Assembly: GCF_004768465.1 (NCBI RefSeq)
Contig: NZ_SRMF01000001.1
Coordinates: 418,948-482,947 of the forward strand
DNA from: Natronospirillum operosum
GTDB taxonomy: Bacteria; Pseudomonadota; Gammaproteobacteria; Pseudomonadales; Natronospirillaceae
Direction of reading: 5' to 3'
DNA: 64,000 bases
The notes beneath the pieces are model-generated. The model saw only the letters and a program-made list of their open reading frames with translations. It was not told the DNA's origin and did not search any database. This document shows positions 1-64,000 of this stretch, one piece after another. Positions within the stretch are counted from its first letter, which is position 1, and the number at the start of each line of letters is the position of its first letter. The position numbers and the translations under genes are program-made.

Positions 1-209
1 GGTTGGCACCACCTGTCGGCACTCGCGTGCCTCGCTACAGGGCTCGTGCCTGGTTGTAGCGAGGGACGCAAGTCCCGAATTGGGGCCGGCAGGCCCCTCG
101 TCATGGTGCGGTTGGCACCACCTGTCGGCACTCGCGTGCCTCGCTACAGGGCTCGTGCCTGGTTGTAGCGAGGGACGCAAGTCCCGATGGGCGGCACCCG
201 CCGCCCGTC
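1..209. repeat. Family A repeats in a 109-base-period duplication
   Basis: Two identical 78-base blocks (1-78 and 110-187) each contain one family A hairpin in reverse orientation (core GGCACTCGCGTGCC at 18-31) and one forward (core GGGACGCAAGTCCC at 63-76). The two copies in a block have different stem bases, but each stem is internally complementary. The stretch lies downstream of the crotonase gene and has no credible reading frame. Confidence 0.85.
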
Positions 210-953
210 TCACCGCTTGAAAAACGCGGCGACGCGCTGCTGAAACTCCCGGCTCTGCAGCCGCTCGGCAAAAACCTCGGCTTCATTCTCGATGGCCTGC
301 AGCGTCTCTGCCTGCGTCGGCGCCCGCATCAGGCGCCTTGCCGCCTGCAGGGCCTCCGGCGGCTGTTCAGCCAGGCTCTGCGCCCATTCCGCAACCACGG
401 TGTCCACACCCTCCGACGCCGCTACCCGGTTCACCATGCCGGCTTCCAGCGCCGCCTCGGCGCCGAATGGCTGGCCGGTGAGCAGCCATTCGGCGGCTTT
501 CGGGTAACCCACCATGCGCGGCAAAATCAGTGACGAGGCAAACTCCGGTACCAGCCCCAGGCTGACGAAGGGCAGTTGCAGCCTGGCTTCAGTGCCCAGG
601 CAGACCAGGTCACAGTGCAGCAGCAGGGTGGTGCCAATACCCACGGCATGACCGTTAACGCCCGCCAGCATGGGCTTGGGGAACGCCGCTGCCGTGCGCA
701 GAAAGCGCAGTACCGGCGAACTGGCAAAATCCTGCACGCCGGCCATGAAATCCTTCAGGTCATTGCCGGCCGTGAAACAGTCCGCCTGCCCGGCAAAGAC
801 CACCACCCGCACGCGGTCATCCGTTGCAGCCGCTTCCAGTTCATCAGCCAGGGTCGAGTACATGGCCTGGGTAATGGCGTTTTTCTTGTCGGGACGGTTG
901 AAACGCAGCGTCAGTACAGCGCCGTCGCGCGAAGCAATGATGGCATCGGTCAT
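210..953 (-). CDS. Enoyl-CoA hydratase/isomerase family protein (crotonase fold)
   Basis: A 247-residue, full-length crotonase-superfamily enzyme that should act on an acyl-CoA thioester in the cytoplasm, by hydration or double-bond isomerisation. The N-terminal part carries the usual NRPDKKNAIT segment (about residues 19-28). The oxyanion-hole segments are FTAGNDLKDF (about 60-69) and GHAVGIGTTLLLHCDLV (about 100-116). I do not see an obvious pair of catalytic glutamates, so the reaction cannot be fixed; isomerase-like members often differ there. It lies 315 bases downstream of ferrochelatase on the same strand, separated by repeats, so it is probably a separate transcript. No strong ribosome binding site is visible before the ATG. 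Confidence 0.85.
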   Translation of the reverse strand: MTDAIIASRDGAVLTLRFNRPDKKNAITQAMYSTLADELEAAATDDRVRVVVFAGQADCFTAGNDLKDFMAGVQDFASSPVLRFLRTAAAFPKPMLAGVNGHAVGIGTTLLLHCDLVCLGTEARLQLPFVSLGLVPEFASSLILPRMVGYPKAAEWLLTGQPFGAEAALEAGMVNRVAASEGVDTVVAEWAQSLAEQPPEALQAARRLMRAPTQAETLQAIENEAEVFAERLQSREFQQRVAAFFKR

Positions 954-1080
954 AATGGATTTGCAGTCTTTGTGTAAGGGTCAGCCCAGCATAATCCGAG
1001 GCCGGGCGGGCGTGAAGAGCGGGGCAGGGGATTGATGACCCCGAGGCAAGAATAAGTACCTGCGGCAGGCGTGACGGTGT

Positions 1081-1260
1081 GGTTGTAGGGAGGGACGCGG
1101 GACCCGAAAAAACGCACCATATTTTCCGCCGCCCTGCCTGGGTACATGCGCGCTCAAGACGCTGCCCTGTAGTGAGGCACGCAAGTGCCGACAGGGGCCG
1201 GCAGGGCCCCATAAGTTGGCGATTGGCATCGCCCATCGGGACTTGCGTCCCTCGCTACAT
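1081..1260. repeat. Family A repeat copies between hemH and the crotonase gene
   Basis: Three dispersed copies lie in the 315-base gap: a diverged forward copy near 1083, a forward copy with a GGCAC/GTGCC stem at 1168-1191, and a reverse copy with a GGGAC/GTCCC stem near 1237-1260. No gene is seen in 954-1268. Confidence 0.75.
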
Positions 1261-1268
1261 GTCCCCCG

Positions 1269-2351
1269 TTAAACCTCGGCGCCGAGCCGTTCGGCTTGGG
1301 CCCGGGTGGCAGAGCGGTCCAACTCTGCCAGCGGCTCCCAGCCTTTCAGGTGCTGTTCCAGCAGCGCGCCGAGCGCAAACACATGATCCTGCTCGGCATT
1401 CAGGCAGGGAATGTACTGATAGTCTTCACCACCGGCTTCCATGAAGTAGTCGCGATTTTCCTCGCCGATTTCCTCGATGGTCTCCAGGCAGTCGGCGGCG
1501 AAGCCCGGGCAGAACATCTGCACCGATTTCACGCCTGCAGCAGGCAGGGCCATCAGCGTGTGGTCGGTATAGGGCTTCAGCCACTCCTCGCGCCCGAAGC
1601 GGGACTGGAAGGTGGTCATGTACTCGTCTTTGTTCAGGCCCAGCCGTTCAGCCAGCAGGCGCGAGGTCTTGAAGCACTCGCAGTGGTAGGGGTCGCCGCG
1701 CAGCAGATACTTCTTCGGCACCCCATGGTAGGAAAACAGTATGCGGTCGGCGCGGCCGTGCTCGGCCCAGTGGCGCTCGATATGCTTGGCCATGGCATCG
1801 ATATAGGGCGCGAAGTCATGGTAATGGTTGATCAGCCGCAGCTCGGGCAGCCAGCGGCGCTGCATGAAATCCTGCGCGATGGCATCAAAGGTGGAGGCGG
1901 TGGTGGCACCGCTGTACTGCGGATACAGCGGCAGTACCAGCAGCTGGCGTACCCCCTGGTCTTCCAGCTTCTGCAGGGCGGAGGGAATCGACGGGTTGCC
2001 ATAGCGCATGGCGAACTCGACCACCACGTCTTCACCGTAGCGTGCGTGCATGTAGGCGCGAATGGCTTCGCACTGGTCCTGCGTATGGTACAGCAGCGGC
2101 GAGCCGCGCTCGGTCCACACGGTCCGATAGGCCCTGGCCGAGCGCCGGGGCCGGATGTTCAGAATGACCCCGTGCAGAATCAGCCACCACAGTGGACGCG
2201 GCACCTCGACCACGCGCGGGTCCCACAGAAACTGCTTCAGGTAACGTCGCAGGGCCGACGGCGTCGGTGCATCCGGAGTGCCCAGATTGGTCAGCAGAAT
2301 GCCCGTACGAACGGGTTGGTCGTGGCGGAAGTCATCAACACCTTTGAACAC
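1269..2351 (-). CDS. hemH: Ferrochelatase
   Basis: Inserts ferrous iron into protoporphyrin IX, the last step of haem synthesis, at the inner face of the cytoplasmic membrane. The 360-residue protein has the family's usual length. It shows the N-terminal NLGTPDAPT and YLKQFLWDPRVVEVPR blocks (about residues 22-55), the SYHGVPKKYL block with the metal-ligand histidine (about 203-212) and the C-terminal CPGFAADCLETIEEI block with the second conserved acidic face (about 280-294). The start is GTG, supported by AAGGAG five bases upstream. It begins 25 bases after mgtE ends, so mgtE and hemH are probably cotranscribed. Nothing appears truncated. Confidence 0.96.
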   Translation of the reverse strand: MFKGVDDFRHDQPVRTGILLTNLGTPDAPTPSALRRYLKQFLWDPRVVEVPRPLWWLILHGVILNIRPRRSARAYRTVWTERGSPLLYHTQDQCEAIRAYMHARYGEDVVVEFAMRYGNPSIPSALQKLEDQGVRQLLVLPLYPQYSGATTASTFDAIAQDFMQRRWLPELRLINHYHDFAPYIDAMAKHIERHWAEHGRADRILFSYHGVPKKYLLRGDPYHCECFKTSRLLAERLGLNKDEYMTTFQSRFGREEWLKPYTDHTLMALPAAGVKSVQMFCPGFAADCLETIEEIGEENRDYFMEAGGEDYQYIPCLNAEQDHVFALGALLEQHLKGWEPLAELDRSATRAQAERLGAEV

Positions 2352-2376
2352 AGAAACTCCTTGCAGACGGAATGGC

Positions 2377-3750
2377 TCAGGTTGCAGCCGGCAGATTCAG
2401 CAACGCGGTGGCAATACCAAAATAGATCAACACGCCACAGGCATCGATCAACGTCGTTACCAGAGGTGCACTGGCCGTGGCCGGGTCCCACCCGATGCGC
2501 CGCAGCAGAAAGGGCAGGGACAGGCCGGCCAGGCTGCCGAAGATCACCACGGTGACCATGGTCAGGCCCACCGTCATGGCAATGATCTCGCCGCCGCGAA
2601 TGGCCCCGATGGGGGCAATGGCCAGGGCCATGGTCAGCCCCAGAGCGGCGGCAATCAGCACCTCGCGTCCGAACAGACGGAACCAGTCTCGCATACGTAC
2701 TTCGCCCGTCGCCAGACCACGTACAATCAGCGTGGCGGCCTGCGACCCGGCGTTGCCGCCGCTACCGATCAGCAACGGCAGGAAGAACACCAGCGCCACC
2801 TGGGCAGCAATGGTGTCCTCGAAATGAGCAATGCCGGCGCCGGAAAATATATTGCCGAACACCAGCAGCACCAGCCAGACCACCCGGCTCTTGTACACCG
2901 CAAACAGGCTCGAGGTACTCAGCCCGCGGTCCAGCGGCTGTACGGAGGCACCCCGGTGGATGTCTTCGGTGGCCTCCTGTTCGGCCACATCCATGGCATC
3001 ATCATAGGTCACTATGCCGACCAGTCGGCCGCCGAGGTCGATGATGGGCAGCGCCAGCAGGTCATAGTGTGCAATCAGGTTGGCCACCGTCTCCTGCGCT
3101 TCGTCCACTGTGGCAGTGACCACTTCGGTGGCCATTACCTTTTCCAGCCGGGCTTCCTTGCGGGCGAGGATCAACTGGCGCAACGATACCGTGCCCACCA
3201 GCCGGCCCATGTGATCAATGCAGTAGATGTCGTAGACGGTTTCGGCGGAAGGTGCCGTCGCGCGGATAATCTCGAAGGCCTGAGCCACGGTAGAGCGCGC
3301 CGGCACGGCCACATAGTCGCTTGACATCAGAGCGCCCGCCGTGCCCTCGGCATAGCTGGCCAGCAGGCGCAGATCCTCGCGCTCGTTGTGGGCCAGCAGG
3401 CGCATCACCTGCGCTTTCAGGTTGTCTGCCAACTGGTTGAACAGGTCGGCCCGTTCATCCGAGTTCATGTGGGTCAGCAATTCCGCCAGGGTGGCCTGAG
3501 GCATCTGCTCGGCCAGCGCCTTCTGATCTTCCGGCTGGAAATACCCGAAGACGCGGGCGCGCTGTTCTATGGCCAGAAAGGACAGCAGCTTGTGGCTCAG
3601 GTCGAGCGCCTGCTCGCGCACGAATTCGGCAAAATCCGGCGCTGGCATGTCGTTTACCAGAATGGCCATGGCCTCGCCATCGTTCTGCTCTATGGCCTCA
3701 AGCAGTTGCTCGGCGAGGGTTTGGCTGGCGGCTTCCGTGGTATCCGACAT
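2377..3750 (-). CDS. mgtE: Magnesium transporter MgtE
   Basis: A 457-residue inner-membrane Mg2+ channel. The order is typical: an acidic helical N domain (about 1-130), two CBS domains (about 140-265, with SSDYVAVPARSTVAQAFEI and GIVTYDDAMDVAEQEATED) and a C-terminal five-helix membrane domain (about 290-457) with the conserved pore segment GSGGNAGSQAATLIVRGLA (about 343-361). In this family the N and CBS domains close the pore when cytosolic Mg2+ is high. The ATG is preceded by AGGGAAAA. It is followed closely by hemH and preceded by a small membrane-protein gene 18 bases upstream, so the three look like one minus-strand operon. Confidence 0.95.
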   Translation of the reverse strand: MSDTTEAASQTLAEQLLEAIEQNDGEAMAILVNDMPAPDFAEFVREQALDLSHKLLSFLAIEQRARVFGYFQPEDQKALAEQMPQATLAELLTHMNSDERADLFNQLADNLKAQVMRLLAHNEREDLRLLASYAEGTAGALMSSDYVAVPARSTVAQAFEIIRATAPSAETVYDIYCIDHMGRLVGTVSLRQLILARKEARLEKVMATEVVTATVDEAQETVANLIAHYDLLALPIIDLGGRLVGIVTYDDAMDVAEQEATEDIHRGASVQPLDRGLSTSSLFAVYKSRVVWLVLLVFGNIFSGAGIAHFEDTIAAQVALVFFLPLLIGSGGNAGSQAATLIVRGLATGEVRMRDWFRLFGREVLIAAALGLTMALAIAPIGAIRGGEIIAMTVGLTMVTVVIFGSLAGLSLPFLLRRIGWDPATASAPLVTTLIDACGVLIYFGIATALLNLPAAT

Positions 3751-3768
3751 TGTCTGCGTCTGTTTTCC

Positions 3769-3969
3769 CTAATTGCGGCGTCGAGGTGAGTCTTTGGTCG
3801 GGGCTGCGTCGTTGCGCGGCTTGTCGATCACCCGGTTCAGGCCGTAGTAGACCGTTACATAGAACGAAACCAGAATAATCAGGTAGGACACATGAAACTC
3901 GAACTCCACATAGAGCCAGGCTGTCAGAGAGGACACAATAGTCAGTATGATGACCAGGAGTAACTTCAT
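3769..3969 (-). CDS. Small two-helix membrane protein, unknown
   Basis: A 66-residue protein starting MKLLLVIILTIVSS. It has a first hydrophobic helix at residues 1-20, a second at about 24-44 (SYLIILVSFYVTVYYGL), and a charged C-terminal tail rich in Arg, Asp and Pro. I chose this ATG because GGAAG lies about eight bases upstream; the longer frame, starting twelve codons earlier, has no membrane-like N-terminus. It stands 18 bases before mgtE on the same strand and may be cotranscribed. I do not recognise the family and assign no function. Confidence 0.6.
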   Translation of the reverse strand: MKLLLVIILTIVSSLTAWLYVEFEFHVSYLIILVSFYVTVYYGLNRVIDKPRNDAAPTKDSPRRRN

Positions 3970-4053
3970 GGTATCGGCTTCCGATTCTTGTTGGAGTATC
4001 AGCACTGAGTATGCCCCGCATTAAACCACAAGCACCTGATGGCGTCATGCACC

Positions 4054-4079
4054 TGTAGGCCGTGGCCCTCGGCCACGCA
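4054..4079. repeat. Family B repeat, single half-unit
   Basis: TGTAGGCCGTGGCCCTCGGC followed by CACGCA. The stem GTGGCC/GGCCAC has a three-base loop. It sits in the divergent spacer between the small membrane protein and the secreted repeat protein. Confidence 0.75.
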
Positions 4080-4189
4080 CAGCGCCAGAACCGCCCGATT
4101 GTTCAAATAACCGGCAAAGCCGATTCAAGTGTGGCCCTGTAATGCAGATAATGGCAGGGTAGCCCAACGCTATCGCACATGAGGAACGC

Positions 4190-4621
4190 ATGGCTTATAG
4201 AATCTTCTGGCCGGTTGTATTGGTCGCTGCGCTTGCGGCAGCGCAGGCAGTCGCCTGGGAAACCGATGACCACGATTTTCCGCTGGCTTCCCGGCAGACC
4301 CAGATCGGGCTGGTGTGGACCACGGATGAAGGCATGACGCTCTACACCTACAGCCGTGACCGAGCCTCCGCCTCCACTTGCACCGGTGACTGTGCCCGCC
4401 GCTTCCCGCCGCATGTGGCCGAATCCCGACATCGGCAGTTTCCGCCGGAAGGCTTCTCGGTGATTACCCGCTCCGATGGTCGGCTGCAGTGGGCCTATGA
4501 AAATCGTCCGCTGTATCTTTTCAGTGAAGATAACGAGCCCGGCAACATCCACGGCCACGGCTACGAAGACCGCTGGTGGGTCGCCCAGCCGCGGGCCGGT
4601 TACGGCCAGGATGACCCGTAG
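4190..4621 (+). CDS. Secreted repeat protein (COG4315 / lipoprotein_15-like)
   Basis: A 143-residue exported protein. Residues 1-22 form a signal peptide ending AAAQAVA. The mature part has two copies of the short repeat known from the 'secreted repeat of unknown function' family: GMTLYTYSRDRASASTCTGDCARRFPP (about 47-73) and RPLYLFSEDNEPGNIHG (about 107-123). The two cysteines in STCTGDC could form a disulfide or bind a ligand. The biochemical role of this family is not established; members are often near electron-transfer or periplasmic stress genes. The ATG has AGGAA upstream. The TAG stop is formed by the first bases of a family A repeat, so the native 3' end may have been altered by repeat insertion. 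Confidence 0.8.
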   Translation: MAYRIFWPVVLVAALAAAQAVAWETDDHDFPLASRQTQIGLVWTTDEGMTLYTYSRDRASASTCTGDCARRFPPHVAESRHRQFPPEGFSVITRSDGRLQWAYENRPLYLFSEDNEPGNIHGHGYEDRWWVAQPRAGYGQDDP

Positions 4622-5040
4622 CGAGGGACGCAAGTCCCGACAAATGTGGCAGGGGCCGTGTAGCGAGGGACGCAAGTCCCGATCGGGCCCGAGAGGCCTC
4701 TGCCAGCCCCGACAGACCGCGAACCGTGGTGCCTTGTTTCCGGCTGTCGCTGGTTCCCGTCGGGCGGGCCACAAACTCGCTGCGCTCAGACAAGCGGCCC
4801 GCTGATCCTCCGGGTCCTGCGCGCCATCCGGCGGCACCACAAATGGTTCGCTTGCCTGCCGGGCCCTGGCAGGAAGCTTTCTCAAGGCCCCGAACACAAC
4901 CCTGCCTCCTGACTGACCTGTAGCGAGCGACGCAAGTCGCGATAGGCGGTGTAGCGGCCCCTCACGTGGGCCTGTCGGCCCAATCGGGACTCGCGTCCCT
5001 CGCTACAGGTTGTTTTCGGGACTCGCGTCCCTCGCTACGG
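4618..5040. repeat. Family A repeats in the gene-free stretch after the secreted repeat protein
   Basis: Forward copies lie near 4618, 4660 and 4919, and reverse copies near 4982 and 5016. The copy at 4919 has a GCGAC/GTCGC stem, the others GGGAC/GTCCC. The gene-free stretch runs from 4622 to 5437; 4700-4915 shows no gene or structure I can support, and 5195-5339 holds the small RNA unit listed separately. Confidence 0.75.
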
Positions 5041-5194
5041 GTTCGGTGGTCACCTCTGGTGCCTGTCGACGCCGAGTGCACCACTCTGGGGCTTGCTCGG
5101 CGGGGCGATATCGGGCGACTCTCAACCTCGCGCTTACCCATTTGTTGGTACTTTCCTGTAACTGTCTGATTTAAAACATTTTTCAATATTTTCT

Positions 5195-5209
5195 TTTGAT
5201 CAGATCAAA
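5195..5209. promoter_or_regulatory. Perfect 15-base palindrome upstream of the sigma-54 promoter
   Basis: TTTGATC-A-GATCAAA is exactly symmetric and ends three bases before the -24 element. It sits in an AT-rich run (5168-5200). It could be an operator or activator site; the binding protein is unknown. Confidence 0.4.
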
Positions 5210-5211
5210 TC

Positions 5212-5227
5212 TGGCACGACGGCTGCA
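5212..5227 (+). promoter_or_regulatory. Sigma-54 type promoter (-24/-12)
   Basis: TGGCACGACGGCTGCA matches the consensus TGGCACG-N4-TTGCW with one mismatch. The invariant GG (5213-5214) and GC (5225-5226) are separated by exactly 10 bases. It points towards an intrinsic terminator about 110 bases downstream, with no protein gene between. Confidence 0.65.
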
Positions 5228-5237
5228 ACAGTCACAG

Positions 5238-5339
5238 TGCACTCACCGGATTCAGGATAGAAGCCGGTTTCTGATTACGGAAAATCATTTGCTGGGCAAT
5301 CTTTCCCGATGGCTGCAATGCAGCCATCGGGTTTTTTTT
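5238..5339 (+). ncRNA. Candidate sigma-54 dependent small RNA with GGA-loop hairpins
   Basis: The predicted start is about 12 bases after the -12 GC, and the end is a strong intrinsic terminator, giving about 100 nt. The first hairpin has stem ACCGG...CCGGT with inner TTC/GAA and loop AGGATA. The second has stem TGATT/AATCA and loop ACGGAA. The terminator hairpin follows. GGA in apical loops is the recognition feature of CsrA/RsmA proteins, and CsrB/RsmY-type RNAs titrate them, so that is one possible role; base-pairing regulation is another. No open frame with a ribosome binding site is present. I do not recognise a named RNA family. Confidence 0.5.
5305..5339 (+). terminator. Strong intrinsic terminator
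   Basis: CCCGATGGCTGCA pairs with TGCAGCCATCGGG in a 13-base stem with only one base (A) between the arms; the inner pairs will open to give a small loop. Eight T follow. No protein gene precedes it on this strand for more than 680 bases, which is the main reason for calling a small RNA here. Confidence 0.9.
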
Positions 5340-5437
5340 GCCTGGTCCGTCGGCCTTGCTGCAGCGTAAGCTGATACACTGTTTTCTGCTCTGCGCAGAT
5401 ATTGATTCAGCCGCCGTATAGAAGGAAGGAAGACGGA

Positions 5438-6142
5438 ATGATTGCAGTAATTACCGGTGCAGGCCGTCGTCTGGGCTATGAACTGGCCAGCCATCTGCTG
5501 GCGCAGGGTCACACGGTTATTGGCAGTTACCGTACCCATCATGATGAAGTGGACGAACTGCGCCGGCTTGGCGCCGACATGACCGAAGTGGAACTGACTG
5601 ATCTGGATGCAGTGGACACCTGGATTAACCGCGTGCTCACCGACTATCCCCATATCAGTCTGCTGGTTCACAATGCTTCGGCCTTCAAGCCCACCGGCAA
5701 CGACCCGAGAGAGGAGCTGCAGGCGTTTGATCTGTACTGCAAGGTGCACATGCAGGTGCCCTATCTGCTGAATGAGCGCTGCACCGAAGCCCTGCGGCGC
5801 TGCCCGGAAGACACCGGCAATATCATTCACATCACCGATATATTTGCCCGCCGCCCGTCCGGCACTTTCCGCACCTATTGCGCGACCAAGGCCGGCCTGC
5901 AGAACCTGAGCGACGCCTATGCTCGCCTGCTGGCGCCCGAGATCCGGGTCAACGCCATCCAGCCCGGGCCGCTGGAATTCCTGCCCGAGCATACAGAAGA
6001 AGCTCGCCGCCAGGTCATCGCCGAAACACCGTTGCAGCGCATGGGCGGGTTTGCGCCTGTGGTGCGCACGGTGGATTACATCCTCGACAACGGCTACCTC
6101 ACCGGCGCCAGCATCCCCGTCGATGGCGGTCGATCCCTGTAG
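5438..6142 (+). CDS. folM: Short-chain dehydrogenase, FolM-type dihydromonapterin reductase
   Basis: A 234-residue classical short-chain dehydrogenase. In E. coli FolM reduces dihydromonapterin (and weakly dihydrofolate) with NADPH. The cofactor loop is TGAGRRLGYELA (about residues 6-17); the arginine-rich loop is typical of pteridine reductase and FolM, which prefer NADPH. The active site is YCATK (Tyr about 147, Lys about 151), and the C-terminal GASIPVDGGRSL closes the fold. I chose the ATG after the purine-rich GAAGGAAGGAAG; an upstream TTG would add twelve unrelated residues. Its stop codon TAG is the TAG of an adjoining family A repeat. Other short-chain reductases remain possible, but the RRLG loop favours FolM. 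Confidence 0.75.
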   Translation: MIAVITGAGRRLGYELASHLLAQGHTVIGSYRTHHDEVDELRRLGADMTEVELTDLDAVDTWINRVLTDYPHISLLVHNASAFKPTGNDPREELQAFDLYCKVHMQVPYLLNERCTEALRRCPEDTGNIIHITDIFARRPSGTFRTYCATKAGLQNLSDAYARLLAPEIRVNAIQPGPLEFLPEHTEEARRQVIAETPLQRMGGFAPVVRTVDYILDNGYLTGASIPVDGGRSL

Positions 6143-6290
6143 CGAGGGACGTGTAGCGAGGGACGCAAGTCCCGATGGGGCCGACAGGCCCCCATGAACA
6201 CGAAAGGGCGGCATGCGCCGCCATCGGGACTTGCGTCCCTCGCTACAGGGTACGGTGCCTCTTTTATCGGGACTTGCGTCCCTCGCTACG
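6138..6290. repeat. Family A repeats after folM
   Basis: Partial and complete forward copies (6138-6175) are followed by reverse copies near 6223 and 6266. The first copy supplies the folM stop codon. No gene is seen in 6143-6511 before fliC. Confidence 0.8.
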
Positions 6291-6333
6291 GATATTGCCT
6301 CTTCAGAAATCCGAACCACTGACGATACATCAC

Positions 6334-6396
6334 ACTGTCGACTTCCAACTTCCAACTTCCAACTTCCAACTTCCAACTTCCAACTTCCAGCTTCCG
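6334..6396 (+). repeat. Family C heptad array upstream of fliC
   Basis: One ACTGTCG, then seven perfect ACTTCCA units, then GCTTCCG, all in a 7-base register. Here the array lies upstream of the sigma-28 promoter, not next to the start codon as in the polysaccharide genes. Confidence 0.85.
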
Positions 6397-6415
6397 ACAA
6401 CCCCCATTTTTTTTC

Positions 6416-6442
6416 TAAAGATCTCAAAACACCTGCCGCCAA
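6416..6442 (+). promoter_or_regulatory. Sigma-28 (FliA) flagellar promoter of fliC
   Basis: TAAAGATC, 11 bases, then GCCGCCAA, compared with the consensus TAAAGTTT-N11-GCCGATAA. Spacing is exact, and it lies 69 bases before the flagellin start. AGGAG at 6499-6503 is the ribosome binding site. Confidence 0.75.
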
Positions 6443-6511
6443 CCCCAGTGTGCAATGTTGTGCAACGGCGTCTCGGGCGAGCCGCCGGCATGTAACTGAG
6501 GAGACAACGTC

Positions 6512-9500
6512 ATGGCACAGATCATCAATACCAACATCGCCTCACTGAACGCTCAGCGCAATCTGAGCAATTCAGGTCAGGCAAACGCAACGGCTCTGGA
6601 GCGGTTGTCGTCCGGTCTGCGCATTAACAGCGCCAAAGACGATGCTGCCGGCCTGGCCATTTCAACCCGTTTCGAATCTCAGACGCGTGGCCTGGGGCAA
6701 GCCATCCGGAATGCCGGTGATGGTGTGTCTCTGGCGCAGACGGCTGAAGGTTCTCTGGGTACCATCACTGACAACCTGCAGCGTATGCGTGAGCTTGCGG
6801 TGCAGTCAGCCAACGGCACCAACTCTGATGATGACCGTATTGCCCTGCAGGCAGAGGTCACGCAGCTGGTTGCAGAAATCCAGCGGACAGCAGAGGAGAC
6901 CGACTTCAACGGTCGTAACCTGTTCGACGGCAGCTTCGAGGGTATCTTCCAGATTGGTGCCAACGCGGGTCAGACCGTGGGCGTATCCATCGGTGAGCTG
7001 ACCACGACCAAGCTGGGTGCGGCTGAAGCCGTAGGTGTCAGCGCCATCGGCAGCGGTGAAGCCCTGTCCAATGGTGACCTGAGCATCAATGGTGTAGCCA
7101 TTGAAGCCTCGCGCTCTGCTGACGACCCGTCGTCTGTAGTCAACGCGGCGGCATCGGCCATTGCCAAGGTGGCGGCGATCAACGACAAGTCTTCAGAGAC
7201 TGGTGTGACTGCCAAGGTCAATGCCAACGTCGCGGCTGGCGTGGGCATGGAACCCGCCAACACCACGGGTACTCTGACCCTGAATGGTGTGGAAATCTCT
7301 CTGGCTACCGGTGGCGTGAATGCCGCTGATGACCGCAGTGCGGTTATTTCGGCGATCAACGCCAAGGCTGATCAGACTGGGGTTACCGCAGTAAGCGCTG
7401 GCGATGCCGGCGGTGTCGAACTGGTTGCCGAAGACGGTCGCAACATTACTGTTGATCTCGACGGTGGCCTGACCGAAGAAGCGACCGGTCTGAAGGAAGG
7501 CACCAGCTATGGTGGCTACACCCTGATCTCCAATGACGGCTCCAACATCACCATTTCAGGTGGTGACGGTACCGGTACTGGTGATATTGCCAACTCCGGT
7601 CTGGTTGCAGGCACCTATGGTGGTCGTGAGGCCACGCTGAACTCTGGTGTGCGCAACGCCGAAACACTGACCGAGCAGACTCAGGGTACTTTCACCACTG
7701 GCATGTTCGGTGACCTGACCGGCACGCAAATCAATGCGACCAACCTGGCTTTCGATGTGGCTCTGGACGGTGAAGGGTTCCAGACCTTCCACCTGGACCC
7801 GGACAGCGATGTAGGCTCTGGTGCCGGCGTTTATGACGACGTGGAGCAGTTTGCTGATCAGATCAACGCCGCTCTGGCCAACACCGACATCACGCAAAAC
7901 GATGTTTTCCGCAATGACGATGATGAGCCGCTGTTTGAGGCTGTAGCCAACACAGCTGATGGCACCATTACGTTCCGCAGTCTGGCCGACGGTGATGGTT
8001 CTACCATTGTCGCGCGCTCGGGCAGCATTGATATCCCGGGTGGCTTTCAGTTTGCCGATGGTATCGATGGCGGCGAGTTCAATCGCGTCCAGTTCGACTT
8101 TGTGTTCGATGGTGTCAACGAATTCGACACAGACGGCAACACCGCCCTTGAGTTTGATTACACTGGCGGTGCTGGCGGCAGTGACGTGTTTGCTATCGCC
8201 GATGACGTGTACACCAGTGCCGAGGACTTTGCGGCTGCGGTGAACGCGGGTATTGCTACCAGTGATGCGGCTGGCGAATTGGAGGCTACTGTCTCCAGTG
8301 ACGGCACTCGTGTCTACATCACGGCTCTGGATGATGCTATCGATAACATCGCCATTGGTGCTGATACTGATATCGAGACCTATGATCTCTTTGACTGGAT
8401 CCAGCATCAGGAAAGTGGTGACCTGGTCATCACTGATGTCGCTGCCTTCACCACTGCTGCCAACAATGACGGCTTTGTCGGCCTGACCGTGGATGGCAAT
8501 GCACTGGGGGATCTGGAATTTGATGGCACAACCTTCTCCGGCAACGCAGCTGATTTCGCCGATGAACTCCAGACGTTCCTGGATGACCAGGTAGCGGGCA
8601 GTGGCATTACGGTGACTGCTGTTGGTGATCAGGTCGTACTGAGCTCTGATGGTGATCCGGATGCGGCGGGCTACGGGGTTCAAATGGGTCTGCCGAATGA
8701 TCCTACTGTGGACCCGGTGATTGGTAATGATGGCGCCGTGGTTGCTGTTACTACTCTTGCCGATGTCGAGCTGGATGATCGTGCCGGTGTTGCTCAAACC
8801 AGCGCCTACGCGGTGGACAGCGACGGCAACTTCATCTCTGCCGACGGCAACGATATCGATGCCCAACTGAACCCACTGGTGATCGAGACAGGTGTCAACG
8901 ACACCTTCCGCATCAATGTGGATGACGGTGGTTTCGAAACTCTGACCCTGGCCGCAGGCACCCTGAACAACATGGATGACCTGTTGGGAGCGGTAGAAGA
9001 CGCCATTGCAGCCAGCCCTTATGATGGTGATGTCTCTGTTGCTCTGAATGGAACCGGTGACGCACTGGTCTTCACCTCAGCGACAGAAGATGCCGACTCT
9101 CAGGTTCGCCTGCAGAACGGTACCTTCGCCGTCAGCGGAACCTTCCAGAACGGTGCCAACCTGGTTGAGGAAGGTCAGATTCCGCGCCTCAACAATGGTG
9201 ACCTGGAAATCAACGGCGTATCCATCCGTGCCGCCATCGCTGAAGACGACCGTGCCTCTGACGGCACCGCGCTCAGCAGTGATGTAGCTGCCAGTGGTAT
9301 AGCTACCGCTGCCGCCATCAATGCCGCCAGCGGCTCCACCGGTGTGACTGCCGAGGTCAATGCGACTCGACTCAACGGTGGTGATGGTACAGCGGCAGGT
9401 GCTGCCGATGTGGGCTCTTCCGGCTCCATCTTCATCAATGGCGTCGAGACTGCTGGTCTCAACATCACTGGTGACGAAGATGTGGATCGTCAGGCGGCTA

Positions 9501-10186
9501 TCAACGCCATCAATGCGATCTCCGGTCGTACCGGGGTGACAGCGATCGACAACGGTCGGACGATGACTCTGGAAGCTGCGGATGGTCGTAACCTGTCGGT
9601 TGCCATCAACAACAACCTGGAAGGAAACAGCCAGCTTGGTCTGGATTCGTCCGACTTCGGCAACTCGATTGGTCTCAGCTCCACTATCGTCGGTGTAGGT
9701 GAAGGCGATATCAGCGGTACTGAAACCTACGCTGAAGTCGCGGCGACTACCTACTCGACAGTCAAGCTGAGCTCAGCCGGGGCGATCGAGATCTCTTCTG
9801 GTAGCAGCGGTGCGGAAGCACTGGAAGCGCTGGGACTGCAGGTGGGTACCTTTGGTGGCGGTGAGTCTGGTGCGTTCATCAGCGATCTGGATATCTCCAC
9901 CTTCGAGGGCGCCCAGGAAGCCATTGTCTCCATCGACAATGCCCTGAGCACGGTGTCCGCAGTACGGGCTGACCTGGGTGCGATTCAGAACCGCTTTGAA
10001 TCCACCATCAGCAACCTGGAGATCACCCGGGAGAACCTGACGGCCGCGAACAGCCGGATCCGTGACGCGGACTTTGCCGCTGAATCGGCCGAGCTGAGCC
10101 GGACGCAGGTACTGCAGCAGGCTGGTATCTCCATCCTGGCACAGGCCAACCAGCGGCCACAGCAGGCGCTGACGCTGCTGGGTTAA
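6512..10186 (+). CDS. fliC: Giant flagellin
   Basis: The filament subunit, exported by the flagellar type III apparatus. At 1224 residues it is two to four times the usual length. The N-terminal D0/D1 region ([19 protein letters not shown]..., about 1-170) and C-terminal D1/D0 region (about 1120-1224, ending [11 protein letters not shown]) are ordinary. The middle, surface-exposed part is enlarged to about 950 residues. It contains flagellin-IN type motifs in two similar pairs: [10 protein letters not shown] (about 187) with [10 protein letters not shown] (about 252), and [10 protein letters not shown] (about 895) with [10 protein letters not shown] (about 970). About 570 residues of Asp/Gly/Thr-rich beta-type sequence lie between the pairs. 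No frameshift or stop interrupts it. A sigma-28 promoter and a good ribosome binding site precede it; flaG and fliD follow. Confidence 0.95.
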
Positions 10187-10201
10187 TAGCCCGCTGACCC
10201 C

Positions 10202-10238
10202 GAGGGGCAGCCCACCACGGACAGGTGGTCTGCCCCTC
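10202..10238 (+). terminator. Stable hairpin after fliC
   Basis: GAGGGGCAG pairs with CTGCCCCTC, and the inner CCACC pairs with GGTGG. There is no T-run, so it may be a Rho-assisted stop or a 3' stabiliser of the very long flagellin mRNA. Confidence 0.55.
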
Positions 10239-10299
10239 ACTTAACCGGGGTTTGAAGAGACAGGGTAGTTGGGTCTGATGTGTATTTGAGGATAGAGCC

Positions 10300-10698
10300 A
10301 TGGCCAATTCGGTGGAACAATTGAACTCCGGAGTAAGCCAGCCTTCCCAAGCATCTGCCGGAAAGCGAACTGACAGCTCGACTGAAACAGGCAAGTTCTT
10401 GCCGGCTACTGCCGGTGACTTTAAACTGACTGGCAAGGTTGGACTGTTGGAAGCCGGGAAACCGGAGACCAAAGTACCTGATTTGGATGAGGCCATAGCC
10501 CGCATTCAGGATTATTTTCAGGATACACGACGGTCACTGGAGTTCCGACTGGACGAAACAACAGGTATTACCGTGGTTTCCGTGTTCGATACGGCTACCC
10601 AGGAGTTGATTCGCCAGATCCCGAGTGAAGAAGCGGTGAATTTGGCCCGGAAATTGAATCAAGAGGAGCCACTCAGCTTATTCAGAGCACAGGTGTAG
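10300..10698 (+). CDS. flaG: Flagellar protein FlaG
   Basis: A 132-residue protein. The N-terminal half is polar and Ser/Thr-rich. The C-terminal half (about 65-132) is the FlaG domain with LEFRLDETTGITVVSVFD and ELIRQIPSEEAVNLARKL. FlaG proteins influence filament length in several bacteria, and the gene commonly lies between flagellin and fliD, as here. GAGG precedes the ATG. No separate promoter is evident, and it may be expressed from the fliC promoter past the hairpin at 10202-10238. Confidence 0.9.
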   Translation: MANSVEQLNSGVSQPSQASAGKRTDSSTETGKFLPATAGDFKLTGKVGLLEAGKPETKVPDLDEAIARIQDYFQDTRRSLEFRLDETTGITVVSVFDTATQELIRQIPSEEAVNLARKLNQEEPLSLFRAQV

Positions 10699-10777
10699 GG
10701 CGAAATCTGGCAACGAGACAGATGCCGCACGTAGCAGAGATGCAAAAGGCTACATATGCTTACAAAACAGGACCTCA

Positions 10778-10804
10778 AGTGTAACGACCATTGGCCGTTA
10801 CACT
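10778..10804 (+). terminator. Hairpin between flaG and fliD
   Basis: AGTGTAACG pairs with CGTTACACT around a short inner stem. The following bases hold only a weak T-run (CCTTTTC at 10810-10816), so it may terminate partially or separate flaG and fliD expression. Confidence 0.5.
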
Positions 10805-10842
10805 GAGTGTCCTTTTCTCGTTGTGTGTGAGGAAGATTTGTT

Positions 10843-13800
10843 ATGGCCAGCATTCAGTCACTCGGTATCGGTTCAGGTCTGCTGACGTCCGAGCTTGTCG
10901 AAGACATCATCAAGGCCGAGCGTGAAGCCTCCGATCTGCGGCTGGACCGTCGAGAGGAAAAGGTAGAAGCGCAGATCTCCGCGTACGGCGAAATCAAGGC
11001 CGCCATCAGCAATCTTCAGTCCAGCGCCTCATCGCTGTCTGATCTCAACGCCATTCGAAGAACCAGTGCCACCTCGAGCAACGAGCAGGCCGTCACTGCG
11101 ACCACGAACAACCAGGCCGAGACCGGCAACTACACGCTCCGTATTGATAATGTCGCAGAGGCGCACTCGCTGGCCTCGCAGCGTTACAATGCCGTCACCG
11201 ATACCGTAGGCACAGGAACCCTGACGTTCCGTTTCGGTGGTTATGAATACAACCAGGACGATGACATCGTCGGCTTTACACCCAATACCGATGGCAACGA
11301 ATTCGAAATCGAACTGTCATCCGGCAACAACACCCTGACGGGTATCCGCGACACGATCAATCAGGCGGATATGGGCGTCAGGGCATCTCTGGTCAACGAT
11401 GGCCAGGGTTACCGTCTGTTGTTTACCTCGGAAGATACCGGCGAGCAGAATGCCATGGAGATCACCGCCAATGGTGATTCCGGCTTGCAATCGCTGGCGT
11501 TCAACCCCGGTCAGAATGACCCGGAAAGCAACATGAGCATGACCCAGAAGGCCATGGACGCCAATCTGTCGGTCAACGGCCTGCAGATCACTTCGGCCAC
11601 CAACGAACTCACCGAAGTGGCGCGCGGCACCACCATCAACCTGCACAATGCAACCAATGGCAGTACCGTCAACCTCAACATCACCCGTGATCCGGGCGCC
11701 ATGGTGGAGCGGGTTGAAGCCTTCCTCGAGGCCTACAACGAGTTCAGGGAACTGGCGAAAGAATTTACCGCCTTCGATCAGGGGTCCGGCGAAGCCGGCC
11801 TGTTGCTGGGTGATTCTGCCCTCCGACAGGTAGAGAACCAGGTGCGCAGGGCGCTCACGCAGATCGTGGAAGGGCTTGAAGACAGCCAGTACCGCTCACT
11901 GGCGGATATCGGCATCTTTACCGACCGCAACAACGATTTCAAGTTGGCACTGAATGCAGAAAAGCTGGAAACAGCCTTCAGGGACAACATTGACAACTTC
12001 TCCGGCCTGCTGGCGAGCAAGACTCAGGCCAATGACCCGTTGATCAACTACATCGCCAAGGGCGGTGACACCAAACCCGGCGAGTACGATATCGAAATCA
12101 CCCAGGTGGCCACGCAGGGGCGGTTTGATGGTCAATCGGTAGCCGCTTTCGACTTTGCCCAGGATGTGGTCATCGGCTCTTCGAACGACAAGTTCCGCCT
12201 CAACATCGACGGCACCGCGGCCGATGTACAGCTGGCCCATGGCAATTACAGCTCCGGTGACGATCTGGCGCTGATGATTCAGAACAGCATCAACAACACC
12301 ACATCCTTCCAGGACCGCGGGCGCAGCGTGACGGTGGAGTTCGATGCCGTTGAGCAGAGCATGAACATCGTGTCCAGTCGCTATGGCAGCCAGTCTCAGG
12401 TCTTCTTCGAGACCATGGCGCCCACAGTTGCCAACACACTGGGGTTCACCGAGCCGGGGCAGGGTGGTGTATCCGGCCAGTTCTACAGCAATCTGTCTGA
12501 CCAGGCCTTTGGCGCCACCACAACACCCGGCAGCCGCGAAGTCTTTGCAGACAACAGCTTCAACTTCAGCAGCAACCCGGTCACCTTCGATCTTGATCTG
12601 ACCGGAACCAGCGCCGATGGTACCCACACCATCACTCTGGATGAAGACATGTCCAGCCAGCTCGACAACGAAGGCAATGTTGTTGAAGAGCGGACGCGTG
12701 ATGACATGCTGTCCTATATCAACTCCGAGCTGAACGCGGCCGGGCTTTCCGGTGTGGTGCGTGCAGAATTCAATTCCGGCAATCGCCTGGTGTTCTCCAC
12801 AGAGGTCGACGGTGGCAGCCAGTCCATAGAATTGAGCGGTGTCACAACGCCGGGCGAAGACGTCCTGGGTCTGGCCAGTGCCGAAGGCGCCTCCAGCTCG
12901 GGGGTCACCATAGCTGCGGATACCGCGTTCGAGATCAGCATCGAGAACCGCTATGGCGTGGCGGAATCGCAATCCATAGAGGTGCCTGCCGGCACCTATG
13001 AGACGCCGGAAGAACTGGCTCAGGCGATCCAGACCGCCATCAACGACGACCCGAACATTCAGGCTTCCGCCTCCGGAGCGATGACGCTGCCGGGCAGCCG
13101 CCCCATCGAGAACGACATCAATTTCGACAATCGGGCCTCAGGCTTTGAATTCGAATACAACGGCCAGCGCCTGTTTGTGGATGTCGATGAAGTAGCCACC
13201 ACTGATATCAATGGCGACGGCGAAATCACCAACCTGGACAGCATCCAGTTGGCGCTCAACAACGCCCTGGATGACGCCGGCCTGCCGGCGAATTCGGTTC
13301 TGGCCCGCATGGAATCCGGCGGCCTGGTGCTTGAAACTGCGGATACCGGCAGCAGCGAAGTGCTGAATGTCATCTCCGATGGACGCGGAGACCGCACCGT
13401 GCCCGGCGCCGTGATTACCGGCGGGGAAGACTTTGCGGCCGACCCGGTCGGGTTCACGCTGCGCATGGATGGTGTCGATATCGATGTCGCCCTGGATGAA
13501 GACATCAGCGGTGCCGACGCCGATGAAACCCTGGCCTACATCCAGACCCGTCTTGATCAGGCCCTGATCGCCGCCGATGGCGGTGGTGCCTTTATGGCCG
13601 GGGACATCAAGGCCCGGCTGAATGACGATGGCGAGCTGTATTTTGAAAGCCAGTCAAAAATGGGCGAGAAGACCAGCGCCACCTATGGTGCCCTGGCTGC
13701 GCTGGAAATTACCGACACCAATGCCGCCGCAGAGAATCTGCTGGGGCTCGCGGAAGCTGGCCCGCAGATAGACGGCCGGGATGAATTCGGTCTGCCCAAG

Positions 13801-14793
13801 GGCGCGGTACCCGGCTTTGATGCCCAGAGTGTCGTTTCATACGAACAGGACAGCAAGGGGCGCGGCAGCTTCAATATCAGTTTTGACAACGAGACCAGAG
13901 TCACCATCGAGTCCGTCACCTCGTCAGCCGCTGCCCAGCTGGGCTTTGGTGTCAGCGATGGCAGTGAATCCCAGGTCGTAACCGGCAAGGATGTAGAGGG
14001 CACCATCAACGGCACCAAGGCCATCGGTCGTGGCCAGGTGCTGGAAGCGGGCAGTGGCCAGGAAGCCGCAACCAATGGTTACATCCTCGGGTCGCCGGGG
14101 ACCGACTTCTCGTCTGCGGTAGTGCTGGACAGCACCAACAACAGCTTCCAGGTGACCGTAGATGACATTGCCTCCGGCGACATCGAGCTGGAAGAGGGTG
14201 TATATACCACCGGCGCCTCTCTGGCGGCCGAAATGACGCGTGCCATCAACGCCGACCCGGCACTGATGGGCGCCGGCAAGTTTGTGGAAGTGCAGTACGA
14301 CCCGGACACCAACATCTTCGGTATCTTCTCGACCTCGACCGGGGAAGACTCCAAGGTGCGCCTGAACGACATCGACTCCAATCTGTCGAACGTTACCGGC
14401 CTGACTCCCAACTCCGAAACCGTCGATGGCAAGGAAGCCACCGGCGAGGCCGACCCGGCCAAGGGCATTACCTTGCGGGTTCTGGGTGGAGAAACAGGCC
14501 AGCGCGGCACCGTCAACTACATTCAGGGCGTGTTCGACCAGTTGAAAGAGACATTCGCCGACATGCTGTCTTCACGCGGCACCATCACCACCAGGCTGGA
14601 CCGCCTGGATACCCAGATGGAGCAGATCTTCGAAGAGCGCGTGAGTCTCGAACAGCGCATGAACGCTCAGGAAGCCCGGCTGCGTGCCCAGTTCTCTTTC
14701 AACGACCGCATCATTGCGCAGTTGAACAACACCGAAAGCTTCCTCCAGCAGCAATTCGAAATCATGAACGGCATGCTCGCCAACCGCAACTGA
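10843..14793 (+). CDS. fliD: Giant flagellar cap / hook-associated protein 2 (FliD)
   Basis: The filament cap that folds exported flagellin at the growing tip. At 1316 residues it is two to three times the normal size. The N-terminal FliD_N domain (GIGSGLLTSELVEDIIKAE..., about 7-110) is standard, as is the start of the FliD_C part (about 225-400, with ERVEAFLEAYNEFRELAKEF). The final about 100 residues are the usual heptad coiled coil (RLDRLDTQMEQIFEERVSLEQRM...). Between them, about 400-1215, lies an insertion of repeated beta-rich modules of the type GVYTTGASLAAEMTRAINAD. Around residues 785-800 is DINGDGEITNLD, which fits the DxNxDGxIxxxD calcium loop of EF-hand/dockerin proteins. GAGGAAG precedes the ATG. 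Confidence 0.93.
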   Translation: MASIQSLGIGSGLLTSELVEDIIKAEREASDLRLDRREEKVEAQISAYGEIKAAISNLQSSASSLSDLNAIRRTSATSSNEQAVTATTNNQAETGNYTLRIDNVAEAHSLASQRYNAVTDTVGTGTLTFRFGGYEYNQDDDIVGFTPNTDGNEFEIELSSGNNTLTGIRDTINQADMGVRASLVNDGQGYRLLFTSEDTGEQNAMEITANGDSGLQSLAFNPGQNDPESNMSMTQKAMDANLSVNGLQITSATNELTEVARGTTINLHNATNGSTVNLNITRDPGAMVERVEAFLEAYNEFRELAKEFTAFDQGSGEAGLLLGDSALRQVENQVRRALTQIVEGLEDSQYRSLADIGIFTDRNNDFKLALNAEKLETAFRDNIDNFSGLLASKTQANDPLINYIAKGGDTKPGEYDIEITQVATQGRFDGQSVAAFDFAQDVVIGSSNDKFRLNIDGTAADVQLAHGNYSSGDDLALMIQNSINNTTSFQDRGRSVTVEFDAVEQSMNIVSSRYGSQSQVFFETMAPTVANTLGFTEPGQGGVSGQFYSNLSDQAFGATTTPGSREVFADNSFNFSSNPVTFDLDLTGTSADGTHTITLDEDMSSQLDNEGNVVEERTRDDMLSYINSELNAAGLSGVVRAEFNSGNRLVFSTEVDGGSQSIELSGVTTPGEDVLGLASAEGASSSGVTIAADTAFEISIENRYGVAESQSIEVPAGTYETPEELAQAIQTAINDDPNIQASASGAMTLPGSRPIENDINFDNRASGFEFEYNGQRLFVDVDEVATTDINGDGEITNLDSIQLALNNALDDAGLPANSVLARMESGGLVLETADTGSSEVLNVISDGRGDRTVPGAVITGGEDFAADPVGFTLRMDGVDIDVALDEDISGADADETLAYIQTRLDQALIAADGGGAFMAGDIKARLNDDGELYFESQSKMGEKTSATYGALAALEITDTNAAAENLLGLAEAGPQIDGRDEFGLPKGAVPGFDAQSVVSYEQDSKGRGSFNISFDNETRVTIESVTSSAAAQLGFGVSDGSESQVVTGKDVEGTINGTKAIGRGQVLEAGSGQEAATNGYILGSPGTDFSSAVVLDSTNNSFQVTVDDIASGDIELEEGVYTTGASLAAEMTRAINADPALMGAGKFVEVQYDPDTNIFGIFSTSTGEDSKVRLNDIDSNLSNVTGLTPNSETVDGKEATGEADPAKGITLRVLGGETGQRGTVNYIQGVFDQLKETFADMLSSRGTITTRLDRLDTQMEQIFEERVSLEQRMNAQEARLRAQFSFNDRIIAQLNNTESFLQQQFEIMNGMLANRN

Positions 14794-14807
14794 TCGCGAG
14801 CCCCAAT

Positions 14808-15044
14808 TGTAGCGAGGGATGCAAAATTCTTGTAGCGAGGGACGCAAAATTCTTGTAGCGAGGGACGCAAGTCCCGACAGGGGCTGCCGGGCCCCTCAAA
14901 AAGGGCGGCGTTGCCGTCCATCGGGACTCGCGTCGCTCGCTACAATCGGGACTCGCGTCGCTCGCTACAATCGGGACTCGCGTCGCTCGCTACAATCGGG
15001 ACTCGCGTCCCTCGCTACAATCGCGACTCGCGTCCCTCGCTACA
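14808..15044. repeat. Family A cluster after fliD
   Basis: Three forward copies (the first two lack the right arm and read GCAAAATTCT) are followed by five reverse copies in close tandem. The forward and reverse blocks could form a long stem at the 3' end of the flagellar operon. A fragment, TTCGCTACA, follows at about 15050. Confidence 0.85.
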
Positions 15045-15220
15045 ATTCGTTCGCTACACAGCCCACAACCCGGTCACATTTTTCATCCGTCCGGGTGGTA
15101 CTGAACCCCTTATCGAACTACCCTTACCTGACGGAATCAATACACCCCATAACGGTCGGGCCCATTTGCCCGGCCTAACTGACTGATCGATCATCAGATG
15201 GTCAAAAAGGAGTCAAATCG

Positions 15221-15640
15221 ATGAAAAAACTGCTGCTCGCACTTGTCGCCAGTCTGCTGCTGCCGATTGCCATGGTCCAGGGTGATGATCATGGTTCTGC
15301 GATGGACGTTCCGGAACATTCCAGCGGTGAAGTGGCTCGGGCTATCTTCACTGTCGGCATTGAAGACCGTGAGCCCCTGCTCACCCTGAATGCCATCCCC
15401 GAAGGCATGAATGAAGTCTATCTGTTCACCGACCTGCGCGACTTCGAAGGCCAGACCGTCCGGCACCGCTGGAACTTTGAAGGCAGCACCGTATCCGAAG
15501 TCAGCTTTGATGTCGGCGGCCCACGCTGGCGCACCTGGTCGCGCCGGACTATCGGCGACGATCAGCGCGGCGAATGGAGCGTCGACGTGATTGACGGCGA
15601 CGGTTACATCGTCGAGTCCTACACCATTACAGCACGGTAA
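15221..15640 (+). CDS. DUF2914 domain secreted protein
   Basis: A 139-residue protein with a signal peptide (MKKLLLALVASLLLPIAMVQG). The rest (about 38-139) matches the DUF2914 pattern: ARAIFTVGIEDREPL, then VYLFTDLRDFEGQTVRHRWNFEG, then GGPRWRTWSRRTI and WSVDVIDGDGYIVES. The family is a periplasmic beta-sandwich of unknown role, often near sulfate or cell-envelope genes. AAGGAG nine bases upstream fixes the start. It is a single gene between a repeat cluster and tRNA-Ser. Confidence 0.75.
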   Translation: MKKLLLALVASLLLPIAMVQGDDHGSAMDVPEHSSGEVARAIFTVGIEDREPLLTLNAIPEGMNEVYLFTDLRDFEGQTVRHRWNFEGSTVSEVSFDVGGPRWRTWSRRTIGDDQRGEWSVDVIDGDGYIVESYTITAR

Positions 15641-15740
15641 CCCTCTGTTTTATCAGGAAAACATTGCAATCTGGTCACGCATCCAGTAAAGTTCGCCGCG
15701 TTCTGGCGGCAGCCTCAGCGCCGCCGCCGGAACCAGCGCA

Positions 15741-15830
15741 GGAGAGGTGGCCGAGTGGCTGAAGGCGCACGCCTGGAAAGTGTGTATGGGAGAAATCTCA
15801 TCGAGGGTTCGAATCCCTCTCTCTCCGCCA
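15741..15830 (+). tRNA. tRNA-Ser (anticodon GGA)
   Basis: A class II tRNA of 90 nt with encoded CCA. Acceptor stem GGAGAGG pairs with TCTCTCC, the anticodon loop is CTGGAAA, the variable arm is long and GGTTCGAATCC forms the T arm. Confidence 0.95.
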
Positions 15831-15837
15831 GATTCCG

Positions 15838-15870
15838 AAAAAGCCGATGGCAATCCCATCGGCTTTTTTT
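15838..15870 (+). terminator. Intrinsic terminator after tRNA-Ser
   Basis: GCCGATGG pairs with CCATCGGC around a five-base loop, flanked by A-run and seven T. Confidence 0.9.
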
Positions 15871-15884
15871 GTGGGCGTGCCACC

Positions 15885-16328
15885 TGTAGCGAGGGACGCA
15901 AGTCCCGATTGCAGCAAGGGGGTTGTAGCGAGGGACGCGAGTCCCGATTGTAGCAAGGGGATTGTAGCGAGGGGGACGCAAGTCCCGATTGTAGCGAGGG
16001 ACGCGAGTCCCGATTGCAGCAAGGGGGTTGTAGCGAGGGACGCGAGTCCCGATTGTAGCAAGGGGATTGTAGCGAGGGGGTTGTAGCGAGGGACGCGAGT
16101 CCCGATTGCAGCAAGGGGGTTGTAGCGAGGGACGCGAGTCCCGATTGTAGCGAGCGACGCGAGTCGCGATGGGCGGCAATACCGCCTTTTTGGAGGGCCC
16201 AGCGGCCCCTGTCGGGACTTGCGTCCCTCACTACAGGGTTTATCGGGACTTGCGTCCCTCACTACAGGGTTTATCGGGACTTGCGTCCCTCACTACAGGG
16301 TTTATCGGCACTTGCGTGCCTCGCTACA
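15885..16328. repeat. Dense family A array between tRNA-Ser and aroC
   Basis: More than ten copies. From 15925 to 16160 they alternate with short TTGCAGCAAGGGGG or TTGTAGCAAGGGGA segments, and a unit of about 110 bases recurs, so the array has grown by local duplication. Most loops here are GCGA instead of GCAA. The last four copies are reversed, three with CTCACTACA ends. This fills the gene-free stretch 15871-16391; no gene is present. Confidence 0.85.
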
Positions 16329-16391
16329 GATATACCGCCAATTCAGGTAAACTCCACCGTCCACATTGATCCACTGCAGGAACTGGCGCGC

Positions 16392-17456
16392 ATGTCCGGC
16401 AACACCTTCGGCACTCTGTTTACCCTGACCTCATTCGGCGAAAGCCACGGCCCGGCTCTGGGCGCCGTCGTGGACGGCTGCCCGCCCGGGCTGGCGCTTT
16501 CCGAAGCCGATCTGCAAGGCGACCTGGACCGTCGCAAACCCGGCCAGTCGCGCTACACCACCCAGCGCCGCGAAGGCGACCAGGTGCGCATTCTGTCCGG
16601 CGTTTTCGAAGGCAAGACCACCGGCACCCCGATCGGCCTGCTGATCGAGAACACCGACCAGCGCTCCAAGGACTACAGCAACATCAAGGACCTCTACCGC
16701 CCCGCCCATGCCGACTATGTCTATGACCGGAAGTACGGCTTTCGGGACTATCGCGGCGGTGGCCGCTCCTCCGCCCGCGAAACCGCCATGCGGGTCGCCG
16801 CCGGCGGCATCGCCAAGAAGTACCTGCGCGAACATCTGGGCGTGGAGATCAGGGGCTACCTGTCCCAGTTGGGCGATATCGAACTGCCCATGAAGGACCT
16901 CTCCGCTGTCAACGAGAACCCCTTCTTCTCCGCCGACCCGGACAAGGTGCCCGAACTCGAAGCCTACATGCAGGCGCTGATCAAGGAAGGCAACTCCGTC
17001 GGTGCCAGGGTCTCCGTGATCGCCAGTGGCGTACCGGTCGGCCTCGGCGAGCCCATCTTCGACCGCCTGGATGCCGAACTGGCCCACGCCCTGATGAGCA
17101 TCAATGCCGTCAAGGGCGTCGAAATAGGCGATGGCTTTGCCGTGGTCGCACAGAAAGGCACCGAGCATCGCGACGAGATGACCCCGGAGGGTTTTCTGTC
17201 CAACCATGCCGGCGGCATCCTGGGCGGCATTTCCACCGGGCAGGACATCATCGCCCATCTGGCCCTGAAACCGACCTCCAGCCTGCGCATCCCCGGGCGC
17301 AGCATCAACCGCCAGGGCGACGCCGTCACGGTAGAGACCAAGGGCCGCCACGACCCCTGTGTCGGCATACGGGCCACCCCCATCGCCGAAGCCATGATGG
17401 CCCTGGTGCTCATGGACCACCTGCTGCGCCACCGCGGCCAGAACGGCACCTCGTAG
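16392..17456 (+). CDS. aroC: Chorismate synthase
   Basis: Converts 5-enolpyruvylshikimate 3-phosphate to chorismate with reduced FMN, the last common step to aromatic amino acids, folate and quinones. The 354-residue protein is close to the family length. It shows the signatures [18 protein letters not shown] (about 16-33), [28 protein letters not shown] and the third signature [18 protein letters not shown] (about 123-140). I chose the ATG giving [10 protein letters not shown]; the longer frame runs into repeats. The stop TAG is again the TAG of a family A repeat, and the C-terminus is a few residues shorter than usual. Confidence 0.97.
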
Positions 17457-17757
17457 CGAGGGATGCAAGTCCCCATATTTTGTAGCGAGGGACGCAAGTC
17501 CCGATAAACCCAGGCACCATATTTGTAGCGAGGGACGCAAGTCCCGACAGGGGCCGACCGGCCCCCAACAAGGGACGGCGTTGCCGCCCATCGCGACTCG
17601 CGTCGCTCGCTACATTCGCGACTCGCGTCGCTCGCTACATTCGCGACTCGCGTCGCTCGCTACATTCGGGACTCGCGTCCCTCGCTACGGGGTTGTTTAT
17701 CGCGACTCGCGTCCCTCGCTACGGGGTTGTTTATCGGGACTCGCGTCCCTCGCTACG
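17453..17757. repeat. Family A cluster between aroC and rfaH
   Basis: Three forward copies are followed by about six reverse copies. Three reverse copies have GCGAC/GTCGC stems with matching CGTCGCTCGC flanks; one (near 17701) is mixed, with GCGAC on one side and GTCCC on the other, so its stem is imperfect. No gene is seen in 17457-17844. Confidence 0.85.
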
Positions 17758-17844
17758 GTGCCTGATGCCCCATGGGGCTTGAAGCACGCTCCCGCCCGGC
17801 GGTACACTCGAAAAACCATATCGCGTCCCAAGAGCAGTAAAGTC

Positions 17845-18396
17845 ATGACAATCAGGGAACGAAACAATGACACTGACGTCACCGAGACTGACCCGGCCAG
17901 CCAGCAATTGCGCTGGTATCTGCTGCAATGCAAACCCCGGGAATGCTTTCGCGCTCAGGACAATCTCGAACGTCAGGCGATAGACACCTACCTGCCCCAG
18001 CACAGCGTCCAGCGCCGCCGGGCCCGGCAGGTCTACTGGAACAAGGAACCTCTGTTCCCCCACTATGTGTTCATTCAGGCTTCCCCGCAGACCAACTGGG
18101 CCACCATTCGTTACACCCGCGGTGTCACCAAGGTGGTGGGGTTTGATGGCAAACCGACGCCAGTGCCGGACCACATCGTGATAGGCCTGCAGAAAAAATG
18201 CGCCGAACTGGCCGGGCTGGAACCGGAACCGCTGTTTCGTGCCGGCGAGCGGGTCACCATCAACGAAGGCTGTTTTCGGGAACTGGAAGCCATCGTCAAA
18301 TGTACGCACGGCGAACAGCGGGTGGTACTGCTGCTGGACCTGCTGAACCGCACCCAGCAGGTTGAACTGCCTGCCGACATCGTCAGTCGCCGCTGA
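17845..18396 (+). CDS. rfaH: Transcription antitermination protein RfaH
   Basis: A specialised NusG paralogue that joins RNA polymerase paused at an ops element and suppresses termination in long polysaccharide operons. The 183-residue protein has an N-terminal NGN domain (RWYLLQCKPRECFRAQDNLERQ..., about 23-125), including the RfaH-type stretch PLFPHYVFIQASPQTNWATIRYTRGVTKVVGF, and a C-terminal KOW-like domain (about 135-183, with GERVTINEGCFRELEAIVKC). I chose the ATG giving MTIRERNND; upstream codons are repeat sequence. A near-perfect ops site lies at 25306, in front of the polysaccharide genes. A short gene follows with overlapping stop and start. Confidence 0.9.
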   Translation: MTIRERNNDTDVTETDPASQQLRWYLLQCKPRECFRAQDNLERQAIDTYLPQHSVQRRRARQVYWNKEPLFPHYVFIQASPQTNWATIRYTRGVTKVVGFDGKPTPVPDHIVIGLQKKCAELAGLEPEPLFRAGERVTINEGCFRELEAIVKCTHGEQRVVLLLDLLNRTQQVELPADIVSRR

Positions 18397-18407
18397 TGGG
18401 GGTACCC

Positions 18408-18731
18408 ATGGCTCTCGAAAACCAGTTTGACCGCATCCAGGCCCTGACCGCCGCCATGCAGGAAAAGATCGTCAGCGAGCCCGACCGGGTGCCGCAGATC
18501 TGGGAAGAGCGCCAGCAGATCCTGGAAGACCTGCTCAGCGAGTCCCGCCTGTCAGCGCTGTCGACGCAAGACCTCAACTGGCTGCGCGATGCAGTGGAAC
18601 AACTGCAGCAGGAAGACCAGCGCTTCCTCGACAGCCTCAATGCATCGCAGAAGGAAATTATCGCCGTTCTGCGCAAGCAGCAGGGCGATGCCAAAGCCAT
18701 CAATGCCTACCAGAAGCAGCAGGATTCCTGA
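18408..18731 (+). CDS. Small helical protein, possibly FliT-like
   Basis: A 107-residue, almost wholly helical and charged protein. The pattern FDRIQALTAAMQEKIVSE...QIWEERQQILEDLLSE resembles flagellar export chaperones of the FliT type, where a Trp/Glu-rich second helix is followed by EERxxxLxxL. FliT usually follows fliD-fliS; here it is 3.6 kb downstream and linked to rfaH, so the assignment is only a suggestion. GGGGG lies about six bases before this ATG; an ATG four codons earlier overlaps the rfaH stop and is the alternative. It converges with manC, leaving 18 bases between the ends. Confidence 0.5.
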   Translation: MALENQFDRIQALTAAMQEKIVSEPDRVPQIWEERQQILEDLLSESRLSALSTQDLNWLRDAVEQLQQEDQRFLDSLNASQKEIIAVLRKQQGDAKAINAYQKQQDS

Positions 18732-18749
18732 CCCTTTCGTTGCGATTCG

Positions 18750-19607
18750 CTACCTGCGCAATCGCCGCAAAGCAGACCATGAGCCTACATCCTGCCAGCC
18801 GGCTTCCAGCGGCACTACAGCTGCGATCTCCGTGTGTTCCATTACTGCGGTATCAATAGCTGCCGCAGGGCAGTGGGAGAAAGCTCGTGCCTCAGGGCAG
18901 ACTGCACCCGAGTCATTCCGGCCGTTGTCCAGTGCCGCCTTGCAGGCGGCCAAGATAGCGGGCTCGAAAGCCTGCATTTCGCTCAGGAATGCTGAAGTCC
19001 TGAACATGAACATTCCGCTATTCCATAAATAATTTCCGGCTGCCACAAAGACTGCCGCAGTGTCGGCATCCGGCTTTTCCATGAACTGTTCGACCTGAAA
19101 GGCATCTGTCGACCCCAATGCTTTGCCGCGCTGGATATAACCGTACCCGGTATGAGGTTCTTCAGGCTGCACGCCGAAGGTGACCAGCAGCCCCGATTCC
19201 GCCAGCGGCAAAGCCAACCTAACGGTCGCCTGAAAGGCTGCCTTGTCCGCCACTAGATGGTCCGACGGCAAGGCCAGCAGCACCGGGTCCGGGTCACTTG
19301 GCAGAGCGTGCTGAGCATATAGTGCCGCCAATGCGACGGCGGGGGCAGTATTGTGACCTGCGGGCTCCACCAGCAAGGTAGCGTCGTTGATTCCGATCTC
19401 CTGCAACTGCTTCTCCGCCAGCGCACGATGCTGCTGGTTGCAGGTCAGCAGAGGGGGGTGATGTTGCAGGCCCTGCAGGCGAAGGAGAGTGTCTTGCAGC
19501 AGGGTATTGCGGCTCACGAGCGACAGAAACTGCTTGGGTCGCTGCGGCTTCGACAGAGGCCAGAGCCGCCTGCCCATGCCGCCAGCCATGATGACAGGAA
19601 TGAACAT
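18750..19607 (-). pseudogene. manC: Truncated mannose-1-phosphate guanylyltransferase
   Basis: The intact N-terminal part of a GDP-mannose pyrophosphorylase: MFIPVIMAGGMGRRLWPLSKPQRPKQFLSL with the nucleotide-binding GGMGRRLWPLS loop (about 9-19), EPAGHNTAPAVALAAL (about 81-96), GYGYIQRG, VEQFMEKPD and WNSGMFMF. The frame ends soon after GWQDVGSWSAL, at residue 285, whereas ManC/AlgA enzymes continue to about 470 residues with a beta-helix and a cupin domain. The conserved sequence breaks abruptly into RRLRR and a stop, 18 bases from the convergent neighbour, so the 3' part was probably deleted. A free nucleotidyltransferase domain might keep activity, but I expect a remnant. Confidence 0.75.
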
Positions 19608-19618
19608 GGTCTGTGCGA

Positions 19619-20095
19619 CTACCGGATGCCCGTATTGCCCATGCCGCTGTCCAGTACATTCGACAGTGAGCGGGCCCAGTCAATGATATGGGCTCGTCCC
19701 ATATAGCTGCGGTCTATCTGCAGGCGCACCGGTGAGCCTTCCTCCAGTTCATGTTCTTCCACCAGGTCGGTGCCGGCAAAAACATGCAGGTTCTGGGTCA
19801 GCGGGGGCCGCATGGGGTAGCGGTGCGTAATGAAAACCGGTTCCCGGTAGAGCAGGGCAGGCACCACAATACGGCGCTGAATACCGACCTCGACCACCCA
19901 CTTGGGCCGAAACTTCAGGATATCTACCGTTTTCACCCGCAGGCTGGCCGGGTACACCGTCTTGCCCACCGCCTCGCTGAAGGCAGCCGCAAAGGCCTCC
20001 AATTGCGCCGGGTCGCGCGCCACATCCGTGACCACCCGGCCGCGCACGGTCCAGTTGAAAGCACTCTGGTCAAAGTCCGCCTGGGTTGTACTCAT
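19619..20095 (-). CDS. Hypothetical protein
   Basis: A 158-residue soluble protein, MSTTQADFDQSAFNWTVRG..., which I do not recognise. It has no signal peptide or membrane segment. The middle (about 60-130) looks like a small beta domain with VVEVGIQRRIVVPALLYREPVFITHRYPMRPP and an acidic LVEEHELEEGSPVRLQID. I chose this ATG over an upstream TTG because GCAGAGAA precedes it. It lies 11 bases upstream of truncated manC on the same strand, so the two may be cotranscribed. Codon use looks like that of the neighbours. Confidence 0.65.
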   Translation of the reverse strand: MSTTQADFDQSAFNWTVRGRVVTDVARDPAQLEAFAAAFSEAVGKTVYPASLRVKTVDILKFRPKWVVEVGIQRRIVVPALLYREPVFITHRYPMRPPLTQNLHVFAGTDLVEEHELEEGSPVRLQIDRSYMGRAHIIDWARSLSNVLDSGMGNTGIR

Positions 20096-20193
20096 CGATT
20101 CTCTGCCATTCAGATCAGAGCGCAAGGATACTGCCCCCGGTTCGCATCAGGCAAGCATACCCCCGCTTCATGTCTTGGTTATGCACGAACCCC

Positions 20194-20386
20194 TGTAGGC
20201 TGTGGCCCTCGGCCACGCAGAAAAATCTGTAGGCTGTGGCCCTTGGCCACGCACAGGTGCCTCGCCTCGAATGCGTGAGCAAGCTCACAGCCTACAGACG
20301 CCGCCACACTTGTAGGCTGTGGCCCTCGGCCACGCATGGCGCCGCAGGCGCCCCGGCTCGATGCGTGAGCAAGCTCACAGCCCACA
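20194..20386. repeat. Family B repeats upstream of the YrbL-like gene
   Basis: Three TGTAGGCTGTGGCC half-units start at 20194, 20229 and about 20310. Two of them continue through GCGTGAGCAAGCTCAC to CAGCC(T/C)ACA, giving the complete two-hairpin unit. Confidence 0.85.
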
Positions 20387-20471
20387 ACGGAGGCTCACAA
20401 CTTGTCTAGGATTACAAAAATATGAAGCGTAGAATACAAGGACATGAAACTTATATGACAGGGCTGTCCTG

Positions 20472-21236
20472 ATGACACTGGCCGTGGTCGGTAGCGTACA
20501 ACTGCGAGATCAGGAACCCATTGCACAGGGTTCTTCGCGGCTGGTGTTTGAACATCCGGACGATCCTTCCCAGTTGGTGAAGGTGCTCAAGCTGTATTGG
20601 CCCGTTGCGGCAACCCCTGCCGACTTCCTGCAGTCGCCGGGCAAGCTGTTGAAACGGCGCTACAAATTTGCCCGCTTCATGCGCGAAGTCCGCCAGTTTG
20701 TCGATGCCCGCCAGCGTGATGATGACCCCATCAACCTGCATTTGCCCGAATTCAACGGCCTGGTCAGAACCGATATGGGCTATGGCATGGCCGTGCAGGG
20801 CTTGCGGTCAGAAAACGGGGAGTTGGCGCCCACCCTCAAGCAACTGATCAAGACCGACCAGTTCACTCCGGATCTGGTCGACCCGCTGGAAGAATTTCTC
20901 GACCACGTGCAGTCGTCACCCGTGGTTATCGGCGACATGAACATGAAAAACCTGGTGCTGACCGGCGCCGACAGCGATGAACCCACCCGTTTCGCACTGA
21001 TCGACGGCATGGGCGACTCCACACTCATCCCTGTGCTGGCCATGAACCGGCGCCTGAACGAACGGCGCAAACAGTACTTTGCCGAACGCATTCGCGGCCG
21101 CTATGAACAGACCCTGCGTCGGCTTGCGTTGCCGATGCTGGCGTTCCTGCCCATCCCGCTGTCATTTGTCGGCGGTGACTGCGCCTGCTACTCGATGGTC
21201 TGGCTGCAGGGTATGGAAGCGGCCCTCTACGACTAG
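20472..21236 (+). CDS. YrbL-like protein kinase-fold protein (first copy)
   Basis: A 254-residue protein of the 'PhoP regulatory network protein YrbL' family, an atypical kinase fold. The N-terminus reads PIAQGSSRLVFEHPDDPSQLVKVLK (about 16-40, with the likely ATP lysine), the catalytic-like segment is VVIGDMNMKNLVLTG (about 151-165, D-x-N-x-x-N) and the metal-binding-like Asp is in FALIDGMGDSTLIPV (about 172-186). The YrbL substrate is not established. A second, diverged member is at 61971-62609, and a related kinase domain forms part of the fusion at 59582; relatives act on LPS core sugars, which fits the region. No strong Shine-Dalgarno precedes the ATG. Confidence 0.8.
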   Translation: MTLAVVGSVQLRDQEPIAQGSSRLVFEHPDDPSQLVKVLKLYWPVAATPADFLQSPGKLLKRRYKFARFMREVRQFVDARQRDDDPINLHLPEFNGLVRTDMGYGMAVQGLRSENGELAPTLKQLIKTDQFTPDLVDPLEEFLDHVQSSPVVIGDMNMKNLVLTGADSDEPTRFALIDGMGDSTLIPVLAMNRRLNERRKQYFAERIRGRYEQTLRRLALPMLAFLPIPLSFVGGDCACYSMVWLQGMEAALYD

Positions 21237-21251
21237 AAAAGCCTCATTTGT

Positions 21252-21355
21252 TGTAGGCTGTGGCCCTCGGCCACGCAGAAAAACCTGTAGGCTGTGGCCC
21301 TTGGCCACGCACGGGTGCCTTGGATCGAATGCGTGAGCAAGGCTCACAGCCTACA
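21252..21355. repeat. Family B repeats before tRNA-Asn
   Basis: Two half-units, the second completed by GCGTGAGCAAGGCTCACAGC and CTACA, so the TGTAGGCTGTG/CACAGCCTACA outer arms are intact. Confidence 0.85.
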
Positions 21356-21415
21356 GACCAAACTTGCATCGACGTGTTGACACGATTTGAAGGCGCCGCT
21401 AGGATACGCGCACTT

Positions 21416-21491
21416 TCCCCGATAGCTCAGTTGGTAGAGCAGTAGACTGTTAATCTATTGGTCGCTGGTTCGAGTCCAGCTCGGGGAGCCA
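21416..21491 (+). tRNA. tRNA-Asn (anticodon GTT)
   Basis: 76 nt with encoded CCA. Acceptor stem TCCCCGA pairs with TCGGGGA, D arm TAGCTCAGTTGGTAGAGCA, anticodon loop CTGTTAA, T arm GGTTCGAGTCC. Confidence 0.95.
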
Positions 21492-21497
21492 GACATC

Positions 21498-21545
21498 CGA
21501 AAACCCGCCCATGGCAACATGCGGCGGGTTTTTTTCTGTTATTAT
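21498..21545 (+). terminator. Intrinsic terminator after tRNA-Asn
   Basis: CCCGCCCATG pairs with CATGCGGCGGG (one bulged C) around GCAA, flanked by an A-run and seven T. It lies just before lptF, so lptF needs its own promoter or read-through. Confidence 0.85.
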
Positions 21546-21583
21546 CCCCGCATGTTTTCACCAACCAGGAATCCAGGTTCAGC

Positions 21584-22699
21584 GTGATCATCCAACGCTA
21601 CATCCTGCGGCTGATCGCCGTGCCCTTCCTGTTTATCAGCCTGCTGATTACCGTGCTGATGCTGGCAGAGGTGTTTGGCGAGGTGCTGACGCGGGCGCTC
21701 GGCGGTACACTGCCCGGGCTGGCCGTGGCGGCGCTGATACTGCTGGAAGTGCCTGCCGTGCTGCAGGAACTCATGCCCGGGGCGTTTTTCCTGTCAGCAG
21801 TAATGGCGCTCGGACAGCTCTCCGCCTCCAGCGAGAGGGTTGTCCTGCAGGCCGTCGGCTATTCCGACAACCGCATACTGCGCCTGGTGCTGGGTGTTGC
21901 TGCTCTGGTCACTCTGCTGCTGTTGTTTTTCTCGCTGGTTCTGGTGCCCTGGGCGGCGCGCCAGGTCTCAGGGCTGGAGCAGACCTTGTCCGCCCGGCCA
22001 GCGGCCGAACTGGTCCAGCCCGGTGAGTTCGCCCCGGTAGGCCCGGATGGCAGCACCCTCTATGCGCGCGGCAGTGACAGCGACTCCGGCGATCTGCTGG
22101 GTGTGTTTCTGGCCTATATAGAAGACGATGAGCAGCGCATGGCTACGGCAGACCGGGCCCGTGTCACAAGGCAGGATGGCGCCCAGTACCTGGTGCTTGT
22201 TGATGGCGAACTGCTGCGCGAACGGCCCGCTGACGATGAACTGGAAAAGTCACTGTTCGAGAGCCTGCACATTCGGCTGGATGTGCCTCAACCCTCGGGC
22301 AGTGTAGGGCGCGATGGCCAGGCGCTGGATGAACTCTGGGCCTCCAGCAACATGCGTGACAAAACAGAAGCCCAGCAACGCCTGATGTACCCCTTCACCG
22401 CCATCGTGTTCGCCTTCTGGGCTGTCACGCTCACTCGCTATACCCCGCGTTCCGGCAAGAATGCCGCCGTACTGCCGGCCGTGATCCTCTATGTGGTCTA
22501 CATGTATCTGATGCGCACGGTGAACATCAATGTGCGCAACGAAGCCTTCCCGCTGTGGGCCAACTACTGGTGGCTGCACCTGCTGGCCATCGGCGCGGCC
22601 ATGCTGTTCCGGCTCGACTGGAAAGCCCGCCTGAGCATCCTGTGGTGGCAGGCTGTCGGGCGCCTCCGGCCGGCCCGCAGCGGGGGAGGTGAGTCATGA
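21584..22699 (+). CDS. lptF: LPS export permease LptF
   Basis: An inner-membrane permease of the LptB2FG transporter, which extracts lipopolysaccharide and passes it to LptC. At 371 residues it has the expected length. Six membrane helices flank a periplasmic beta-jellyroll (about 135-270). The N-terminal IIQRYILRLIAVPFLFISLLITVLM and the coupling segment PAVLQELMPGAFFLSAVMALGQLSASSERVVLQA (about 57-90) are typical. I chose the GTG giving VIIQRYILR because it fits the family N-terminus; the longer frame starts inside the tRNA. The stop overlaps the lptG start (ATGA), showing translational coupling. Confidence 0.95.
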   Translation: MIIQRYILRLIAVPFLFISLLITVLMLAEVFGEVLTRALGGTLPGLAVAALILLEVPAVLQELMPGAFFLSAVMALGQLSASSERVVLQAVGYSDNRILRLVLGVAALVTLLLLFFSLVLVPWAARQVSGLEQTLSARPAAELVQPGEFAPVGPDGSTLYARGSDSDSGDLLGVFLAYIEDDEQRMATADRARVTRQDGAQYLVLVDGELLRERPADDELEKSLFESLHIRLDVPQPSGSVGRDGQALDELWASSNMRDKTEAQQRLMYPFTAIVFAFWAVTLTRYTPRSGKNAAVLPAVILYVVYMYLMRTVNINVRNEAFPLWANYWWLHLLAIGAAMLFRLDWKARLSILWWQAVGRLRPARSGGGES

Positions 22700-23772
22700 A
22701 CATCCTCAGCCGCTATATCTTCTTTCGAACGCTCAAGAGCATTCTGATTGTCTTCCTGCTGTTCGGCAGCCTGCTGGGCCTGCTCGGCTATGCAGATGAA
22801 CTCTCCCGGCGTGGCAGCGAGACCTTCACCAGCTACCACGTGATGGTCTTCACGCTGATGGAGCTGCCCAGCGAGATCTATCGCTACTTCTTCGCCTTTA
22901 TCGTCATGGTGGGCACCCTGGTCAGCGTGGGCGGCCTGGCGGCCACCAGCGAACTGACCGCCATCCGCGCCACCGGTCTGCCGGCCTCGCGTCTGCTGGC
23001 CACCATCATGACCCCGGCCGTGTTTGCCATCGGCCTGCTGTTCGTGATGGGGGAGGTCATAGCCCCCCAACTGCGGCTGGAAGCCAACCTCTACCGGGCT
23101 GATTTTATCGGCCGTGACGCCGGGCCGGACTTTGGCGACTGGTATCAGAGCGGCAACCAGATGGTCAGTGTGGGCCAGTTCATCACCGCACAGGATGCCC
23201 GCAACGTCTACATTGTTACCCTGAATGATCAGGGCAACGTGGACTACACCCTGTCTGCTGCCGAAGTGGCCCTGCAGGAAGAAGCATGGCAGTTGACTGA
23301 TGTGGTGGTCACCGAATGGGCCGGCACCGACCGGGAAAACGTCAGCTTCCGGCGTTACAGCGAAGACACGCGCACCATAGCAGCACCGCTGTCGCCGGAG
23401 ATCATCTATAACCTCGGCACCCGCATGCGGGTGCTGACCCTGCCGCAACTCTACGAGCGACTGGTGTTCCTGCAGGAACGCGCCGTCGCCGACCCTGTGG
23501 TGGCGCTCGAATTCTGGAGCCGCCTCAGCGCGCCGCTGCTCACGCTCGCCATCAGCCTGATCGGCATCGCCTTCGTGTTCGGTTCCACCCGGTCCATCTC
23601 CATCGGTATGCGTATCGCCATGGGCGTTGCCCTGGCCCTGGTCCTGCAGATCGCCCAGCAGTTCTTCGGCCCCGCCGGGCTCTTTATCGGCCTCACACCC
23701 GCCCTCGCCACCCTGTTCCCCGTCCTCATGGCCCTCGGCGTCGGCGCCTGGCTCCTCCGCCGCAACATGTAA
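22696..23772 (+). CDS. lptG: LPS export permease LptG
   Basis: Partner of LptF. The 358-residue protein starts MNILSRYIFFRTLKSILIVFLLFGSLLGL and has the conserved coupling helix LGGLAATSELTAIRATGLPASRLLATIM (about 77-103, here read as VGGLAATSELTAIRATG). A periplasmic jellyroll runs from about 125 to 250, and three C-terminal helices follow with SRLSAPLLTLAISLIGIAFVFGS. It overlaps lptF by four bases. The downstream gap contains family A repeats that may end the transcript. Confidence 0.95.
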   Translation: MNILSRYIFFRTLKSILIVFLLFGSLLGLLGYADELSRRGSETFTSYHVMVFTLMELPSEIYRYFFAFIVMVGTLVSVGGLAATSELTAIRATGLPASRLLATIMTPAVFAIGLLFVMGEVIAPQLRLEANLYRADFIGRDAGPDFGDWYQSGNQMVSVGQFITAQDARNVYIVTLNDQGNVDYTLSAAEVALQEEAWQLTDVVVTEWAGTDRENVSFRRYSEDTRTIAAPLSPEIIYNLGTRMRVLTLPQLYERLVFLQERAVADPVVALEFWSRLSAPLLTLAISLIGIAFVFGSTRSISIGMRIAMGVALALVLQIAQQFFGPAGLFIGLTPALATLFPVLMALGVGAWLLRRNM

Positions 23773-23781
23773 CGCAGAATG

Positions 23782-24012
23782 TGTAGCGAGGGACGCAAGT
23801 CCCGACACACGAACCACAACACACACCTGTAGCGAGGGACGCAAGTCCCGATAAACAAACCACAACACACACCTGTAGCGAGGGACGCAAGTCCCGATGG
23901 ACGGCGGCAGCCGTCCCTGTATACGACATCGGCACTTGCGTGCCTCGCTACAATTCAATCGGCACTTGCGTGCCTCGCTACAATTCAATCGGCACTTGCG
24001 TGCCTCGCTACA
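23782..24012. repeat. Family A cluster after lptG
   Basis: Three forward copies with short CACACACCTG-type spacers are followed by three reverse copies spaced exactly 33 bases apart. The forward group has GGGAC/GTCCC stems and the reverse group GGCAC/GTGCC. Gene-free stretch 23773-24141 otherwise holds only the heptad array. Confidence 0.85.
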
Positions 24013-24089
24013 ATTCAATCGGCACGTGCCCCACATTGCGGCCACCCGGCATTCGACCTACAATTGGCTCCCAAATCGAACCTGATCCA

Positions 24090-24138
24090 ACTGTCGACTG
24101 TCTACCGTCGACAGTCTACTACCCACTGTGGACCTCCG
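24090..24138 (+). repeat. Family C heptad array in the epimerase leader
   Basis: Seven consecutive 7-base units (ACTGTCG, ACTGTCT, ACCGTCG, ACAGTCT and so on) end three bases before the ATG at 24142. No Shine-Dalgarno is visible. Confidence 0.8.
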
Positions 24139-24141
24139 AAT

Positions 24142-25164
24142 ATGAAACACCTCGTTACCGGCACCGCTGGCTTCATCGGCTTTCACACTGCCAAAACCCT
24201 GCTGGAACGCGGTGACGCCGTGGTCGGCTTTGACAACGTCAATGACTACTACGACACCAGCATCAAGGAAGCCCGGCTCAAGCTGCTGGAAGAAACCGCC
24301 CGTGCCACTGGCACCGAGTACCACTTCATTCGGGCCAACCTGGCAGACCTGAGCGCAGTGGAAGCCTGCTTCAGAGACCACAACATCGAGCGTGTCATTC
24401 ACCTGGCCGCCCAGGCCGGCGTGCGCTACTCGCTGGAAAACCCGCACAGCTATGTGGAAAGCAACCTGGTGGCCTTCACCAACCTGCTCGAAGCCTGCCG
24501 CCACGCCGAAACACCGCACCTGACCTACGCCAGCACCAGCAGCGTCTACGGCGCCAACACCACCATGCCGTTCAGCGAGCACGCCGGCGTGGACCACCCG
24601 CTGCAGTTCTACGCCGCCACCAAGAAAGCCAACGAAATGATGGCGCACAGCTACAGTCATCTGTACCGGCTGCCAACCACCGGCCTGCGCTTTTTCACTG
24701 TATATGGCCCCTGGGGCCGGCCCGACATGGCTCTGTTCAAGTTCACAAAGAACATTCTGGAAGGCAAGCCGATTCCGGTGTTCAACCACGGCAACCACAC
24801 TCGGGATTTCACCTACGTCGCCGACATCGTTGCCGGCGTGATCAAGGCCAGCGACCAGGTCGCCCAGCCCAACCCCGAGTGGGACAGCAACCACCCCGAC
24901 CCGGCCACCAGCAACGCGCCGTATCGCATCTTCAATATCGGCAACAACAACCCGGTCAAGCTCAGCGCCTACATCGAAGCCATCGAAGACGCCCTCGGCA
25001 TGAAAGCCGACAGGGACCTGCTGCCCCTGCAACCCGGTGACGTACCCGACACCTTCGCCGACAGCACCGCCCTGGAACAGGCCGTCAACTACAAGCCCGA
25101 CACCCCGGTGAAAGAGGGCGTAGCCAACTTTGTGGCCTGGTATCGCGACTATTATCAGGTCTGA
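24142..25164 (+). CDS. UDP-glucuronate 4-epimerase (extended short-chain dehydrogenase)
   Basis: A 340-residue NAD-dependent epimerase that interconverts UDP-glucuronic and UDP-galacturonic acid. The Rossmann motif is [18 protein letters not shown] (about 7-24), followed by the family-specific [18 protein letters not shown] (about 31-48). The active-site YAATK (Tyr about 158) follows the [14 protein letters not shown] segment, and [19 protein letters not shown] is diagnostic of uronate 4-epimerases of the LpsL/CapI type. With Ugd (25572) it supplies two acidic sugars. The ATG comes directly after a heptad array and no ribosome binding site is obvious. A 407-base gap with repeats and the ops site separates it from ugd. 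Confidence 0.88.
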
Positions 25165-25261
25165 CAGAGCAACTGATTTGTAGCGAGCGCCGCATCCTAC
25201 AAAACAACAACATAACCTCGAAAAAACGGGTTGAAGGCCCGCAAACCATCTACTAATATCC

Positions 25262-25280
25262 ATGTTCAACAACTGAACAT
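25262..25280. promoter_or_regulatory. Inverted repeat upstream of ops, possible operator
   Basis: ATGTTCA and TGAACAT are separated by five bases. It lies 25 bases before the ops element in the ugd leader. The binding protein is unknown. Confidence 0.35.
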
Positions 25281-25305
25281 ATTGGCAAGCCACTTCACCC
25301 GGCCG

Positions 25306-25317
25306 GGCGGTAGCGTG
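25306..25317 (+). promoter_or_regulatory. ops element (RfaH recruitment site)
   Basis: GGCGGTAGCGTG is identical to the ops core known from enterobacterial RfaH-controlled operons, preceded by G as in JUMPstart. It lies 266 bases upstream of ugd in a gene-free leader, on the same strand as the polysaccharide genes. An rfaH gene is present at 17845. Confidence 0.8.
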
Positions 25318-25334
25318 TCCGGAGCACAAATCCC

Positions 25335-25419
25335 TGTAGGCTGTGGCCCTTGGCCACGCACGAACCCCTGTAGGCTGTGGCCCTTGGCCACGCATGCGTG
25401 AGCAAGCTCACCGCCTACA
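25335..25419. repeat. Family B repeats between ops and ugd
   Basis: One half-unit (25335-25360) and one full unit (25369-25419) with TGTAGGCTGTG at the left and a CGCCTACA right arm. Confidence 0.85.
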
Positions 25420-25447
25420 AGTACCGCACGTGTGAACAAGGCCCACA

Positions 25448-25552
25448 ACTGTCTACTGTGCACCGTCGACCACCAACTTTCGACTTATAACTTTCGACTC
25501 ACAACGATCGACTACCCGCTGTGTACTGTCGACCGTCTACTGTCGACTAATA
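25448..25552 (+). repeat. Family C heptad array in the ugd leader, fifteen units in register
   Basis: Fifteen 7-base units without a single slip, mixing ACTGTCG, ACCGTCG, ACTTTCG, ACTCACA and ACTACCC types. Unlike most of the other leaders, a Shine-Dalgarno (AAGGA) follows before the ATG at 25572. Confidence 0.9.
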
Positions 25553-25571
25553 CTCATCTCAAGGACCCAAC

Positions 25572-26738
25572 ATGAAAATCGCCGTCGCCGGCACCGGCTA
25601 CGTAGGTCTTTCCAACGCCATGCTGTTGGCCCAACACAATGAAGTGGTGGCGCTCGATATCATCGAAGACAAGGTCAACCAGCTCAACAACCGGCACAGC
25701 CCCATTGTTGATGCGGAGATCGAAGACTTCCTGACCAACCGTGAGCTCAACTTCCGGGCCACCACCAACCGGGAAGAGGCCTATCAGGGTGCCGACTTCG
25801 TCATCATCGCCACTCCCACGGACTACGACCCGGACACCAACTACTTCAACACCAGCACCGTTGAATCCGTAATCCGCGATGTCACCGCCATCAACCCGGA
25901 TGCGGTCATGATCATCAAGTCCACGGTGCCGGTCGGCTACACCAGCGACATCAGAGCAGAGCTGGGCAACGACAATATCCTGTTCTCCCCGGAGTTCCTG
26001 CGCGAAGGCAAGGCCCTGTACGACAACCTGTACCCCTCGCGCATCATAGTGGGTGAACGCTCACCCCGTGCCGAAGCCTTTGCCGGCCTGCTGCAGCAGG
26101 GCGCCATCAAGAAGGATACCGCAGTACTGTTTACCGACAGCACCGAAGCCGAAGCGATCAAGCTGTTCTCCAACACCTACCTGGCCATGCGCGTCGCCTA
26201 CTTCAACGAGCTGGACACCTACGCCGAAACCCACGGCCTCAGCACCCAGCAGATCATCGAAGGCGTCAGCCTCGACCCGCGCATCGGCAACCACTACAAC
26301 AACCCGTCCTTCGGCTATGGCGGCTACTGCCTGCCGAAAGACACCAAACAGCTGCTGGCCAACTACGACGAAGTGCCCAACAACCTGATCAAGGCCATTG
26401 TGGAGGCCAACACCACCCGCAAGGACTTCGTCGCCGACGCCATCATCCGCCGCAACCCCAAGGTGGTCGGCGTACACCGGCTGATCATGAAAACTGGCTC
26501 CGACAACTTCCGCGCCTCCGCCATGCAGGGCGTCATGAAACGCATCAAGGCAAAGGGCATCGAAGTCGTCGTCTACGAACCCGTACTGGAAGAAGACACC
26601 TTCTACAACTCACGGGTCATCAAGGACCTGAACGAATTCAAACAGATCAGCGACATCATCCTCGCCAACCGCCTCACCGACGACATCCAGGACGTCCGCG
26701 AGAAGGTGTATACGAGGGATCTGTACGGGAAAGACTAG
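25572..26738 (+). CDS. ugd: UDP-glucose 6-dehydrogenase
   Basis: Oxidises UDP-glucose twice with NAD+ to UDP-glucuronate. The 388-residue protein is the short bacterial form. It has the Rossmann motif [18 protein letters not shown] (about 4-21), [15 protein letters not shown] (about 78-92), [36 protein letters not shown] (about 138-162), and the catalytic cysteine in [15 protein letters not shown] (Cys about 256). It is the first polysaccharide gene after the ops site. The AAGGA nine bases upstream fixes the start. Its 3' end borders an accessory island. Confidence 0.95.
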
Positions 26739-26863
26739 GCTGTTGCAGTCCAGTTTTAAACCGCACAGTCTGTGCAACCCCTTCACACCGTTTAACGTCG
26801 AGGTTAATGTCCTCTCTGCCGTGCGCTTATGCAGGGTGAGTTCATTGAAACGGGAGAAAGGAC

Positions 26864-27286
26864 ATGAAGAAGGGGTTGTTCAAAAAACGCAGACATCGGA
26901 TGCTGAGCTTGGTAGGCGGTGTATCGATTTCACTGCTTTCAATCGCGCTTCTGGGCGACACTCAAGTTATAAACATTGGGGATGACAACATAGGTATCGG
27001 ATCAAACACAGGGACCATTTCCATTGACCAGAGTGTTACCGTTTACCCCGAACCGAACAAGATCTACCGGCTCAGGAATCCGGGCGGAGGGAATCCCATG
27101 GTTCTACCGGAACCGCGACTGACAAGTGAATATCAGCCGTGTCGGGTGTTTCAAGGCACTCCCATTGCTCTAACCGGCAGTTCCGAGATGGATCGTTATC
27201 TGGAGTTTGTTGAGGTGACTGTTCTGGAAGGCAATTGCGCAGGCCAGACGGGTTGGGTAACACTAGGCAGTGTCAGCATCGAGTAG
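26864..27286 (+). CDS. Hypothetical exported protein
   Basis: A 140-residue protein with a basic N-terminus (KKGLFKKRRHR) and a hydrophobic stretch at about 13-32, so a signal anchor or signal peptide. Residues 33-60 are a short Gly/Ile/Asn-rich beta stretch (INIGDDNIGIGSNTGTISID), and the C-terminal half has two cysteines (about 88 and 125) in an SH3-like pattern ending CAGQTGWVTLGSV. GGAGAAAGGA precedes the ATG. I do not recognise a family. It is the first gene of the accessory island and 12 bases from the next gene, so probably in the same operon as the metallopeptidase. Confidence 0.55.
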   Translation: MKKGLFKKRRHRMLSLVGGVSISLLSIALLGDTQVINIGDDNIGIGSNTGTISIDQSVTVYPEPNKIYRLRNPGGGNPMVLPEPRLTSEYQPCRVFQGTPIALTGSSEMDRYLEFVEVTVLEGNCAGQTGWVTLGSVSIE

Positions 27287-27298
27287 AAAAAGAAACCT

Positions 27299-27691
27299 AT
27301 GGATTGGACGTATGAGCGCGGTGACGGCAGGAAAAAGCACCGCTGGAACAAGGATGTTCCTGGCTTCCAGCCGTCAAGGAAAGGACCTGTCGGTAAGTGC
27401 CCCAAGTCAATTGATGAGCAACTGGCGACGGTGATACTGAACAATGGTGTTCCCTATTCCGCGTTCGAAGACGAGCCGGAACAGCCGGACCGGATATACT
27501 GCGTCTACCAAGGTACTGTGTACGAGGCCGTGCCCACCCGACCCGGAATCTCGTGGCACGCATACCCCTGGCGTGGTGATCTTCCTGGAAGGCAGGGGTT
27601 GCCAAAAAAGGTGGAAGATGCGCTCAGAGACAAGGCTGATCAGGAAGGTTACCTCCAAGAGTTCGAGAAATGGATAAGAAAGTACAGCTAG
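27299..27691 (+). CDS. Hypothetical protein upstream of ImmA/IrrE peptidase
   Basis: A 130-residue soluble protein, basic at the N-terminus and acidic in the middle, with an unusual number of tryptophans and prolines (YERGDGRKKHRWNKDVPGF, YPWRGDLPGRQGLPKKV). It has no signal peptide. Its last 22 bases overlap the start of the metallopeptidase gene, which implies coupled translation, and a role as partner or target of the peptidase is possible. I know no family for it. There is no clear ribosome binding site. Confidence 0.55.
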   Translation: MDWTYERGDGRKKHRWNKDVPGFQPSRKGPVGKCPKSIDEQLATVILNNGVPYSAFEDEPEQPDRIYCVYQGTVYEAVPTRPGISWHAYPWRGDLPGRQGLPKKVEDALRDKADQEGYLQEFEKWIRKYS

Positions 27692-29079
27692 GTTCAAATA
27701 CTGGCATTCAGCTTACTCTCAACTACAAGGCTGCGCAGGACGCTGAAGGATTGCTTTGGGCGAAAGGCCGCCTGATCATTGGTGGCGAAGTGGTATGGGC
27801 GCTTGAAGACGAGGAGCCGATTGAGTGGACCTGGCTGGATCTGTTCGAATTTCTGGGTAGAGCTTGGCCTTGGCTACTGTTGGAACAGGACTTTCCATTG
27901 CCCCTTAAGGCAACGAGTCCGGCCAGCCTGCGCCAGGAAGCTGAGAAACGGTGGGCGACCCTGTCATCAGAGATAGTCAGGGACGAAGAGGAACAAATTC
28001 ATCGCTTTCTGCATCGCCATGACTTCGCTTCGGCCATGAAGGGGATCTTTCTGCCTAGCGTCTTCCTGCTTCGGCAGGGCGAACGTTTTTTGATCAACAT
28101 TCCCTCGCGCCACAAGGAACTGATGATGTCCTTTGACAGCGTGGTGGATGACCTGAACTCAATAGGAGAGGGGCTGAAAGGCTTGCTTGCTGAGTCAAAG
28201 CATCCAAGGGCCTTGATGGCGCTCAAGCACTGGGATGACCGGCAGGAAAAATTATCACACCGTGCCATTGAGTTGTTGTCAGGTCTCAGACCTGATGAAT
28301 TATCTCTCATCGAAGCAGATAAGGGCCCAGCGTTCTGGGAGCACGACGCAGAACACCCGACACGAGATAGCGTCATTCTTGCCGCAGCGAGAATGTCCAA
28401 GGACACAATGCCTTTCAATCTGCAAAAAGAGCTGCTTGAACTGCTGAAAGAAATACCTGGTTGCACCACTGAAGAGCTCGATTCCATTGCAACTGAAATA
28501 CTGTCCGAATTCAAAGAAGAGGGGCGCCCTCATGATCAAGGGTACTTGGCCGCTCGCAAGTTGCGCGACTGCTTGAACCTTGACCTGGAAGACCGGGTAG
28601 AACCGGAGCAGTTGCTTAGGCAATGGCAGGTTCAAATAAAGAAGAAGGCCTTCCCAGACAGTAGTTTTGAAGCTGTCGCCTTGTGGGGAGAGAACCATGG
28701 ACCTGCTGTTGTATTGAACTATAGAGCAAGCAAAGCGGCCGCTAATGAGCATCGTGTACGCTCAACCTTGGCTCATGAAATCTGCCATCTTGTTCTGGAT
28801 CGGCATTCAGCGTTGCCTGTTGCAGAGGTCTTGAATGGACGTACACCAGAAAAACTGGAGCAACGGGCACGAGCCTTTGCGGCCGAGTTTCTGCTGCCCA
28901 GAGCTTCGGCCAGTAAAACTCTAAGGCAAAACAGCAACCTGAAGGATGCACTATACAGCTTGAGTCGGGCGTACGGTGTAAGCTTGGAGCTGGCTGCATG
29001 GCAAATCCATAACTCGGATGCTTACAGCTCCTTGAACCGTGATGACCTCCTTGTTTTACAACAGGCAATCACAATTTAA
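27670..29079 (+). CDS. ImmA/IrrE family metallopeptidase with long N-terminal region
   Basis: A 469-residue protein. The C-terminal part (about 320-420) is an ImmA/IrrE (DUF955, COG2856) zinc peptidase: HEICH at about 369-373, and a downstream AAEFLLP (about 406-412), whose Glu is the usual third ligand. In this family the enzyme cleaves repressors or acts in toxin-antitoxin and stress switches. The first 300 residues match nothing I know; they are helical, with DSVVDDLNSIGEGLKGLLAE. No helix-turn-helix is apparent, although many relatives have one. Overlap with the preceding gene suggests a two-gene unit. Confidence 0.75.
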   Translation: MDKKVQLGSNTGIQLTLNYKAAQDAEGLLWAKGRLIIGGEVVWALEDEEPIEWTWLDLFEFLGRAWPWLLLEQDFPLPLKATSPASLRQEAEKRWATLSSEIVRDEEEQIHRFLHRHDFASAMKGIFLPSVFLLRQGERFLINIPSRHKELMMSFDSVVDDLNSIGEGLKGLLAESKHPRALMALKHWDDRQEKLSHRAIELLSGLRPDELSLIEADKGPAFWEHDAEHPTRDSVILAAARMSKDTMPFNLQKELLELLKEIPGCTTEELDSIATEILSEFKEEGRPHDQGYLAARKLRDCLNLDLEDRVEPEQLLRQWQVQIKKKAFPDSSFEAVALWGENHGPAVVLNYRASKAAANEHRVRSTLAHEICHLVLDRHSALPVAEVLNGRTPEKLEQRARAFAAEFLLPRASASKTLRQNSNLKDALYSLSRAYGVSLELAAWQIHNSDAYSSLNRDDLLVLQQAITI

Positions 29080-29083
29080 ACCC

Positions 29084-29650
29084 ATGCGCCTCACCCAAAC
29101 CCAGATCAACACCATCAAAAGCGAAACCGCCGCCGCTTGGGCAAGACTCATCCAGGCGCTGGAAGTCAGCCAGCGGGAAATTGAGCACCTGAGCTATAGC
29201 TGGCGGCAACTGTTCGTTGACCGCACGCCAGACCTCAACTGGGTCAAGGCGCTGACCGAGCAGCCCGATGAAGCCGTCGTGCTGGAAGCGTTCGTATCCC
29301 GTTTTGCCCGCCTGCAGGATCAACTGGGGGCTCGAGTGATACCCCGTTGGCTGACTGTTCTGGCAGAAGAGCCCGGCAGCCATCTGGAGAACCTGAATCG
29401 AGCTGAAAAGCTGGGTGTTCTGAAAAGTGCCGAAGATTGGCTCACCATCCGCCAGGTCCGCAACCAACTGGTTCATGAATACATGCAGAGGCCCGAAGAC
29501 CTGGTTCAGGCCCTGCAGAACGCACGCACTGCAACCGGCCTGTTTATTGACACCTACAACCGCATCAGGGCATACACCATCAAGGCATTCCCGGAGAAAC
29601 AGACCGAACTGCCAACCTCTATTGTAGTGAGGGACGCAAGTCCCGATTGA
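29084..29650 (+). CDS. HEPN-domain protein with repeat-derived C-terminus
   Basis: A 188-residue helical protein. RNQLVH at about 126-131 followed by EYM fits the Rx4-6H motif of HEPN ribonucleases and of HepT-like toxins. The last residues, VVRDASPD, and the stop come from a family A repeat (29625-29650), so the original C-terminus has probably been replaced. Four bases separate it from the metallopeptidase. I chose the second ATG (MRLTQTQ) because the first lies inside the upstream gene. A nucleotidyltransferase partner remnant is not present immediately next to it, but MntA-HepT is 260 bases on. Confidence 0.65.
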   Translation: MRLTQTQINTIKSETAAAWARLIQALEVSQREIEHLSYSWRQLFVDRTPDLNWVKALTEQPDEAVVLEAFVSRFARLQDQLGARVIPRWLTVLAEEPGSHLENLNRAEKLGVLKSAEDWLTIRQVRNQLVHEYMQRPEDLVQALQNARTATGLFIDTYNRIRAYTIKAFPEKQTELPTSIVVRDASPD

Positions 29651-29663
29651 ATTGTAGCGAGGA
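29624..29663 (+). repeat. Family A repeats at the end of the HEPN gene
   Basis: One complete copy codes for the C-terminus of the HEPN protein, and a second, degenerate copy (AACCCAAGGCCCGA) follows. Confidence 0.75.
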
Positions 29664-29707
29664 ACCCAAGGCCCGATTGGCCTTGTTCCCATTACCGTCC
29701 TCCGTGT

Positions 29708-29791
29708 ACTGTCGACTGTCATCCGTGCACTGTCGACTAACACGCACTTTCGACCAACAACACAACTTTCAACTTTCGACTAACAACTCAA
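29708..29791 (+). repeat. Family C heptad array in front of the HI0074-like remnant
   Basis: ACTGTCG, ACTGTCA, TCCGTGC, ACTGTCG, then after short slips ACTTTCG, ACTTTCA, ACTTTCG, ACTAACA, ending at the ATG of a broken gene. The spacer 29651-29791 contains nothing else. Confidence 0.8.
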
Positions 29792-29881
29792 ATGACCAAC
29801 CACGATATCCGCTGGCAGCAACGCTACCAGCAATTCAACAACGCCTTTTCACTGCTGGAGCGCCATCACCCAGAGCTATAA
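29792..29881 (+). pseudogene. Remnant of a nucleotidyltransferase substrate-binding protein (HI0074-like)
   Basis: Only 29 codons, ATG to TAA: DIRWQQRYQQFNNAFSLLER resembles the N-terminus of HI0074-type partners (DIRWxQRFxNFxKALxxL). The rest of such proteins, about 100 residues, is missing. It still carries the heptad leader typical of this region, so it was once expressed like the polysaccharide genes. MntA follows 32 bases later. Confidence 0.55.
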
Positions 29882-29913
29882 TCAGTCAGGGCGCAAATGT
29901 TTTATCAAGGTGA

Positions 29914-30210
29914 ATGACCATGTTGATGGATGACATCAACCAGAAAAAAGACATCGTTAACAAACTGGCGCAGCAATGTGGCGCCAGCCATGTCAGGATT
30001 TTTGGTTCCGTGGCCCGAAGAGAAGAGACTGCAGACAGCGACATAGATATCCTGGTAGAGCTGCCGAAAGGTTATGACCTGTTCCGTCAAAGAATGAGAT
30101 TGGCCAGGTCCTATGAAGAACTGTTTGGCCGAAAAGTGGACTTGATCCCAGAGCACGAATTGAACCAACACATCAGGGCGGATGTGATTCGCGAGGCGGT
30201 TCCATTGTGA
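29914..30210 (+). CDS. mntA: MntA-type minimal nucleotidyltransferase antitoxin
   Basis: A 98-residue enzyme of the MNT family. The motif GSVARREETADSDID (about 30-44) is the GSx10DxD signature for the two metal-binding Asp; a third acidic residue lies in KVDLIPE (about 80-86). In characterised pairs MntA transfers AMP to a tyrosine of HepT and silences it. The next ATG (six bases on) fits better with AAGG upstream and is an alternative start. Its stop overlaps the GTG of the HepT gene. Confidence 0.88.
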   Translation: MTMLMDDINQKKDIVNKLAQQCGASHVRIFGSVARREETADSDIDILVELPKGYDLFRQRMRLARSYEELFGRKVDLIPEHELNQHIRADVIREAVPL

Positions 30211-30536
30211 GCAAGGACTGGAAGCCATATGCCCGGCACATTCTTGATTGCATCACCAAGATAAGGCGCATAGAGGACAGGGGTGATATCGCAACCGACG
30301 ACATCCTTTATGATGCCGCAGTGAGAAACCTGCAAACTTTATCGGAAGCGACCCAGAGGTTGCCCGATGCCAGAAAAGTCGAGTATCCACAAATCCCTTG
30401 GAGTGAAATCAGCGGCTTCAGAAACATACTGGTCCACAATTATCTGGGTGATATTGACCCGGAAACAGTCAAGCGCGTGATCAAGGAAAACCTGGAAGAA
30501 CTGGCCACTGCCGTAAAAGCAATGTTGGATGATTGA
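30207..30536 (+). CDS. hepT: HepT-type HEPN ribonuclease toxin
   Basis: A 109-residue HEPN (DUF86) protein. RNILVHNYLG (about 73-82) fits Rx4HxY, including the tyrosine that MntA modifies in known systems. It starts with GTG inside the MntA stop, the usual coupling. Together they form a complete type VII toxin-antitoxin module lying between ugd and the polysaccharide regulator gene. A partial family B repeat follows the stop. Confidence 0.88.
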   Translation: MSKDWKPYARHILDCITKIRRIEDRGDIATDDILYDAAVRNLQTLSEATQRLPDARKVEYPQIPWSEISGFRNILVHNYLGDIDPETVKRVIKENLEELATAVKAMLDD

Positions 30537-30546
30537 GGCAGCTACA

Positions 30547-30575
30547 CTCTCACACTGTGGCCCTTGGCCGCGCAT
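30547..30575. repeat. Diverged family B half-unit
   Basis: CACTGTGGCCCTTGGCCGCG with the TGTAGG arm lost, 10 bases after hepT. Confidence 0.6.
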
Positions 30576-30606
30576 GAACTCGACCAACGACGCAAGTCGT
30601 ACTTTC

Positions 30607-30699
30607 ACTGTCGACCGTCCTCTGTGCACCGTCGACCAACAGCAAAACTGTCGACTGTCCTCTGTGCACTGTCGACTCACAACTTTCAACTCTCAGACC
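30607..30699 (+). repeat. Family C heptad array in the leader of the MarR-type regulator
   Basis: Two runs: ACTGTCG, ACCGTCC, TCTGTGC, ACCGTCG, then after a slip ACTGTCG, ACTGTCC, TCTGTGC, ACTGTCG, ACTCACA, ACTTTCA, ACTCTCA. The array ends four bases before the GTG start. Confidence 0.85.
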
Positions 30700-31017
30700 G
30701 TGCTAACCGACGAAACCCGCTACCGAATCCTGAAATCCCTCGAAGCTGACCCCTCCGCCAGCCAGCGTGCTATTGCCCGCGAACTCGGCATCAGCCTCGG
30801 CAAGGTCAACTACTGCCTGCAGGCGCTGATAGACAAGGGCCTGGTGAAAGCCACCAACTTCAGGAACAGCCCCAACAAGGCCCGGTACCTGTACACGCTC
30901 ACACCCCAGGGCATTGAAGAGAAAAGCCGCGTCACCGCCCGCTTTCTCAAACGCAAGCTGGCAGAGTACGACGAAATACAGCGCGAAATCGAAGAGCTCA
31001 GAAAAGACCTCTCATAA
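30700..31017 (+). CDS. MarR-type EPS-associated transcriptional regulator
   Basis: A 105-residue winged-helix protein of the family found beside exopolysaccharide genes (TIGR04176-like). The helix-turn-helix is SASQRAIARELGISLGKVNYCLQALIDKGLV (about 18-48), the wing holds KARYLYTLTPQGIEEK (about 60-75), and the C-terminus is a coiled coil (KRKLAEYDEIQREIEELRK). The GTG start is the only one that keeps the N-terminal LTDETRYRILKSLEADP intact; it lies four bases after a heptad array. It is the natural candidate to regulate the adjacent operons, but its target sites are not known. Confidence 0.85.
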   Translation: MLTDETRYRILKSLEADPSASQRAIARELGISLGKVNYCLQALIDKGLVKATNFRNSPNKARYLYTLTPQGIEEKSRVTARFLKRKLAEYDEIQREIEELRKDLS

Positions 31018-31021
31018 GAAA

Positions 31022-31117
31022 ACCGTCGACTGTCTACCGTGCACTGTCGACTAAGTTACACACTTTCAACTTTCAACTTTCGACTCACAACTCACAATTT
31101 CCAACTCACGACTAAAT
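31022..31117 (+). repeat. Family C heptad array in the wzz leader
   Basis: ACCGTCG, ACTGTCT, ACCGTGC, ACTGTCG, a five-base slip, then eight units from 31062 (ACTTTCA twice, ACTTTCG, ACTCACA twice, ATTTCCA, ACTCACG, ACTAAAT). Four bases later comes the ATG, with no Shine-Dalgarno. Confidence 0.9.
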
Positions 31118-31121
31118 AACT

Positions 31122-31937
31122 ATGACCAACCAGACCCCCAAACCCCCAGAGCATTACCCATACCCCCATTACGCAGATGACGAAATCTCCCTGGTTGATC
31201 TGGCCAAGATCCTGATCAAACGCCGCTGGTGGGTGCTGGGCACCGCAGCCCTGATCATACTGGCCGCCTTCGGCTATACCCGCATAGCCCCCACAGAGCC
31301 CGTGCGTCACGAGATGGTCACCTTCTATGAAGTGGCGCAGTACCAGAACGCTGGAGGCGAATACGTGCCGCTGCAGGCCATCAGTGACGTGCTGCAGCGC
31401 CTCGAGAATGAGCACTGGCCCTTGCATCAGCAAAGCCTGCGGGACGAAGGCAGAAGCCGCCCGGCTGGTGTCAGCTTTGAACAGCCTAAAGACTCCGTGT
31501 TGATCCGCATCGAATCATCGGCCGACCACTCAGCCCAACCAGAGGTCGCCACACTGCATCAGGAACTGCTGACCCGACTGCAGGAAAGCCAGCAGACAGC
31601 TCTGGATAACCGACGCGACCTGCTGAGCACGCAGATCGAACGCATCGAAACCAGCCTGAACGAATTCAGCACGGCCAACACATCAGCCTCTGCAGAGTTG
31701 GCCGCCCGCTATGGTGACCGCATGCTGGACCTGATGCAGACCCGAGACAGCCTGCAGCCCGGGCGCATAGGGCAACTGGCCGTTCCGGTAGGCTCTACCG
31801 GTGGCAGCGGACCCAATACCTCATTGATTCTGGCCCTGGGCATAGTACTTGGCGGAATGCTGGGCTTGATGGCCGGGTTCTTTGCTGAATTCGCCGGTCG
31901 GGTTCGCCAGAGCATCCGGGAAGAAGGCGGGGTCTGA
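31122..31937 (+). CDS. wzz: Wzz-family chain-length determinant protein
   Basis: A 271-residue inner-membrane co-polymerase. The N-terminus has the family opening DEISLVDLAKILIKRRWWVLGTAALIILAAF (about 20-50) with the first membrane helix. The middle is a periplasmic helical domain (about 60-225) with QLLTRLQESQ-type coiled coil. The second helix is GPNTSLILALGIVLGGMLGLMAGFFAEF (about 230-257). It is shorter than many Wzz proteins and lacks a tyrosine kinase domain, so it fits Wzx/Wzy-type O-antigen or EPS length control. The next gene starts immediately after its stop. Confidence 0.82.
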   Translation: MTNQTPKPPEHYPYPHYADDEISLVDLAKILIKRRWWVLGTAALIILAAFGYTRIAPTEPVRHEMVTFYEVAQYQNAGGEYVPLQAISDVLQRLENEHWPLHQQSLRDEGRSRPAGVSFEQPKDSVLIRIESSADHSAQPEVATLHQELLTRLQESQQTALDNRRDLLSTQIERIETSLNEFSTANTSASAELAARYGDRMLDLMQTRDSLQPGRIGQLAVPVGSTGGSGPNTSLILALGIVLGGMLGLMAGFFAEFAGRVRQSIREEGGV

Positions 31938-32663
31938 ATGCTCTCCCATCGGCATCGATGTATTTTCATTCATATCAGAAAGTCTGCCGGGACCAGCATC
32001 AAGCACCTGTTTGCCGACGCCAGCAAGGACTTTGATGATGGCGTGCTGGACCCACACTGGCCGCCCACTCAGCCACCAGTGAGCGACTACTACCGGTTCA
32101 CCGTAGTGCGCAACCCGTGGGACCGCTTTGTATCCGGCTGGAAATACCTGACCAGCACGCGCCGGCTCAGTCTGCATGATGTTCTGCGCAACCTGCCGCA
32201 GCAGCGCCCTCTGTACAACGTGCTGGCGCCGCAGGCCCCGCTGAACGTGCGCTGGTCCTACGCGCGCATTGGCAGCCGCCGACGCTTTCAGCACACCCGG
32301 TATCGTTTGCTGGCGCCGATACCCGGCCTCAACCCGCGGCGTCCCAAGGCAGATGGCCATGACTACCGACACCTGACACTGCCACTGTGCGACCAGCTGC
32401 TGGATGCACAAGGGCAATGGGTCGTACACAAGGTGGTGCCCCTGGAAGACCTGGCCAATGGGTTGTCAGAAGTCAGTGCCAGAACGGGCATCGATATCAG
32501 CCACATTCCTCATGCCAACCGCAAGCGCAAGGGCGACGACTACCGCCAATACTTTGATGAAGAAGCGCAGCAATTGTTTGCTCGCCATTTTGCTGATGAC
32601 ATAGAACGGCTGGGGTATCGCTTTGACCTGGGGCCTGGCGTCCCGCCTGTAACAACGCCGTGA
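31938..32663 (+). CDS. Sulfotransferase family 2 protein (first of three)
   Basis: A 241-residue PAPS-dependent carbohydrate sulfotransferase. The 5'-phosphosulfate loop is IHIRKSAGTSIKHLF (about 11-25), and the 3'-phosphate segment is FTVVRNPWDRFVSGWKY (about 53-69), as in the PF03567 family. There is no signal peptide, so it would act on lipid-linked sugars at the cytoplasmic face. The gene abuts wzz with no gap and is followed by cysQ, which removes the PAP by-product. Confidence 0.82.
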   Translation: MLSHRHRCIFIHIRKSAGTSIKHLFADASKDFDDGVLDPHWPPTQPPVSDYYRFTVVRNPWDRFVSGWKYLTSTRRLSLHDVLRNLPQQRPLYNVLAPQAPLNVRWSYARIGSRRRFQHTRYRLLAPIPGLNPRRPKADGHDYRHLTLPLCDQLLDAQGQWVVHKVVPLEDLANGLSEVSARTGIDISHIPHANRKRKGDDYRQYFDEEAQQLFARHFADDIERLGYRFDLGPGVPPVTTP

Positions 32664-32699
32664 AACAGACCTGTGCCACTGGATGCCGAGAATTTTCCG

Positions 32700-33503
32700 A
32701 TGACAGAACTCCCCGTTAGCGCCCTACTGAACATTGCCCACCAGGCTGGCGATGCCATTATGGCGGTGTACGCCCGCGACTTTGATACCGAAACCAAGGC
32801 TGACAACAGCCCCCTGACAGAAGCCGACCTGGCCGCCCACAGAGTGATTGTGGAGCAACTGCAGGCCCTGACGCCCGACATTCCCATACTCTCTGAAGAA
32901 AGCAGTGACATTCCCTGGGCAGAACGTCAGCAGTGGCAACGCTACTGGCTGGTAGACCCGCTGGACGGCACCAAGGAATTCATCAAGAAGAACGGCGAAT
33001 TCACTGTCAACATTGCCCTGATCGAACAGGGAGAACCCGTCTGGGGCGTTGTTCATGCCCCGGCCCTTGAGGTCACCTATCACGGCGGCACCGCAGTCGG
33101 TCAGGCTTTTGTAGGCCGTGGCCCTTGGCCACGCACGGCGTCGTCAGACGCCCCAAATAAATCGGAAAAACCGATTTGGGTAGCCGCACCCCCGGCCGGC
33201 AAATCAGGCTGGCGCATCGTCGGCAGCCGCTCGCACCAGAGCGACGAGTTCAAAGCCTTTGTTGAGCAATACGAAGCGCCGGAAATCAAAAGCATGGGCA
33301 GCTCCCTGAAAATCTGCCTGGTCGCCGACGGCTCAGCGGATCTGTACCCGCGCCTCGGCCTGACCAGCGAATGGGACACCGCAGCCGCCCACGCGGTACT
33401 ATTGGGCGCCGGCGGCCGGCTGGTCGAAGCCGATTCCGGCCAGCCGCTGCGCTACAACCAGAAAGAATCGGTACTGAACCTCTGGTTTATCGCCTCGGCG
33501 TAG
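32700..33503 (+). CDS. cysQ: 3'(2'),5'-bisphosphate nucleotidase CysQ with an embedded repeat
   Basis: Hydrolyses PAP, the by-product of sulfotransferases, to AMP. The 267-residue protein has the metal-binding motifs SEESSDI (about 66-72), DPLDGTKEF (about 86-94) and WDTAAAHAVL (about 224-233). A family B repeat lies inside the gene at 33108-33136 and is translated in frame as VGRGPWPRTA, about residues 138-147, in a surface loop before the second domain. The frame is intact before and after, so the protein may be functional. The ATG giving MTELPVSALL matches the family N-terminus. Confidence 0.9.
   Translation: MTELPVSALLNIAHQAGDAIMAVYARDFDTETKADNSPLTEADLAAHRVIVEQLQALTPDIPILSEESSDIPWAERQQWQRYWLVDPLDGTKEFIKKNGEFTVNIALIEQGEPVWGVVHAPALEVTYHGGTAVGQAFVGRGPWPRTASSDAPNKSEKPIWVAAPPAGKSGWRIVGSRSHQSDEFKAFVEQYEAPEIKSMGSSLKICLVADGSADLYPRLGLTSEWDTAAAHAVLLGAGGRLVEADSGQPLRYNQKESVLNLWFIASA
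33108..33136. repeat. Family B repeat inside cysQ
   Basis: TGTAGGCCGTGGCCCTTGGC then CACGCA, in frame in the coding sequence. Length and reading frame were kept compatible with translation. Confidence 0.85.
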
Positions 33504-33512
33504 GTTCTCGCC

Positions 33513-33598
33513 CTGTAGGCTGTGGCCCTTGGCCACGCAGAAACCCTGTAGGCTGTGGCCCTTGGCCACGCATGCGTGAGCAAGGCTCACCGCCTACA
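33513..33598. repeat. Family B repeats after cysQ
   Basis: One half-unit and one full unit (GCGTGAGCAAGGCTCACCGC then CTACA). Confidence 0.85.
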
Positions 33599-33635
33599 AC
33601 GAAGCCACCTCAGTACGCACCGGCACCATATACTT

Positions 33636-33716
33636 ACTGTCGACCGTCTTCTGTGCACTGTCGACTATCAACGCACTTTCGACTCACAACTTGTCTCTCA
33701 CAACTCACAGCTTTTT
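33636..33716 (+). repeat. Family C heptad array in the cysN leader
   Basis: ACTGTCG, ACCGTCT, TCTGTGC, ACTGTCG, ACTATCA, a four-base slip, then ACTTTCG, ACTCACA, ACTTGTC, TCTCACA, ACTCACA and GCTTTTT, two bases before the ATG. No Shine-Dalgarno. Confidence 0.9.
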
Positions 33717-33718
33717 AT

Positions 33719-35122
33719 ATGAACCAATCCGACCTGATCGACAGCGACATCGAAGCCTACCTGCACCAGCATGAGCACAAGGGGCTGCTGCGTTTCATTA
33801 CCTGCGGCAGTGTGGACGACGGCAAATCCACGCTGATCGGCCGCCTGCTGCATGACTCCAAAATGATCTTTGAAGATCAACTGGCCTCCATCACCAAAGA
33901 CTCCAAGACCATGGGCAAGGCCGGCGAAGGCGAGCTGGACCTGGCCCTGCTGGTCGACGGCCTGGCCAGTGAGAGAGAGCAGGGCATCACCATCGATGTG
34001 GCCTACCGGTTCTTTTCCACCGACAAGCGCAAGTTCATTATTGCGGACACCCCCGGGCACGAGCAGTACACACGCAACATGGCCACAGGGGCATCAACCG
34101 CCCAGGCCGCCGTCATCCTGATTGATGCCCGCCACGGCGTGCAGACCCAGACCCGCCGCCACACCTTCATCTGCTCCCTGCTGGGCATTCAGCACATAGT
34201 GGTCGCCATCAACAAGATGGACCTGGTGGAGTTCCGGCAGAAACGGTTTGAAGAGATTCTCGACGACTACACGGAGTTCGCCCGCCAACTGGGCGTTCAG
34301 GTTGGCGCCTTCATCCCCATGTCGGCGCTCAAGGGCGACAATGTGGTCACCCGCAGCCCGAAAATGGGCTGGTATGAAGGCCCTACCCTGACCGAATGGC
34401 TGGAACGGGTAGATGTGGATGCCGACTTCCCCAACGCATTCACGCGCCTGCCCATACAGTCAGTCGTGCGGCCCGACCTCAATTTTCGCGGCTTTACCGG
34501 CACCCTGGAAGCCGGCTCCGTAAGCCGGGGCGACGAAATAACAGTACTCCCCAGCGGCAAGAAGACCCGCATCGCCAGCCTCTATCTGGCCGGAGAAGAA
34601 GCCGAGCAGGCAGATACCAACCAGGCGGTGCTGATCACCACCGAAGACGAGGTGGATATTTCCCGCGGCAACATGGTGGTCCGTGGGGACCACCCGGTAC
34701 TGGCCCGCCGCTCGGAAGTCGACTTTATCTGGATGAGCGAAGAGACACTGCAGCCGGGCCGGGAATACCTGATCAAGTGTGGCCCTCTGGTTACTCCGGG
34801 GCGCGTAGAGCACCTGGACTACAAAACCGACGTCAACACCCTGGAACAGCAGCCGACCGAGCAACTGGGCCTGAACGAAATCGGCCATGGCGTACTCAAT
34901 ACCAACGAGCCGCTCATTTTTGACCCCTACACCACGCTGCGTGAGACCGGCTCACTGATCGTGGTCGACCGCCTGACCAACATCACAGTGGGTGCAGGCC
35001 TGCTGCGCGGCAAGGCGCAGGGCGAGCTCAAACACGCCGGCCGCGAATACACAGATGCCGAGCGCGCCCTCAACGCCTACATCCGCGAGCACTTCCCGGA
35101 ATGGAACTGCAAACCAGTTTAG
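33719..35122 (+). CDS. cysN: Sulfate adenylyltransferase subunit 1 (GTPase)
   Basis: The regulatory GTPase of ATP sulfurylase, which with CysD makes APS from ATP and sulfate. The 467-residue protein shows the G1 loop GSVDDGKSTL (about 30-39), DTPGHEQY (about 109-116) and NKMD (about 164-167), followed by two elongation-factor-like beta-barrels. It ends near residue 467, so there is no fused APS kinase domain as in NodQ/CysNC. The order cysN-cysD is the reverse of the usual cysD-cysN. The ATG follows directly on the heptad array; the longer frame reads through repeats and is not real. Confidence 0.95.
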   Translation: MNQSDLIDSDIEAYLHQHEHKGLLRFITCGSVDDGKSTLIGRLLHDSKMIFEDQLASITKDSKTMGKAGEGELDLALLVDGLASEREQGITIDVAYRFFSTDKRKFIIADTPGHEQYTRNMATGASTAQAAVILIDARHGVQTQTRRHTFICSLLGIQHIVVAINKMDLVEFRQKRFEEILDDYTEFARQLGVQVGAFIPMSALKGDNVVTRSPKMGWYEGPTLTEWLERVDVDADFPNAFTRLPIQSVVRPDLNFRGFTGTLEAGSVSRGDEITVLPSGKKTRIASLYLAGEEAEQADTNQAVLITTEDEVDISRGNMVVRGDHPVLARRSEVDFIWMSEETLQPGREYLIKCGPLVTPGRVEHLDYKTDVNTLEQQPTEQLGLNEIGHGVLNTNEPLIFDPYTTLRETGSLIVVDRLTNITVGAGLLRGKAQGELKHAGREYTDAERALNAYIREHFPEWNCKPV

Positions 35123-35153
35123 AACTTGAGTCGACAGCGGACAGTCGACAGAA

Positions 35154-35187
35154 GACAGTAAAGGCTGCCCAGCCCGCTTTTGCTGTC
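35154..35187 (+). promoter_or_regulatory. Intercistronic hairpin cysN-cysD
   Basis: GACAGTAAAGGC pairs with GCTTTTGCTGTC over 12 bases with two G-T wobbles, loop 10 bases. A similar hairpin lies between cysD and cysC. There is no T-run; it could be an RNA-processing or stability element. Confidence 0.6.
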
Positions 35188-35237
35188 GACCGTCGACTGT
35201 CCTCAGTCAACTAACAAACTCAGAATTTAAAACTACA
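35182..35237 (+). repeat. Family C heptad array in the cysD leader
   Basis: GCTGTCG, ACCGTCG, ACTGTCC, TCAGTCA, ACTAACA, one-base slip, ACTCAGA, ATTTAAA, ACTACA, then ATG. The left arm is also part of the intercistronic hairpin. Confidence 0.8.
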
Positions 35238-36137
35238 ATGTCTTTAACTCATCTGAAACAACTCGAAACCGAATCCATCCACATCATTCGTGAAGTGGCG
35301 GCGGAATTTGACAACCCGGTCATGCTCTACAGCATCGGCAAGGACTCGGCCGTCATGCTGCATCTCGCGCGCAAGGCGTTCTTGCCCGGCAAACCGCCAT
35401 TCCCGCTGATGCATGTGGACACTACCTGGAAATTCCGCGAGATGATCGAGTTCCGCAACCGCATGGCAAAAGAAGTGGGCATGGAACTCATCGTTCATAT
35501 CAACGAAGAAGGGGTGCGCCAGGGCATTGGCCCCTTCACGCATGGCAGCGCCGTGCATACCGACGTGATGAAAACCCAGTCGCTCAAGCAGGCCCTGAAC
35601 AAATACCAGTTCGACGCCGCCTTTGGTGGCGCCAGGCGAGACGAAGAGAAAAGCCGCGCCAAGGAACGCATCTACTCCTTCCGCGATGAAAACCACCGCT
35701 GGGACCCGAAAAACCAGCGCCCGGAACTCTGGAAGCTCTACAACGGTCGCATCAACAAGGGCGAGAGCATTCGTGTGTTCCCGCTCAGCAACTGGACCGA
35801 ACTCGACATCTGGCAGTACATCCATCTGGAACAGATTCCCATCGTGCCCCTGTATTACGCCAAGGAGCGCCCCGTGGTGCAGCGCGACGGCACCTGGATC
35901 ATGGTGGACGATGACCGCATGCCGATGGAAGCCGGAGAACAGCCACAGATGAAGAGCGTCCGTTTCCGCACCCTGGGCTGCTACCCGCTCACCGGTGCCG
36001 TTGAAAGCACAGCCACCACATTGCCGGAAATCATCCAGGAAATGCTGCTCACCAAAACCAGCGAGCGCCAGGGCCGGGTCATCGACCACGACCAGGCCGC
36101 CAGCATGGAAAAGAAAAAACAGGAAGGCTACTTCTGA
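35238..36137 (+). CDS. cysD: Sulfate adenylyltransferase subunit 2
   Basis: The catalytic subunit that adenylates sulfate. The 299-residue protein is full length. It has the PP-loop [18 protein letters not shown] (about 31-48), the conserved [26 protein letters not shown] (about 120-145) and the C-terminal [21 protein letters not shown]. It lies 115 bases from cysN, and the spacer has the hairpin and heptads. Confidence 0.96.
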
Positions 36138-36171
36138 ATGTTGGCTAGTAGACCGAGGACTGTCGACAGAA

Positions 36172-36213
36172 GACAGTGAAGGCGTCCTTGCCTCCTGGCC
36201 CGCTTTTACTGTC
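36172..36213 (+). promoter_or_regulatory. Intercistronic hairpin cysD-cysC
   Basis: GACAGTGAAGGCG pairs with CGCTTTTACTGTC over 13 bases with two wobbles. It matches the cysN-cysD hairpin in design, and the right arm is the first heptad of the cysC leader. Confidence 0.6.
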
Positions 36214-36301
36214 GACCGTCTACTAATTACTCACAACTTCCTACTTTCAACTTTCAACTTTCGACTCACAACTCACAACTTTTTACTTTCGACTCAAAAC
36301 T
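36208..36301 (+). repeat. Family C heptad array in the cysC leader, thirteen units in register
   Basis: Starting ACTGTCG, ACCGTCT, ACTAATT, ACTCACA, ACTTCCT and ACTTTCA, every seventh position restarts with ACT or ACC up to 36298, then ACT and the ATG at 36302. There is no Shine-Dalgarno. Confidence 0.93.
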
Positions 36302-36880
36302 ATGACTTCTCCTGAAATCACCTGGCACAACACCGAGGTCACCCCGGCCGACCGAGCCAAAGCCCTGGGGCAAACCCCCAAATGCATCTGGCTCACCGGC
36401 CTCTCCGGCTCAGGCAAGAGCACCATTGCCAACGCACTGGATGTCTATCTCAACGAGCAGGGCAGGCACACCTTCCTGCTCGATGGCGACAACGTACGCC
36501 ACGGCCTGAACAAGGACCTGGGCATGACAGAAAACGACCGCGCCGAGAACATCCGCCGCGTCGGCGAAGTGGCCAAGCTCATGGTCGATGCTGGGCTTAT
36601 AGTAGTCTGTGCCTTCATCTCGCCCTACAAGCGAGACCGGCAGATGGTGCGATCCACGTTCAACCACGGTGAGTTTGTAGAGGTGTATCTGGAAACACCC
36701 CTGGCCGTGTGTGAAGAGCGTGACCCCAAAGGCCTCTACAAGAAGGCCCGTGCCGGCATCATCAAGAACTTCACCGGCATCAGCGACCCCTACGAAGTGC
36801 CGGAAGCACCAGAGGTCACCATAGACACATCCAAATCCGACATCGAAGCCAGCATCAAGAAAATCTGCAGCGCCATCTGA
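36302..36880 (+). CDS. cysC: Adenylylsulfate kinase
   Basis: Phosphorylates APS to PAPS, the sulfate donor of sulfotransferases. The 192-residue protein has the P-loop [14 protein letters not shown] (about 33-46), the [14 protein letters not shown] segment (about 61-74) with APS contacts, [13 protein letters not shown] (about 104-116), and [22 protein letters not shown] (about 128-149). It overlaps the next gene (a sulfotransferase) as TGATG, tying PAPS supply to its consumer. Confidence 0.96.
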
Positions 36881-37737
36881 TGATCAACGACAACAGGCCA
36901 ACAATCAATCAACTGGACCCACTGCCATTTGTGGACCCGGTGAACCGCTACCTCCTGTTCATCAACTCCAAATGCGGTGGTACCACCATCAAGTACTGGT
37001 TCTTCAGGAATGTCGGTGTCATGGGCAACGAGTTCAATCTGCCCTGGCTGACCCGGTACTTCGGAATAAAGTTCGCCCTGCAGTTCATGACCAAGATGGC
37101 ACTGGAAGACAGAGCAACCCGTTACGACAACAACCTGGGCATCCGCAGCCTGACCAAGATCTATCGCAATCAGTTCTCGGCGCCCTTCATGGCGCGCCAC
37201 CAGCACCAGGGGTTCAGGCAGGTGCTGGTGTGTCGCAACCCCTATGACCGGGTGGTCAGCGGTTTTATCGACAAGTTCTGTGGTGACGACAAGAACAAGC
37301 CCTGGGTGCGTGAAATCATCGAGCACTATGGCTCCGGTGGTGCCATCTCATTCAACCAGTTCCTGGATCACCTGCTAGACGCACCAGAAGAAGCTCACAA
37401 TCGGCACTGGCGGCGACAGACCTATATCATTGATGGCCAGAACATTGATGCCATGATCCGGCTCGAACATCTGCTGGAAGACTTTGAAGCCAACAGACAC
37501 CTGTTCGGTGATGCAGACTTCGGTCCGCTTACCAGCAAGTCACAAAGCAATCAATACGCAGCCAGCTTCCCGGCGGACATCAATGTAGTCAACCGGACCA
37601 ACCTGGAACTGGTCGGCTTGAAGAATGAACACCAGGCGTTTCCGCCCAAAAAGCAGTTTCTGAACGATGAAACCATCGGCAAGATCAACCGCATCTATGC
37701 CGAGGACTTTGAGCGTTTGCCGTACTCTCCGACGTGA
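36880..37737 (+). CDS. Sulfotransferase family 2-like protein (second of three)
   Basis: A 285-residue cytoplasmic protein. The N-terminal nucleotide segment is LLFINSKCGGTTIKYWFFRN (about 25-44), a variant of the 5'-phosphosulfate loop, and QVLVCRNPYDRVVSGFIDKF (about 112-131) is the 3'-phosphate segment. It differs strongly from the protein at 31938, so it should sulfate another sugar position. It is translationally coupled to cysC. Confidence 0.8.
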   Translation: MINDNRPTINQLDPLPFVDPVNRYLLFINSKCGGTTIKYWFFRNVGVMGNEFNLPWLTRYFGIKFALQFMTKMALEDRATRYDNNLGIRSLTKIYRNQFSAPFMARHQHQGFRQVLVCRNPYDRVVSGFIDKFCGDDKNKPWVREIIEHYGSGGAISFNQFLDHLLDAPEEAHNRHWRRQTYIIDGQNIDAMIRLEHLLEDFEANRHLFGDADFGPLTSKSQSNQYAASFPADINVVNRTNLELVGLKNEHQAFPPKKQFLNDETIGKINRIYAEDFERLPYSPT

Positions 37738-37825
37738 CTCCGGTCAGTTGTAAATCTCTGAAATTACAAGAGCAAGGTGCCATACTGTGCATATGACAGC
37801 CTCAATTATGGAAAGAGAGGGAATC

Positions 37826-38848
37826 ATGATTCCTGATGTCAAGGCAGACCAGCAATGCATCCAGTACTGGATCAATGATCTTGAACAGGATGAGGTGATT
37901 GGTGCTGTCCTGAAATCCAGGCCTTTTCAGCGCTTGCATCAGGTGTCGTTTCTAGGCGCACTGGACTACGTGGCAACAACCAATAAAGAAAAAAAAGGCC
38001 CTCGTTCGCGTGCAGTACACTCCCTGCATGTAGCAGCGCTTGCCAATTTCGTAGCCACGCATCGTGGCTACGACAATGATCTGAAACGCCATCTTGTCAT
38101 TGCCGGCCTTCTTCACGACGTCGGCCATATCCCGTTGTCCCATAGTGTTGAACCCTATGTTCAGGAGAAGTTCGGGTTTGGCCACCATGAACTCAGCGAA
38201 GCGATCATGCGCGGTGAGGTCGATTTCAGCAAAGTACTGGGGGAGACGCTTAAACAGTCGGCCGATCCGGGTTTTCTGCTAGAACTGGTCAATGGCAGGG
38301 CCACTCCCGGTGTTGGGGGAGATCTCTTCAGCAGCCCCATCAATATAGATACCATTGACGGCATCATCAGAACCTATGGCTACCTGAGCCGGCGCAGTCA
38401 TGACCTCGACCCGTTCTCGGTAGCAACAGCCTCATTTCTGAATGATGATGAAAGCAGGTACAGCGTGCTGGACCAATTCTGGCACACCAAACACTTTGTG
38501 TATGAAAACCTGATCAACAACAGGCTGGGCCTGTTGGCCGACAACTACAGCAGGCTGTATTTCTCTGAAGAAAAAGTGCCTATGGACGAGAGTGCCCTGC
38601 TTGAGCAGGAATCACAGTGGAGAAGAAAGTACGCAACACTGTTCACCGGGCTTAATAAAATCGATGTCGACTCCAGGCCGCCAGACAGTATTGTTGATAA
38701 AGTAATATTTTATAAAAAAAGAGTTTATACGGTTGTGGACTCCGACAAATCGATATTGGGTCGGTATCGCAGCGCCCGGACAAAAGCAACGGTCAGATTC
38801 AGTGATTCGCAGGCAGAAAGCACTAAGGAGCAAGCCTCACTGTTTTAG
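37826..38848 (+). CDS. HD-domain phosphohydrolase
   Basis: A 340-residue protein with an HD hydrolase domain in the dGTPase/SamHD1-like order: SRAVHSLHVAALANF (about 65-79, first His), then AGLLHDVGHIPLSHSVEP (about 92-109, the HD pair) and a later Asp in NIDTIDGIIRTYGYL (about 172-186). It has no extra nucleotide-binding domain. I chose the ATG before IPDVKADQQ because GAGAGGGA precedes it; upstream GTG and ATG codons in frame are alternatives. The next gene, 28 bases downstream, is a nucleotidyltransferase; the pair looks like one accessory unit. Confidence 0.78.
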   Translation: MIPDVKADQQCIQYWINDLEQDEVIGAVLKSRPFQRLHQVSFLGALDYVATTNKEKKGPRSRAVHSLHVAALANFVATHRGYDNDLKRHLVIAGLLHDVGHIPLSHSVEPYVQEKFGFGHHELSEAIMRGEVDFSKVLGETLKQSADPGFLLELVNGRATPGVGGDLFSSPINIDTIDGIIRTYGYLSRRSHDLDPFSVATASFLNDDESRYSVLDQFWHTKHFVYENLINNRLGLLADNYSRLYFSEEKVPMDESALLEQESQWRRKYATLFTGLNKIDVDSRPPDSIVDKVIFYKKRVYTVVDSDKSILGRYRSARTKATVRFSDSQAESTKEQASLF

Positions 38849-38876
38849 TTTGTGGTAACTGTGAAAAGGACTGCCT

Positions 38877-39872
38877 ATGAGTACAAAGGACAGCACATTC
38901 CAAGACTTCCCGGAACTTGCAAAACGCTCGGATTTCACTCAAAAGAAACTGAAGACACTGCGTGACAGATTCAAGTCAATAATTGAAAGCAGTGATTACA
39001 GTGAACAGATTACTATTGTCACAACAGGCTCCTATGGTCGGGGGGAAGCTTCAGAAGAATCGGATCTGGATCTGTTCATTCTTCTGGATGCAGACGAACC
39101 GGTTAAAGAAGCCATACCGGACGTGCTGGATGCTATCAAACAGCTGATTGACGAAGAAGTTCCCAAAAGTACCGGTGAAACCACTACTTTCGGGCCACGT
39201 ACTGTCATCAAGTTCAGCGAGATGCTCCAGAACATTGGTGGTAGCGAGGACGATAATGAGTCCTTGACCAGAAGAATGCTTTACCTGCTTGAAGGTACCT
39301 GGCTCTATGGGCAGAAAAGGTTCGAAAGATACCGTCACAGATTGCTGGAAAAATACATCAAGGAAGATTCGCCAGATCACCAGCTTTCAAAGTTTTTCCT
39401 TAACGAAATAATCCGGTACTACCGAACCATAGCAACTGACTTCGAGCACAAAGTCTCCGAAAGAAACAAGGAATGGGGCCTGCGCAGTACCAAGCTGCGA
39501 TTTTCCAGAAAGCTGCTGTATTTTGGTGGTCTCATCACGGTTGCTGAAGTATCTGAATTGACGCAGGCAGAAAAAGTGGAAAGATCCATATCTCTTTTGG
39601 AGAAGCCCGTTTTGGAGAGGGTCGCGGCCCTCAGTGACAGTGAGAGCCAATCCACGCGGGAGATCTTTCGTATCTATGAGCAGTTTCTCACGGCTATCTC
39701 TGACCCCGAAATAAGGCAAACGCTGGAACAGACCGATAAAGAAAGCAGACACGACTGTAAGCAATATATGCAACTGCGGGAGTTGAGCTCAGAATTTTCC
39801 AACAGGTTGGCAACGTGGATCGAAGAACAGTTCAACAAGGAACATCCGATACACCATTCGCTGATTTTCTGA
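38877..39872 (+). CDS. Nucleotidyltransferase-fold protein paired with HD hydrolase
   Basis: A 331-residue protein. TTGSYGRGEASEESDLDLFILLD (from about 48) holds the GSx10DxD motif of the polymerase-beta superfamily; FGPRTVIKFSEML (about 102-114) is probably the strand with the third acidic position, but no Asp is obvious there. The C-terminal 180 residues are helical (about 150-331) with no known match. AAAAGGA precedes the ATG. The pairing with an HD hydrolase is compatible with a synthetase/hydrolase or toxin/antitoxin arrangement, or with a defence unit; none can be shown here. Codon use appears a little more AT-rich than in the sulfation genes. Confidence 0.7.
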   Translation: MSTKDSTFQDFPELAKRSDFTQKKLKTLRDRFKSIIESSDYSEQITIVTTGSYGRGEASEESDLDLFILLDADEPVKEAIPDVLDAIKQLIDEEVPKSTGETTTFGPRTVIKFSEMLQNIGGSEDDNESLTRRMLYLLEGTWLYGQKRFERYRHRLLEKYIKEDSPDHQLSKFFLNEIIRYYRTIATDFEHKVSERNKEWGLRSTKLRFSRKLLYFGGLITVAEVSELTQAEKVERSISLLEKPVLERVAALSDSESQSTREIFRIYEQFLTAISDPEIRQTLEQTDKESRHDCKQYMQLRELSSEFSNRLATWIEEQFNKEHPIHHSLIF

Positions 39873-39917
39873 AGATAGATGGGTAGATCACAACATCAAG
39901 GCCGGTGTAAAAACCAA

Positions 39918-39988
39918 ACCGTCGACCGTCATCTGTGCACTGTCGACCAACAAACTCACAACTTTCGACTCAACACTCAAAACTAACC
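39918..39988 (+). repeat. Family C heptad array in the SLC13 permease leader
   Basis: ACCGTCG, ACCGTCA, TCTGTGC, ACTGTCG, ACCAACA, one-base slip, ACTCACA, ACTTTCG, ACTCAAC, ACTCAAA, ACTAACC, ending one base before the ATG. No Shine-Dalgarno. Confidence 0.9.
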
Positions 39989-39989
39989 A

Positions 39990-41756
39990 ATGCCCCTCGA
40001 AGCCTACTTCACCCTGGCCCTGACCGCCGGCGTACTGATCACCCTGATCACCACCCGCATCGGGCCGGACGTCATTCTCATGGGCGCCCTGGCCATACTG
40101 GTGGTCACAGGCATACTGAGCCCGGAGCAGGCCCTGGTCGGCTTTGCCAACCCGGGCGTGATCACAATTGCGGTGCTGTACATTGTGGCCGCCGGCCTGA
40201 AAGAGACCGGCGCCATCCAGTTTTTGACCGGGCGCCTCTTGGGCCAGCCCAAAACCACGCGCCAGGCACAGGCCCGGCTGGTGCTGCCCACCTCAATGCT
40301 CAGTGCCTTCATGAACAACACCGCCGTAGTGGCCATGCTGATACCCGCCGTGCAGGACTGGGCCCAACGCAACAACATAGCCGCCTCCAAGCTGCTGCTG
40401 CCCCTGAGCTACGCCGCCATCATGGGTGGTACGCTCACGCTGATCGGCACCAGCACCAACCTGGTGGTCGATGGTCTGCTGCAAAGCGAACGCGGGGTCT
40501 CACTGCACCTGTTCGAGCTGGCCTGGGTGGGTGTGCCGGTACTGCTGGTGGGCGCCCTGTACCTGGTGCTGTTTGGCAACAGGTTGCTCCCCAACCGCCA
40601 GAGCGCCGTGGAACAACTCGACCAGGCCCGTGAATACAGTGTGGAGATGAAGGTAACACCCGGCAGCCCGATCAGCGGCAAAACCATACAGGAAGCCGGC
40701 CTGCGCAACCTGCAGTCCAGCTACCTGGCTGAAATTGAACGGGGCGGGCACACGCTGTCTGCCGTCGCGCCGGATACACCCCTGCAGGACGACGACCGGC
40801 TGGTGTTCATAGGCGCCCCGGAAGGCGCCCGCGAACTGCGCCGCATCAACGGCCTGAAAGCCGCCAACGGCGACGTACAGAAACTCAAGATCGCCAATCA
40901 CCAGCGCCATCTGGTGGAAGTGGTGCTGGGGCCGGACTTTCCCGCCCTCGGGCAGACCATCAAGGAATCCGGCTTTCGGACGCACTTCAAGGCGGTGATA
41001 TTGTCCGTATCTCGTCGTGGCAGCCGGGTTCCGGGCAAGCTGGGTGAAATACGCCTCGATGTGGGCGATACCCTGCTGCTGGAGGCCGGCCCCAGCTTTG
41101 TGGAGCAGTATCGCTTCCGGAGAGATTTCCTGCTGGTGAGCGTACTGAACGACTCCACACCGCCGGATTTTCGCAAGGCGCCCATCGCGCTTGCACTGCT
41201 GGGGCTGCTGGTACTCAGCGCCGCCACCGGCCTGCTGAGCATCCTGGAAGCGGCCCTGCTGGCCGCTGGTGGCATGCTGGTCACCCGTTGCATTACCGCC
41301 AGCCATGCGCGGCGCTCCATTGACCTTTCCGTGCTGGTGGTCATTGCCGCATCATTTGCCCTGGGGGCCGCCATGCGTGAAACCGGCGCTGCAGCCGGCG
41401 TTGCCCAGTTGCTACTGGGTACCGGCAACCTGTCGCCCTGGCTGGCTCTGGCGCTGGTCTACATCACCACAGTGGCATTTACCGAAACCATTACCAACAA
41501 TGCCGCTGCCGTATTGATGTTCCCCATCGCCATGGCGGTGGCTGACCAACTGGGCGTCAACTTCATGCCCTTTGCCATAGCCATCATGTTTGCGGCCTCG
41601 GCCAGCTTTATTACGCCACTGGGTTACCAGACCAATCTGATGGTGCTGGGGCCGGGTGGGTACAGGGTTTCCGATTATCTGAAGATTGGGTTGCCGCTGA
41701 GTGTGCTGATTGCTGTTACAGCGATAGTGCTGATTCCAATGGTCTGGACCCTATGA
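39990..41756 (+). CDS. SLC13-type anion permease with two TrkA-C domains
   Basis: A 588-residue inner-membrane transporter of the divalent anion:Na+ symporter group, which includes sulfate permeases. Two membrane blocks (about 1-200 and 395-588) flank two RCK-C/TrkA-C domains (about 215-300 and 300-385, with SGKTIQEAGLRNLQSSYLAEIERGG and LGQTIKESGFRTHFKAVILSVSRRG). The signatures NNTAVVAMLIP (about 110-120) and TETITNNAAAVLMFPIAM (about 499-516) are the two substrate/sodium hairpins. Linked to cysNDC and sharing their leader type, it most likely imports sulfate. Tungstate or dicarboxylate cannot be excluded. Confidence 0.88.
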   Translation: MPLEAYFTLALTAGVLITLITTRIGPDVILMGALAILVVTGILSPEQALVGFANPGVITIAVLYIVAAGLKETGAIQFLTGRLLGQPKTTRQAQARLVLPTSMLSAFMNNTAVVAMLIPAVQDWAQRNNIAASKLLLPLSYAAIMGGTLTLIGTSTNLVVDGLLQSERGVSLHLFELAWVGVPVLLVGALYLVLFGNRLLPNRQSAVEQLDQAREYSVEMKVTPGSPISGKTIQEAGLRNLQSSYLAEIERGGHTLSAVAPDTPLQDDDRLVFIGAPEGARELRRINGLKAANGDVQKLKIANHQRHLVEVVLGPDFPALGQTIKESGFRTHFKAVILSVSRRGSRVPGKLGEIRLDVGDTLLLEAGPSFVEQYRFRRDFLLVSVLNDSTPPDFRKAPIALALLGLLVLSAATGLLSILEAALLAAGGMLVTRCITASHARRSIDLSVLVVIAASFALGAAMRETGAAAGVAQLLLGTGNLSPWLALALVYITTVAFTETITNNAAAVLMFPIAMAVADQLGVNFMPFAIAIMFAASASFITPLGYQTNLMVLGPGGYRVSDYLKIGLPLSVLIAVTAIVLIPMVWTL

Positions 41757-41867
41757 GCTCAACTGTACTGACTGAGACCAGACAACACAGAAACCTCGTT
41801 GAGCGATATTGCGCGAGTCTGCTTCCTTTGTACATTTAATGGGTACGCAATAATTCGAGGCAATGCC

Positions 41868-42104
41868 ATGCAAGTCATCAATGTTCGGGAAACCCGCGAG
41901 AAGCTTTCCAGCTTGCTGGACATGGCGGCGGCGGGCGAAGAAATTGCCATTGTAAGGCACGGAAAACCCGTTGCACGCTTGGTTGCACCGCAGGCAGAGC
42001 GCGTTCAGTTTATTGACCGCTCTGAATTGAAAGCTTCATTGCCACCTGTAAAAGAGAGTGCAGCAGAAGTCATTTGCAACCTGAGGCAAGAAGAGCGGCA
42101 ATGA
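41868..42104 (+). CDS. Phd/YefM-type antitoxin
   Basis: A 78-residue antitoxin: MQVINVRETREKLSSLLDMAAAGEEIAIVRHGKPVARLVA is the standard N-terminal DNA-binding half of Phd proteins, and the C-terminal LPPVKESAAEVICNLRQEERQ binds the toxin. The ATG was chosen by family fit; the preceding bases do not contain a clear ribosome binding site. The stop overlaps the next start (ATGA), but that toxin gene is broken. It lies between the permease and the AT-rich operon. Confidence 0.8.
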   Translation: MQVINVRETREKLSSLLDMAAAGEEIAIVRHGKPVARLVAPQAERVQFIDRSELKASLPPVKESAAEVICNLRQEERQ

Positions 42105-42252
42105 TGCTCTATTTTGATACCAGCCCAGCGCTAGAACGCTCGACGCCCTTCATCTGGCGTGTGTAGAGCATCACGGCGCTAGCTTGATAAGTGAAGACGA
42201 CGCGCTTGTGAGCGCTGCTCTGTTTTTTGGCCTGGATGCGCGACGGGTTTAA
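42101..42252 (+). pseudogene. vapC toxin gene with internal deletion
   Basis: The start codes MMLYFDTSPAL, the opening of a PIN-domain VapC with the first catalytic Asp. At about 42137-42139 the sequence jumps, in another frame, to LDALHLACVEHHGASLISED and on to ALFFGLDARRV (42139-42252), the normal VapC C-terminus. About 80 codons are missing and the frame is shifted. The toxin should be dead, leaving an orphan antitoxin. Confidence 0.8.
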
Positions 42253-42346
42253 TCAGACGAGAGGAGCAGGGGCTTGCACAAAGAGCTTTGAAATGAACTT
42301 GATGAATAAAGTTCACGATCAGGTGTAGTCAGTGAGAAAATAAATC

Positions 42347-43069
42347 ATGGTAGATATATTGCATCTGTCAGTCCTCTTGGTGAAGGTGAAACTATGGATA
42401 GCTGTTGCCCTTTTTATTTATTTTACCCTGCACCTGGCCTGCCAATTGGCATTTCAAATATTAAGGAATAATATCACGCCTGCTGGGGGCTCCAAGGCGC
42501 TTCTTCGGACCATGAAAGCGAAGAGCAAGTACGCGGGGAATGACTTGAAGAAATATATACAAAATAATATAGAGTCTATCTATATGTACAGTGTCTATGG
42601 CCAACCTGCTGACTTCGAAACCCGAAAAGCCCTTCTTGCTGATTGTGAGAAGTATGAAATATTAGAGTCAGAGGTGATATCGGCTTTACCTTATGTTGTA
42701 CTGGATGAAAATGGAATAAAGAGTGTAAGCGTTAGTCGTATGTTGGTTGTGAAGGATAGGGTTAACACGTTTATTGGCAGTTGTCTTATAATTAAACTTG
42801 TCATTGTGCTGACGTTTACTATGTCATCAGCTCTTTTGTTGCTATTTCAAAAAACTGAAGGTGGGGTTGAATTTATTAATTTTGAGTGGTGGGTTTATAA
42901 TCTGTTCTTTATGACATTATTCACTGGACTTCTTTTGTTCTATTTGATGGTCGACCACTCCAGAAGAGCCTATAAGGCAAGTGAATTAATAAATAAGTTA
43001 ATGGGTCAGTCCGAAGGTAGGTTGTCAGCATTAAAACCAAGACACTATATTAGGAAGGCAGATTTTTAA
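42347..43069 (+). CDS. Hypothetical membrane protein (first of a pair)
   Basis: A 240-residue protein with an N-terminal hydrophobic helix (about 5-35), a soluble helical middle (about 40-135; KSKYAGNDLKKYIQNNIESIYMY) and two C-terminal helices (about 140-165 and 178-202). I know no family. It is the first gene of the AT-rich operon, and its stop TAA overlaps the next ATG by one base. The start ATG lacks a strong Shine-Dalgarno (GTGAGAA upstream). Confidence 0.65.
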   Translation: MVDILHLSVLLVKVKLWIAVALFIYFTLHLACQLAFQILRNNITPAGGSKALLRTMKAKSKYAGNDLKKYIQNNIESIYMYSVYGQPADFETRKALLADCEKYEILESEVISALPYVVLDENGIKSVSVSRMLVVKDRVNTFIGSCLIIKLVIVLTFTMSSALLLLFQKTEGGVEFINFEWWVYNLFFMTLFTGLLLFYLMVDHSRRAYKASELINKLMGQSEGRLSALKPRHYIRKADF

Positions 43070-43866
43070 TGTTGCCAGATTTGTTCAAATGGACCCTTTC
43101 AGTTGTCGGGGTGTTTGATGGCTGGCTATCTATTTCTTTAAGTGCTCTTGTGGTTTTTGCTTTCTTGCTGGTGAGTGTTCTCAAGAATCATAAGGAAGTA
43201 ACGCAGCTGTCTCAGTTTATTGTATATCCTGTAAATATAATAAGATGGCATCGAGCAACTCATTTCTCAAATTACTTCCCTGAGAGAGGAAGAGAAGAAG
43301 TACTAAGGCAGAATTTCAATGACTTAGAGATATCAAAAGGTCTCTGGACAAGAAAGTCAAAAAAGAAAGATGTATTTCTGTTTGTGGACTATTTTGTAAG
43401 CCTGAATGTTCCCCATATTACAATTAAGCGCGCGCTTGACTCCAACAGTGTCGTAACTAGTGATGGTAGTTTCTCATTGAAATTTAACAAGGTCGATCGC
43501 TTTCTTGAATATCTAATATGGGTTCTTATTGCTATGGCAATGTTGATGTCATTGTTGGTTGTTATTTTGGTTTGTTTGTATGTGGCTTTGTCAGTGTATT
43601 TTATGGTTCCCCTGAACCTCTATACGATTTTCGGTGCAATTTATGTAAGTGTTACGTTCCTAGTTATTATGTATCCTTTATCGAATTATTTGGGAGGTGT
43701 CAATGCTGCCAAAAAATTATACTATGTATACCATGGCATCGCTATGACAAACAGGAAGTTATTGTTGCCGATAGCTGGTGGTCACAGTTTTGATAAGCCG
43801 CTAGATGAATTACCTGTTGATGGGAGAAAGATCGCCATTTCTGCTTTCTGTGAGTCGAAAAATTGA
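43069..43866 (+). CDS. Hypothetical membrane protein (second of a pair)
   Basis: A 265-residue protein with a hydrophobic helix at about 17-40, a basic soluble part (about 45-140; WHRATHFSNYFPERGREEVLR) and two or three helices at about 145-205. The C-terminal tail is polar. I know no family. It overlaps both neighbours, so it is translated with the flippase gene; a role in assembly or modification of the same glycan is likely but unproven. Confidence 0.65.
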   Translation: MLPDLFKWTLSVVGVFDGWLSISLSALVVFAFLLVSVLKNHKEVTQLSQFIVYPVNIIRWHRATHFSNYFPERGREEVLRQNFNDLEISKGLWTRKSKKKDVFLFVDYFVSLNVPHITIKRALDSNSVVTSDGSFSLKFNKVDRFLEYLIWVLIAMAMLMSLLVVILVCLYVALSVYFMVPLNLYTIFGAIYVSVTFLVIMYPLSNYLGGVNAAKKLYYVYHGIAMTNRKLLLPIAGGHSFDKPLDELPVDGRKIAISAFCESKN

Positions 43867-45182
43867 AGCTGATAAGGGTATATAAAAAGGTAAGAAAGTA
43901 CCTTCATAACACGCTTTGGATTATGGGCGACAAGATCACCAGTCTTGGAGTTGGTTTCCTTGTCACTGTAGTAGTTGCCAGGTATTTGGGCCCGGTACAG
44001 TTCGGCACCTACTCTTACGCTATCTCAGCTGCTGCACTTTTTGCTGCAGCGGGGCATATGGGCCTAAGTGGCTTGGTTGTGCGAGAGATTGTAAAAAAGC
44101 CCGACGAGAGGGGCGTGACACTTGGAACTACACTTGGCCTCAAGTTTATAGGTATGGCAGGTGGATATGCCATACTCTTGGCCTATGCTGCAGCCTATGA
44201 GGGCGTGAACAGCTTGGAGTTCGCAGCGTTAGTGATAGCTGGAGCTGTCCTGCTTTGTAGACCTCTGGATATAATTGATTACTGGTTTCAGGCTTTTGTC
44301 CAAGCGCGGTACGTGACCACCGTACGATTGACAGGCCTGGCGGTGTCATCCGTACTAAAATTATTTTTCGTATACCTAGGGTTGGGTGTTCTCTACTTTG
44401 TGGCAGCAAACCTTATCCAGGCAATTGTGATTGCATTGATGTTTTTTGCAGTGTACCGACTAAAATCTAGTCTCCAAATATCAGATTGGACCTTCAGTTG
44501 GAAGAAGGCCAAAGAGCTATTCAGTCAAGGATGGGTCGTTTATCTGGGTTCAATTTTCGCGGTTATCTACCTAAAAGTGGATCAGGTGATGCTACGTTGG
44601 TTTTCTGGATCGGAGTCAGTAGGTATTTACTCAGTAGCGGCACAGCTTTCAGAGGCGTGGTATTTTGTTCCTGTTGCGATAGTGGCTTCGTTCTTTCCGA
44701 AACTGATAAAATTGAAAGAAGAGGATCCGGACCAGTTTAACAAACGTTTGCAGCAGCTATTTGACTTGTTGTTTATTCTAGCTCTAGGTGTGGCGATTGC
44801 AATGACTTTGCTCTCTGAATGGGTAATTATACTTTTCTTCGGCATGCACTATATTGATAGTGCAGGTGTTTTGATAATACATATTTGGGCGGCCATATTC
44901 ATTTTTATGCGTGCAGCATTTTCTAAATGGATATTGATAGAAAACGCCTTGGTATTCTCTTTGATAACACAAGGCGCTGGTGCAATAGTTAATATAGTAT
45001 TGAACTATTTTCTGATTCCTGATTATGGTGTTAAAGGTGCGGCCTATACTACACTGGTGTCTTATGCGTTTGCTTCTTTTTTTTCTTTATCTATATACAG
45101 CAAGACAAGGCCAATATTCTTTATGATGTTGAGGTCTATGTTTAGTGTCTTTAGATATTCAAGCTTTAAGGCAGTAAGATGA
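43863..45182 (+). CDS. wzx: Polysaccharide flippase, Wzx-like
   Basis: A 439-residue membrane protein of the MATE/MVF polysaccharide-export group with about 12-14 helices. The N-terminus reads LHNTLWIMGDKITSLGVGFLVTVVVARYLGPVQFGTYSYA (about 14-53), the classical opening of Wzx-type flippases, so I prefer the TTG start that overlaps the preceding stop (TTGA). It would flip the lipid-linked repeat unit across the inner membrane. Confidence 0.9.
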   Translation: MKLIRVYKKVRKYLHNTLWIMGDKITSLGVGFLVTVVVARYLGPVQFGTYSYAISAAALFAAAGHMGLSGLVVREIVKKPDERGVTLGTTLGLKFIGMAGGYAILLAYAAAYEGVNSLEFAALVIAGAVLLCRPLDIIDYWFQAFVQARYVTTVRLTGLAVSSVLKLFFVYLGLGVLYFVAANLIQAIVIALMFFAVYRLKSSLQISDWTFSWKKAKELFSQGWVVYLGSIFAVIYLKVDQVMLRWFSGSESVGIYSVAAQLSEAWYFVPVAIVASFFPKLIKLKEEDPDQFNKRLQQLFDLLFILALGVAIAMTLLSEWVIILFFGMHYIDSAGVLIIHIWAAIFIFMRAAFSKWILIENALVFSLITQGAGAIVNIVLNYFLIPDYGVKGAAYTTLVSYAFASFFSLSIYSKTRPIFFMMLRSMFSVFRYSSFKAVR

Positions 45183-46276
45183 AATCATTCCTAAAGAGAA
45201 TACTCCCAGCGTCTGTTGTTAGATTTCTGTTGCGTACTAAGGTCAACCTTGATTCCAGATTCATCTCTTGGGCACAAAGGAGTCGGTTCTACTCGGACCT
45301 ATATTATTTTGTCAACAATGGCTTTTCCATTGAACATCAATCTGTTCTAAAAGGTCGTAAGGCCTATTATGATTCTTTGAAAGATATTGGAGAAACCTGT
45401 GCACTTTTGCGCAGAAACACCCATCGCCTTGAAAAGGGTTTGATAATGCGGCCTAGGCGCACAGTATTTGCTGAGGGATTTATTCGGGAAACGGTTGACT
45501 GTTACGCGAATGCTGTAGTGTCTACTAAGTTAGCTGAAGCAGAAAAGAAGTGGGCAACAGATGTGTTGGATGAGTATTTCAATGTAGTTGAATCAACACC
45601 CATTATTGAAGAAGCTGCTAATACGTTTGAAAAATCACGTAGAGGCGTGCGTGAAAGGTTAGATCTAACAGCCGAGTTCCCTAGCCGACACGCTGCCTTT
45701 AAGCCCTATTTCTACGAGGACCTCAAGTCAAGCAATATTAGTTTTGGCGAACTGAAAAAGTTGTTTATTCGCAGACGTTCAGTCCGATGGTATCAAGATA
45801 AACAGGTTCCAATTAAACAAGTGCAAAAAGCCGCAAATATTGCGAGTTTTGCACCCAGTGCCTGCAACCGACAGCCATACCGATTTTTGTTCTGTAACAA
45901 GAAAGAAAAAGCAGTTTCTATAGCTAAATGTGCCGGCGGAACAAAGGGTTTCGCTGAGAACTTGCCCGCAATGATTGTGGTTGTAGGAGACCTTTCTGCT
46001 TATCCCTATGAGCGAGATCGCCATTTGATATACATTGATGGTTCTTTGGCGGCTATGCAGCTAATGCTTGCTCTCGAAACTCTCGGTCTATCAACCTGCT
46101 CAATTAACTGGCCAGAAGTGGATTCTAGTGAACAAAAAATCCGGAAAATTATTAAGCTTAAGGACTATGAAAGAATAGTGATGCTCTTAGCTGTAGGTTA
46201 TGCTGATGCATATGGCGGCATCCCCTACTCGCAAAAGAAGGAAAGTCAACTGATACTAGAAGATATTAGCCGATGA
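45179..46276 (+). CDS. Nitroreductase-family protein in polysaccharide operon
   Basis: A 365-residue protein. The C-terminal half (about 190-350) is a nitroreductase-like FMN fold: RRRSVRWYQDKQVP (about 199-212), APSACNRQPYRFLF (about 225-238), DGSLAAMQLMLALETLGLSTC (about 285-305). The N-terminal 180 residues are helical and specific to polysaccharide-linked members (RRNTHRLEKGLIMRPRR). Such proteins often neighbour pyruvyl transferases, as here, but their reaction is unclear. It overlaps both neighbouring genes by four bases. Confidence 0.82.
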   Translation: MKSFLKRILPASVVRFLLRTKVNLDSRFISWAQRSRFYSDLYYFVNNGFSIEHQSVLKGRKAYYDSLKDIGETCALLRRNTHRLEKGLIMRPRRTVFAEGFIRETVDCYANAVVSTKLAEAEKKWATDVLDEYFNVVESTPIIEEAANTFEKSRRGVRERLDLTAEFPSRHAAFKPYFYEDLKSSNISFGELKKLFIRRRSVRWYQDKQVPIKQVQKAANIASFAPSACNRQPYRFLFCNKKEKAVSIAKCAGGTKGFAENLPAMIVVVGDLSAYPYERDRHLIYIDGSLAAMQLMLALETLGLSTCSINWPEVDSSEQKIRKIIKLKDYERIVMLLAVGYADAYGGIPYSQKKESQLILEDISR

Positions 46277-47430
46277 TAATTGAAATAAGAAATGCGGGTT
46301 TCATTAACAAGGGCGCCGAGTTGATGCTGCATGCTGTAATGCATCAGATTAAGGACCGCTACCCCTATGCTAAATTGGTGATGGCGCCCAGTCACCCCAA
46401 GAAAGGGAGACCATTCTATAAATTTGCTAAACTAGGATTTTATTCAAAAGCTTGGTTTTGGAAATATGGAATACAATGTGGAGACGCTGCAGTATTAGTC
46501 CCAAAATTATTTAGGGACATGTATGGCGTAGTGCTTGACCGGGAAGTAAATGTAGTACTTGATATGGCCGGGTTCGCATATAGTGATCAATGGGGTGTAG
46601 GCAGCAGCAAGGAGCTGGCACGTTCGAGTAAACGCTGGAAGAGAAGGGGTACTAAAGTCATTCTGTTGCCTCAAGCACTTGGTCCTTACCAAAAATCAGA
46701 TATTCAATCTTGGGTAATTCAATGGGCAGATAATGTGGATCTTATATTTGCACGTGAACATGAGTCTTACAACCATTTAACTGAGCTAGTGGGTGAGCAA
46801 AATAAAATAAAAATTTACCCCGACTTCACCAATTTGGTCAAAGGCACTTTGCCAGATGGTTATGACTCTAGTGATAAGCGTATTGCTTTAGTGCCGAATT
46901 ATCGTATGGTAGATAAAACAAATAAGGAAGAAAGCGCTGCTTACTTGCCCTTCATGATCCGTTGTGCCAAATATCTGGTAGCTCAGGACGCTAAACCATT
47001 TGTTTTGGTACATGAGGGAGCAAATGACCAGATGTTAGCCGATAGGATATCAGAAGCCGCAGGGGGGATTCCGGTTGTAAAAGAAAATGATGCTCTACAC
47101 ATTAAAGGTATTCTAGGAACTTGCGATGCCACCGTCGGCAGTCGGTTTCATGGTCTCGTCAGTGCGCTTTCACAAGGTGTTCCGTCATTGGCAACAGGTT
47201 GGAGTCATAAATATATTCGTTTATTTGATGATTATTCCTTTAAGGAAGGCGTTGTCAGTGTGTTGAGTTCCGAACAAGAATTGTATAATAAAATTGATCT
47301 TATTTTAAATGTAGAAAAGTTACAGTATATAAGAAATGGAATCATTGACTGCTCAAACAAACAAAAGGAATTATCCAGGAAAATGTGGATGTCAGTTTTT
47401 GAAGAAATGGATAAAGTTGCCAATAGATGA
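46273..47430 (+). CDS. Polysaccharide pyruvyl transferase family protein
   Basis: A 385-residue GT-B-like enzyme that should transfer pyruvate from phosphoenolpyruvate to a sugar, adding a carboxylate ketal. Signs are the opening IIEIRNAGFINKGAELMLHAV (about 2-22), KVILLPQALGPYQKSD (about 132-147), the SRFHGLVSALSQGVPSLATGWSHKY block (about 293-317) with the conserved His, and PFVLVHEGANDQ. It overlaps the nitroreductase gene. It is followed by a 114-base gap without a supported gene. Confidence 0.85.
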   Translation: MIIEIRNAGFINKGAELMLHAVMHQIKDRYPYAKLVMAPSHPKKGRPFYKFAKLGFYSKAWFWKYGIQCGDAAVLVPKLFRDMYGVVLDREVNVVLDMAGFAYSDQWGVGSSKELARSSKRWKRRGTKVILLPQALGPYQKSDIQSWVIQWADNVDLIFAREHESYNHLTELVGEQNKIKIYPDFTNLVKGTLPDGYDSSDKRIALVPNYRMVDKTNKEESAAYLPFMIRCAKYLVAQDAKPFVLVHEGANDQMLADRISEAAGGIPVVKENDALHIKGILGTCDATVGSRFHGLVSALSQGVPSLATGWSHKYIRLFDDYSFKEGVVSVLSSEQELYNKIDLILNVEKLQYIRNGIIDCSNKQKELSRKMWMSVFEEMDKVANR

Positions 47431-47544
47431 CCTCCAATGTCTAAGATTCTATTGCTTTGTATTGTCAGCTATTCTTGCGTGGCTCGTGTCTAAGCATTCA
47501 TGGCATACAGTTGAATTTCGAAAGACAATGTTTTGTGACAACTT

Positions 47545-48663
47545 ATGAAATTATCATATATTGCACCTTATTCTTCTAACTTTCCGTCTCGTGACGCAAA
47601 CAGTATTCATGTCATGCGAATGTGTGAGGCATTTGTACAGCTGGGTTATGATGTGACGCTTATAGTCTCGTCACGAGGAGCGAGTGAGTCTGAGATTTTT
47701 GAATACTATGGCATGGAGCCATGTTTTCCAGTTCGACAGATTACTGTGCCAAGATTTAAAGGTAAAAGTGTTTTATATTGGCCTAGGGCATTTTTAGCGC
47801 TATATAGCCTAAAGCCTGACGTAGTGGTGGGTCGGTCGGTGCATGTCTGTGCACTGGCAGCGTTCCGAGGTTTTCCTGTTGTTTATGATACACATGGTCC
47901 TGTATGGGAAAAGGGTGGCCTTGAATATCTGGCATATCAATTTTTGCGACGAAGTAGAAATTTAGTTAGGATGACAACCAACTCATCGGCGCTCAGGGAT
48001 TTATGTATTAGCTCAGGGCAGCAACCACGCTCCGAGATTGTAGTTGCTAATAATGGAAGCCTAGCACTTCCTTTGGATGACATGCCAGATTATTGGCCCG
48101 GTAGAGAGGGCTCTTTTCAAGTGGGCTATATGGGCCATCTATATCCAGGAAGGGGGATAGAGAATATTATATTCTGCGCAGAGCAACTGTCCGATATGGA
48201 TTTCCATGTTGTGGGTGGGACTGATGAAGATATAAGTCTTTGGCGGCGTAAGGCCCCGCTGCCCAATCTTTTCTTTCATGGATTTATAAAGCACTCGGAA
48301 ACCCATAGATACAGAAATCGCTGCGATGTGCTGTTGGCTCCTTACCAGAGAAGTGTAGCTGTAGCTGGAGGAAAGGGTGACTCCTCTAGATACATGAATC
48401 CCATAAAAATAATTGAGTACATGTCTACTAAAACCCCCATCATTGCTTCTAATTTGCCCGCTTTGCGGGAAATGTTGACAGATGGGAACAATGCCTTGCT
48501 TTGTGATCCAGAAGATATGACCGCATGGCAGCAGGCATTGGTGAAGCTAAAAGAAGATGCTGGCCTGTCCAAAAGGCTGGCACAGAGTGCCTATGATGAT
48601 TTTGTGCAGGACTATACCTGGCACGCACGGGCAAGGCGATTGATCAAAAAAGGTGGTGTATGA
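47545..48663 (+). CDS. Glycosyltransferase family 4 protein
   Basis: A 372-residue GT-B enzyme. The N-terminal acceptor domain begins LSYIAPYSSNFPSRDANSIHVMRMCEAFVQLGYDV (about 3-37). The donor domain starts near 170, with VGYMGHLYPGRGIENII (about 193-209) and the C-terminal KIIEYMSTKTPIIASNLPALREML (about 288-312), which binds the nucleotide. Donor and acceptor are not predictable. The following gene starts within its stop. Confidence 0.87.
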   Translation: MKLSYIAPYSSNFPSRDANSIHVMRMCEAFVQLGYDVTLIVSSRGASESEIFEYYGMEPCFPVRQITVPRFKGKSVLYWPRAFLALYSLKPDVVVGRSVHVCALAAFRGFPVVYDTHGPVWEKGGLEYLAYQFLRRSRNLVRMTTNSSALRDLCISSGQQPRSEIVVANNGSLALPLDDMPDYWPGREGSFQVGYMGHLYPGRGIENIIFCAEQLSDMDFHVVGGTDEDISLWRRKAPLPNLFFHGFIKHSETHRYRNRCDVLLAPYQRSVAVAGGKGDSSRYMNPIKIIEYMSTKTPIIASNLPALREMLTDGNNALLCDPEDMTAWQQALVKLKEDAGLSKRLAQSAYDDFVQDYTWHARARRLIKKGGV

Positions 48664-49511
48664 AGTATAATAATAAAGTGATTATAGTTAACGGTATGCA
48701 GAGGGGCGGCACCAATATAGTCTGGAATCTTTTGCAATCACATCCTAAGATTGTATCACCCGGGCTAGAAACTGGTGAGCTCTTATTCCCTGCATGGGCA
48801 AGTAACCGTTTATTTAAGCCCTTGAAAGCACCACTTCGCCTATTGCTTTCTGAACACTTTCCTCCGTTGCTGAAACGACTTGACAGGGTGCTGTATGAAA
48901 ACAAGATGCGAACACTTCAGGATGACAATAATAAATACAAAAACCCCAAAGAAATATACACTAGGGAAGAGTTGGAGGACGCTGCACTTACAGCTAAATC
49001 TGTAGGTGATGATATTTTCTTCACGCCAGCTATGTCAGATTATTTTCCACAGGCATATGTTATCTATGTGGTTAGGAACGGATTGGCTGTGTGTGAAGGG
49101 TGGGTTCGTCGTGGTGTTACACCTAGTAAGGCAGCTCATGTCTACAAGAAATTGATGGAAGAGGTTGTCCACCAGAGCAACCATCTAGAAAATCATCTAA
49201 TTGTTAATTTTGAGGACTGCCTCAGTGATCCAATGGGGCAGGCGGTCAGGATGTACAAGTTTGTTGGGCTCGATGCAAAGGATGTGAAGCACATCAGAAT
49301 AAAGTCAAAAAAGATTATTCAGGACAACGGCACGCACGAGACTGACTTTGCCAAAGCAGGGCAAAAGATATGGCTTGATCCCGAGGGTGTAAAAGATTAT
49401 TTGGACGCCTCCATCACGCAGCGCCAGATCGACAGGCTATCTGTGCGGGACAAGGAAACGATCGTAAGAATTATCGGCCCGACTATGCAGAAGCTGGGGT
49501 ATGGGAGTTGA
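48660..49511 (+). CDS. Sulfotransferase family protein (third of three)
   Basis: A 283-residue protein. The 5'-phosphosulfate loop is VNGMQRGGTNIVWNLLQSHPKIV (about 10-32), the 3'-phosphate segment is VIYVVRNGLAVCEGWVRRG (about 136-154), and FEDCLSDPMGQAVRMYKFVGLD (about 183-204) is typical of the PF00685/PF13469-type group. It is not close to the other two. Its place within the AT-rich operon shows that sulfation belongs to this glycan. Confidence 0.8.
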   Translation: MKYNNKVIIVNGMQRGGTNIVWNLLQSHPKIVSPGLETGELLFPAWASNRLFKPLKAPLRLLLSEHFPPLLKRLDRVLYENKMRTLQDDNNKYKNPKEIYTREELEDAALTAKSVGDDIFFTPAMSDYFPQAYVIYVVRNGLAVCEGWVRRGVTPSKAAHVYKKLMEEVVHQSNHLENHLIVNFEDCLSDPMGQAVRMYKFVGLDAKDVKHIRIKSKKIIQDNGTHETDFAKAGQKIWLDPEGVKDYLDASITQRQIDRLSVRDKETIVRIIGPTMQKLGYGS

Positions 49512-50605
49512 GCTTGGGAGACACTCACAAGCGCGTCATGTTGGTGATTAGCTCTTTAGGCGGAGGAGGGGCCGAAGGAGTTTGTGTAAATCTGGCCAAC
49601 AGATTGATGGAGCGAGGATGGCAGGTGACGCTGGTAGTGCTTCATCTAAACAACGCGGTGCGCCAAAAAGACCTCAGTCCAGATGTTCGATTGGTGGTGT
49701 TGGGGAGAAACCATGCGCGCACGGCAATAGTGGCTCTTTGGAGGCTGTTGCGTCAGTATAAATCCGATCGAATCTTAGTTTTTAACCATCAAATAGCTGT
49801 TTTATTGGTACTGCTGCGAGCGTTGGGTGGGTTTGATTTCAAAATAGTTGCTCGAAATATTAGTACTCTTAGCCAGAAAAAGGCTTTAGAAACCTCCTTT
49901 TGGCACAAGTATGTAGTGCAGGCTTTGACAAAGATTTTCTATGGTAAGGTTGATCACGTTATCGCTCAGTCAAAGGGTATGGCTGATGATCTGGTAGCAT
50001 TTTACGGCGTGCAAAAAGAAAAGATTGTTACCGTTCACAACCCAGTTGATTCATCTATAGAAGATTATTCTGAATCCAATCAGAAAAACATGAAAGATTA
50101 CCTTTTATGTGCAGGTCGATTGGAGTCTGTAAAAGCTTTTCACTATGCAATTAACGCTTTCGCGGCTGTCGCCCCTTGCTACCCATCTTTACGCTTAAAG
50201 ATAGTGGGCAAGGGACGGTTAGAAGGTGAGTTGAAGATGCAGGCAGAAGCATTAGGCGTGGGAGATCGGGTCGATCTAGAAGGATATCAGACTAGGATGA
50301 TCCCGTATTACTTGGGAGCAAAAGCCACGCTGCTTACTTCTCTGTATGAGGGGTTTCCGAATGTGCTTGTGGAGTCGATAGCATTGGGCACCCCTGTAGT
50401 ATCATTTGACTGTCCCAGCGGACCTAGTGAGATAGTGGTGGATGGAGTTAATGGATTTCTTGTGGCACACAAAGACGAGAACCAACTTGCTGACGCCATT
50501 CGAAAAGCTATGGAAGCAGACTGGAACCGCGATTTAGTGAGAGTGACGGCGGAGCAGTTTAGTTCGGATATAATTTTGAAGCAGTATGAAAAGGTGCTGG
50601 GTTGA
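49508..50605 (+). CDS. Glycosyltransferase family 4 protein
   Basis: A 365-residue GT-B enzyme: MLVISSLGGGGAEGVCVNLANRL (about 11-33) and LCAGRLESVKAFHYAINAFA (about 199-218), LVGKGRLEGEL-type segment (here IVGKGRLEGELKMQAE), and SLYEGFPNVLVESIALGTPVVSFDCPSGPSEIV (about 279-311), where E-x7-E is the donor-binding motif. The TTG start overlaps the preceding stop; an ATG ten codons later is the alternative. Similar to GalNAc/GlcNAc transferases, but specificity is open. Confidence 0.88.
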   Translation: MSLGDTHKRVMLVISSLGGGGAEGVCVNLANRLMERGWQVTLVVLHLNNAVRQKDLSPDVRLVVLGRNHARTAIVALWRLLRQYKSDRILVFNHQIAVLLVLLRALGGFDFKIVARNISTLSQKKALETSFWHKYVVQALTKIFYGKVDHVIAQSKGMADDLVAFYGVQKEKIVTVHNPVDSSIEDYSESNQKNMKDYLLCAGRLESVKAFHYAINAFAAVAPCYPSLRLKIVGKGRLEGELKMQAEALGVGDRVDLEGYQTRMIPYYLGAKATLLTSLYEGFPNVLVESIALGTPVVSFDCPSGPSEIVVDGVNGFLVAHKDENQLADAIRKAMEADWNRDLVRVTAEQFSSDIILKQYEKVLG

Positions 50606-51705
50606 TGGTGCCTTACTATTTTCTGTTCGCTGGGCTAGTCTTGGCTTCATTGGTATCCCAGGACCGTAAGGTCTATTCGGAAATTGGTGCTCAGGGTCTT
50701 TTCTTTATCCTGTTAGCCATGACACTTCTTTTGGGGTTAAGGCATGGCGTGGGAAGTGATTTTCATAGCTATGAAAGAATTTTTTATGGGGTAGGGGATC
50801 TTAACAGGTTAGGGCCATTTATTTACAGACTAAGTGAGTCAACACCTATCGAATCTGGTTTTGCTCTTTTGATGCTCAGCGTCAAGGTGGTTGCTAACTC
50901 TTATACCCTATTTGTTTTTGTGCTGAGTATTATTTCGATTGCGTTGAAGTATGCTATCTTTAAGAAACTATCCCCCTTTCTAGCTGTTAGCTTCTTGATT
51001 TATTTCTCTGACGAGTGGTTTTGGAAAGATCTGTCAGGTGCGCGAGTAGCACTGGCTTCAACATTTATTTTGTTTGGAGCATATTATGCTTATTGTCGCA
51101 GAATATTTCTATTTTTTGGGTTTGTTTTTTTGGCGATATTGTTTCATAGTGCCTCAATAATAGCTCTGCCTATTTATTTTATTAGAGGAATTCTGCAGTC
51201 GCGTATGTTTTTGTTTCTTTCTCTTCTTGCGTCACTGGCATTAGCTGCTTTTGGGGGTGTTGGCCTTTTGATTTCAGAGGTCGCGACTGCTTTCGGTACT
51301 GATGAGTCTTCCAGGTTGGTTAAATATGCAAATTCAAAATATGTAGATGGAATAAGTGCCTTTGGCGGCACTTTCATGATCCATTTAGCTCTTTCTCTAT
51401 TAATGATATATTTCTACAAGCCCTTGGTCTATAAATGGTCTTACAATAGCATTCTGATCCCTATGTATATCTATGGAACAGTACTTATGTTTTCTCTAAT
51501 TGACTATGGTATTGTTGCAGGGCGTATTCGCGAGATGCTCTGTGTGCCAGCTTTAGTTATTGTCTTGCCGTCGTTTATTTTGCTTTTTAGAGGAAATCAG
51601 AGAATAGTCCCGTATTTTGCAATCGTGGCCTATTGTGGGCTGTGGTTTTATATGATGACGCTGGACCGAGCCCCGTACCAATCAATCCTACATTTTATCT
51701 CATAA
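50605..51705 (+). CDS. wzy: EpsG/Wzy-type polysaccharide polymerase
   Basis: A 366-residue membrane protein with about ten helices and the EpsG-family opening LLGLRHGVGSDFHSYERIF (about 46-64). A second conserved part is FKKLSPFLAVSFLIYFSDEWFWKDLSGARVALASTFILFGAYY (about 115-157). It should join repeat units on the periplasmic side. The ATG overlaps the stop of the preceding gene (TTGATG). Confidence 0.82.
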   Translation: MVPYYFLFAGLVLASLVSQDRKVYSEIGAQGLFFILLAMTLLLGLRHGVGSDFHSYERIFYGVGDLNRLGPFIYRLSESTPIESGFALLMLSVKVVANSYTLFVFVLSIISIALKYAIFKKLSPFLAVSFLIYFSDEWFWKDLSGARVALASTFILFGAYYAYCRRIFLFFGFVFLAILFHSASIIALPIYFIRGILQSRMFLFLSLLASLALAAFGGVGLLISEVATAFGTDESSRLVKYANSKYVDGISAFGGTFMIHLALSLLMIYFYKPLVYKWSYNSILIPMYIYGTVLMFSLIDYGIVAGRIREMLCVPALVIVLPSFILLFRGNQRIVPYFAIVAYCGLWFYMMTLDRAPYQSILHFIS

Positions 51706-51713
51706 GAGGCAGT

Positions 51714-52844
51714 GTGAAAAAAATTCTCTATATTGTCAGCACACTTAATAACTCTGGACCAACAAATCAACTTTACAATATAATAAAATATCTAGATCGC
51801 AGCCAGTTTGAGCCAAACCTTATTACGCTCTCTCCAGAGTCAGTCGATAGCCGATGGACAGATTATGAGAAGCTTGGCGTTAATCTATACTCGCTGAACC
51901 TCTCTCGCATAGTGGGTGTTTTTTTAGGTAAAATAAGGCTGTCAAAAAAAATTTACGAAATCGGACCAGACCTATTGCACACTCAAGGTATTCGCTCTGA
52001 TATGTTATCAGCTAGTTTGGAAGTGCGTATCCCTAGGGTAGCAACAATCCGAAACTTCCCGCAGCACGACTACACCATGACCTACGGTAAATCTCAGTCG
52101 ATGTTCATGCTCTGGAAACATCCCCGTGCCTGGAAGAAGCTCGATTTATGTGTTGGAGTATCTGAGGCTGTTTCAAAAAATTTAGCTGATCAATTTGATA
52201 TTTGTGATGTAGAAACAGTTCCCAATGGCGTTGATACGGAGATTTACCAAAAAGTAAGTCAGGCTGATAAGATTGAACTAAGACGCAATCTTAAGTTGTC
52301 TGAATCAGCCGATATTTGGGTTAGTTCAGGACACTTGTCAGAGCGTAAAGATCCCCTTCTTATTATAGCCACTTGGAAAGAGATTTTTGCTAATGATCCA
52401 GCCAGTCATTTGATATTTATTGGTGATGGCTCTGTAAGGGGAGAATGTGAAACGGCAAGTGCGGACTGCCCAAACATTCACTTTTGTGGGCGCGTAAGCA
52501 ATGTTTCGGATTATTTGCAAGCAAGTGACTATTTTATTTCGGCCTCAAAAGCAGAAGGCTTGCCCAATGCTGTTCTTGAAGCTATAGCGTGTGGTCTTCC
52601 CGTAGTTTTGTCAGATATCGCTCCGCACCGAGAGATTTGGGGAATGTCACCAGATATCGGTGAGCTTTTTGATCTTGGCGATAAAGAGAGCTTAAAGTCT
52701 GCATTTAATTTAATGAAAGAAAAAAATGCCGACACTCAATATGAGGCTACTCAATCACTAGTTGAAGAGAAACTGTCTGCTCAAGTGATGTCTAAATGTT
52801 ATCAGAGCATTTATAAGAGACTCATTTCTGGTGAAGCTCAGTGA
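51714..52844 (+). CDS. Glycosyltransferase family 4 protein
   Basis: A 376-residue GT-B enzyme, starting at a GTG (VKKILYIVSTLNNSGPTNQLYNI), supported by AGAGG. Donor-side motifs are VSSGHLSERKDPLLIIATWK (about 206-225) and SASKAEGLPNAVLEAIACGLPVVLSDIAPHREI (about 281-313), the E-x7-E region. Only eight bases separate it from the polymerase. The longer frame overlaps the polymerase gene and has no support. Confidence 0.87.
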   Translation: MKKILYIVSTLNNSGPTNQLYNIIKYLDRSQFEPNLITLSPESVDSRWTDYEKLGVNLYSLNLSRIVGVFLGKIRLSKKIYEIGPDLLHTQGIRSDMLSASLEVRIPRVATIRNFPQHDYTMTYGKSQSMFMLWKHPRAWKKLDLCVGVSEAVSKNLADQFDICDVETVPNGVDTEIYQKVSQADKIELRRNLKLSESADIWVSSGHLSERKDPLLIIATWKEIFANDPASHLIFIGDGSVRGECETASADCPNIHFCGRVSNVSDYLQASDYFISASKAEGLPNAVLEAIACGLPVVLSDIAPHREIWGMSPDIGELFDLGDKESLKSAFNLMKEKNADTQYEATQSLVEEKLSAQVMSKCYQSIYKRLISGEAQ

Positions 52845-53650
52845 GATTCTCTGTACTTATTTCTATTTATTGCGAAGAAAATCCTGAGTTTCTCAGTCAA
52901 GCGCTTTTGAGTATCTGGGATAATCAAAATATAAAGCCTAACCAAATTGTTCTCGTTAAGGATGGTCCGCTAACGCCAGACCTGAATGCTGAAATAGGCC
53001 AGTGGCAGAATAAGTTGGGAGACACTCTGGTCTCGATTCAGTTGGCTGAAAATGTTGGTTTGGGTGCAGCTTTGAATGCGGGTCTAGAAGCCTGTGAGCA
53101 TGAGCTGGTGGCCAGAATGGATACAGACGATGTATCTATGCCAGAACGTTTCGAAAAACAAGTCAGGTTTATGCAGGCCTACCCTGATGTTACTGCATCC
53201 AGTGCTGGGCTTGAGGAGTGGAGTGAAGACTTGAACTCCAGGATAGGTAAGCGGACGCTACCTGTTGATCCTGAACTATTGAAAATATTTGCTAAAAAGC
53301 GAAGCCCCTTGAGCCACCCTCTGGCAATGTATCGGAAATCTGCAGTTTTGGCTGTTGGTGGTTACCCGCCTTTGCGGAAATCGCAGGATTATGCGCTGTG
53401 GAGCCTGTTGCTGGTTAAGGGCTATAAATTGGCCAACCTGCCTGATGTCCTGTTGAAGATGCGCACCGGGGACGATTTTTTTGTCCGCCGGGGTGCTGGT
53501 TTTCTGAAACATGAATTGGCCTTGCTCAGGTTTCAGAAAGAAATTGGCTTTCTTAACATGCGCGAGTTTCTGATTAATTGCCTTCTAAAGTCGGTGTTAC
53601 GTCTATCACCATCATTTTTCAAGAAATTTGCTTACCGAAATTTGCGTTAA
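52841..53650 (+). CDS. Glycosyltransferase family 2 protein
   Basis: A 269-residue GT-A enzyme: [26 protein letters not shown] (about 3-28), the DxD region [21 protein letters not shown] (about 91-111) and a short C-terminal helical part. The donor is unknown. It starts with GTG overlapping the preceding stop and is the last gene of the strictly overlapping operon. Confidence 0.9.
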
Positions 53651-53663
53651 TTTAGGGATATAT

Positions 53664-54971
53664 ATGTCAGGCACAATACCATTTACCACCTCCTCTTTGA
53701 ACACCTCAGTTTTTAACCTGGCTGTCATAGGTCTGGGGTATGTTGGACTACCTCTAGCCGTGGAATTTGGAAAGAAACGCCCTGTACTGGGCTTTGATAT
53801 TAATACAAAACGCATTTCGGCTCTTAAGTCAGGTAAGGATCATACTCTGGAAGTTGATGATACTGAACTTAAAGAGGCAGCCTACCTTAGCTTTAGTGCT
53901 GACGTTGATGCCTTGGGTGAATGCAACTGCTATATAGTGACGGTGCCTACGCCGATTGATGAATACAAACGCCCGGATCTCACACCCTTGGTCGAGGCTA
54001 GTGAAATGCTGGGGCGGGTGCTGAAGAAGGGCGACATCGTAATCTATGAGTCGACAGTATACCCCGGAGCTACGGAAGATGACTGTGTCCCTGTGCTGGA
54101 GCGGATATCTGGTCTGAAGTTTAATCAGGATTTCTTTTGCGGTTACAGCCCGGAGCGTATCAACCCCGGTGATAAGGAGCATCGAGTAACGACGATCAAA
54201 AAGGTGACTTCAGGTTCCACTCCTGAGATTGCTGAAGTGGTAGATGCACTCTACCGCGAGATTATTGTCGCGGGTACCCACAAAGCCAACAGTATCCGCG
54301 TGGCCGAAGCGGCGAAGGTGATAGAGAACACCCAGAGGGACGTGAACATTGCCCTGATCAATGAGCTGGCACTGATATTCAACAAGATGGGCATTGATAC
54401 TGAGGCAGTATTGGAAGCCGCAGGCACCAAGTGGAACTTTCTGCCGTTTCGTCCCGGCTTGGTAGGTGGTCACTGTATTGGTGTTGATCCGTACTACCTG
54501 ACTCACAAGGCGCAGTCTCTGGGCTATCACCCGGAGATGATTCTGGCAGGCCGGCGGCTGAATGATGGCATGGGTCAGTATGTGGTGTCACAATTGGTCA
54601 AGGCCATGATGAAGAAGCGCATTCACGTCGAAGGAGCACGGGTGCTGGTGCTGGGTTTCGCCTTCAAGGAGAACTGTCCGGATCTGCGCAACACCCGCGT
54701 GGTGGATGTGGTTAACGAACTGCAGGACTACGGCGTCAATGTGGATATCCATGACCCTTGGGTGAACCCTGAAGAAGCTCAGGCTGAATATGGCCTTCAG
54801 ACTGTCGCCAACCCTGATTCGGCTGCCTATGATGCCGTGCTGATTGCTGTGGGGCATCAGCAGTTCAAGGCGCTGGGGCCAGAGGGCATACGCGCCTTCG
54901 GAAAACCCAAGCATGTGCTGTATGACCTCAAGTATATTCTGGCCGCTGAGGATGTTGATCTGCGGCTGTAA
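53664..54971 (+). CDS. TviB/WbpA-type UDP-N-acetylhexosamine 6-dehydrogenase
   Basis: A 435-residue nucleotide-sugar dehydrogenase that should oxidise UDP-GlcNAc (or GalNAc) to the uronic acid. Signs: [22 protein letters not shown] (about 17-38), the long [26 protein letters not shown] (about 165-190) typical of TviB/WbpO, and the catalytic Cys in [25 protein letters not shown] (about 268-292). It is not a second Ugd, since the PERINPGD type is the N-acetyl-sugar group. The ATG has AGGGA upstream. GC-rich composition resumes inside this gene. Confidence 0.88.
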
Positions 54972-55025
54972 TGTTGAATCTAACACTGTAAAATCGACCC
55001 ATTATTCAAGAGGTAAGGAAAGGGA

Positions 55026-56099
55026 ATGGCGCACACTTCGCTCCCCGTCGAGCTATTATATTTTGTCTTCGCGTTCCTGTTCGCAGTCTTCCTCATTACC
55101 GTGCTGACGCCGCTGACGTTCCGTCTCGGCCTTACGGATGACCCCTGCAAGCGAAAACGGCACAGTGGCTCTGTGCCGCTGGTAGGCGGTATTGCCATGT
55201 TTCTGGTGATGGCCGGGCTGACTCTGTTGATACTGCCGATGACCCGCACAGCGGCGTACCTGCTGACCGCGAGTGCACTGGTTACTCTGGTGGGTGCCTA
55301 TGATGATCGCTTTACCATGTCGTACAAGATGCGTCTGGTGGCGCAGGTTATAGCGGCTTTTGTCATCATCTATGGTGTGGGCAATGTGCTGCAGAGTTTC
55401 GGGCAGATCATACCCGGGGTGGAAGTGCGGCTGGGCTACCTGGCGGTACCGGTTACCGTGCTGGGCATAGTGGGCGTCATCAATGCCTACAACCTGATTG
55501 ACGGCATGGATGGCCTGGCCGGGGGGCTGGCGCTGGTGGCCTTTGTAGGGCTCTTCGTGCTGCTGCGTGGTGAGATCTCGCTGACTTCGGAGATCATCCT
55601 GGTGTTTCTCAGTGGGGCACTGGTGGCGTACCTGCTGTTCAACCTGCATGTGTTCCCCAGCTACACCACCAAGGTGTTCATGGGTGATGCTGGCTCAACC
55701 TTGCTGGGGCTGATCATTGTCGCGTTTCTGATTCGTTATACGCAGGGGGCCAGCCGGGTGTTTGAGCCGGTAACAGCGCTCTGGCTGGTGGCAGTGCCAC
55801 TGACGGATATGTGCATTACCTTCTTTCGGCGCCTGCGTCATGGCAAGTCACCCTTCAGGCCAGACCGCACGCATGTACATCACATCTTCCAGCGGGCCCG
55901 TTTTTCAAAGAACGCTACGCTGATCATTATCCTGCTTTGGGCGACCTTTTTGGCGGCAGTGGGTATTCTTCTGGAGCGATTGGGCGTTCCGGCATTCGTT
56001 TCGTTCGGCCTGTTTATAGTGGCCTTTGCCATTCATGCGGTTTTTGTGGCGCGAGCCTGGCAGATTTCTAAGTTCTTCTATCGGTTGCGGCGCAACTGA
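55026..56099 (+). CDS. wecA: WecA-type undecaprenyl-phosphate sugar-1-phosphate transferase
   Basis: A 357-residue polytopic enzyme that starts the lipid-linked repeat unit. The motifs are LVGAYDDRFTMSYKMRLVAQ (about 91-110), NAYNLIDGMDGLAGGLAL (about 155-172), VFMGDAGSTLLGLIIV (about 216-231) and the cytoplasmic THVHHIFQRARF (about 281-292). AAGGAAAGGG precedes the ATG. Family members use UDP-GlcNAc, but other sugars are known. It is 54 bases after the TviB-like gene and convergent with the ligase gene. Confidence 0.9.
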   Translation: MAHTSLPVELLYFVFAFLFAVFLITVLTPLTFRLGLTDDPCKRKRHSGSVPLVGGIAMFLVMAGLTLLILPMTRTAAYLLTASALVTLVGAYDDRFTMSYKMRLVAQVIAAFVIIYGVGNVLQSFGQIIPGVEVRLGYLAVPVTVLGIVGVINAYNLIDGMDGLAGGLALVAFVGLFVLLRGEISLTSEIILVFLSGALVAYLLFNLHVFPSYTTKVFMGDAGSTLLGLIIVAFLIRYTQGASRVFEPVTALWLVAVPLTDMCITFFRRLRHGKSPFRPDRTHVHHIFQRARFSKNATLIIILLWATFLAAVGILLERLGVPAFVSFGLFIVAFAIHAVFVARAWQISKFFYRLRRN

Positions 56100-56130
56100 G
56101 GCCCGGTTGACAAGGGCAATTGCTACTGTT

Positions 56131-57465
56131 TTAGCGAAGCCTTTGGTGGCTGTGCTTTAACATTATTGTATAGCCCGGAGCCATCAGGACCATGCTGGCA
56201 TAGACCCCGCTCCAGAAGAACAGATAGGATTCAAACAGGTTCATGATGGCAAACAGCAAGACACCATAGCCAGTGAACGCCAGGGTGTCATTGTGCCCAT
56301 GGCCAGCTTTCACAGCTTTGCGAGTGCCGATTACAAGCCACCCAAACACCGCGATAATCAACAGGGTAGCAGGCAGTCCGAATGCCAGCGCAAATTCCAG
56401 GTAGGAATTGTGAAAGTGGCCAAAGCGTTGCTTTACTCTGTCTGGAAGTACTTCAGAAGTGTTGATTACATCCCCACGAACCCGCCCGCCCCAGCCTGTT
56501 ACTGGACGCTCGGCAACCCAGCTCATGGCCTCTCGCCAGGTATTGATGCGGATGCCAATGCTTGTGTAGGGGATGTTGTCGAATTCTCCGGAGACGATGG
56601 CACTGACTGTGTCGCTTTCTCTTGCCAGTCGTTCCTGAACAGCCTCCTTGAAAAACCAACCGGAGGCGACCAACAACAGCAACACGACAGCACCTGCTGC
56701 AAGCCATCGTGGTTGTTTTGCCGAAACATGTCTGGACCGGGCCACCAGCAGAAGTAGCCATACTCCGGCACAGATCAGCAGGCCAAGCCAGGCTGCCCGG
56801 GTTTGGGTGCCAAATATGACAAGCAGCGATATGATGATGCCAGCCACTATACTTAGCGTCGCAAGGGCTCGCTGCACAGGGTGCTGTATTCTCAGAGCTC
56901 GATGTCCGAAACTCAGGAATCCGATTAACGCGATTGAAAAATACAGTGCAACATGCTGGGCATTGAGAATGCCGAAATCGACTCTTTGGCCAGAAAGCAG
57001 GCGCTGAATGGACTGATTGAGTTGTGGGTCGAGGCAAACTGCCAGTAGCAGCCCAAGGAATGCGACAGTCAGCATCCACAATGAGTTTCGTTCCTGGCCG
57101 CCCAGCCACCATGCAATGGGCAGAAACAGCATGATGCGAGGCAGGTTTTCCCATCGGGCGTACCGCACAGCCAACTCTGGATTCAACAAGTAGTTGATGC
57201 CGAAGAACACTATCGGCATGGCCAGCGCAATGCCAAAGAACCAGATCATAAGGTCGCTTCTGAACAAGGTCCGGTTTTGAAACAGGGTGTAGAAAAAAGC
57301 CAGTGTGAATATGACTTCCGGATAACGGTTGATGCTGGAACCCGTGATGAGCTTTATCATCAGGGTAATGGCGATACAGGCCAGACACAGCACCACCAGC
57401 CAGGCTGGGCCACGGTGATAAGTGCTTGGGAACCAACGATCAGTAACGGTGTTCAGGAACGACAT
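56131..57465 (-). CDS. waaL: O-antigen ligase family membrane protein
   Basis: A 444-residue polytopic membrane protein. The Wzy_C-type core has GTQTRAAWLGLLICAGVWLLLLVARSR (about 217-243), a periplasmic loop (about 280-345) with WGGRVRGDV and the conserved HFHNSYLEFALAFGLPATLLIIAVFGWL (about 348-375). It would join a lipid-linked glycan to lipid A core, so the sulfated polymer could be an O antigen; some homologues act on other acceptors. It is the only minus-strand gene in this part and is convergent with wecA. Confidence 0.82.
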   Translation of the reverse strand: MSFLNTVTDRWFPSTYHRGPAWLVVLCLACIAITLMIKLITGSSINRYPEVIFTLAFFYTLFQNRTLFRSDLMIWFFGIALAMPIVFFGINYLLNPELAVRYARWENLPRIMLFLPIAWWLGGQERNSLWMLTVAFLGLLLAVCLDPQLNQSIQRLLSGQRVDFGILNAQHVALYFSIALIGFLSFGHRALRIQHPVQRALATLSIVAGIIISLLVIFGTQTRAAWLGLLICAGVWLLLLVARSRHVSAKQPRWLAAGAVVLLLLVASGWFFKEAVQERLARESDTVSAIVSGEFDNIPYTSIGIRINTWREAMSWVAERPVTGWGGRVRGDVINTSEVLPDRVKQRFGHFHNSYLEFALAFGLPATLLIIAVFGWLVIGTRKAVKAGHGHNDTLAFTGYGVLLFAIMNLFESYLFFWSGVYASMVLMAPGYTIMLKHSHQRLR

Positions 57466-57652
57466 ACTCTACTATCCGGCATTTGAACCGGCGGGATGCT
57501 AGCACATGTTGTCCGTAGTGCGTACCGGGCAGCCGTCAAGTTATGTTTGTCATTTGTTGAGCACGCTGAAGCAAGTTTTGCTTTTACGAACAGTGCAGAC
57601 CAAAGCAGCCATGTTTGTGTACACTTGCTGGCTGGTATATCAGGGTAACTGG

Positions 57653-58495
57653 ATGAAGACTCAAAAGGGTGAGGTTGCGGACGTCAGGGCATTATCTCAA
57701 CGTCCCGTAGAGGCTTTTCAGAGGGCTGACAATGTGGCAGCCTTGATCAATATACGAACGGATCTCTTGAGAGGGTTCTCATTCCTGGGGTTTCCGTGTG
57801 CCTCTGAGTCCTGTCACCCTTTGGTAGCCACAGCAGCTCATTACCATGCGGGCCGCTCCGATCGATATGAAGGCTCACCTCTTGAGCTGTATTACAACCT
57901 GGTAAGGCCCCGCTCTGTGGCAGAAATTCTGGGCTTGGAGGGCCGGTTCAGCCAATGGCGTTTGAATTGGTTGCCACCCCTGTTTGCGGATGTGCCCTGG
58001 CGGCGAGCGCCCAGTTTTCATGTGTGGCGGCGTAACATAAAAACCATGCGCAGAGACGCAGCCCAGCACGGCGTCCGCGTTACGGGTAGAAGTTGGAATT
58101 TTGCGGGCCCGACAGATGCAGAGGTGGCCAGCCTGGAATGGCATCGCGTCTGCTCACTGGTGGACTCTATTGCAGAGCACGGCTATGACGCATCCAAGGC
58201 GAATGACCATATTGGCGGGGCCTTGTTGGTTCGAGGTAAAGAGTACTCTCTGCTGGTCAAGGGTGGGCAGCACAGAGCAGCTGCCCTGGCGGCTCTGGGC
58301 TATGAGGAGATACCCGTCATCATCCGCCAGGATGCCGGCGTCATCAGGCGTGAAGAAGTGGACACATGGCCTGCTGTCCGTTCTGGCGTACTGACCAGAA
58401 CGCAGGCATTGCAGGTGTTTGATCGGGTGTTTGAAGGCAGGCACCCGAGGTGTGTTCGGCCCTATTGTGAAGCCCTGACCAGCCTGTTTCAGTAG
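57653..58495 (+). CDS. ParB-like domain protein in glycan cluster
   Basis: A 280-residue protein. Residues about 150-210 resemble a ParB/Srx-like nuclease domain (VDSIAEHGYDASKANDHIGGALLVRGKEYSLLVKGGQHRAAALAALGYEEIPVIIRQ), the part around GGQHRAAALAALG being clearest. The first 120 residues are specific, with PLELYYNLVRPRSVAEILGLEG. It has no partner ParA, so plasmid partition is unlikely. Proteins like this occur in LPS clusters, but their role is unknown. The ATG was chosen because of CAGGGT upstream; the earlier frame start is not supported. Followed 16 bases later by the Stealth gene. Confidence 0.65.
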   Translation: MKTQKGEVADVRALSQRPVEAFQRADNVAALINIRTDLLRGFSFLGFPCASESCHPLVATAAHYHAGRSDRYEGSPLELYYNLVRPRSVAEILGLEGRFSQWRLNWLPPLFADVPWRRAPSFHVWRRNIKTMRRDAAQHGVRVTGRSWNFAGPTDAEVASLEWHRVCSLVDSIAEHGYDASKANDHIGGALLVRGKEYSLLVKGGQHRAAALAALGYEEIPVIIRQDAGVIRREEVDTWPAVRSGVLTRTQALQVFDRVFEGRHPRCVRPYCEALTSLFQ

Positions 58496-58511
58496 TCAGG
58501 TAAAGGAACTT

Positions 58512-59507
58512 ATGTCTGCTTACGAAGTGGTTGAGCCACCCATTGATGCTGTGGTTACCTGGGTGGACGGGGATGACCCGCAACACAGAGCAAAGCTCAA
58601 TGAATATCTGGCATCAGTGGGGTGCAGTCCGCGCTCGGCCAGCAGTACCCGTTTTGCTCATGTGGGTGAGCTCGACTATTGTGTGGCTTCTCTGTTGCGC
58701 TTTGCACCCTGGTTGCGCCGAATTCATATTGTGACAGACCAGCAGACCCCTGAGCTGGTCAGCCGGGTTGCTTCAAAGTACAACGGTACAGAGGTTGTTG
58801 TTGTAGACCATACGGCAATATTCCGGGGTTATGAGAACCATCTGCCTACCTTTAACAGCATCGCTATCGAGACCATGCTGTGGCGGATACCGGGTCTGAC
58901 AGAGCAGTTCATTTATCTTAATGATGATTTCATGTTGCTCAAACCACTGCAGCCTGGCGACTTTTTTCAAGAGGGGCGGTCGGTACTGCGGGGATGGTGG
59001 AACTGGTCGCCTCAAAAGCGCTGGGACAAACGCTTGAGAAGTTGGTTCAAAGGCTCTGCAGAGAGGGCGTCTGGCAGGCCCAAAAACCGGGAAGCCCAGG
59101 CTCGTGGCGCTGAAATTGCCGGTTACCGCAAAAAATACCTCCGGGTGCCTCATAACCCCCATGCACTGCTGCGTTCCACCCTGGACCAGTTCAGTGCTGA
59201 GCGGCCTGATCTGGTTGAGCATAATATCCAATACCGCCTGCGGTCTTCGGAGCAGTTTCTGATGGATGCTGTTGGGCGGCACCTGGATCTGGGTGCAGGG
59301 CGGGCGGTTGTGGATAACCGTTTGCGTACATTGCGTTTGAAACCTGAGGACCACACTCTGCGCAGTCTGACAGGGTTTCTGGAAAAAGCGGAGCGCTCAC
59401 CAGAAGTGGCATTCGCCTGCGTGCAGAGCCTTGATCAGGTCGATGAGCCGATTCGCAGGGAGGTTTTGTCCTGGCTGGACAGAGTGATTGGGTCGCCGTT
59501 TGAATGA
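58512..59507 (+). CDS. Stealth family capsule/LPS phosphotransferase
   Basis: A 331-residue protein with the Stealth regions: CR1 PIDAVVTWVDGDDPQHRAKL (about 10-29), CR2 ARFAHVGELDYCVASLLRFAPWLRRIHIVTDQQTPELV (about 44-80) with TFNSIAIETMLWRIPGLTEQFIYLNDDFMLLKPL (about 113-146), and the CR3/CR4-like PHNPHALLRSTLDQF and EQFLMDA. Stealth enzymes transfer hexose-1-phosphate to form phosphodiester-linked glycans, so the product may also contain phosphate. AAAGGAAC precedes the ATG. Confidence 0.88.
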   Translation: MSAYEVVEPPIDAVVTWVDGDDPQHRAKLNEYLASVGCSPRSASSTRFAHVGELDYCVASLLRFAPWLRRIHIVTDQQTPELVSRVASKYNGTEVVVVDHTAIFRGYENHLPTFNSIAIETMLWRIPGLTEQFIYLNDDFMLLKPLQPGDFFQEGRSVLRGWWNWSPQKRWDKRLRSWFKGSAERASGRPKNREAQARGAEIAGYRKKYLRVPHNPHALLRSTLDQFSAERPDLVEHNIQYRLRSSEQFLMDAVGRHLDLGAGRAVVDNRLRTLRLKPEDHTLRSLTGFLEKAERSPEVAFACVQSLDQVDEPIRREVLSWLDRVIGSPFE

Positions 59508-59525
59508 GGGCGCCTGGCACTTTAC

Positions 59526-59585
59526 CTGTAGTGAGTGACGCAAGTCGCGATTGGATTTCGGATCGGGACTTGCGTCACTCGCTAC
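59526..59585. repeat. Family A inverted pair between convergent genes
   Basis: A forward copy (core GTGACGCAAGTCGC, one wobble pair) and a reverse copy face each other 12 bases apart. The pair can form one long stem and sits exactly at the 3' ends of the two convergent genes, where it could work as a bidirectional terminator. Confidence 0.85.
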
Positions 59586-61813
59586 GATCCTTTTTCCGAG
59601 AACAGGTAGGTCACGCTGCCATCAATGGCGAGGCGGTTGCCTGAAACCTCTACCGTTGTACCATACTGATCCTCCATACGCTCGACTCCCTCCGGCGGGT
59701 CTATTTCTGCAGCCTTTAGTCCATGCACCAGGGTGACGCTTCTCTGCGGGCCCTCAAAATGCCACCAGATGGCGCCCTGTTTTTCTTCGCGGTGGGTAAA
59801 CTGCAGGCCGCTCAAGTGTTTGTGAAACTGCACCAGAGCCTTCCAGCCGGGACGTTCCCTCCAGCCGTTCAGGTCATCCACCAGACCAAAACCGTGATGC
59901 GCCAGACGCCACCAGTAGGTGGTCTCGACAGCGCCTGAGCAGGCGGCAATCAGCGCAAAGCGGATCATGTAGGCGGCGCTGGTGTGTTCGTCGACGTGCA
60001 GCTCGCTTTCCTTGAGGTCAGGCCGCATGTAGGTGCCGGCAATGGGCGAATACAGGCCGGTATCCTTCAGCGGCCAGTTGATCTCGGTGACGTAGAAGCC
60101 GCGCTTGCCCCAGGCATCAGCCACTGCCTTGCCGTAGAGACACTTTTCCAGTGTGGAAAAGCGGCCCTGGAAGTTTTCCGGGGCGCCGCGGCGGTCCACA
60201 TAGAGGTGGCCCGGCAGGGCATCGACCAGATGCGCGGTGCGGTCCAGCAGTGGCGGGTAGTAGTGGAACTCGAAGTCGTTGATGGCGGGGCCCAGGAACT
60301 GGTGCTCAGGGTAGCTTTGGCGCAGTTCGGCAATGCCTTGCCAGATGCGCTGCATGTCATCCAGCGTCCAGAAACCCCATTTGGCACGGTTGACGGCGTG
60401 GCCGACTTCATACAGGTGCACGTGAGCGTGGGTCTGCCTGACCACATCCTGCACAAAGGCCTGCCATTGTTCGGGCTGAATCACGGCCCGGCGTGACTGT
60501 ATCAGCCCCACGGCCACCGGGTGGCCCTGCTTGTGCAGGCGCTGTATGGCCTCATAGCAGGCGGTTCTGAGTTCGGGCCTGTGGTAATACACTCGAACCA
60601 GCACCCGCAGGCCCGGGGTCTGTCTGAGCAGCTTGAGCTGCTGGTCTATCTGGCCATCCACCTCCACGCAGACCCCCAAGCGGTTGTCCATGGTGACTGG
60701 CTGCTGGTAGGCCTGTGCCTGCCGCGCTTTGTAGTGTCGGCGAATGCGCAGGCCATGACGCAGGTTGCTGACTACGGTAGTGATCAGGTCGCTGGTGGTG
60801 CGGTAGCGTTTGCGGTCCTTGCCCTTGAGTACAACAGAAGGCTGGGCAGACCAGGGGTCCCACAGCCAGGCATTCTGTTCATCAGGCTTGCCGCTGGAAA
60901 TTTCCAGGTTCTTGGGCACCGAGTCCGCTGCCAGCGCCTTGCGCAGGGTGCGAATGGGGTGGCGCCATTTGCGGCTGTGGTAGTGCCACATGATTCTCTG
61001 GCGCTTGCGCTGCTCGTGGCGACTGAATGCGGCCGGTACCGCCTGATCACCAAAGTAGATCTGCCGAAAAATGCCCATGAAATGGGATGGGATACGCAGC
61101 CGCGCCAGGTCTTCAGCGCGGTCTTTCAGGGTCAGCTCTGTTTTCAGGGCGCCGCGGTTCAGGTCGATAAAGCTGACTTCGCCCCAGTCGATGCCGTCGT
61201 TGCTGGCGTAGCGCCGCAGCAGGATGTTCTGCGGGCCCAGATCATTGTGCTTGAAACCGGCGTCATGCATGACCCGACAGGCTTCTGCTGTTACCCGCAT
61301 CAGGCGTACAAAGTCATCTGCATTTGGGCGCTGGTTGAACAGGAAGTTCATTTCGGTGTAGAGGTCCGAGGTTTCGGGCAGCAACCGTGAGACAAGATAG
61401 CTCTCCATCAGCCGGTTGCCTTCATAGCGCTCAAGGTAGCCGATGGGCTCGGTGACACCGGCGCCCCGGGCATACAGGTGTTCGGCATACTGGTGCGCGC
61501 GGGCAGCCTTGCTGCCTCTGCGCCGATACCACAGTGAGCGTAACCGGCGTGGCCGCTTGAAAGCCTTGATACAGAGCTGTTCGTCGGCGTTCAGAGGATC
61601 GGCAACTCGGTAGATGCGGTTGCGCATGCGGTAGATCAGTTCGGAATCGGGCTGTTGTGCCAGGGCCGAAATGTTTTCCAGCCAGCTTTGGACAGAGCCT
61701 TCCAGATATCGGTTGAGCACACGGCCTTCCAGCCGAGCCGGGCCGAAATCGGTGACGTTCTGATAATCCGAGGCCTGGGCCTGGAGCGAGGATGAGTCTG
61801 CCGCTGTGCTCAT
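59582..61813 (-). CDS. KdkA/WaaP-like kinase fused to a glycosidase-like TIM barrel
   Basis: A 743-residue two-domain protein. The N-terminal part (about 20-330) is an LPS-kinase-like fold: CIKAFKRPRRLR (about 99-110, ATP lysine), a VTAEACRVMHDAGFKHNDLGPQNILLRR catalytic loop (HND about 188-190) and FIDLNRG (about 210-216). The C-terminal part (about 370-743) looks like a clan GH-A glycosidase: VRVYYHRPEL, LYEVGHAVNRAKWGFW (about 467-482), NDFEFHYYPPLL, and YVTEINWPLKD (Glu about 577, likely nucleophile). Where the acid/base Glu is expected in E-V-G-N-E-x-N, the protein has GHAVN. No signal peptide is present. I chose the ATG giving MSTAADSS; a start 28 codons upstream is possible. Confidence 0.75.
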   Translation of the reverse strand: MSTAADSSSLQAQASDYQNVTDFGPARLEGRVLNRYLEGSVQSWLENISALAQQPDSELIYRMRNRIYRVADPLNADEQLCIKAFKRPRRLRSLWYRRRGSKAARAHQYAEHLYARGAGVTEPIGYLERYEGNRLMESYLVSRLLPETSDLYTEMNFLFNQRPNADDFVRLMRVTAEACRVMHDAGFKHNDLGPQNILLRRYASNDGIDWGEVSFIDLNRGALKTELTLKDRAEDLARLRIPSHFMGIFRQIYFGDQAVPAAFSRHEQRKRQRIMWHYHSRKWRHPIRTLRKALAADSVPKNLEISSGKPDEQNAWLWDPWSAQPSVVLKGKDRKRYRTTSDLITTVVSNLRHGLRIRRHYKARQAQAYQQPVTMDNRLGVCVEVDGQIDQQLKLLRQTPGLRVLVRVYYHRPELRTACYEAIQRLHKQGHPVAVGLIQSRRAVIQPEQWQAFVQDVVRQTHAHVHLYEVGHAVNRAKWGFWTLDDMQRIWQGIAELRQSYPEHQFLGPAINDFEFHYYPPLLDRTAHLVDALPGHLYVDRRGAPENFQGRFSTLEKCLYGKAVADAWGKRGFYVTEINWPLKDTGLYSPIAGTYMRPDLKESELHVDEHTSAAYMIRFALIAACSGAVETTYWWRLAHHGFGLVDDLNGWRERPGWKALVQFHKHLSGLQFTHREEKQGAIWWHFEGPQRSVTLVHGLKAAEIDPPEGVERMEDQYGTTVEVSGNRLAIDGSVTYLFSEKGS

Positions 61814-61970
61814 GAATTGCCGTGCTGGTATGTTGACCGCGCATGATAGAAGTGAATGCTCTCGCAGGCAACTGTGAGCACTGGTGCCCAGTGCCATTTT
61901 GAGTCAGTGCCTGATACACTTCGTTCGCCTCAGCATCGACAGCCTTTTGCGGCACTTTCGAGTAATTTTG

Positions 61971-62609
61971 ATGGATATACCCTCTCTGCACTTGGCAGGC
62001 TCCAGCCCCGTTGGCAAAGGGAAGACCCGTTGGGTGTTTGAACATCCGCATGACCCTGATCTGCTGATAAAGATTCACCGGCATCGCGTCGATACGGCCA
62101 CGGGTCCGTTCTGGAAGCGTTGGTGGGCCAGAAAGCAGGACCGTTTTCTGTATCGTTCCGGCATCCTGAGAGAACTCTCTGTCTTTGTGGATTCCAGGTA
62201 CGGCGATCAGCATGCTGTCAACCAGCACATAGTGCCCGTGTATGGTGTGGCAGATACTGACCGGGGGCTGGGGCTGGTAGTGGCTGCAGCGAGAGACATC
62301 TCGGGGCAGCTTGCGCCGACTGTACTCAAGTTGCGAAAGTCGGGAGAGATGACGCCAGGGCGGGCCCGCGCACTGGATAAAATGCTGACCCTGATACTGG
62401 ACACAGACCTGCTGATTGGTGATCTCAACCAGGAAAACATTGTGCTGTCACAGGCTGGCAGCGAGCAGGAAAAGTTCATGCTGATCGACGGTCTGGGTGA
62501 ACGTACATTGATCCCTATCCAGAGCTGGTGCACTTGGGCCGCACGCCGCCAGAAACGTGTATTCGTGGAGAAGATGCGTCGTCGCCTGCGGCGTGAGGGG
62601 CTTTTGTGA
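61971..62609 (+). CDS. YrbL-like kinase-fold protein (second copy)
   Basis: A 212-residue YrbL-family protein: GKGKTRWVFEHPHDPDLLIKIHRH (about 16-39), DTDLLIGDLNQENIVLSQAG (about 143-162, D-x-N-x-x-N) and KFMLIDGLGERTLIPI (about 167-182). The catalytic segments align with those of the protein at 20472, but the rest is diverged. It is divergent from the kinase-glycosidase gene. I chose the internal ATG (MDIPSLHLAG), which keeps the family N-terminus. Phosphorylation of a core sugar is a reasonable guess for the group in this place, not shown. Confidence 0.75.
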   Translation: MDIPSLHLAGSSPVGKGKTRWVFEHPHDPDLLIKIHRHRVDTATGPFWKRWWARKQDRFLYRSGILRELSVFVDSRYGDQHAVNQHIVPVYGVADTDRGLGLVVAAARDISGQLAPTVLKLRKSGEMTPGRARALDKMLTLILDTDLLIGDLNQENIVLSQAGSEQEKFMLIDGLGERTLIPIQSWCTWAARRQKRVFVEKMRRRLRREGLL

Positions 62610-62696
62610 GCGACTGCCTGCACTCTACGAAATCGGCTGCTTTTCTGGCATCATAGCCGCCTGTTGATCACTTCATCCTCCAACGTCAGGACACAC

Positions 62697-63440
62697 ATGG
62701 AACCCGTCAATATTCTCTGCATGAAATGGGGTACCAAATACGGCCCCGATTACGTGAACACCCTGTACAACATGGTGGCCCGTAATATCACCTTGCCGTT
62801 TCGTTTTGTCTGCCTCACGGACGACACCACAGGCCTGAAGGATGAAGTGGAGGCTCTGCCGTTTCCGAAGACCGGCTATGAGGCTTTTGACAACCGGGAA
62901 GACTGGACCATGCGCTCCGGGGCCTGGCTGAAGCTGGCGACCTTTGCCAAACCGCTGCATGACTTGAAAGGCAAGGCGCTGTTTATTGATCTGGATGTGG
63001 TGATCGTCGGCAATATAGATGATTTCTTCACCCATCCCGGTGAGTTCCTGGTGATCAAGGAATGGGACAAGAAGGACGTGACCGGCAATACGTCGGTGTA
63101 TCGTTTCGATATTGGTGCCCATCAGGATGCCATCGACCATTTCCGGGACAACCCGGACAAGGCGCGTCAGGGTGTGCGCAACGAGCAGGAATACATTACC
63201 CAGTATCTGCATCGGCAGGGCAAACTCGGCTACTGGCCGGAGGCCTGGTGCCGCAGCTTCAAGCGCCATTGCGTGCACAAGGGTCTGAAGGCCTGGCGAG
63301 TGCCGCCGGAAATTCCGCATGATGCCCGCATCATTGTGTTCCATGGTCTGCCTAACCCGGAAGATGCCGTGGTTGGCCGCAGTGGCAAGTGGTACCGCAA
63401 GGTACTGCCGACGCCCTGGATTGCCGAGCACTGGCGTTGA
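62697..63440 (+). CDS. Glycosyltransferase, GT8-like
   Basis: A 247-residue GT-A fold enzyme. It opens NILCMKWGTKYGPDYVNTLYNMVARN (about 5-30), followed by RFVCLTDDTTGL, and the metal site GKALFIDLDVVIVGNIDDFF (about 93-112; DLD is the DxD). The C-terminal part has HCVHKGLKAWRVPPEIPHDARIIVFHG, in which the final His is typical. There is no signal peptide. It belongs with the LPS core genes downstream of wecA; sugar unknown. The next gene starts eight bases after its stop. Confidence 0.8.
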   Translation: MEPVNILCMKWGTKYGPDYVNTLYNMVARNITLPFRFVCLTDDTTGLKDEVEALPFPKTGYEAFDNREDWTMRSGAWLKLATFAKPLHDLKGKALFIDLDVVIVGNIDDFFTHPGEFLVIKEWDKKDVTGNTSVYRFDIGAHQDAIDHFRDNPDKARQGVRNEQEYITQYLHRQGKLGYWPEAWCRSFKRHCVHKGLKAWRVPPEIPHDARIIVFHGLPNPEDAVVGRSGKWYRKVLPTPWIAEHWR

Positions 63441-63448
63441 ACCAACCC

Positions 63449-64000
63449 ATGAACCAGAAACCGCAGAATATCGGTGTCGTTATCACCACCTACAACAGCC
63501 CGCTGTGGCTGACGCATGTGCTGACAGGCTACGAGAACCAGCAGGACAGCGACTTCACCACCATAGTGGCCGATGACGGTTCGGATGAACAAACCGCTGT
63601 GGTGATAGAGCAGTTCCGCCAGCGCGGGCGGTTGCGGCTGGAGCATGTGTGGCATGAGGACCAGGGTTTTCGCAAGTGCACCATTCTCAACAAGGCCATT
63701 GCCGAAACCGACTGCGACTATCTGATTTTTACCGATGGCGACTGTATTCCCCGGGCGGATTTCATTGGTGTGCACCGGGCCCTGGCAGAGCCGGGCTGTT
63801 TCCTGTCTGGTGGTTACATCAAGCTGACCATGCCGGTATCGGAACAGATCACCGAGCATCATATCGAGCAGGGAGTGATTTTTGATGCGGACTGGCTGGT
63901 CAGCCAGGGGCAGCCACGCAGCCACAAGTTGTGGAAGCTGACGCGCTCGCCGTTCAAGCGCCGGCTGCTGAATGCGCTGACGCCCACCAGGGCCACCTGG
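63449..64000 (+). CDS. Glycosyltransferase family 2 protein (cut by window edge)
   Basis: The first 184 codons of a GT-A enzyme, open at the right edge. It shows IGVVITTYNSPLWLTHVLTGYENQ (about 8-31), VADDGSDEQTAVVIEQF (about 40-56), DQGFRKCTILNKAIAETDCDYLIFTDGDCIPRADF (about 71-105, DGDC as DxD). The segment HEDQGFRKCTILNKA is characteristic of galactosyltransferase-C-like GT2 enzymes of the LPS core. The ATG is eight bases after the preceding stop. Confidence 0.85.
   Translation, partial: MNQKPQNIGVVITTYNSPLWLTHVLTGYENQQDSDFTTIVADDGSDEQTAVVIEQFRQRGRLRLEHVWHEDQGFRKCTILNKAIAETDCDYLIFTDGDCIPRADFIGVHRALAEPGCFLSGGYIKLTMPVSEQITEHHIEQGVIFDADWLVSQGQPRSHKLWKLTRSPFKRRLLNALTPTRATW

Follow-up and report, generated by a model that had tools for sequence, protein, structure and literature searches.

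The seven-base repeat arrays in a 64,000-nt stretch of the Natronospirillum operosum genome (the window) are best read as a turnover-prone, MITE-like minisatellite that lies beside coding boundaries and that at eight starts replaces the Shine-Dalgarno (SD) sequence as a probable ribosome-entry leader, an interpretation which we favour with moderate confidence. The arrays would be pieces of a dispersed, rapidly evolving intergenic element, gained or retained beside coding boundaries, its ACT strand meeting a start or stop codon with the 3' end, and its arms may gain or lose units and receive copies from other loci. In the sulfation cluster, arms rich in ACTTTCR and ACTCACA reach the start codon and occupy the SD position; the leader role was probably acquired after the arrival of the element and would not mark a regulon. 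This reading is carried by the anatomy of the arrays, by their polarity in most sets tested, by a position that is kept while the sequence turns over, by one empty site and by the lack of SD sequences.

A scan with a cyclic seven-state model, trained on the arrays of the window itself, yields 11 arrays scoring 26 bits or more, ten of them within 24-40 kb, whereas 20 dinucleotide-preserving shuffles of the window contain none and reach a top score of 21.5. The window arrays are thus confirmed as real and beyond shuffled expectation. As stated in the earlier note, those of ugd (15.3 units) and cysC (13.7 units) run without a slip, and the same holds for the epimerase and flagellin arrays; the remaining six forward arrays have one or two slips each. 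Eight of the nine genes that had been listed as abutted by an array have it ending at most 8 nt from the start codon, the exception being ugd.

On the forward strand, the epimerase array (24088..24139, 47 bits) ends 2 nt before the start at 24142, and the ugd array (25442..25548, about 15 units) ends 23 nt before ugd (25572), with AAGGA between array and start. A 30-codon ORF regarded as a remnant (29792-29881) is preceded at 3 nt by an array at 29694..29788, and the array of the cluster regulator MarR_EPS (30601..30695), which contains two composite GTCGAC..GTGCAC..GTCGAC blocks, ends 4 nt before the gene (GTG 30700). Almost all of the sequence from the MarR stop (31017) to wzz (31122) is taken up by the wzz array (31021..31113; 8 nt). 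The arrays of cysN (33636..33714) and cysD (35183..35234) end 4 and 3 nt before their starts (33719 and 35238), the cysC array (36208..36303, 13-14 units) reaches the start at 36302 (-2 nt), and the permease array (39917..39989) ends directly at the start (39990; 0 nt). Ahead of the flagellin gene (6512) the ACTTCCA array reported before is found at 6334..6398, nearly pure and 113 nt from the gene.

All arrays had been described as reading along the gene, which is true of these forward arrays but overlooks two reversed ones. One of them (35129..35159, 33 bits, reverse strand) lies 6 nt past the cysN stop and is the left arm of an inverted repeat, separated from the cysD array by a core in the cysN-cysD gap (35160..35182, AAAGGC...GCTTTT). 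The other (36147..36177, reverse strand) lies 9 nt past the cysD stop and faces the cysC array across a core in the cysD-cysC gap (36178..36207); with 21 bits it is weak alone, scores no better than the best shuffle and was left out of the polarity counts. The predicted hairpins have energies of -46.7 kcal/mol (z -6.9) for cysN-cysD and -28.5 kcal/mol (z -2.8) for cysD-cysC. In general, the element consists of tandem ACYNNCN heptamers in a single arm or in two outward-pointing arms around a core of 9-89 bases; outward-paired arms occur twice in the window and 16 times outside it among the stretches retrieved. Behind stops, some paired arms are predicted to fold into strong hairpins, with a possible role in terminating or protecting transcripts.

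The commonest units in this genome are ACTGTCG, ACTGTCT, ACCGTCT, ACTTTCG, TCTGTCG and ACTCACA, and no GGG or CCC run occurs in the 22 commonest. The upstream parts of the arrays consist mainly of ACTGTCG, ACCGTCN and TCTGTGC, the start-proximal parts are richer in ACTTTCR and ACTCACA, and the wzz and cysC arrays share an identical block of 36 nt. Nearly pure, clearly slipped arrays also exist (about ten ACTTTCG, 12 ACTGTCT or nine ACCGTCT units). Unit position 2 (C) is nearly fixed while positions 4 and 7 are freer, a pattern measured with a scan that leans toward its own profile; simple slippage does not explain a near-fixed position amid variable ones.

For the polarity test, array ends on the ACT strand were counted when lying at most 12 nt from a coding boundary or extending into it, and expectations assume uniform placement. 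The 3' end is at a boundary in 9 of 11 arrays in the window (2.5 expected; 5' end, 1), in 12 of 30 pattern sites outside the window in the same genome (2.4 expected; 5' end, 1), in 8 of 14 arrays of a second Natronospirillum genome, G001 (0.8 expected; 5' end, 0), in 23 of 29 in G058 (4.9 expected; 5' end, 2) and in 12 of 20 in G061-63 (5.3 expected; 5' end, 3). An arbitrary sample of the N. operosum genome (19 stretches, 379 kb) has none of its six arrays within 12 nt of a boundary (range 27-597 nt). One-ended polarity is thus seen in five of six sets: it is the 3' end that tends to meet a start or a stop, seldom the 5' end. The counts cover arrays outside called genes, with a called gene on either side, and of at least 26 bits (32 for Bacteroidota, where the sites examined are part of those listed). 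Some distances are too long, since gene starts come from a purpose-built caller that missed some short genes; four genes of the window were added by hand for the polarity counts and two for the SD test, and a wrong call at 30664 was removed from both. In other Gammaproteobacteria (G256, G200 and G187) all eight distinct stop-facing arrays end between -21 and +11 nt from the stop, and the start-facing ones have distances to the start of 19, 33, 34, 64 and -34 nt. Two array 5' ends also extend into a called gene. According to the earlier note, a lack of start-codon bias would speak against a leader element. Of the 16 start-facing arrays outside the window, only 2 come within 12 nt of the start, while 10 of the 14 that face a stop end at it, which partly bears out that objection.

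Several other causes of the polarity were considered. The reverse strand of ACTTTCA and ACTTACA arrays holds stop codons, at which a gene entering from behind would end, and some of the docking at stops among Bacteroidota may arise in this way. As a cause of stop docking in general, tandem stop codons were rejected by reasoning, because arms of the ACTGTCG type have no reverse-strand stops. Arrays do not create the stops they abut by truncation at cysN, G001 ugd and a further locus of the N. operosum genome (L085), where the stop is the same with and without the element; truncation may apply to the overlapping cases in G058. Nor does selection for G-poor leaders seem to be the full cause, since arrays balanced in G and C (window, rest of the genome and G001 combined) still lean to the 3' end (6 of 15, against 1 of 15 for the 5' end), although these numbers are small.

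Comparison with G001 separates the position of the arrays from their sequence. At wzz, cysN, cysC, marR and ugd both genomes carry an array at the same start codon, next to genes that are about 72-92% identical, yet the arrays no longer match and differ between the two species in number and order of units; the G001 wzz site, for instance, is a run of ACTCACA units, and G001 cysN has a different array. Orthologous leaders resemble each other little more (35.6, 5 pairs) than do non-orthologous pairs between the genomes (33.0, 58 pairs), and leaders within the N. operosum genome resemble each other more (45.8, 36 pairs; 38.3, 21 pairs, within G001). In G001 no array is seen at the epimerase ortholog or at the place corresponding to the remnant ORF, cysN and cysD overlap (ATGA) with no gap between them, and the cysC stop and the permease start share bases (TGATG). 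At L085, N. operosum carries about 130 bp directly after an unchanged TGA, and G001 lacks this element with its flanks continuous; this single empty site shows no clear target-site duplication. Parts of L085 elements match many places in G001 as partial copies. Growth of arms by consuming free DNA up to the gene was rejected, as at this one site G001 keeps the same stop and the remaining spacer and lacks only the element. The five genes form a compact ortholog set in which array position is kept and sequence is not, which makes array function directly testable.

The earlier note had seen no SD except at ugd, and at a threshold of four bases this is borne out for the nine listed genes, AAGGA of ugd being the only match. 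Among the genes tested in this genome, 4 of 13 array genes have an SD of at least four bases compared to 284 of 401 others (P 0.004), a rate that is inflated for the others as the gene caller rewards SDs, and none of the eight genes with an array end within 8 nt of the start has one. With at least five bases required, there is no difference between the array genes (3 of 13) and the others (125 of 401; P 0.76). The upstream regions of the 13 array genes contain 9% G, as against 27% in the 401 others, and the region from -40 to +20 folds weakly (median -3.8 vs -10.7 kcal/mol). Position, base composition and weak folding agree with the S1 standby region that had been suggested, and translation at the SD-less array genes most likely starts on such a G-poor, weakly structured leader of the S1/standby type. 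Rfam gave no match above the gathering score within 23700-40200, and four sigma-70-like sites were found in 24000-40100, where 7.1 are expected.

The arrays had also been proposed to mark polysaccharide and sulfation genes for common control, with the MarR regulator as a candidate binder. Ten of the 11 window arrays do lie in 16 kb, compared to six in the 379-kb sample, and the polysaccharide cluster of G001 is array-rich as well. Similar units, however, stand beside unrelated genes (isocitrate/isopropylmalate dehydrogenase, glyoxalase, pyridine-nucleotide-disulphide oxidoreductase and MFS types outside the window), behind stops, in G001, in a few other Gammaproteobacteria, in Bacteroidota and in viral contigs. 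Moreover, MarR_EPS is matched in 19 of 54 genomes, 16 of which have no exact four-unit ACYNNCR match. The arrays are not a polysaccharide regulon, and a regulon leader is the least probable of the readings considered. Little more can be said for recombination joints, i.e. inward-pointing repeats that flank genes and allow cassette swaps, which we regard as very unlikely: by hand comparison with G001, three of eight array junctions (29792, marR and permease) differ in their neighbours, and cysN, cysD (with a weak second arm) and G001 ugd are flanked on both sides, but five junctions (ugd, wzz, cysN, cysD and cysC) keep their neighbours, array-free junctions, e.g. after ugd and after cysC, are broken too, and Rehm et al. 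(PMC4692102) report that GGGNATC repeats have more stable neighbourhoods.

A doubtful but serious alternative is a plain selfish or neutral minisatellite that grows by slippage, is tolerated only between genes and has no function, its leader position being a residue of selection. Nearly pure, slipped arrays, orthologous arrays without sequence conservation and the mixed functions of nearby genes all suit it; the unequal freedom of unit positions, the one-ended polarity, the five start codons that keep arrays in two genomes and the empty site, where an element beside a stop with its remaining spacer kept is not the filling of free space, argue against it. It is unlikely that all ACYNNCN arrays form one cross-phylum directional class, docked by a putative factor that would read the most conserved unit positions, and that the docked arm replaced the SD as ribosome-entry leader cluster-wide in some lineages. 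The ribbon-helix-helix protein omega of pSM19035 acts on contiguous heptads, and a binding array for such a protein, or for an RNA-binding one, that reads C at position 2 and the adjoining bases would suit the near-fixed position 2, the freer positions 4 and 7 and the contiguous heptads in direct and inverted orientation. We consider this unlikely: MarR_EPS, the sole candidate examined, does not track the arrays, and recognition at the RNA level would require both strands, because transcripts carry the complement of the stop-side arrays.

Cyanobacterial STRRs are heptameric intergenic tandem repeats. The earlier note knew of no described element like the present one; similar heptamer elements are in fact described (PMC4679880, PMC4692102), and the arrays belong to this little-known class of intergenic repeats as a degenerate third heptamer family. 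According to the sections considered, the TAACTGA repeats of marine Beggiatoaceae (MacGregor 2015, PMC4679880) are direct, mostly intergenic and oriented toward the start codon, and in the largest class they stop 1 nt short of it; SDs are rare and, where present, lie 2-25 bp downstream of the repeats. They occur in scattered members of Gammaproteobacteria, Cyanobacteria and Bacteroidetes, the proteins considered as binders were S1, Csp and Csr, and the Microcystis repeats sampled there lack one-ended polarity. Re-registered as ACTGATA, TAACTGA shares ACT and the final A with some units here, but it is one fixed heptamer, related heptamers being rarely repeated, and is not itself repeated in our commonest units. 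Here, many units occur per array, arms are often inverted around a core and, outside the cluster, stop docking is commoner than start docking. Forward, start-abutting, SD-poor placement is a trait of eight of the nine listed genes.

The GGGNATC heptamers of Xanthomonas and Nostoc (Rehm 2015, PMC4692102), as far as the consulted sections go, vary in length between relatives, mark no single functional class and show one-ended ORF proximity on opposite strands at start and stop, as our arrays do except in the small arbitrary sample. They are G-rich and quadruplex-forming, unlike the common units here as judged from their letters, and an SD-less leader cluster does not appear in those sections. 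Both earlier papers treat one heptamer family each and leave function open; the present data add a degenerate third, one-ended docking in further lineages and an empty-site comparison. BrickBuilt of Porphyromonas gingivalis (PMC4596501), a MITE with a minisatellite, has dispersed intergenic tandem units with inverted-repeat ends; in the parts drawn on, its unit has 23 bases, it lies 49-591 nt from coding sequence and it has promoter activity, whereas the arms here have seven-base units and often lie directly at coding boundaries. MITE traits present here are dispersed copies, inverted-repeat arms and presence/absence at one orthologous site.

As to dispersal, the composite block has 22 matches, some overlapping, at up to three mismatches, compared to none for its reversed control, and no exact match in viral contigs, which speaks against a viral vector for this block. 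Since the reversed pattern is a poor control for ACTTTCA, which is palindromic in order, permuted heptamers were used in viral contigs. These hold 108 ACT-type stretches vs 23, 32 and 16 for the permuted heptamers (98 vs 28, 27 and 16 in distinct contexts), so that other heptamer arrays exist there too, and in the 80 of 108 stretches viewed array positions are mixed, many lying inside called ORFs.

All arrays listed in the earlier note, i.e. tandem seven-base units of the type ACYNNCN (e.g. ACTGTCG or ACTCACA), were present on re-inspection of the window (C1:418948-482947 of the 4.34 Mb genome). A cyclic 7-state profile, trained on the same arrays that it scores, gives 11 window arrays at least 26 bits, and 20 dinucleotide shuffles of the window yielded no array at this level (best score 21.5); owing to this training, independent support comes from pattern counts. 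In the own genome a three-unit pattern has 43 overlapping matches vs. 6 for the reversed control, and a composite block has 22 (up to 3 mismatches) vs. 0. The unit-agnostic program TRF detects 3 period-7 arrays in the window and 3 in a 379 kb sample of the genome, all of the ACYNNC kind and no other. Ten of the 11 window arrays fall within 16 kb and 1 lies elsewhere, and the whole 379 kb sample contains 6; the density in the 16-kb polysaccharide-sulfation cluster is unusual.

Genes were called with a small hexamer model, and the distance from each array end to the next coding boundary (start or stop) was measured, an end counting as docked if it lies at most 12 nt from the boundary or runs into it. 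In the window the 3' end, with units read as ACT..., is docked in 9 of 11 arrays (2.5 expected) and the 5' end in 1. Sites outside the window were chosen by sequence pattern, independent of place, and most sets have the same polarity: 3' ends are docked at 12 of 30 own sites (2.4 expected; 5' end 1), 8 of 14 in a second Natronospirillum genome, G001 (0.8; 5' end 0), 23 of 29 in a Sphingobacteriales bin, G058 (4.9; 5' end 2), and 12 of 20 in Chitinophagaceae, Cytophagaceae and Prevotella bins (5.3; 5' end 3). Contrary to this polarity, an arbitrary own sample has 0/6 docked 3' ends, and in viral contigs polarity is mixed (80 of 108 stretches examined).

The start-codon bias holds in the cluster, but not outside the window, where only 2 of 16 start-facing own arrays are docked vs. 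10 of 14 stop-facing ones. In G058, 18/20 stop-facing and 5/9 start-facing arrays are docked. Docking outside the cluster is more frequent at stops than at starts; stop codons on the reverse strand of ACTTTCA-type arrays could be partly responsible in Bacteroidota. In three other Gammaproteobacteria found by pattern (G256, G200, G187), eight distinct stop-facing arrays have their ends at -21 to +11 nt relative to the stop, and together with G426 there are five start-facing arrays at 19, 33, 34, 64 and -34 nt, all distances resting on rough gene models; two 5' ends of this set likewise run into a called gene.

Array leaders are low in G and weakly structured. Where own arrays end at most 8 nt from the start, none of 8 genes has a Shine-Dalgarno sequence (SD) of at least 4 bases, whereas an SD is left in 4 of 5 genes with arrays ending at 9-23 nt. 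Overall, SDs of at least 4 bases precede 4/13 array genes vs. 284/401 others (P 0.004), with no difference for at least 5 bases (3/13 vs. 125/401), the comparison being tilted in favour of non-array genes as the gene caller rewards SDs. In G001 the five arrays at most 8 nt from a start (cysC, cysN, wzz, marR and the NT gene) lack an SD by eye. Since the SD splits by distance, and passages of MacGregor 2015 (PMC4679880) describe a comparable split for TAACTGA repeats, the array either spares the gene's own SD or occupies its place. In the latter case initiation may proceed on the array itself.

Position is kept while sequence turns over. Arrays stand at the starts of wzz, cysN, cysC, marR and ugd in both Natronospirillum genomes, with differing unit order and number in all five, and orthologous leaders are hardly more similar (35.6, 5 pairs) than non-orthologous ones between genomes (33.0, 58 pairs). 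Within-genome similarity is 45.8 in the own genome (36 pairs) and 38.3 in G001 (21 pairs), and the own wzz and cysC arrays share an identical 36-base block; units may be gained and lost by slippage and copying. The G001 epimerase has no array, an array precedes the NT gene in G001 but not in the own genome, and at the cysN-cysD and permease junctions of G001 the genes overlap without array, cysC and the permease as TGATG. The three genes that separate cysC from the permease in the window (36880-39872), one of them a sulfotransferase, are absent in G001. At L085, a stretch of the own genome, a TGA is followed immediately by an element of ~130 bp; G001 shares both the TGA and the spacer, and there the two adjoin without the element. 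Since TGA and spacer are continuous in G001, a whole element was gained or lost beside a coding boundary. Opposite a second L085 element (~300 bp gap) G001 has ~80 bp with no array visible by eye. Stretches of the L085 elements match about a dozen other G001 places at 73-85%.

The earlier list of arrays had overlooked two reversed ones, 6 nt past the cysN stop codon and 9 nt past that of cysD, the latter scoring only 21 bits. Paired with the forward arrays they fold into hairpins of -46.7 kcal/mol (z -6.9) and -28.5 kcal/mol (z -2.8), respectively, at which transcripts may end. Outside the window 16 outward pairs were counted in the own stretches fetched, with cores of 9-89 nt; three that were folded gave z -2.8, -1.2 and -6.5. 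A second cysD copy, 82% identical, lies at G000:C3:93112-94005 (L139), and the window's cysD therefore belongs to a separate, cluster-borne set.

A mixed-unit pattern matched 27 stretches of the genome collection (about 4 expected by chance in our own arithmetic), i.e. 2 from Natronospirillum, 18 from Bacteroidota, 4 from Verrucomicrobia/Lentisphaerae/Kiritimatiellae and 3 others. The three-unit pattern occurs in just 5 of 369 Gammaproteobacteria, the own genome among them, and in 108 stretches of viral contigs vs. 23, 32 and 16 for permuted heptamers. Among units inside an array, which depend less on the preferences of the scan, 96-100% have C at position 2, and variation is greatest at positions 4 and 7 (own), 4, 5 and 7 (G001), 3-5 (G058) and 4 and 7 (the other three Bacteroidota bins); this unequal constraint is support, not proof, because the scan remains biased toward its own profile.

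Open-access literature searches did not find these units in print as bacterial repeats; judging by their titles and abstracts, two papers that did match concern other subjects. Because heptamer repeats as a class are already described in parts of MacGregor 2015 (PMC4679880) and Rehm 2015 (PMC4692102), the arrays are a new, degenerate variant of it, the new parts being the SD-less leader cluster and the empty site. In the relevant passages, Rehm's G-rich heptamers (GGGNATC) lie near ORFs when on the non-coding strand upstream and on the coding strand downstream of them, the same kind of polarity as here, and MacGregor's TAACTGA sets of Beggiatoaceae point mostly toward starts; those on the Microcystis sample give no such rule.

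Several other features were noted in the window. A second repeat family (CTGTAGGCTGTGGCCCTTGGCCACGC) occurs at 25320-25400 and 33510-33600, upstream of the ugd and cysN arrays, and similar repeats precede arrays in G001. Palindromic repeat clusters of the type TTGTAGCGAGGGACGCAAGTCCCGA (14807-17758, 23782-24029 and 29621-29679) are REP-like, with GTAG before the hairpin, a hallmark of REP elements; a single Y1_Tnp match in the own genome lies ~15 kb past the window, at C1:498100-498411. A nucleotidyltransferase and HepT-like pair (29914-30536), ~90% identical in G001, has no array directly before it. The protein encoded at 27670-29079 partially matches the spr1629 repressor/antitoxin model, below cut-off, and the first 300 bases of its gene have no blastn match on G001 contig C95. 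The flagellin (1224 aa, 6512-10186) and FliD (1316 aa, 10843-14793) are both very large, with long stretches outside matched domains.
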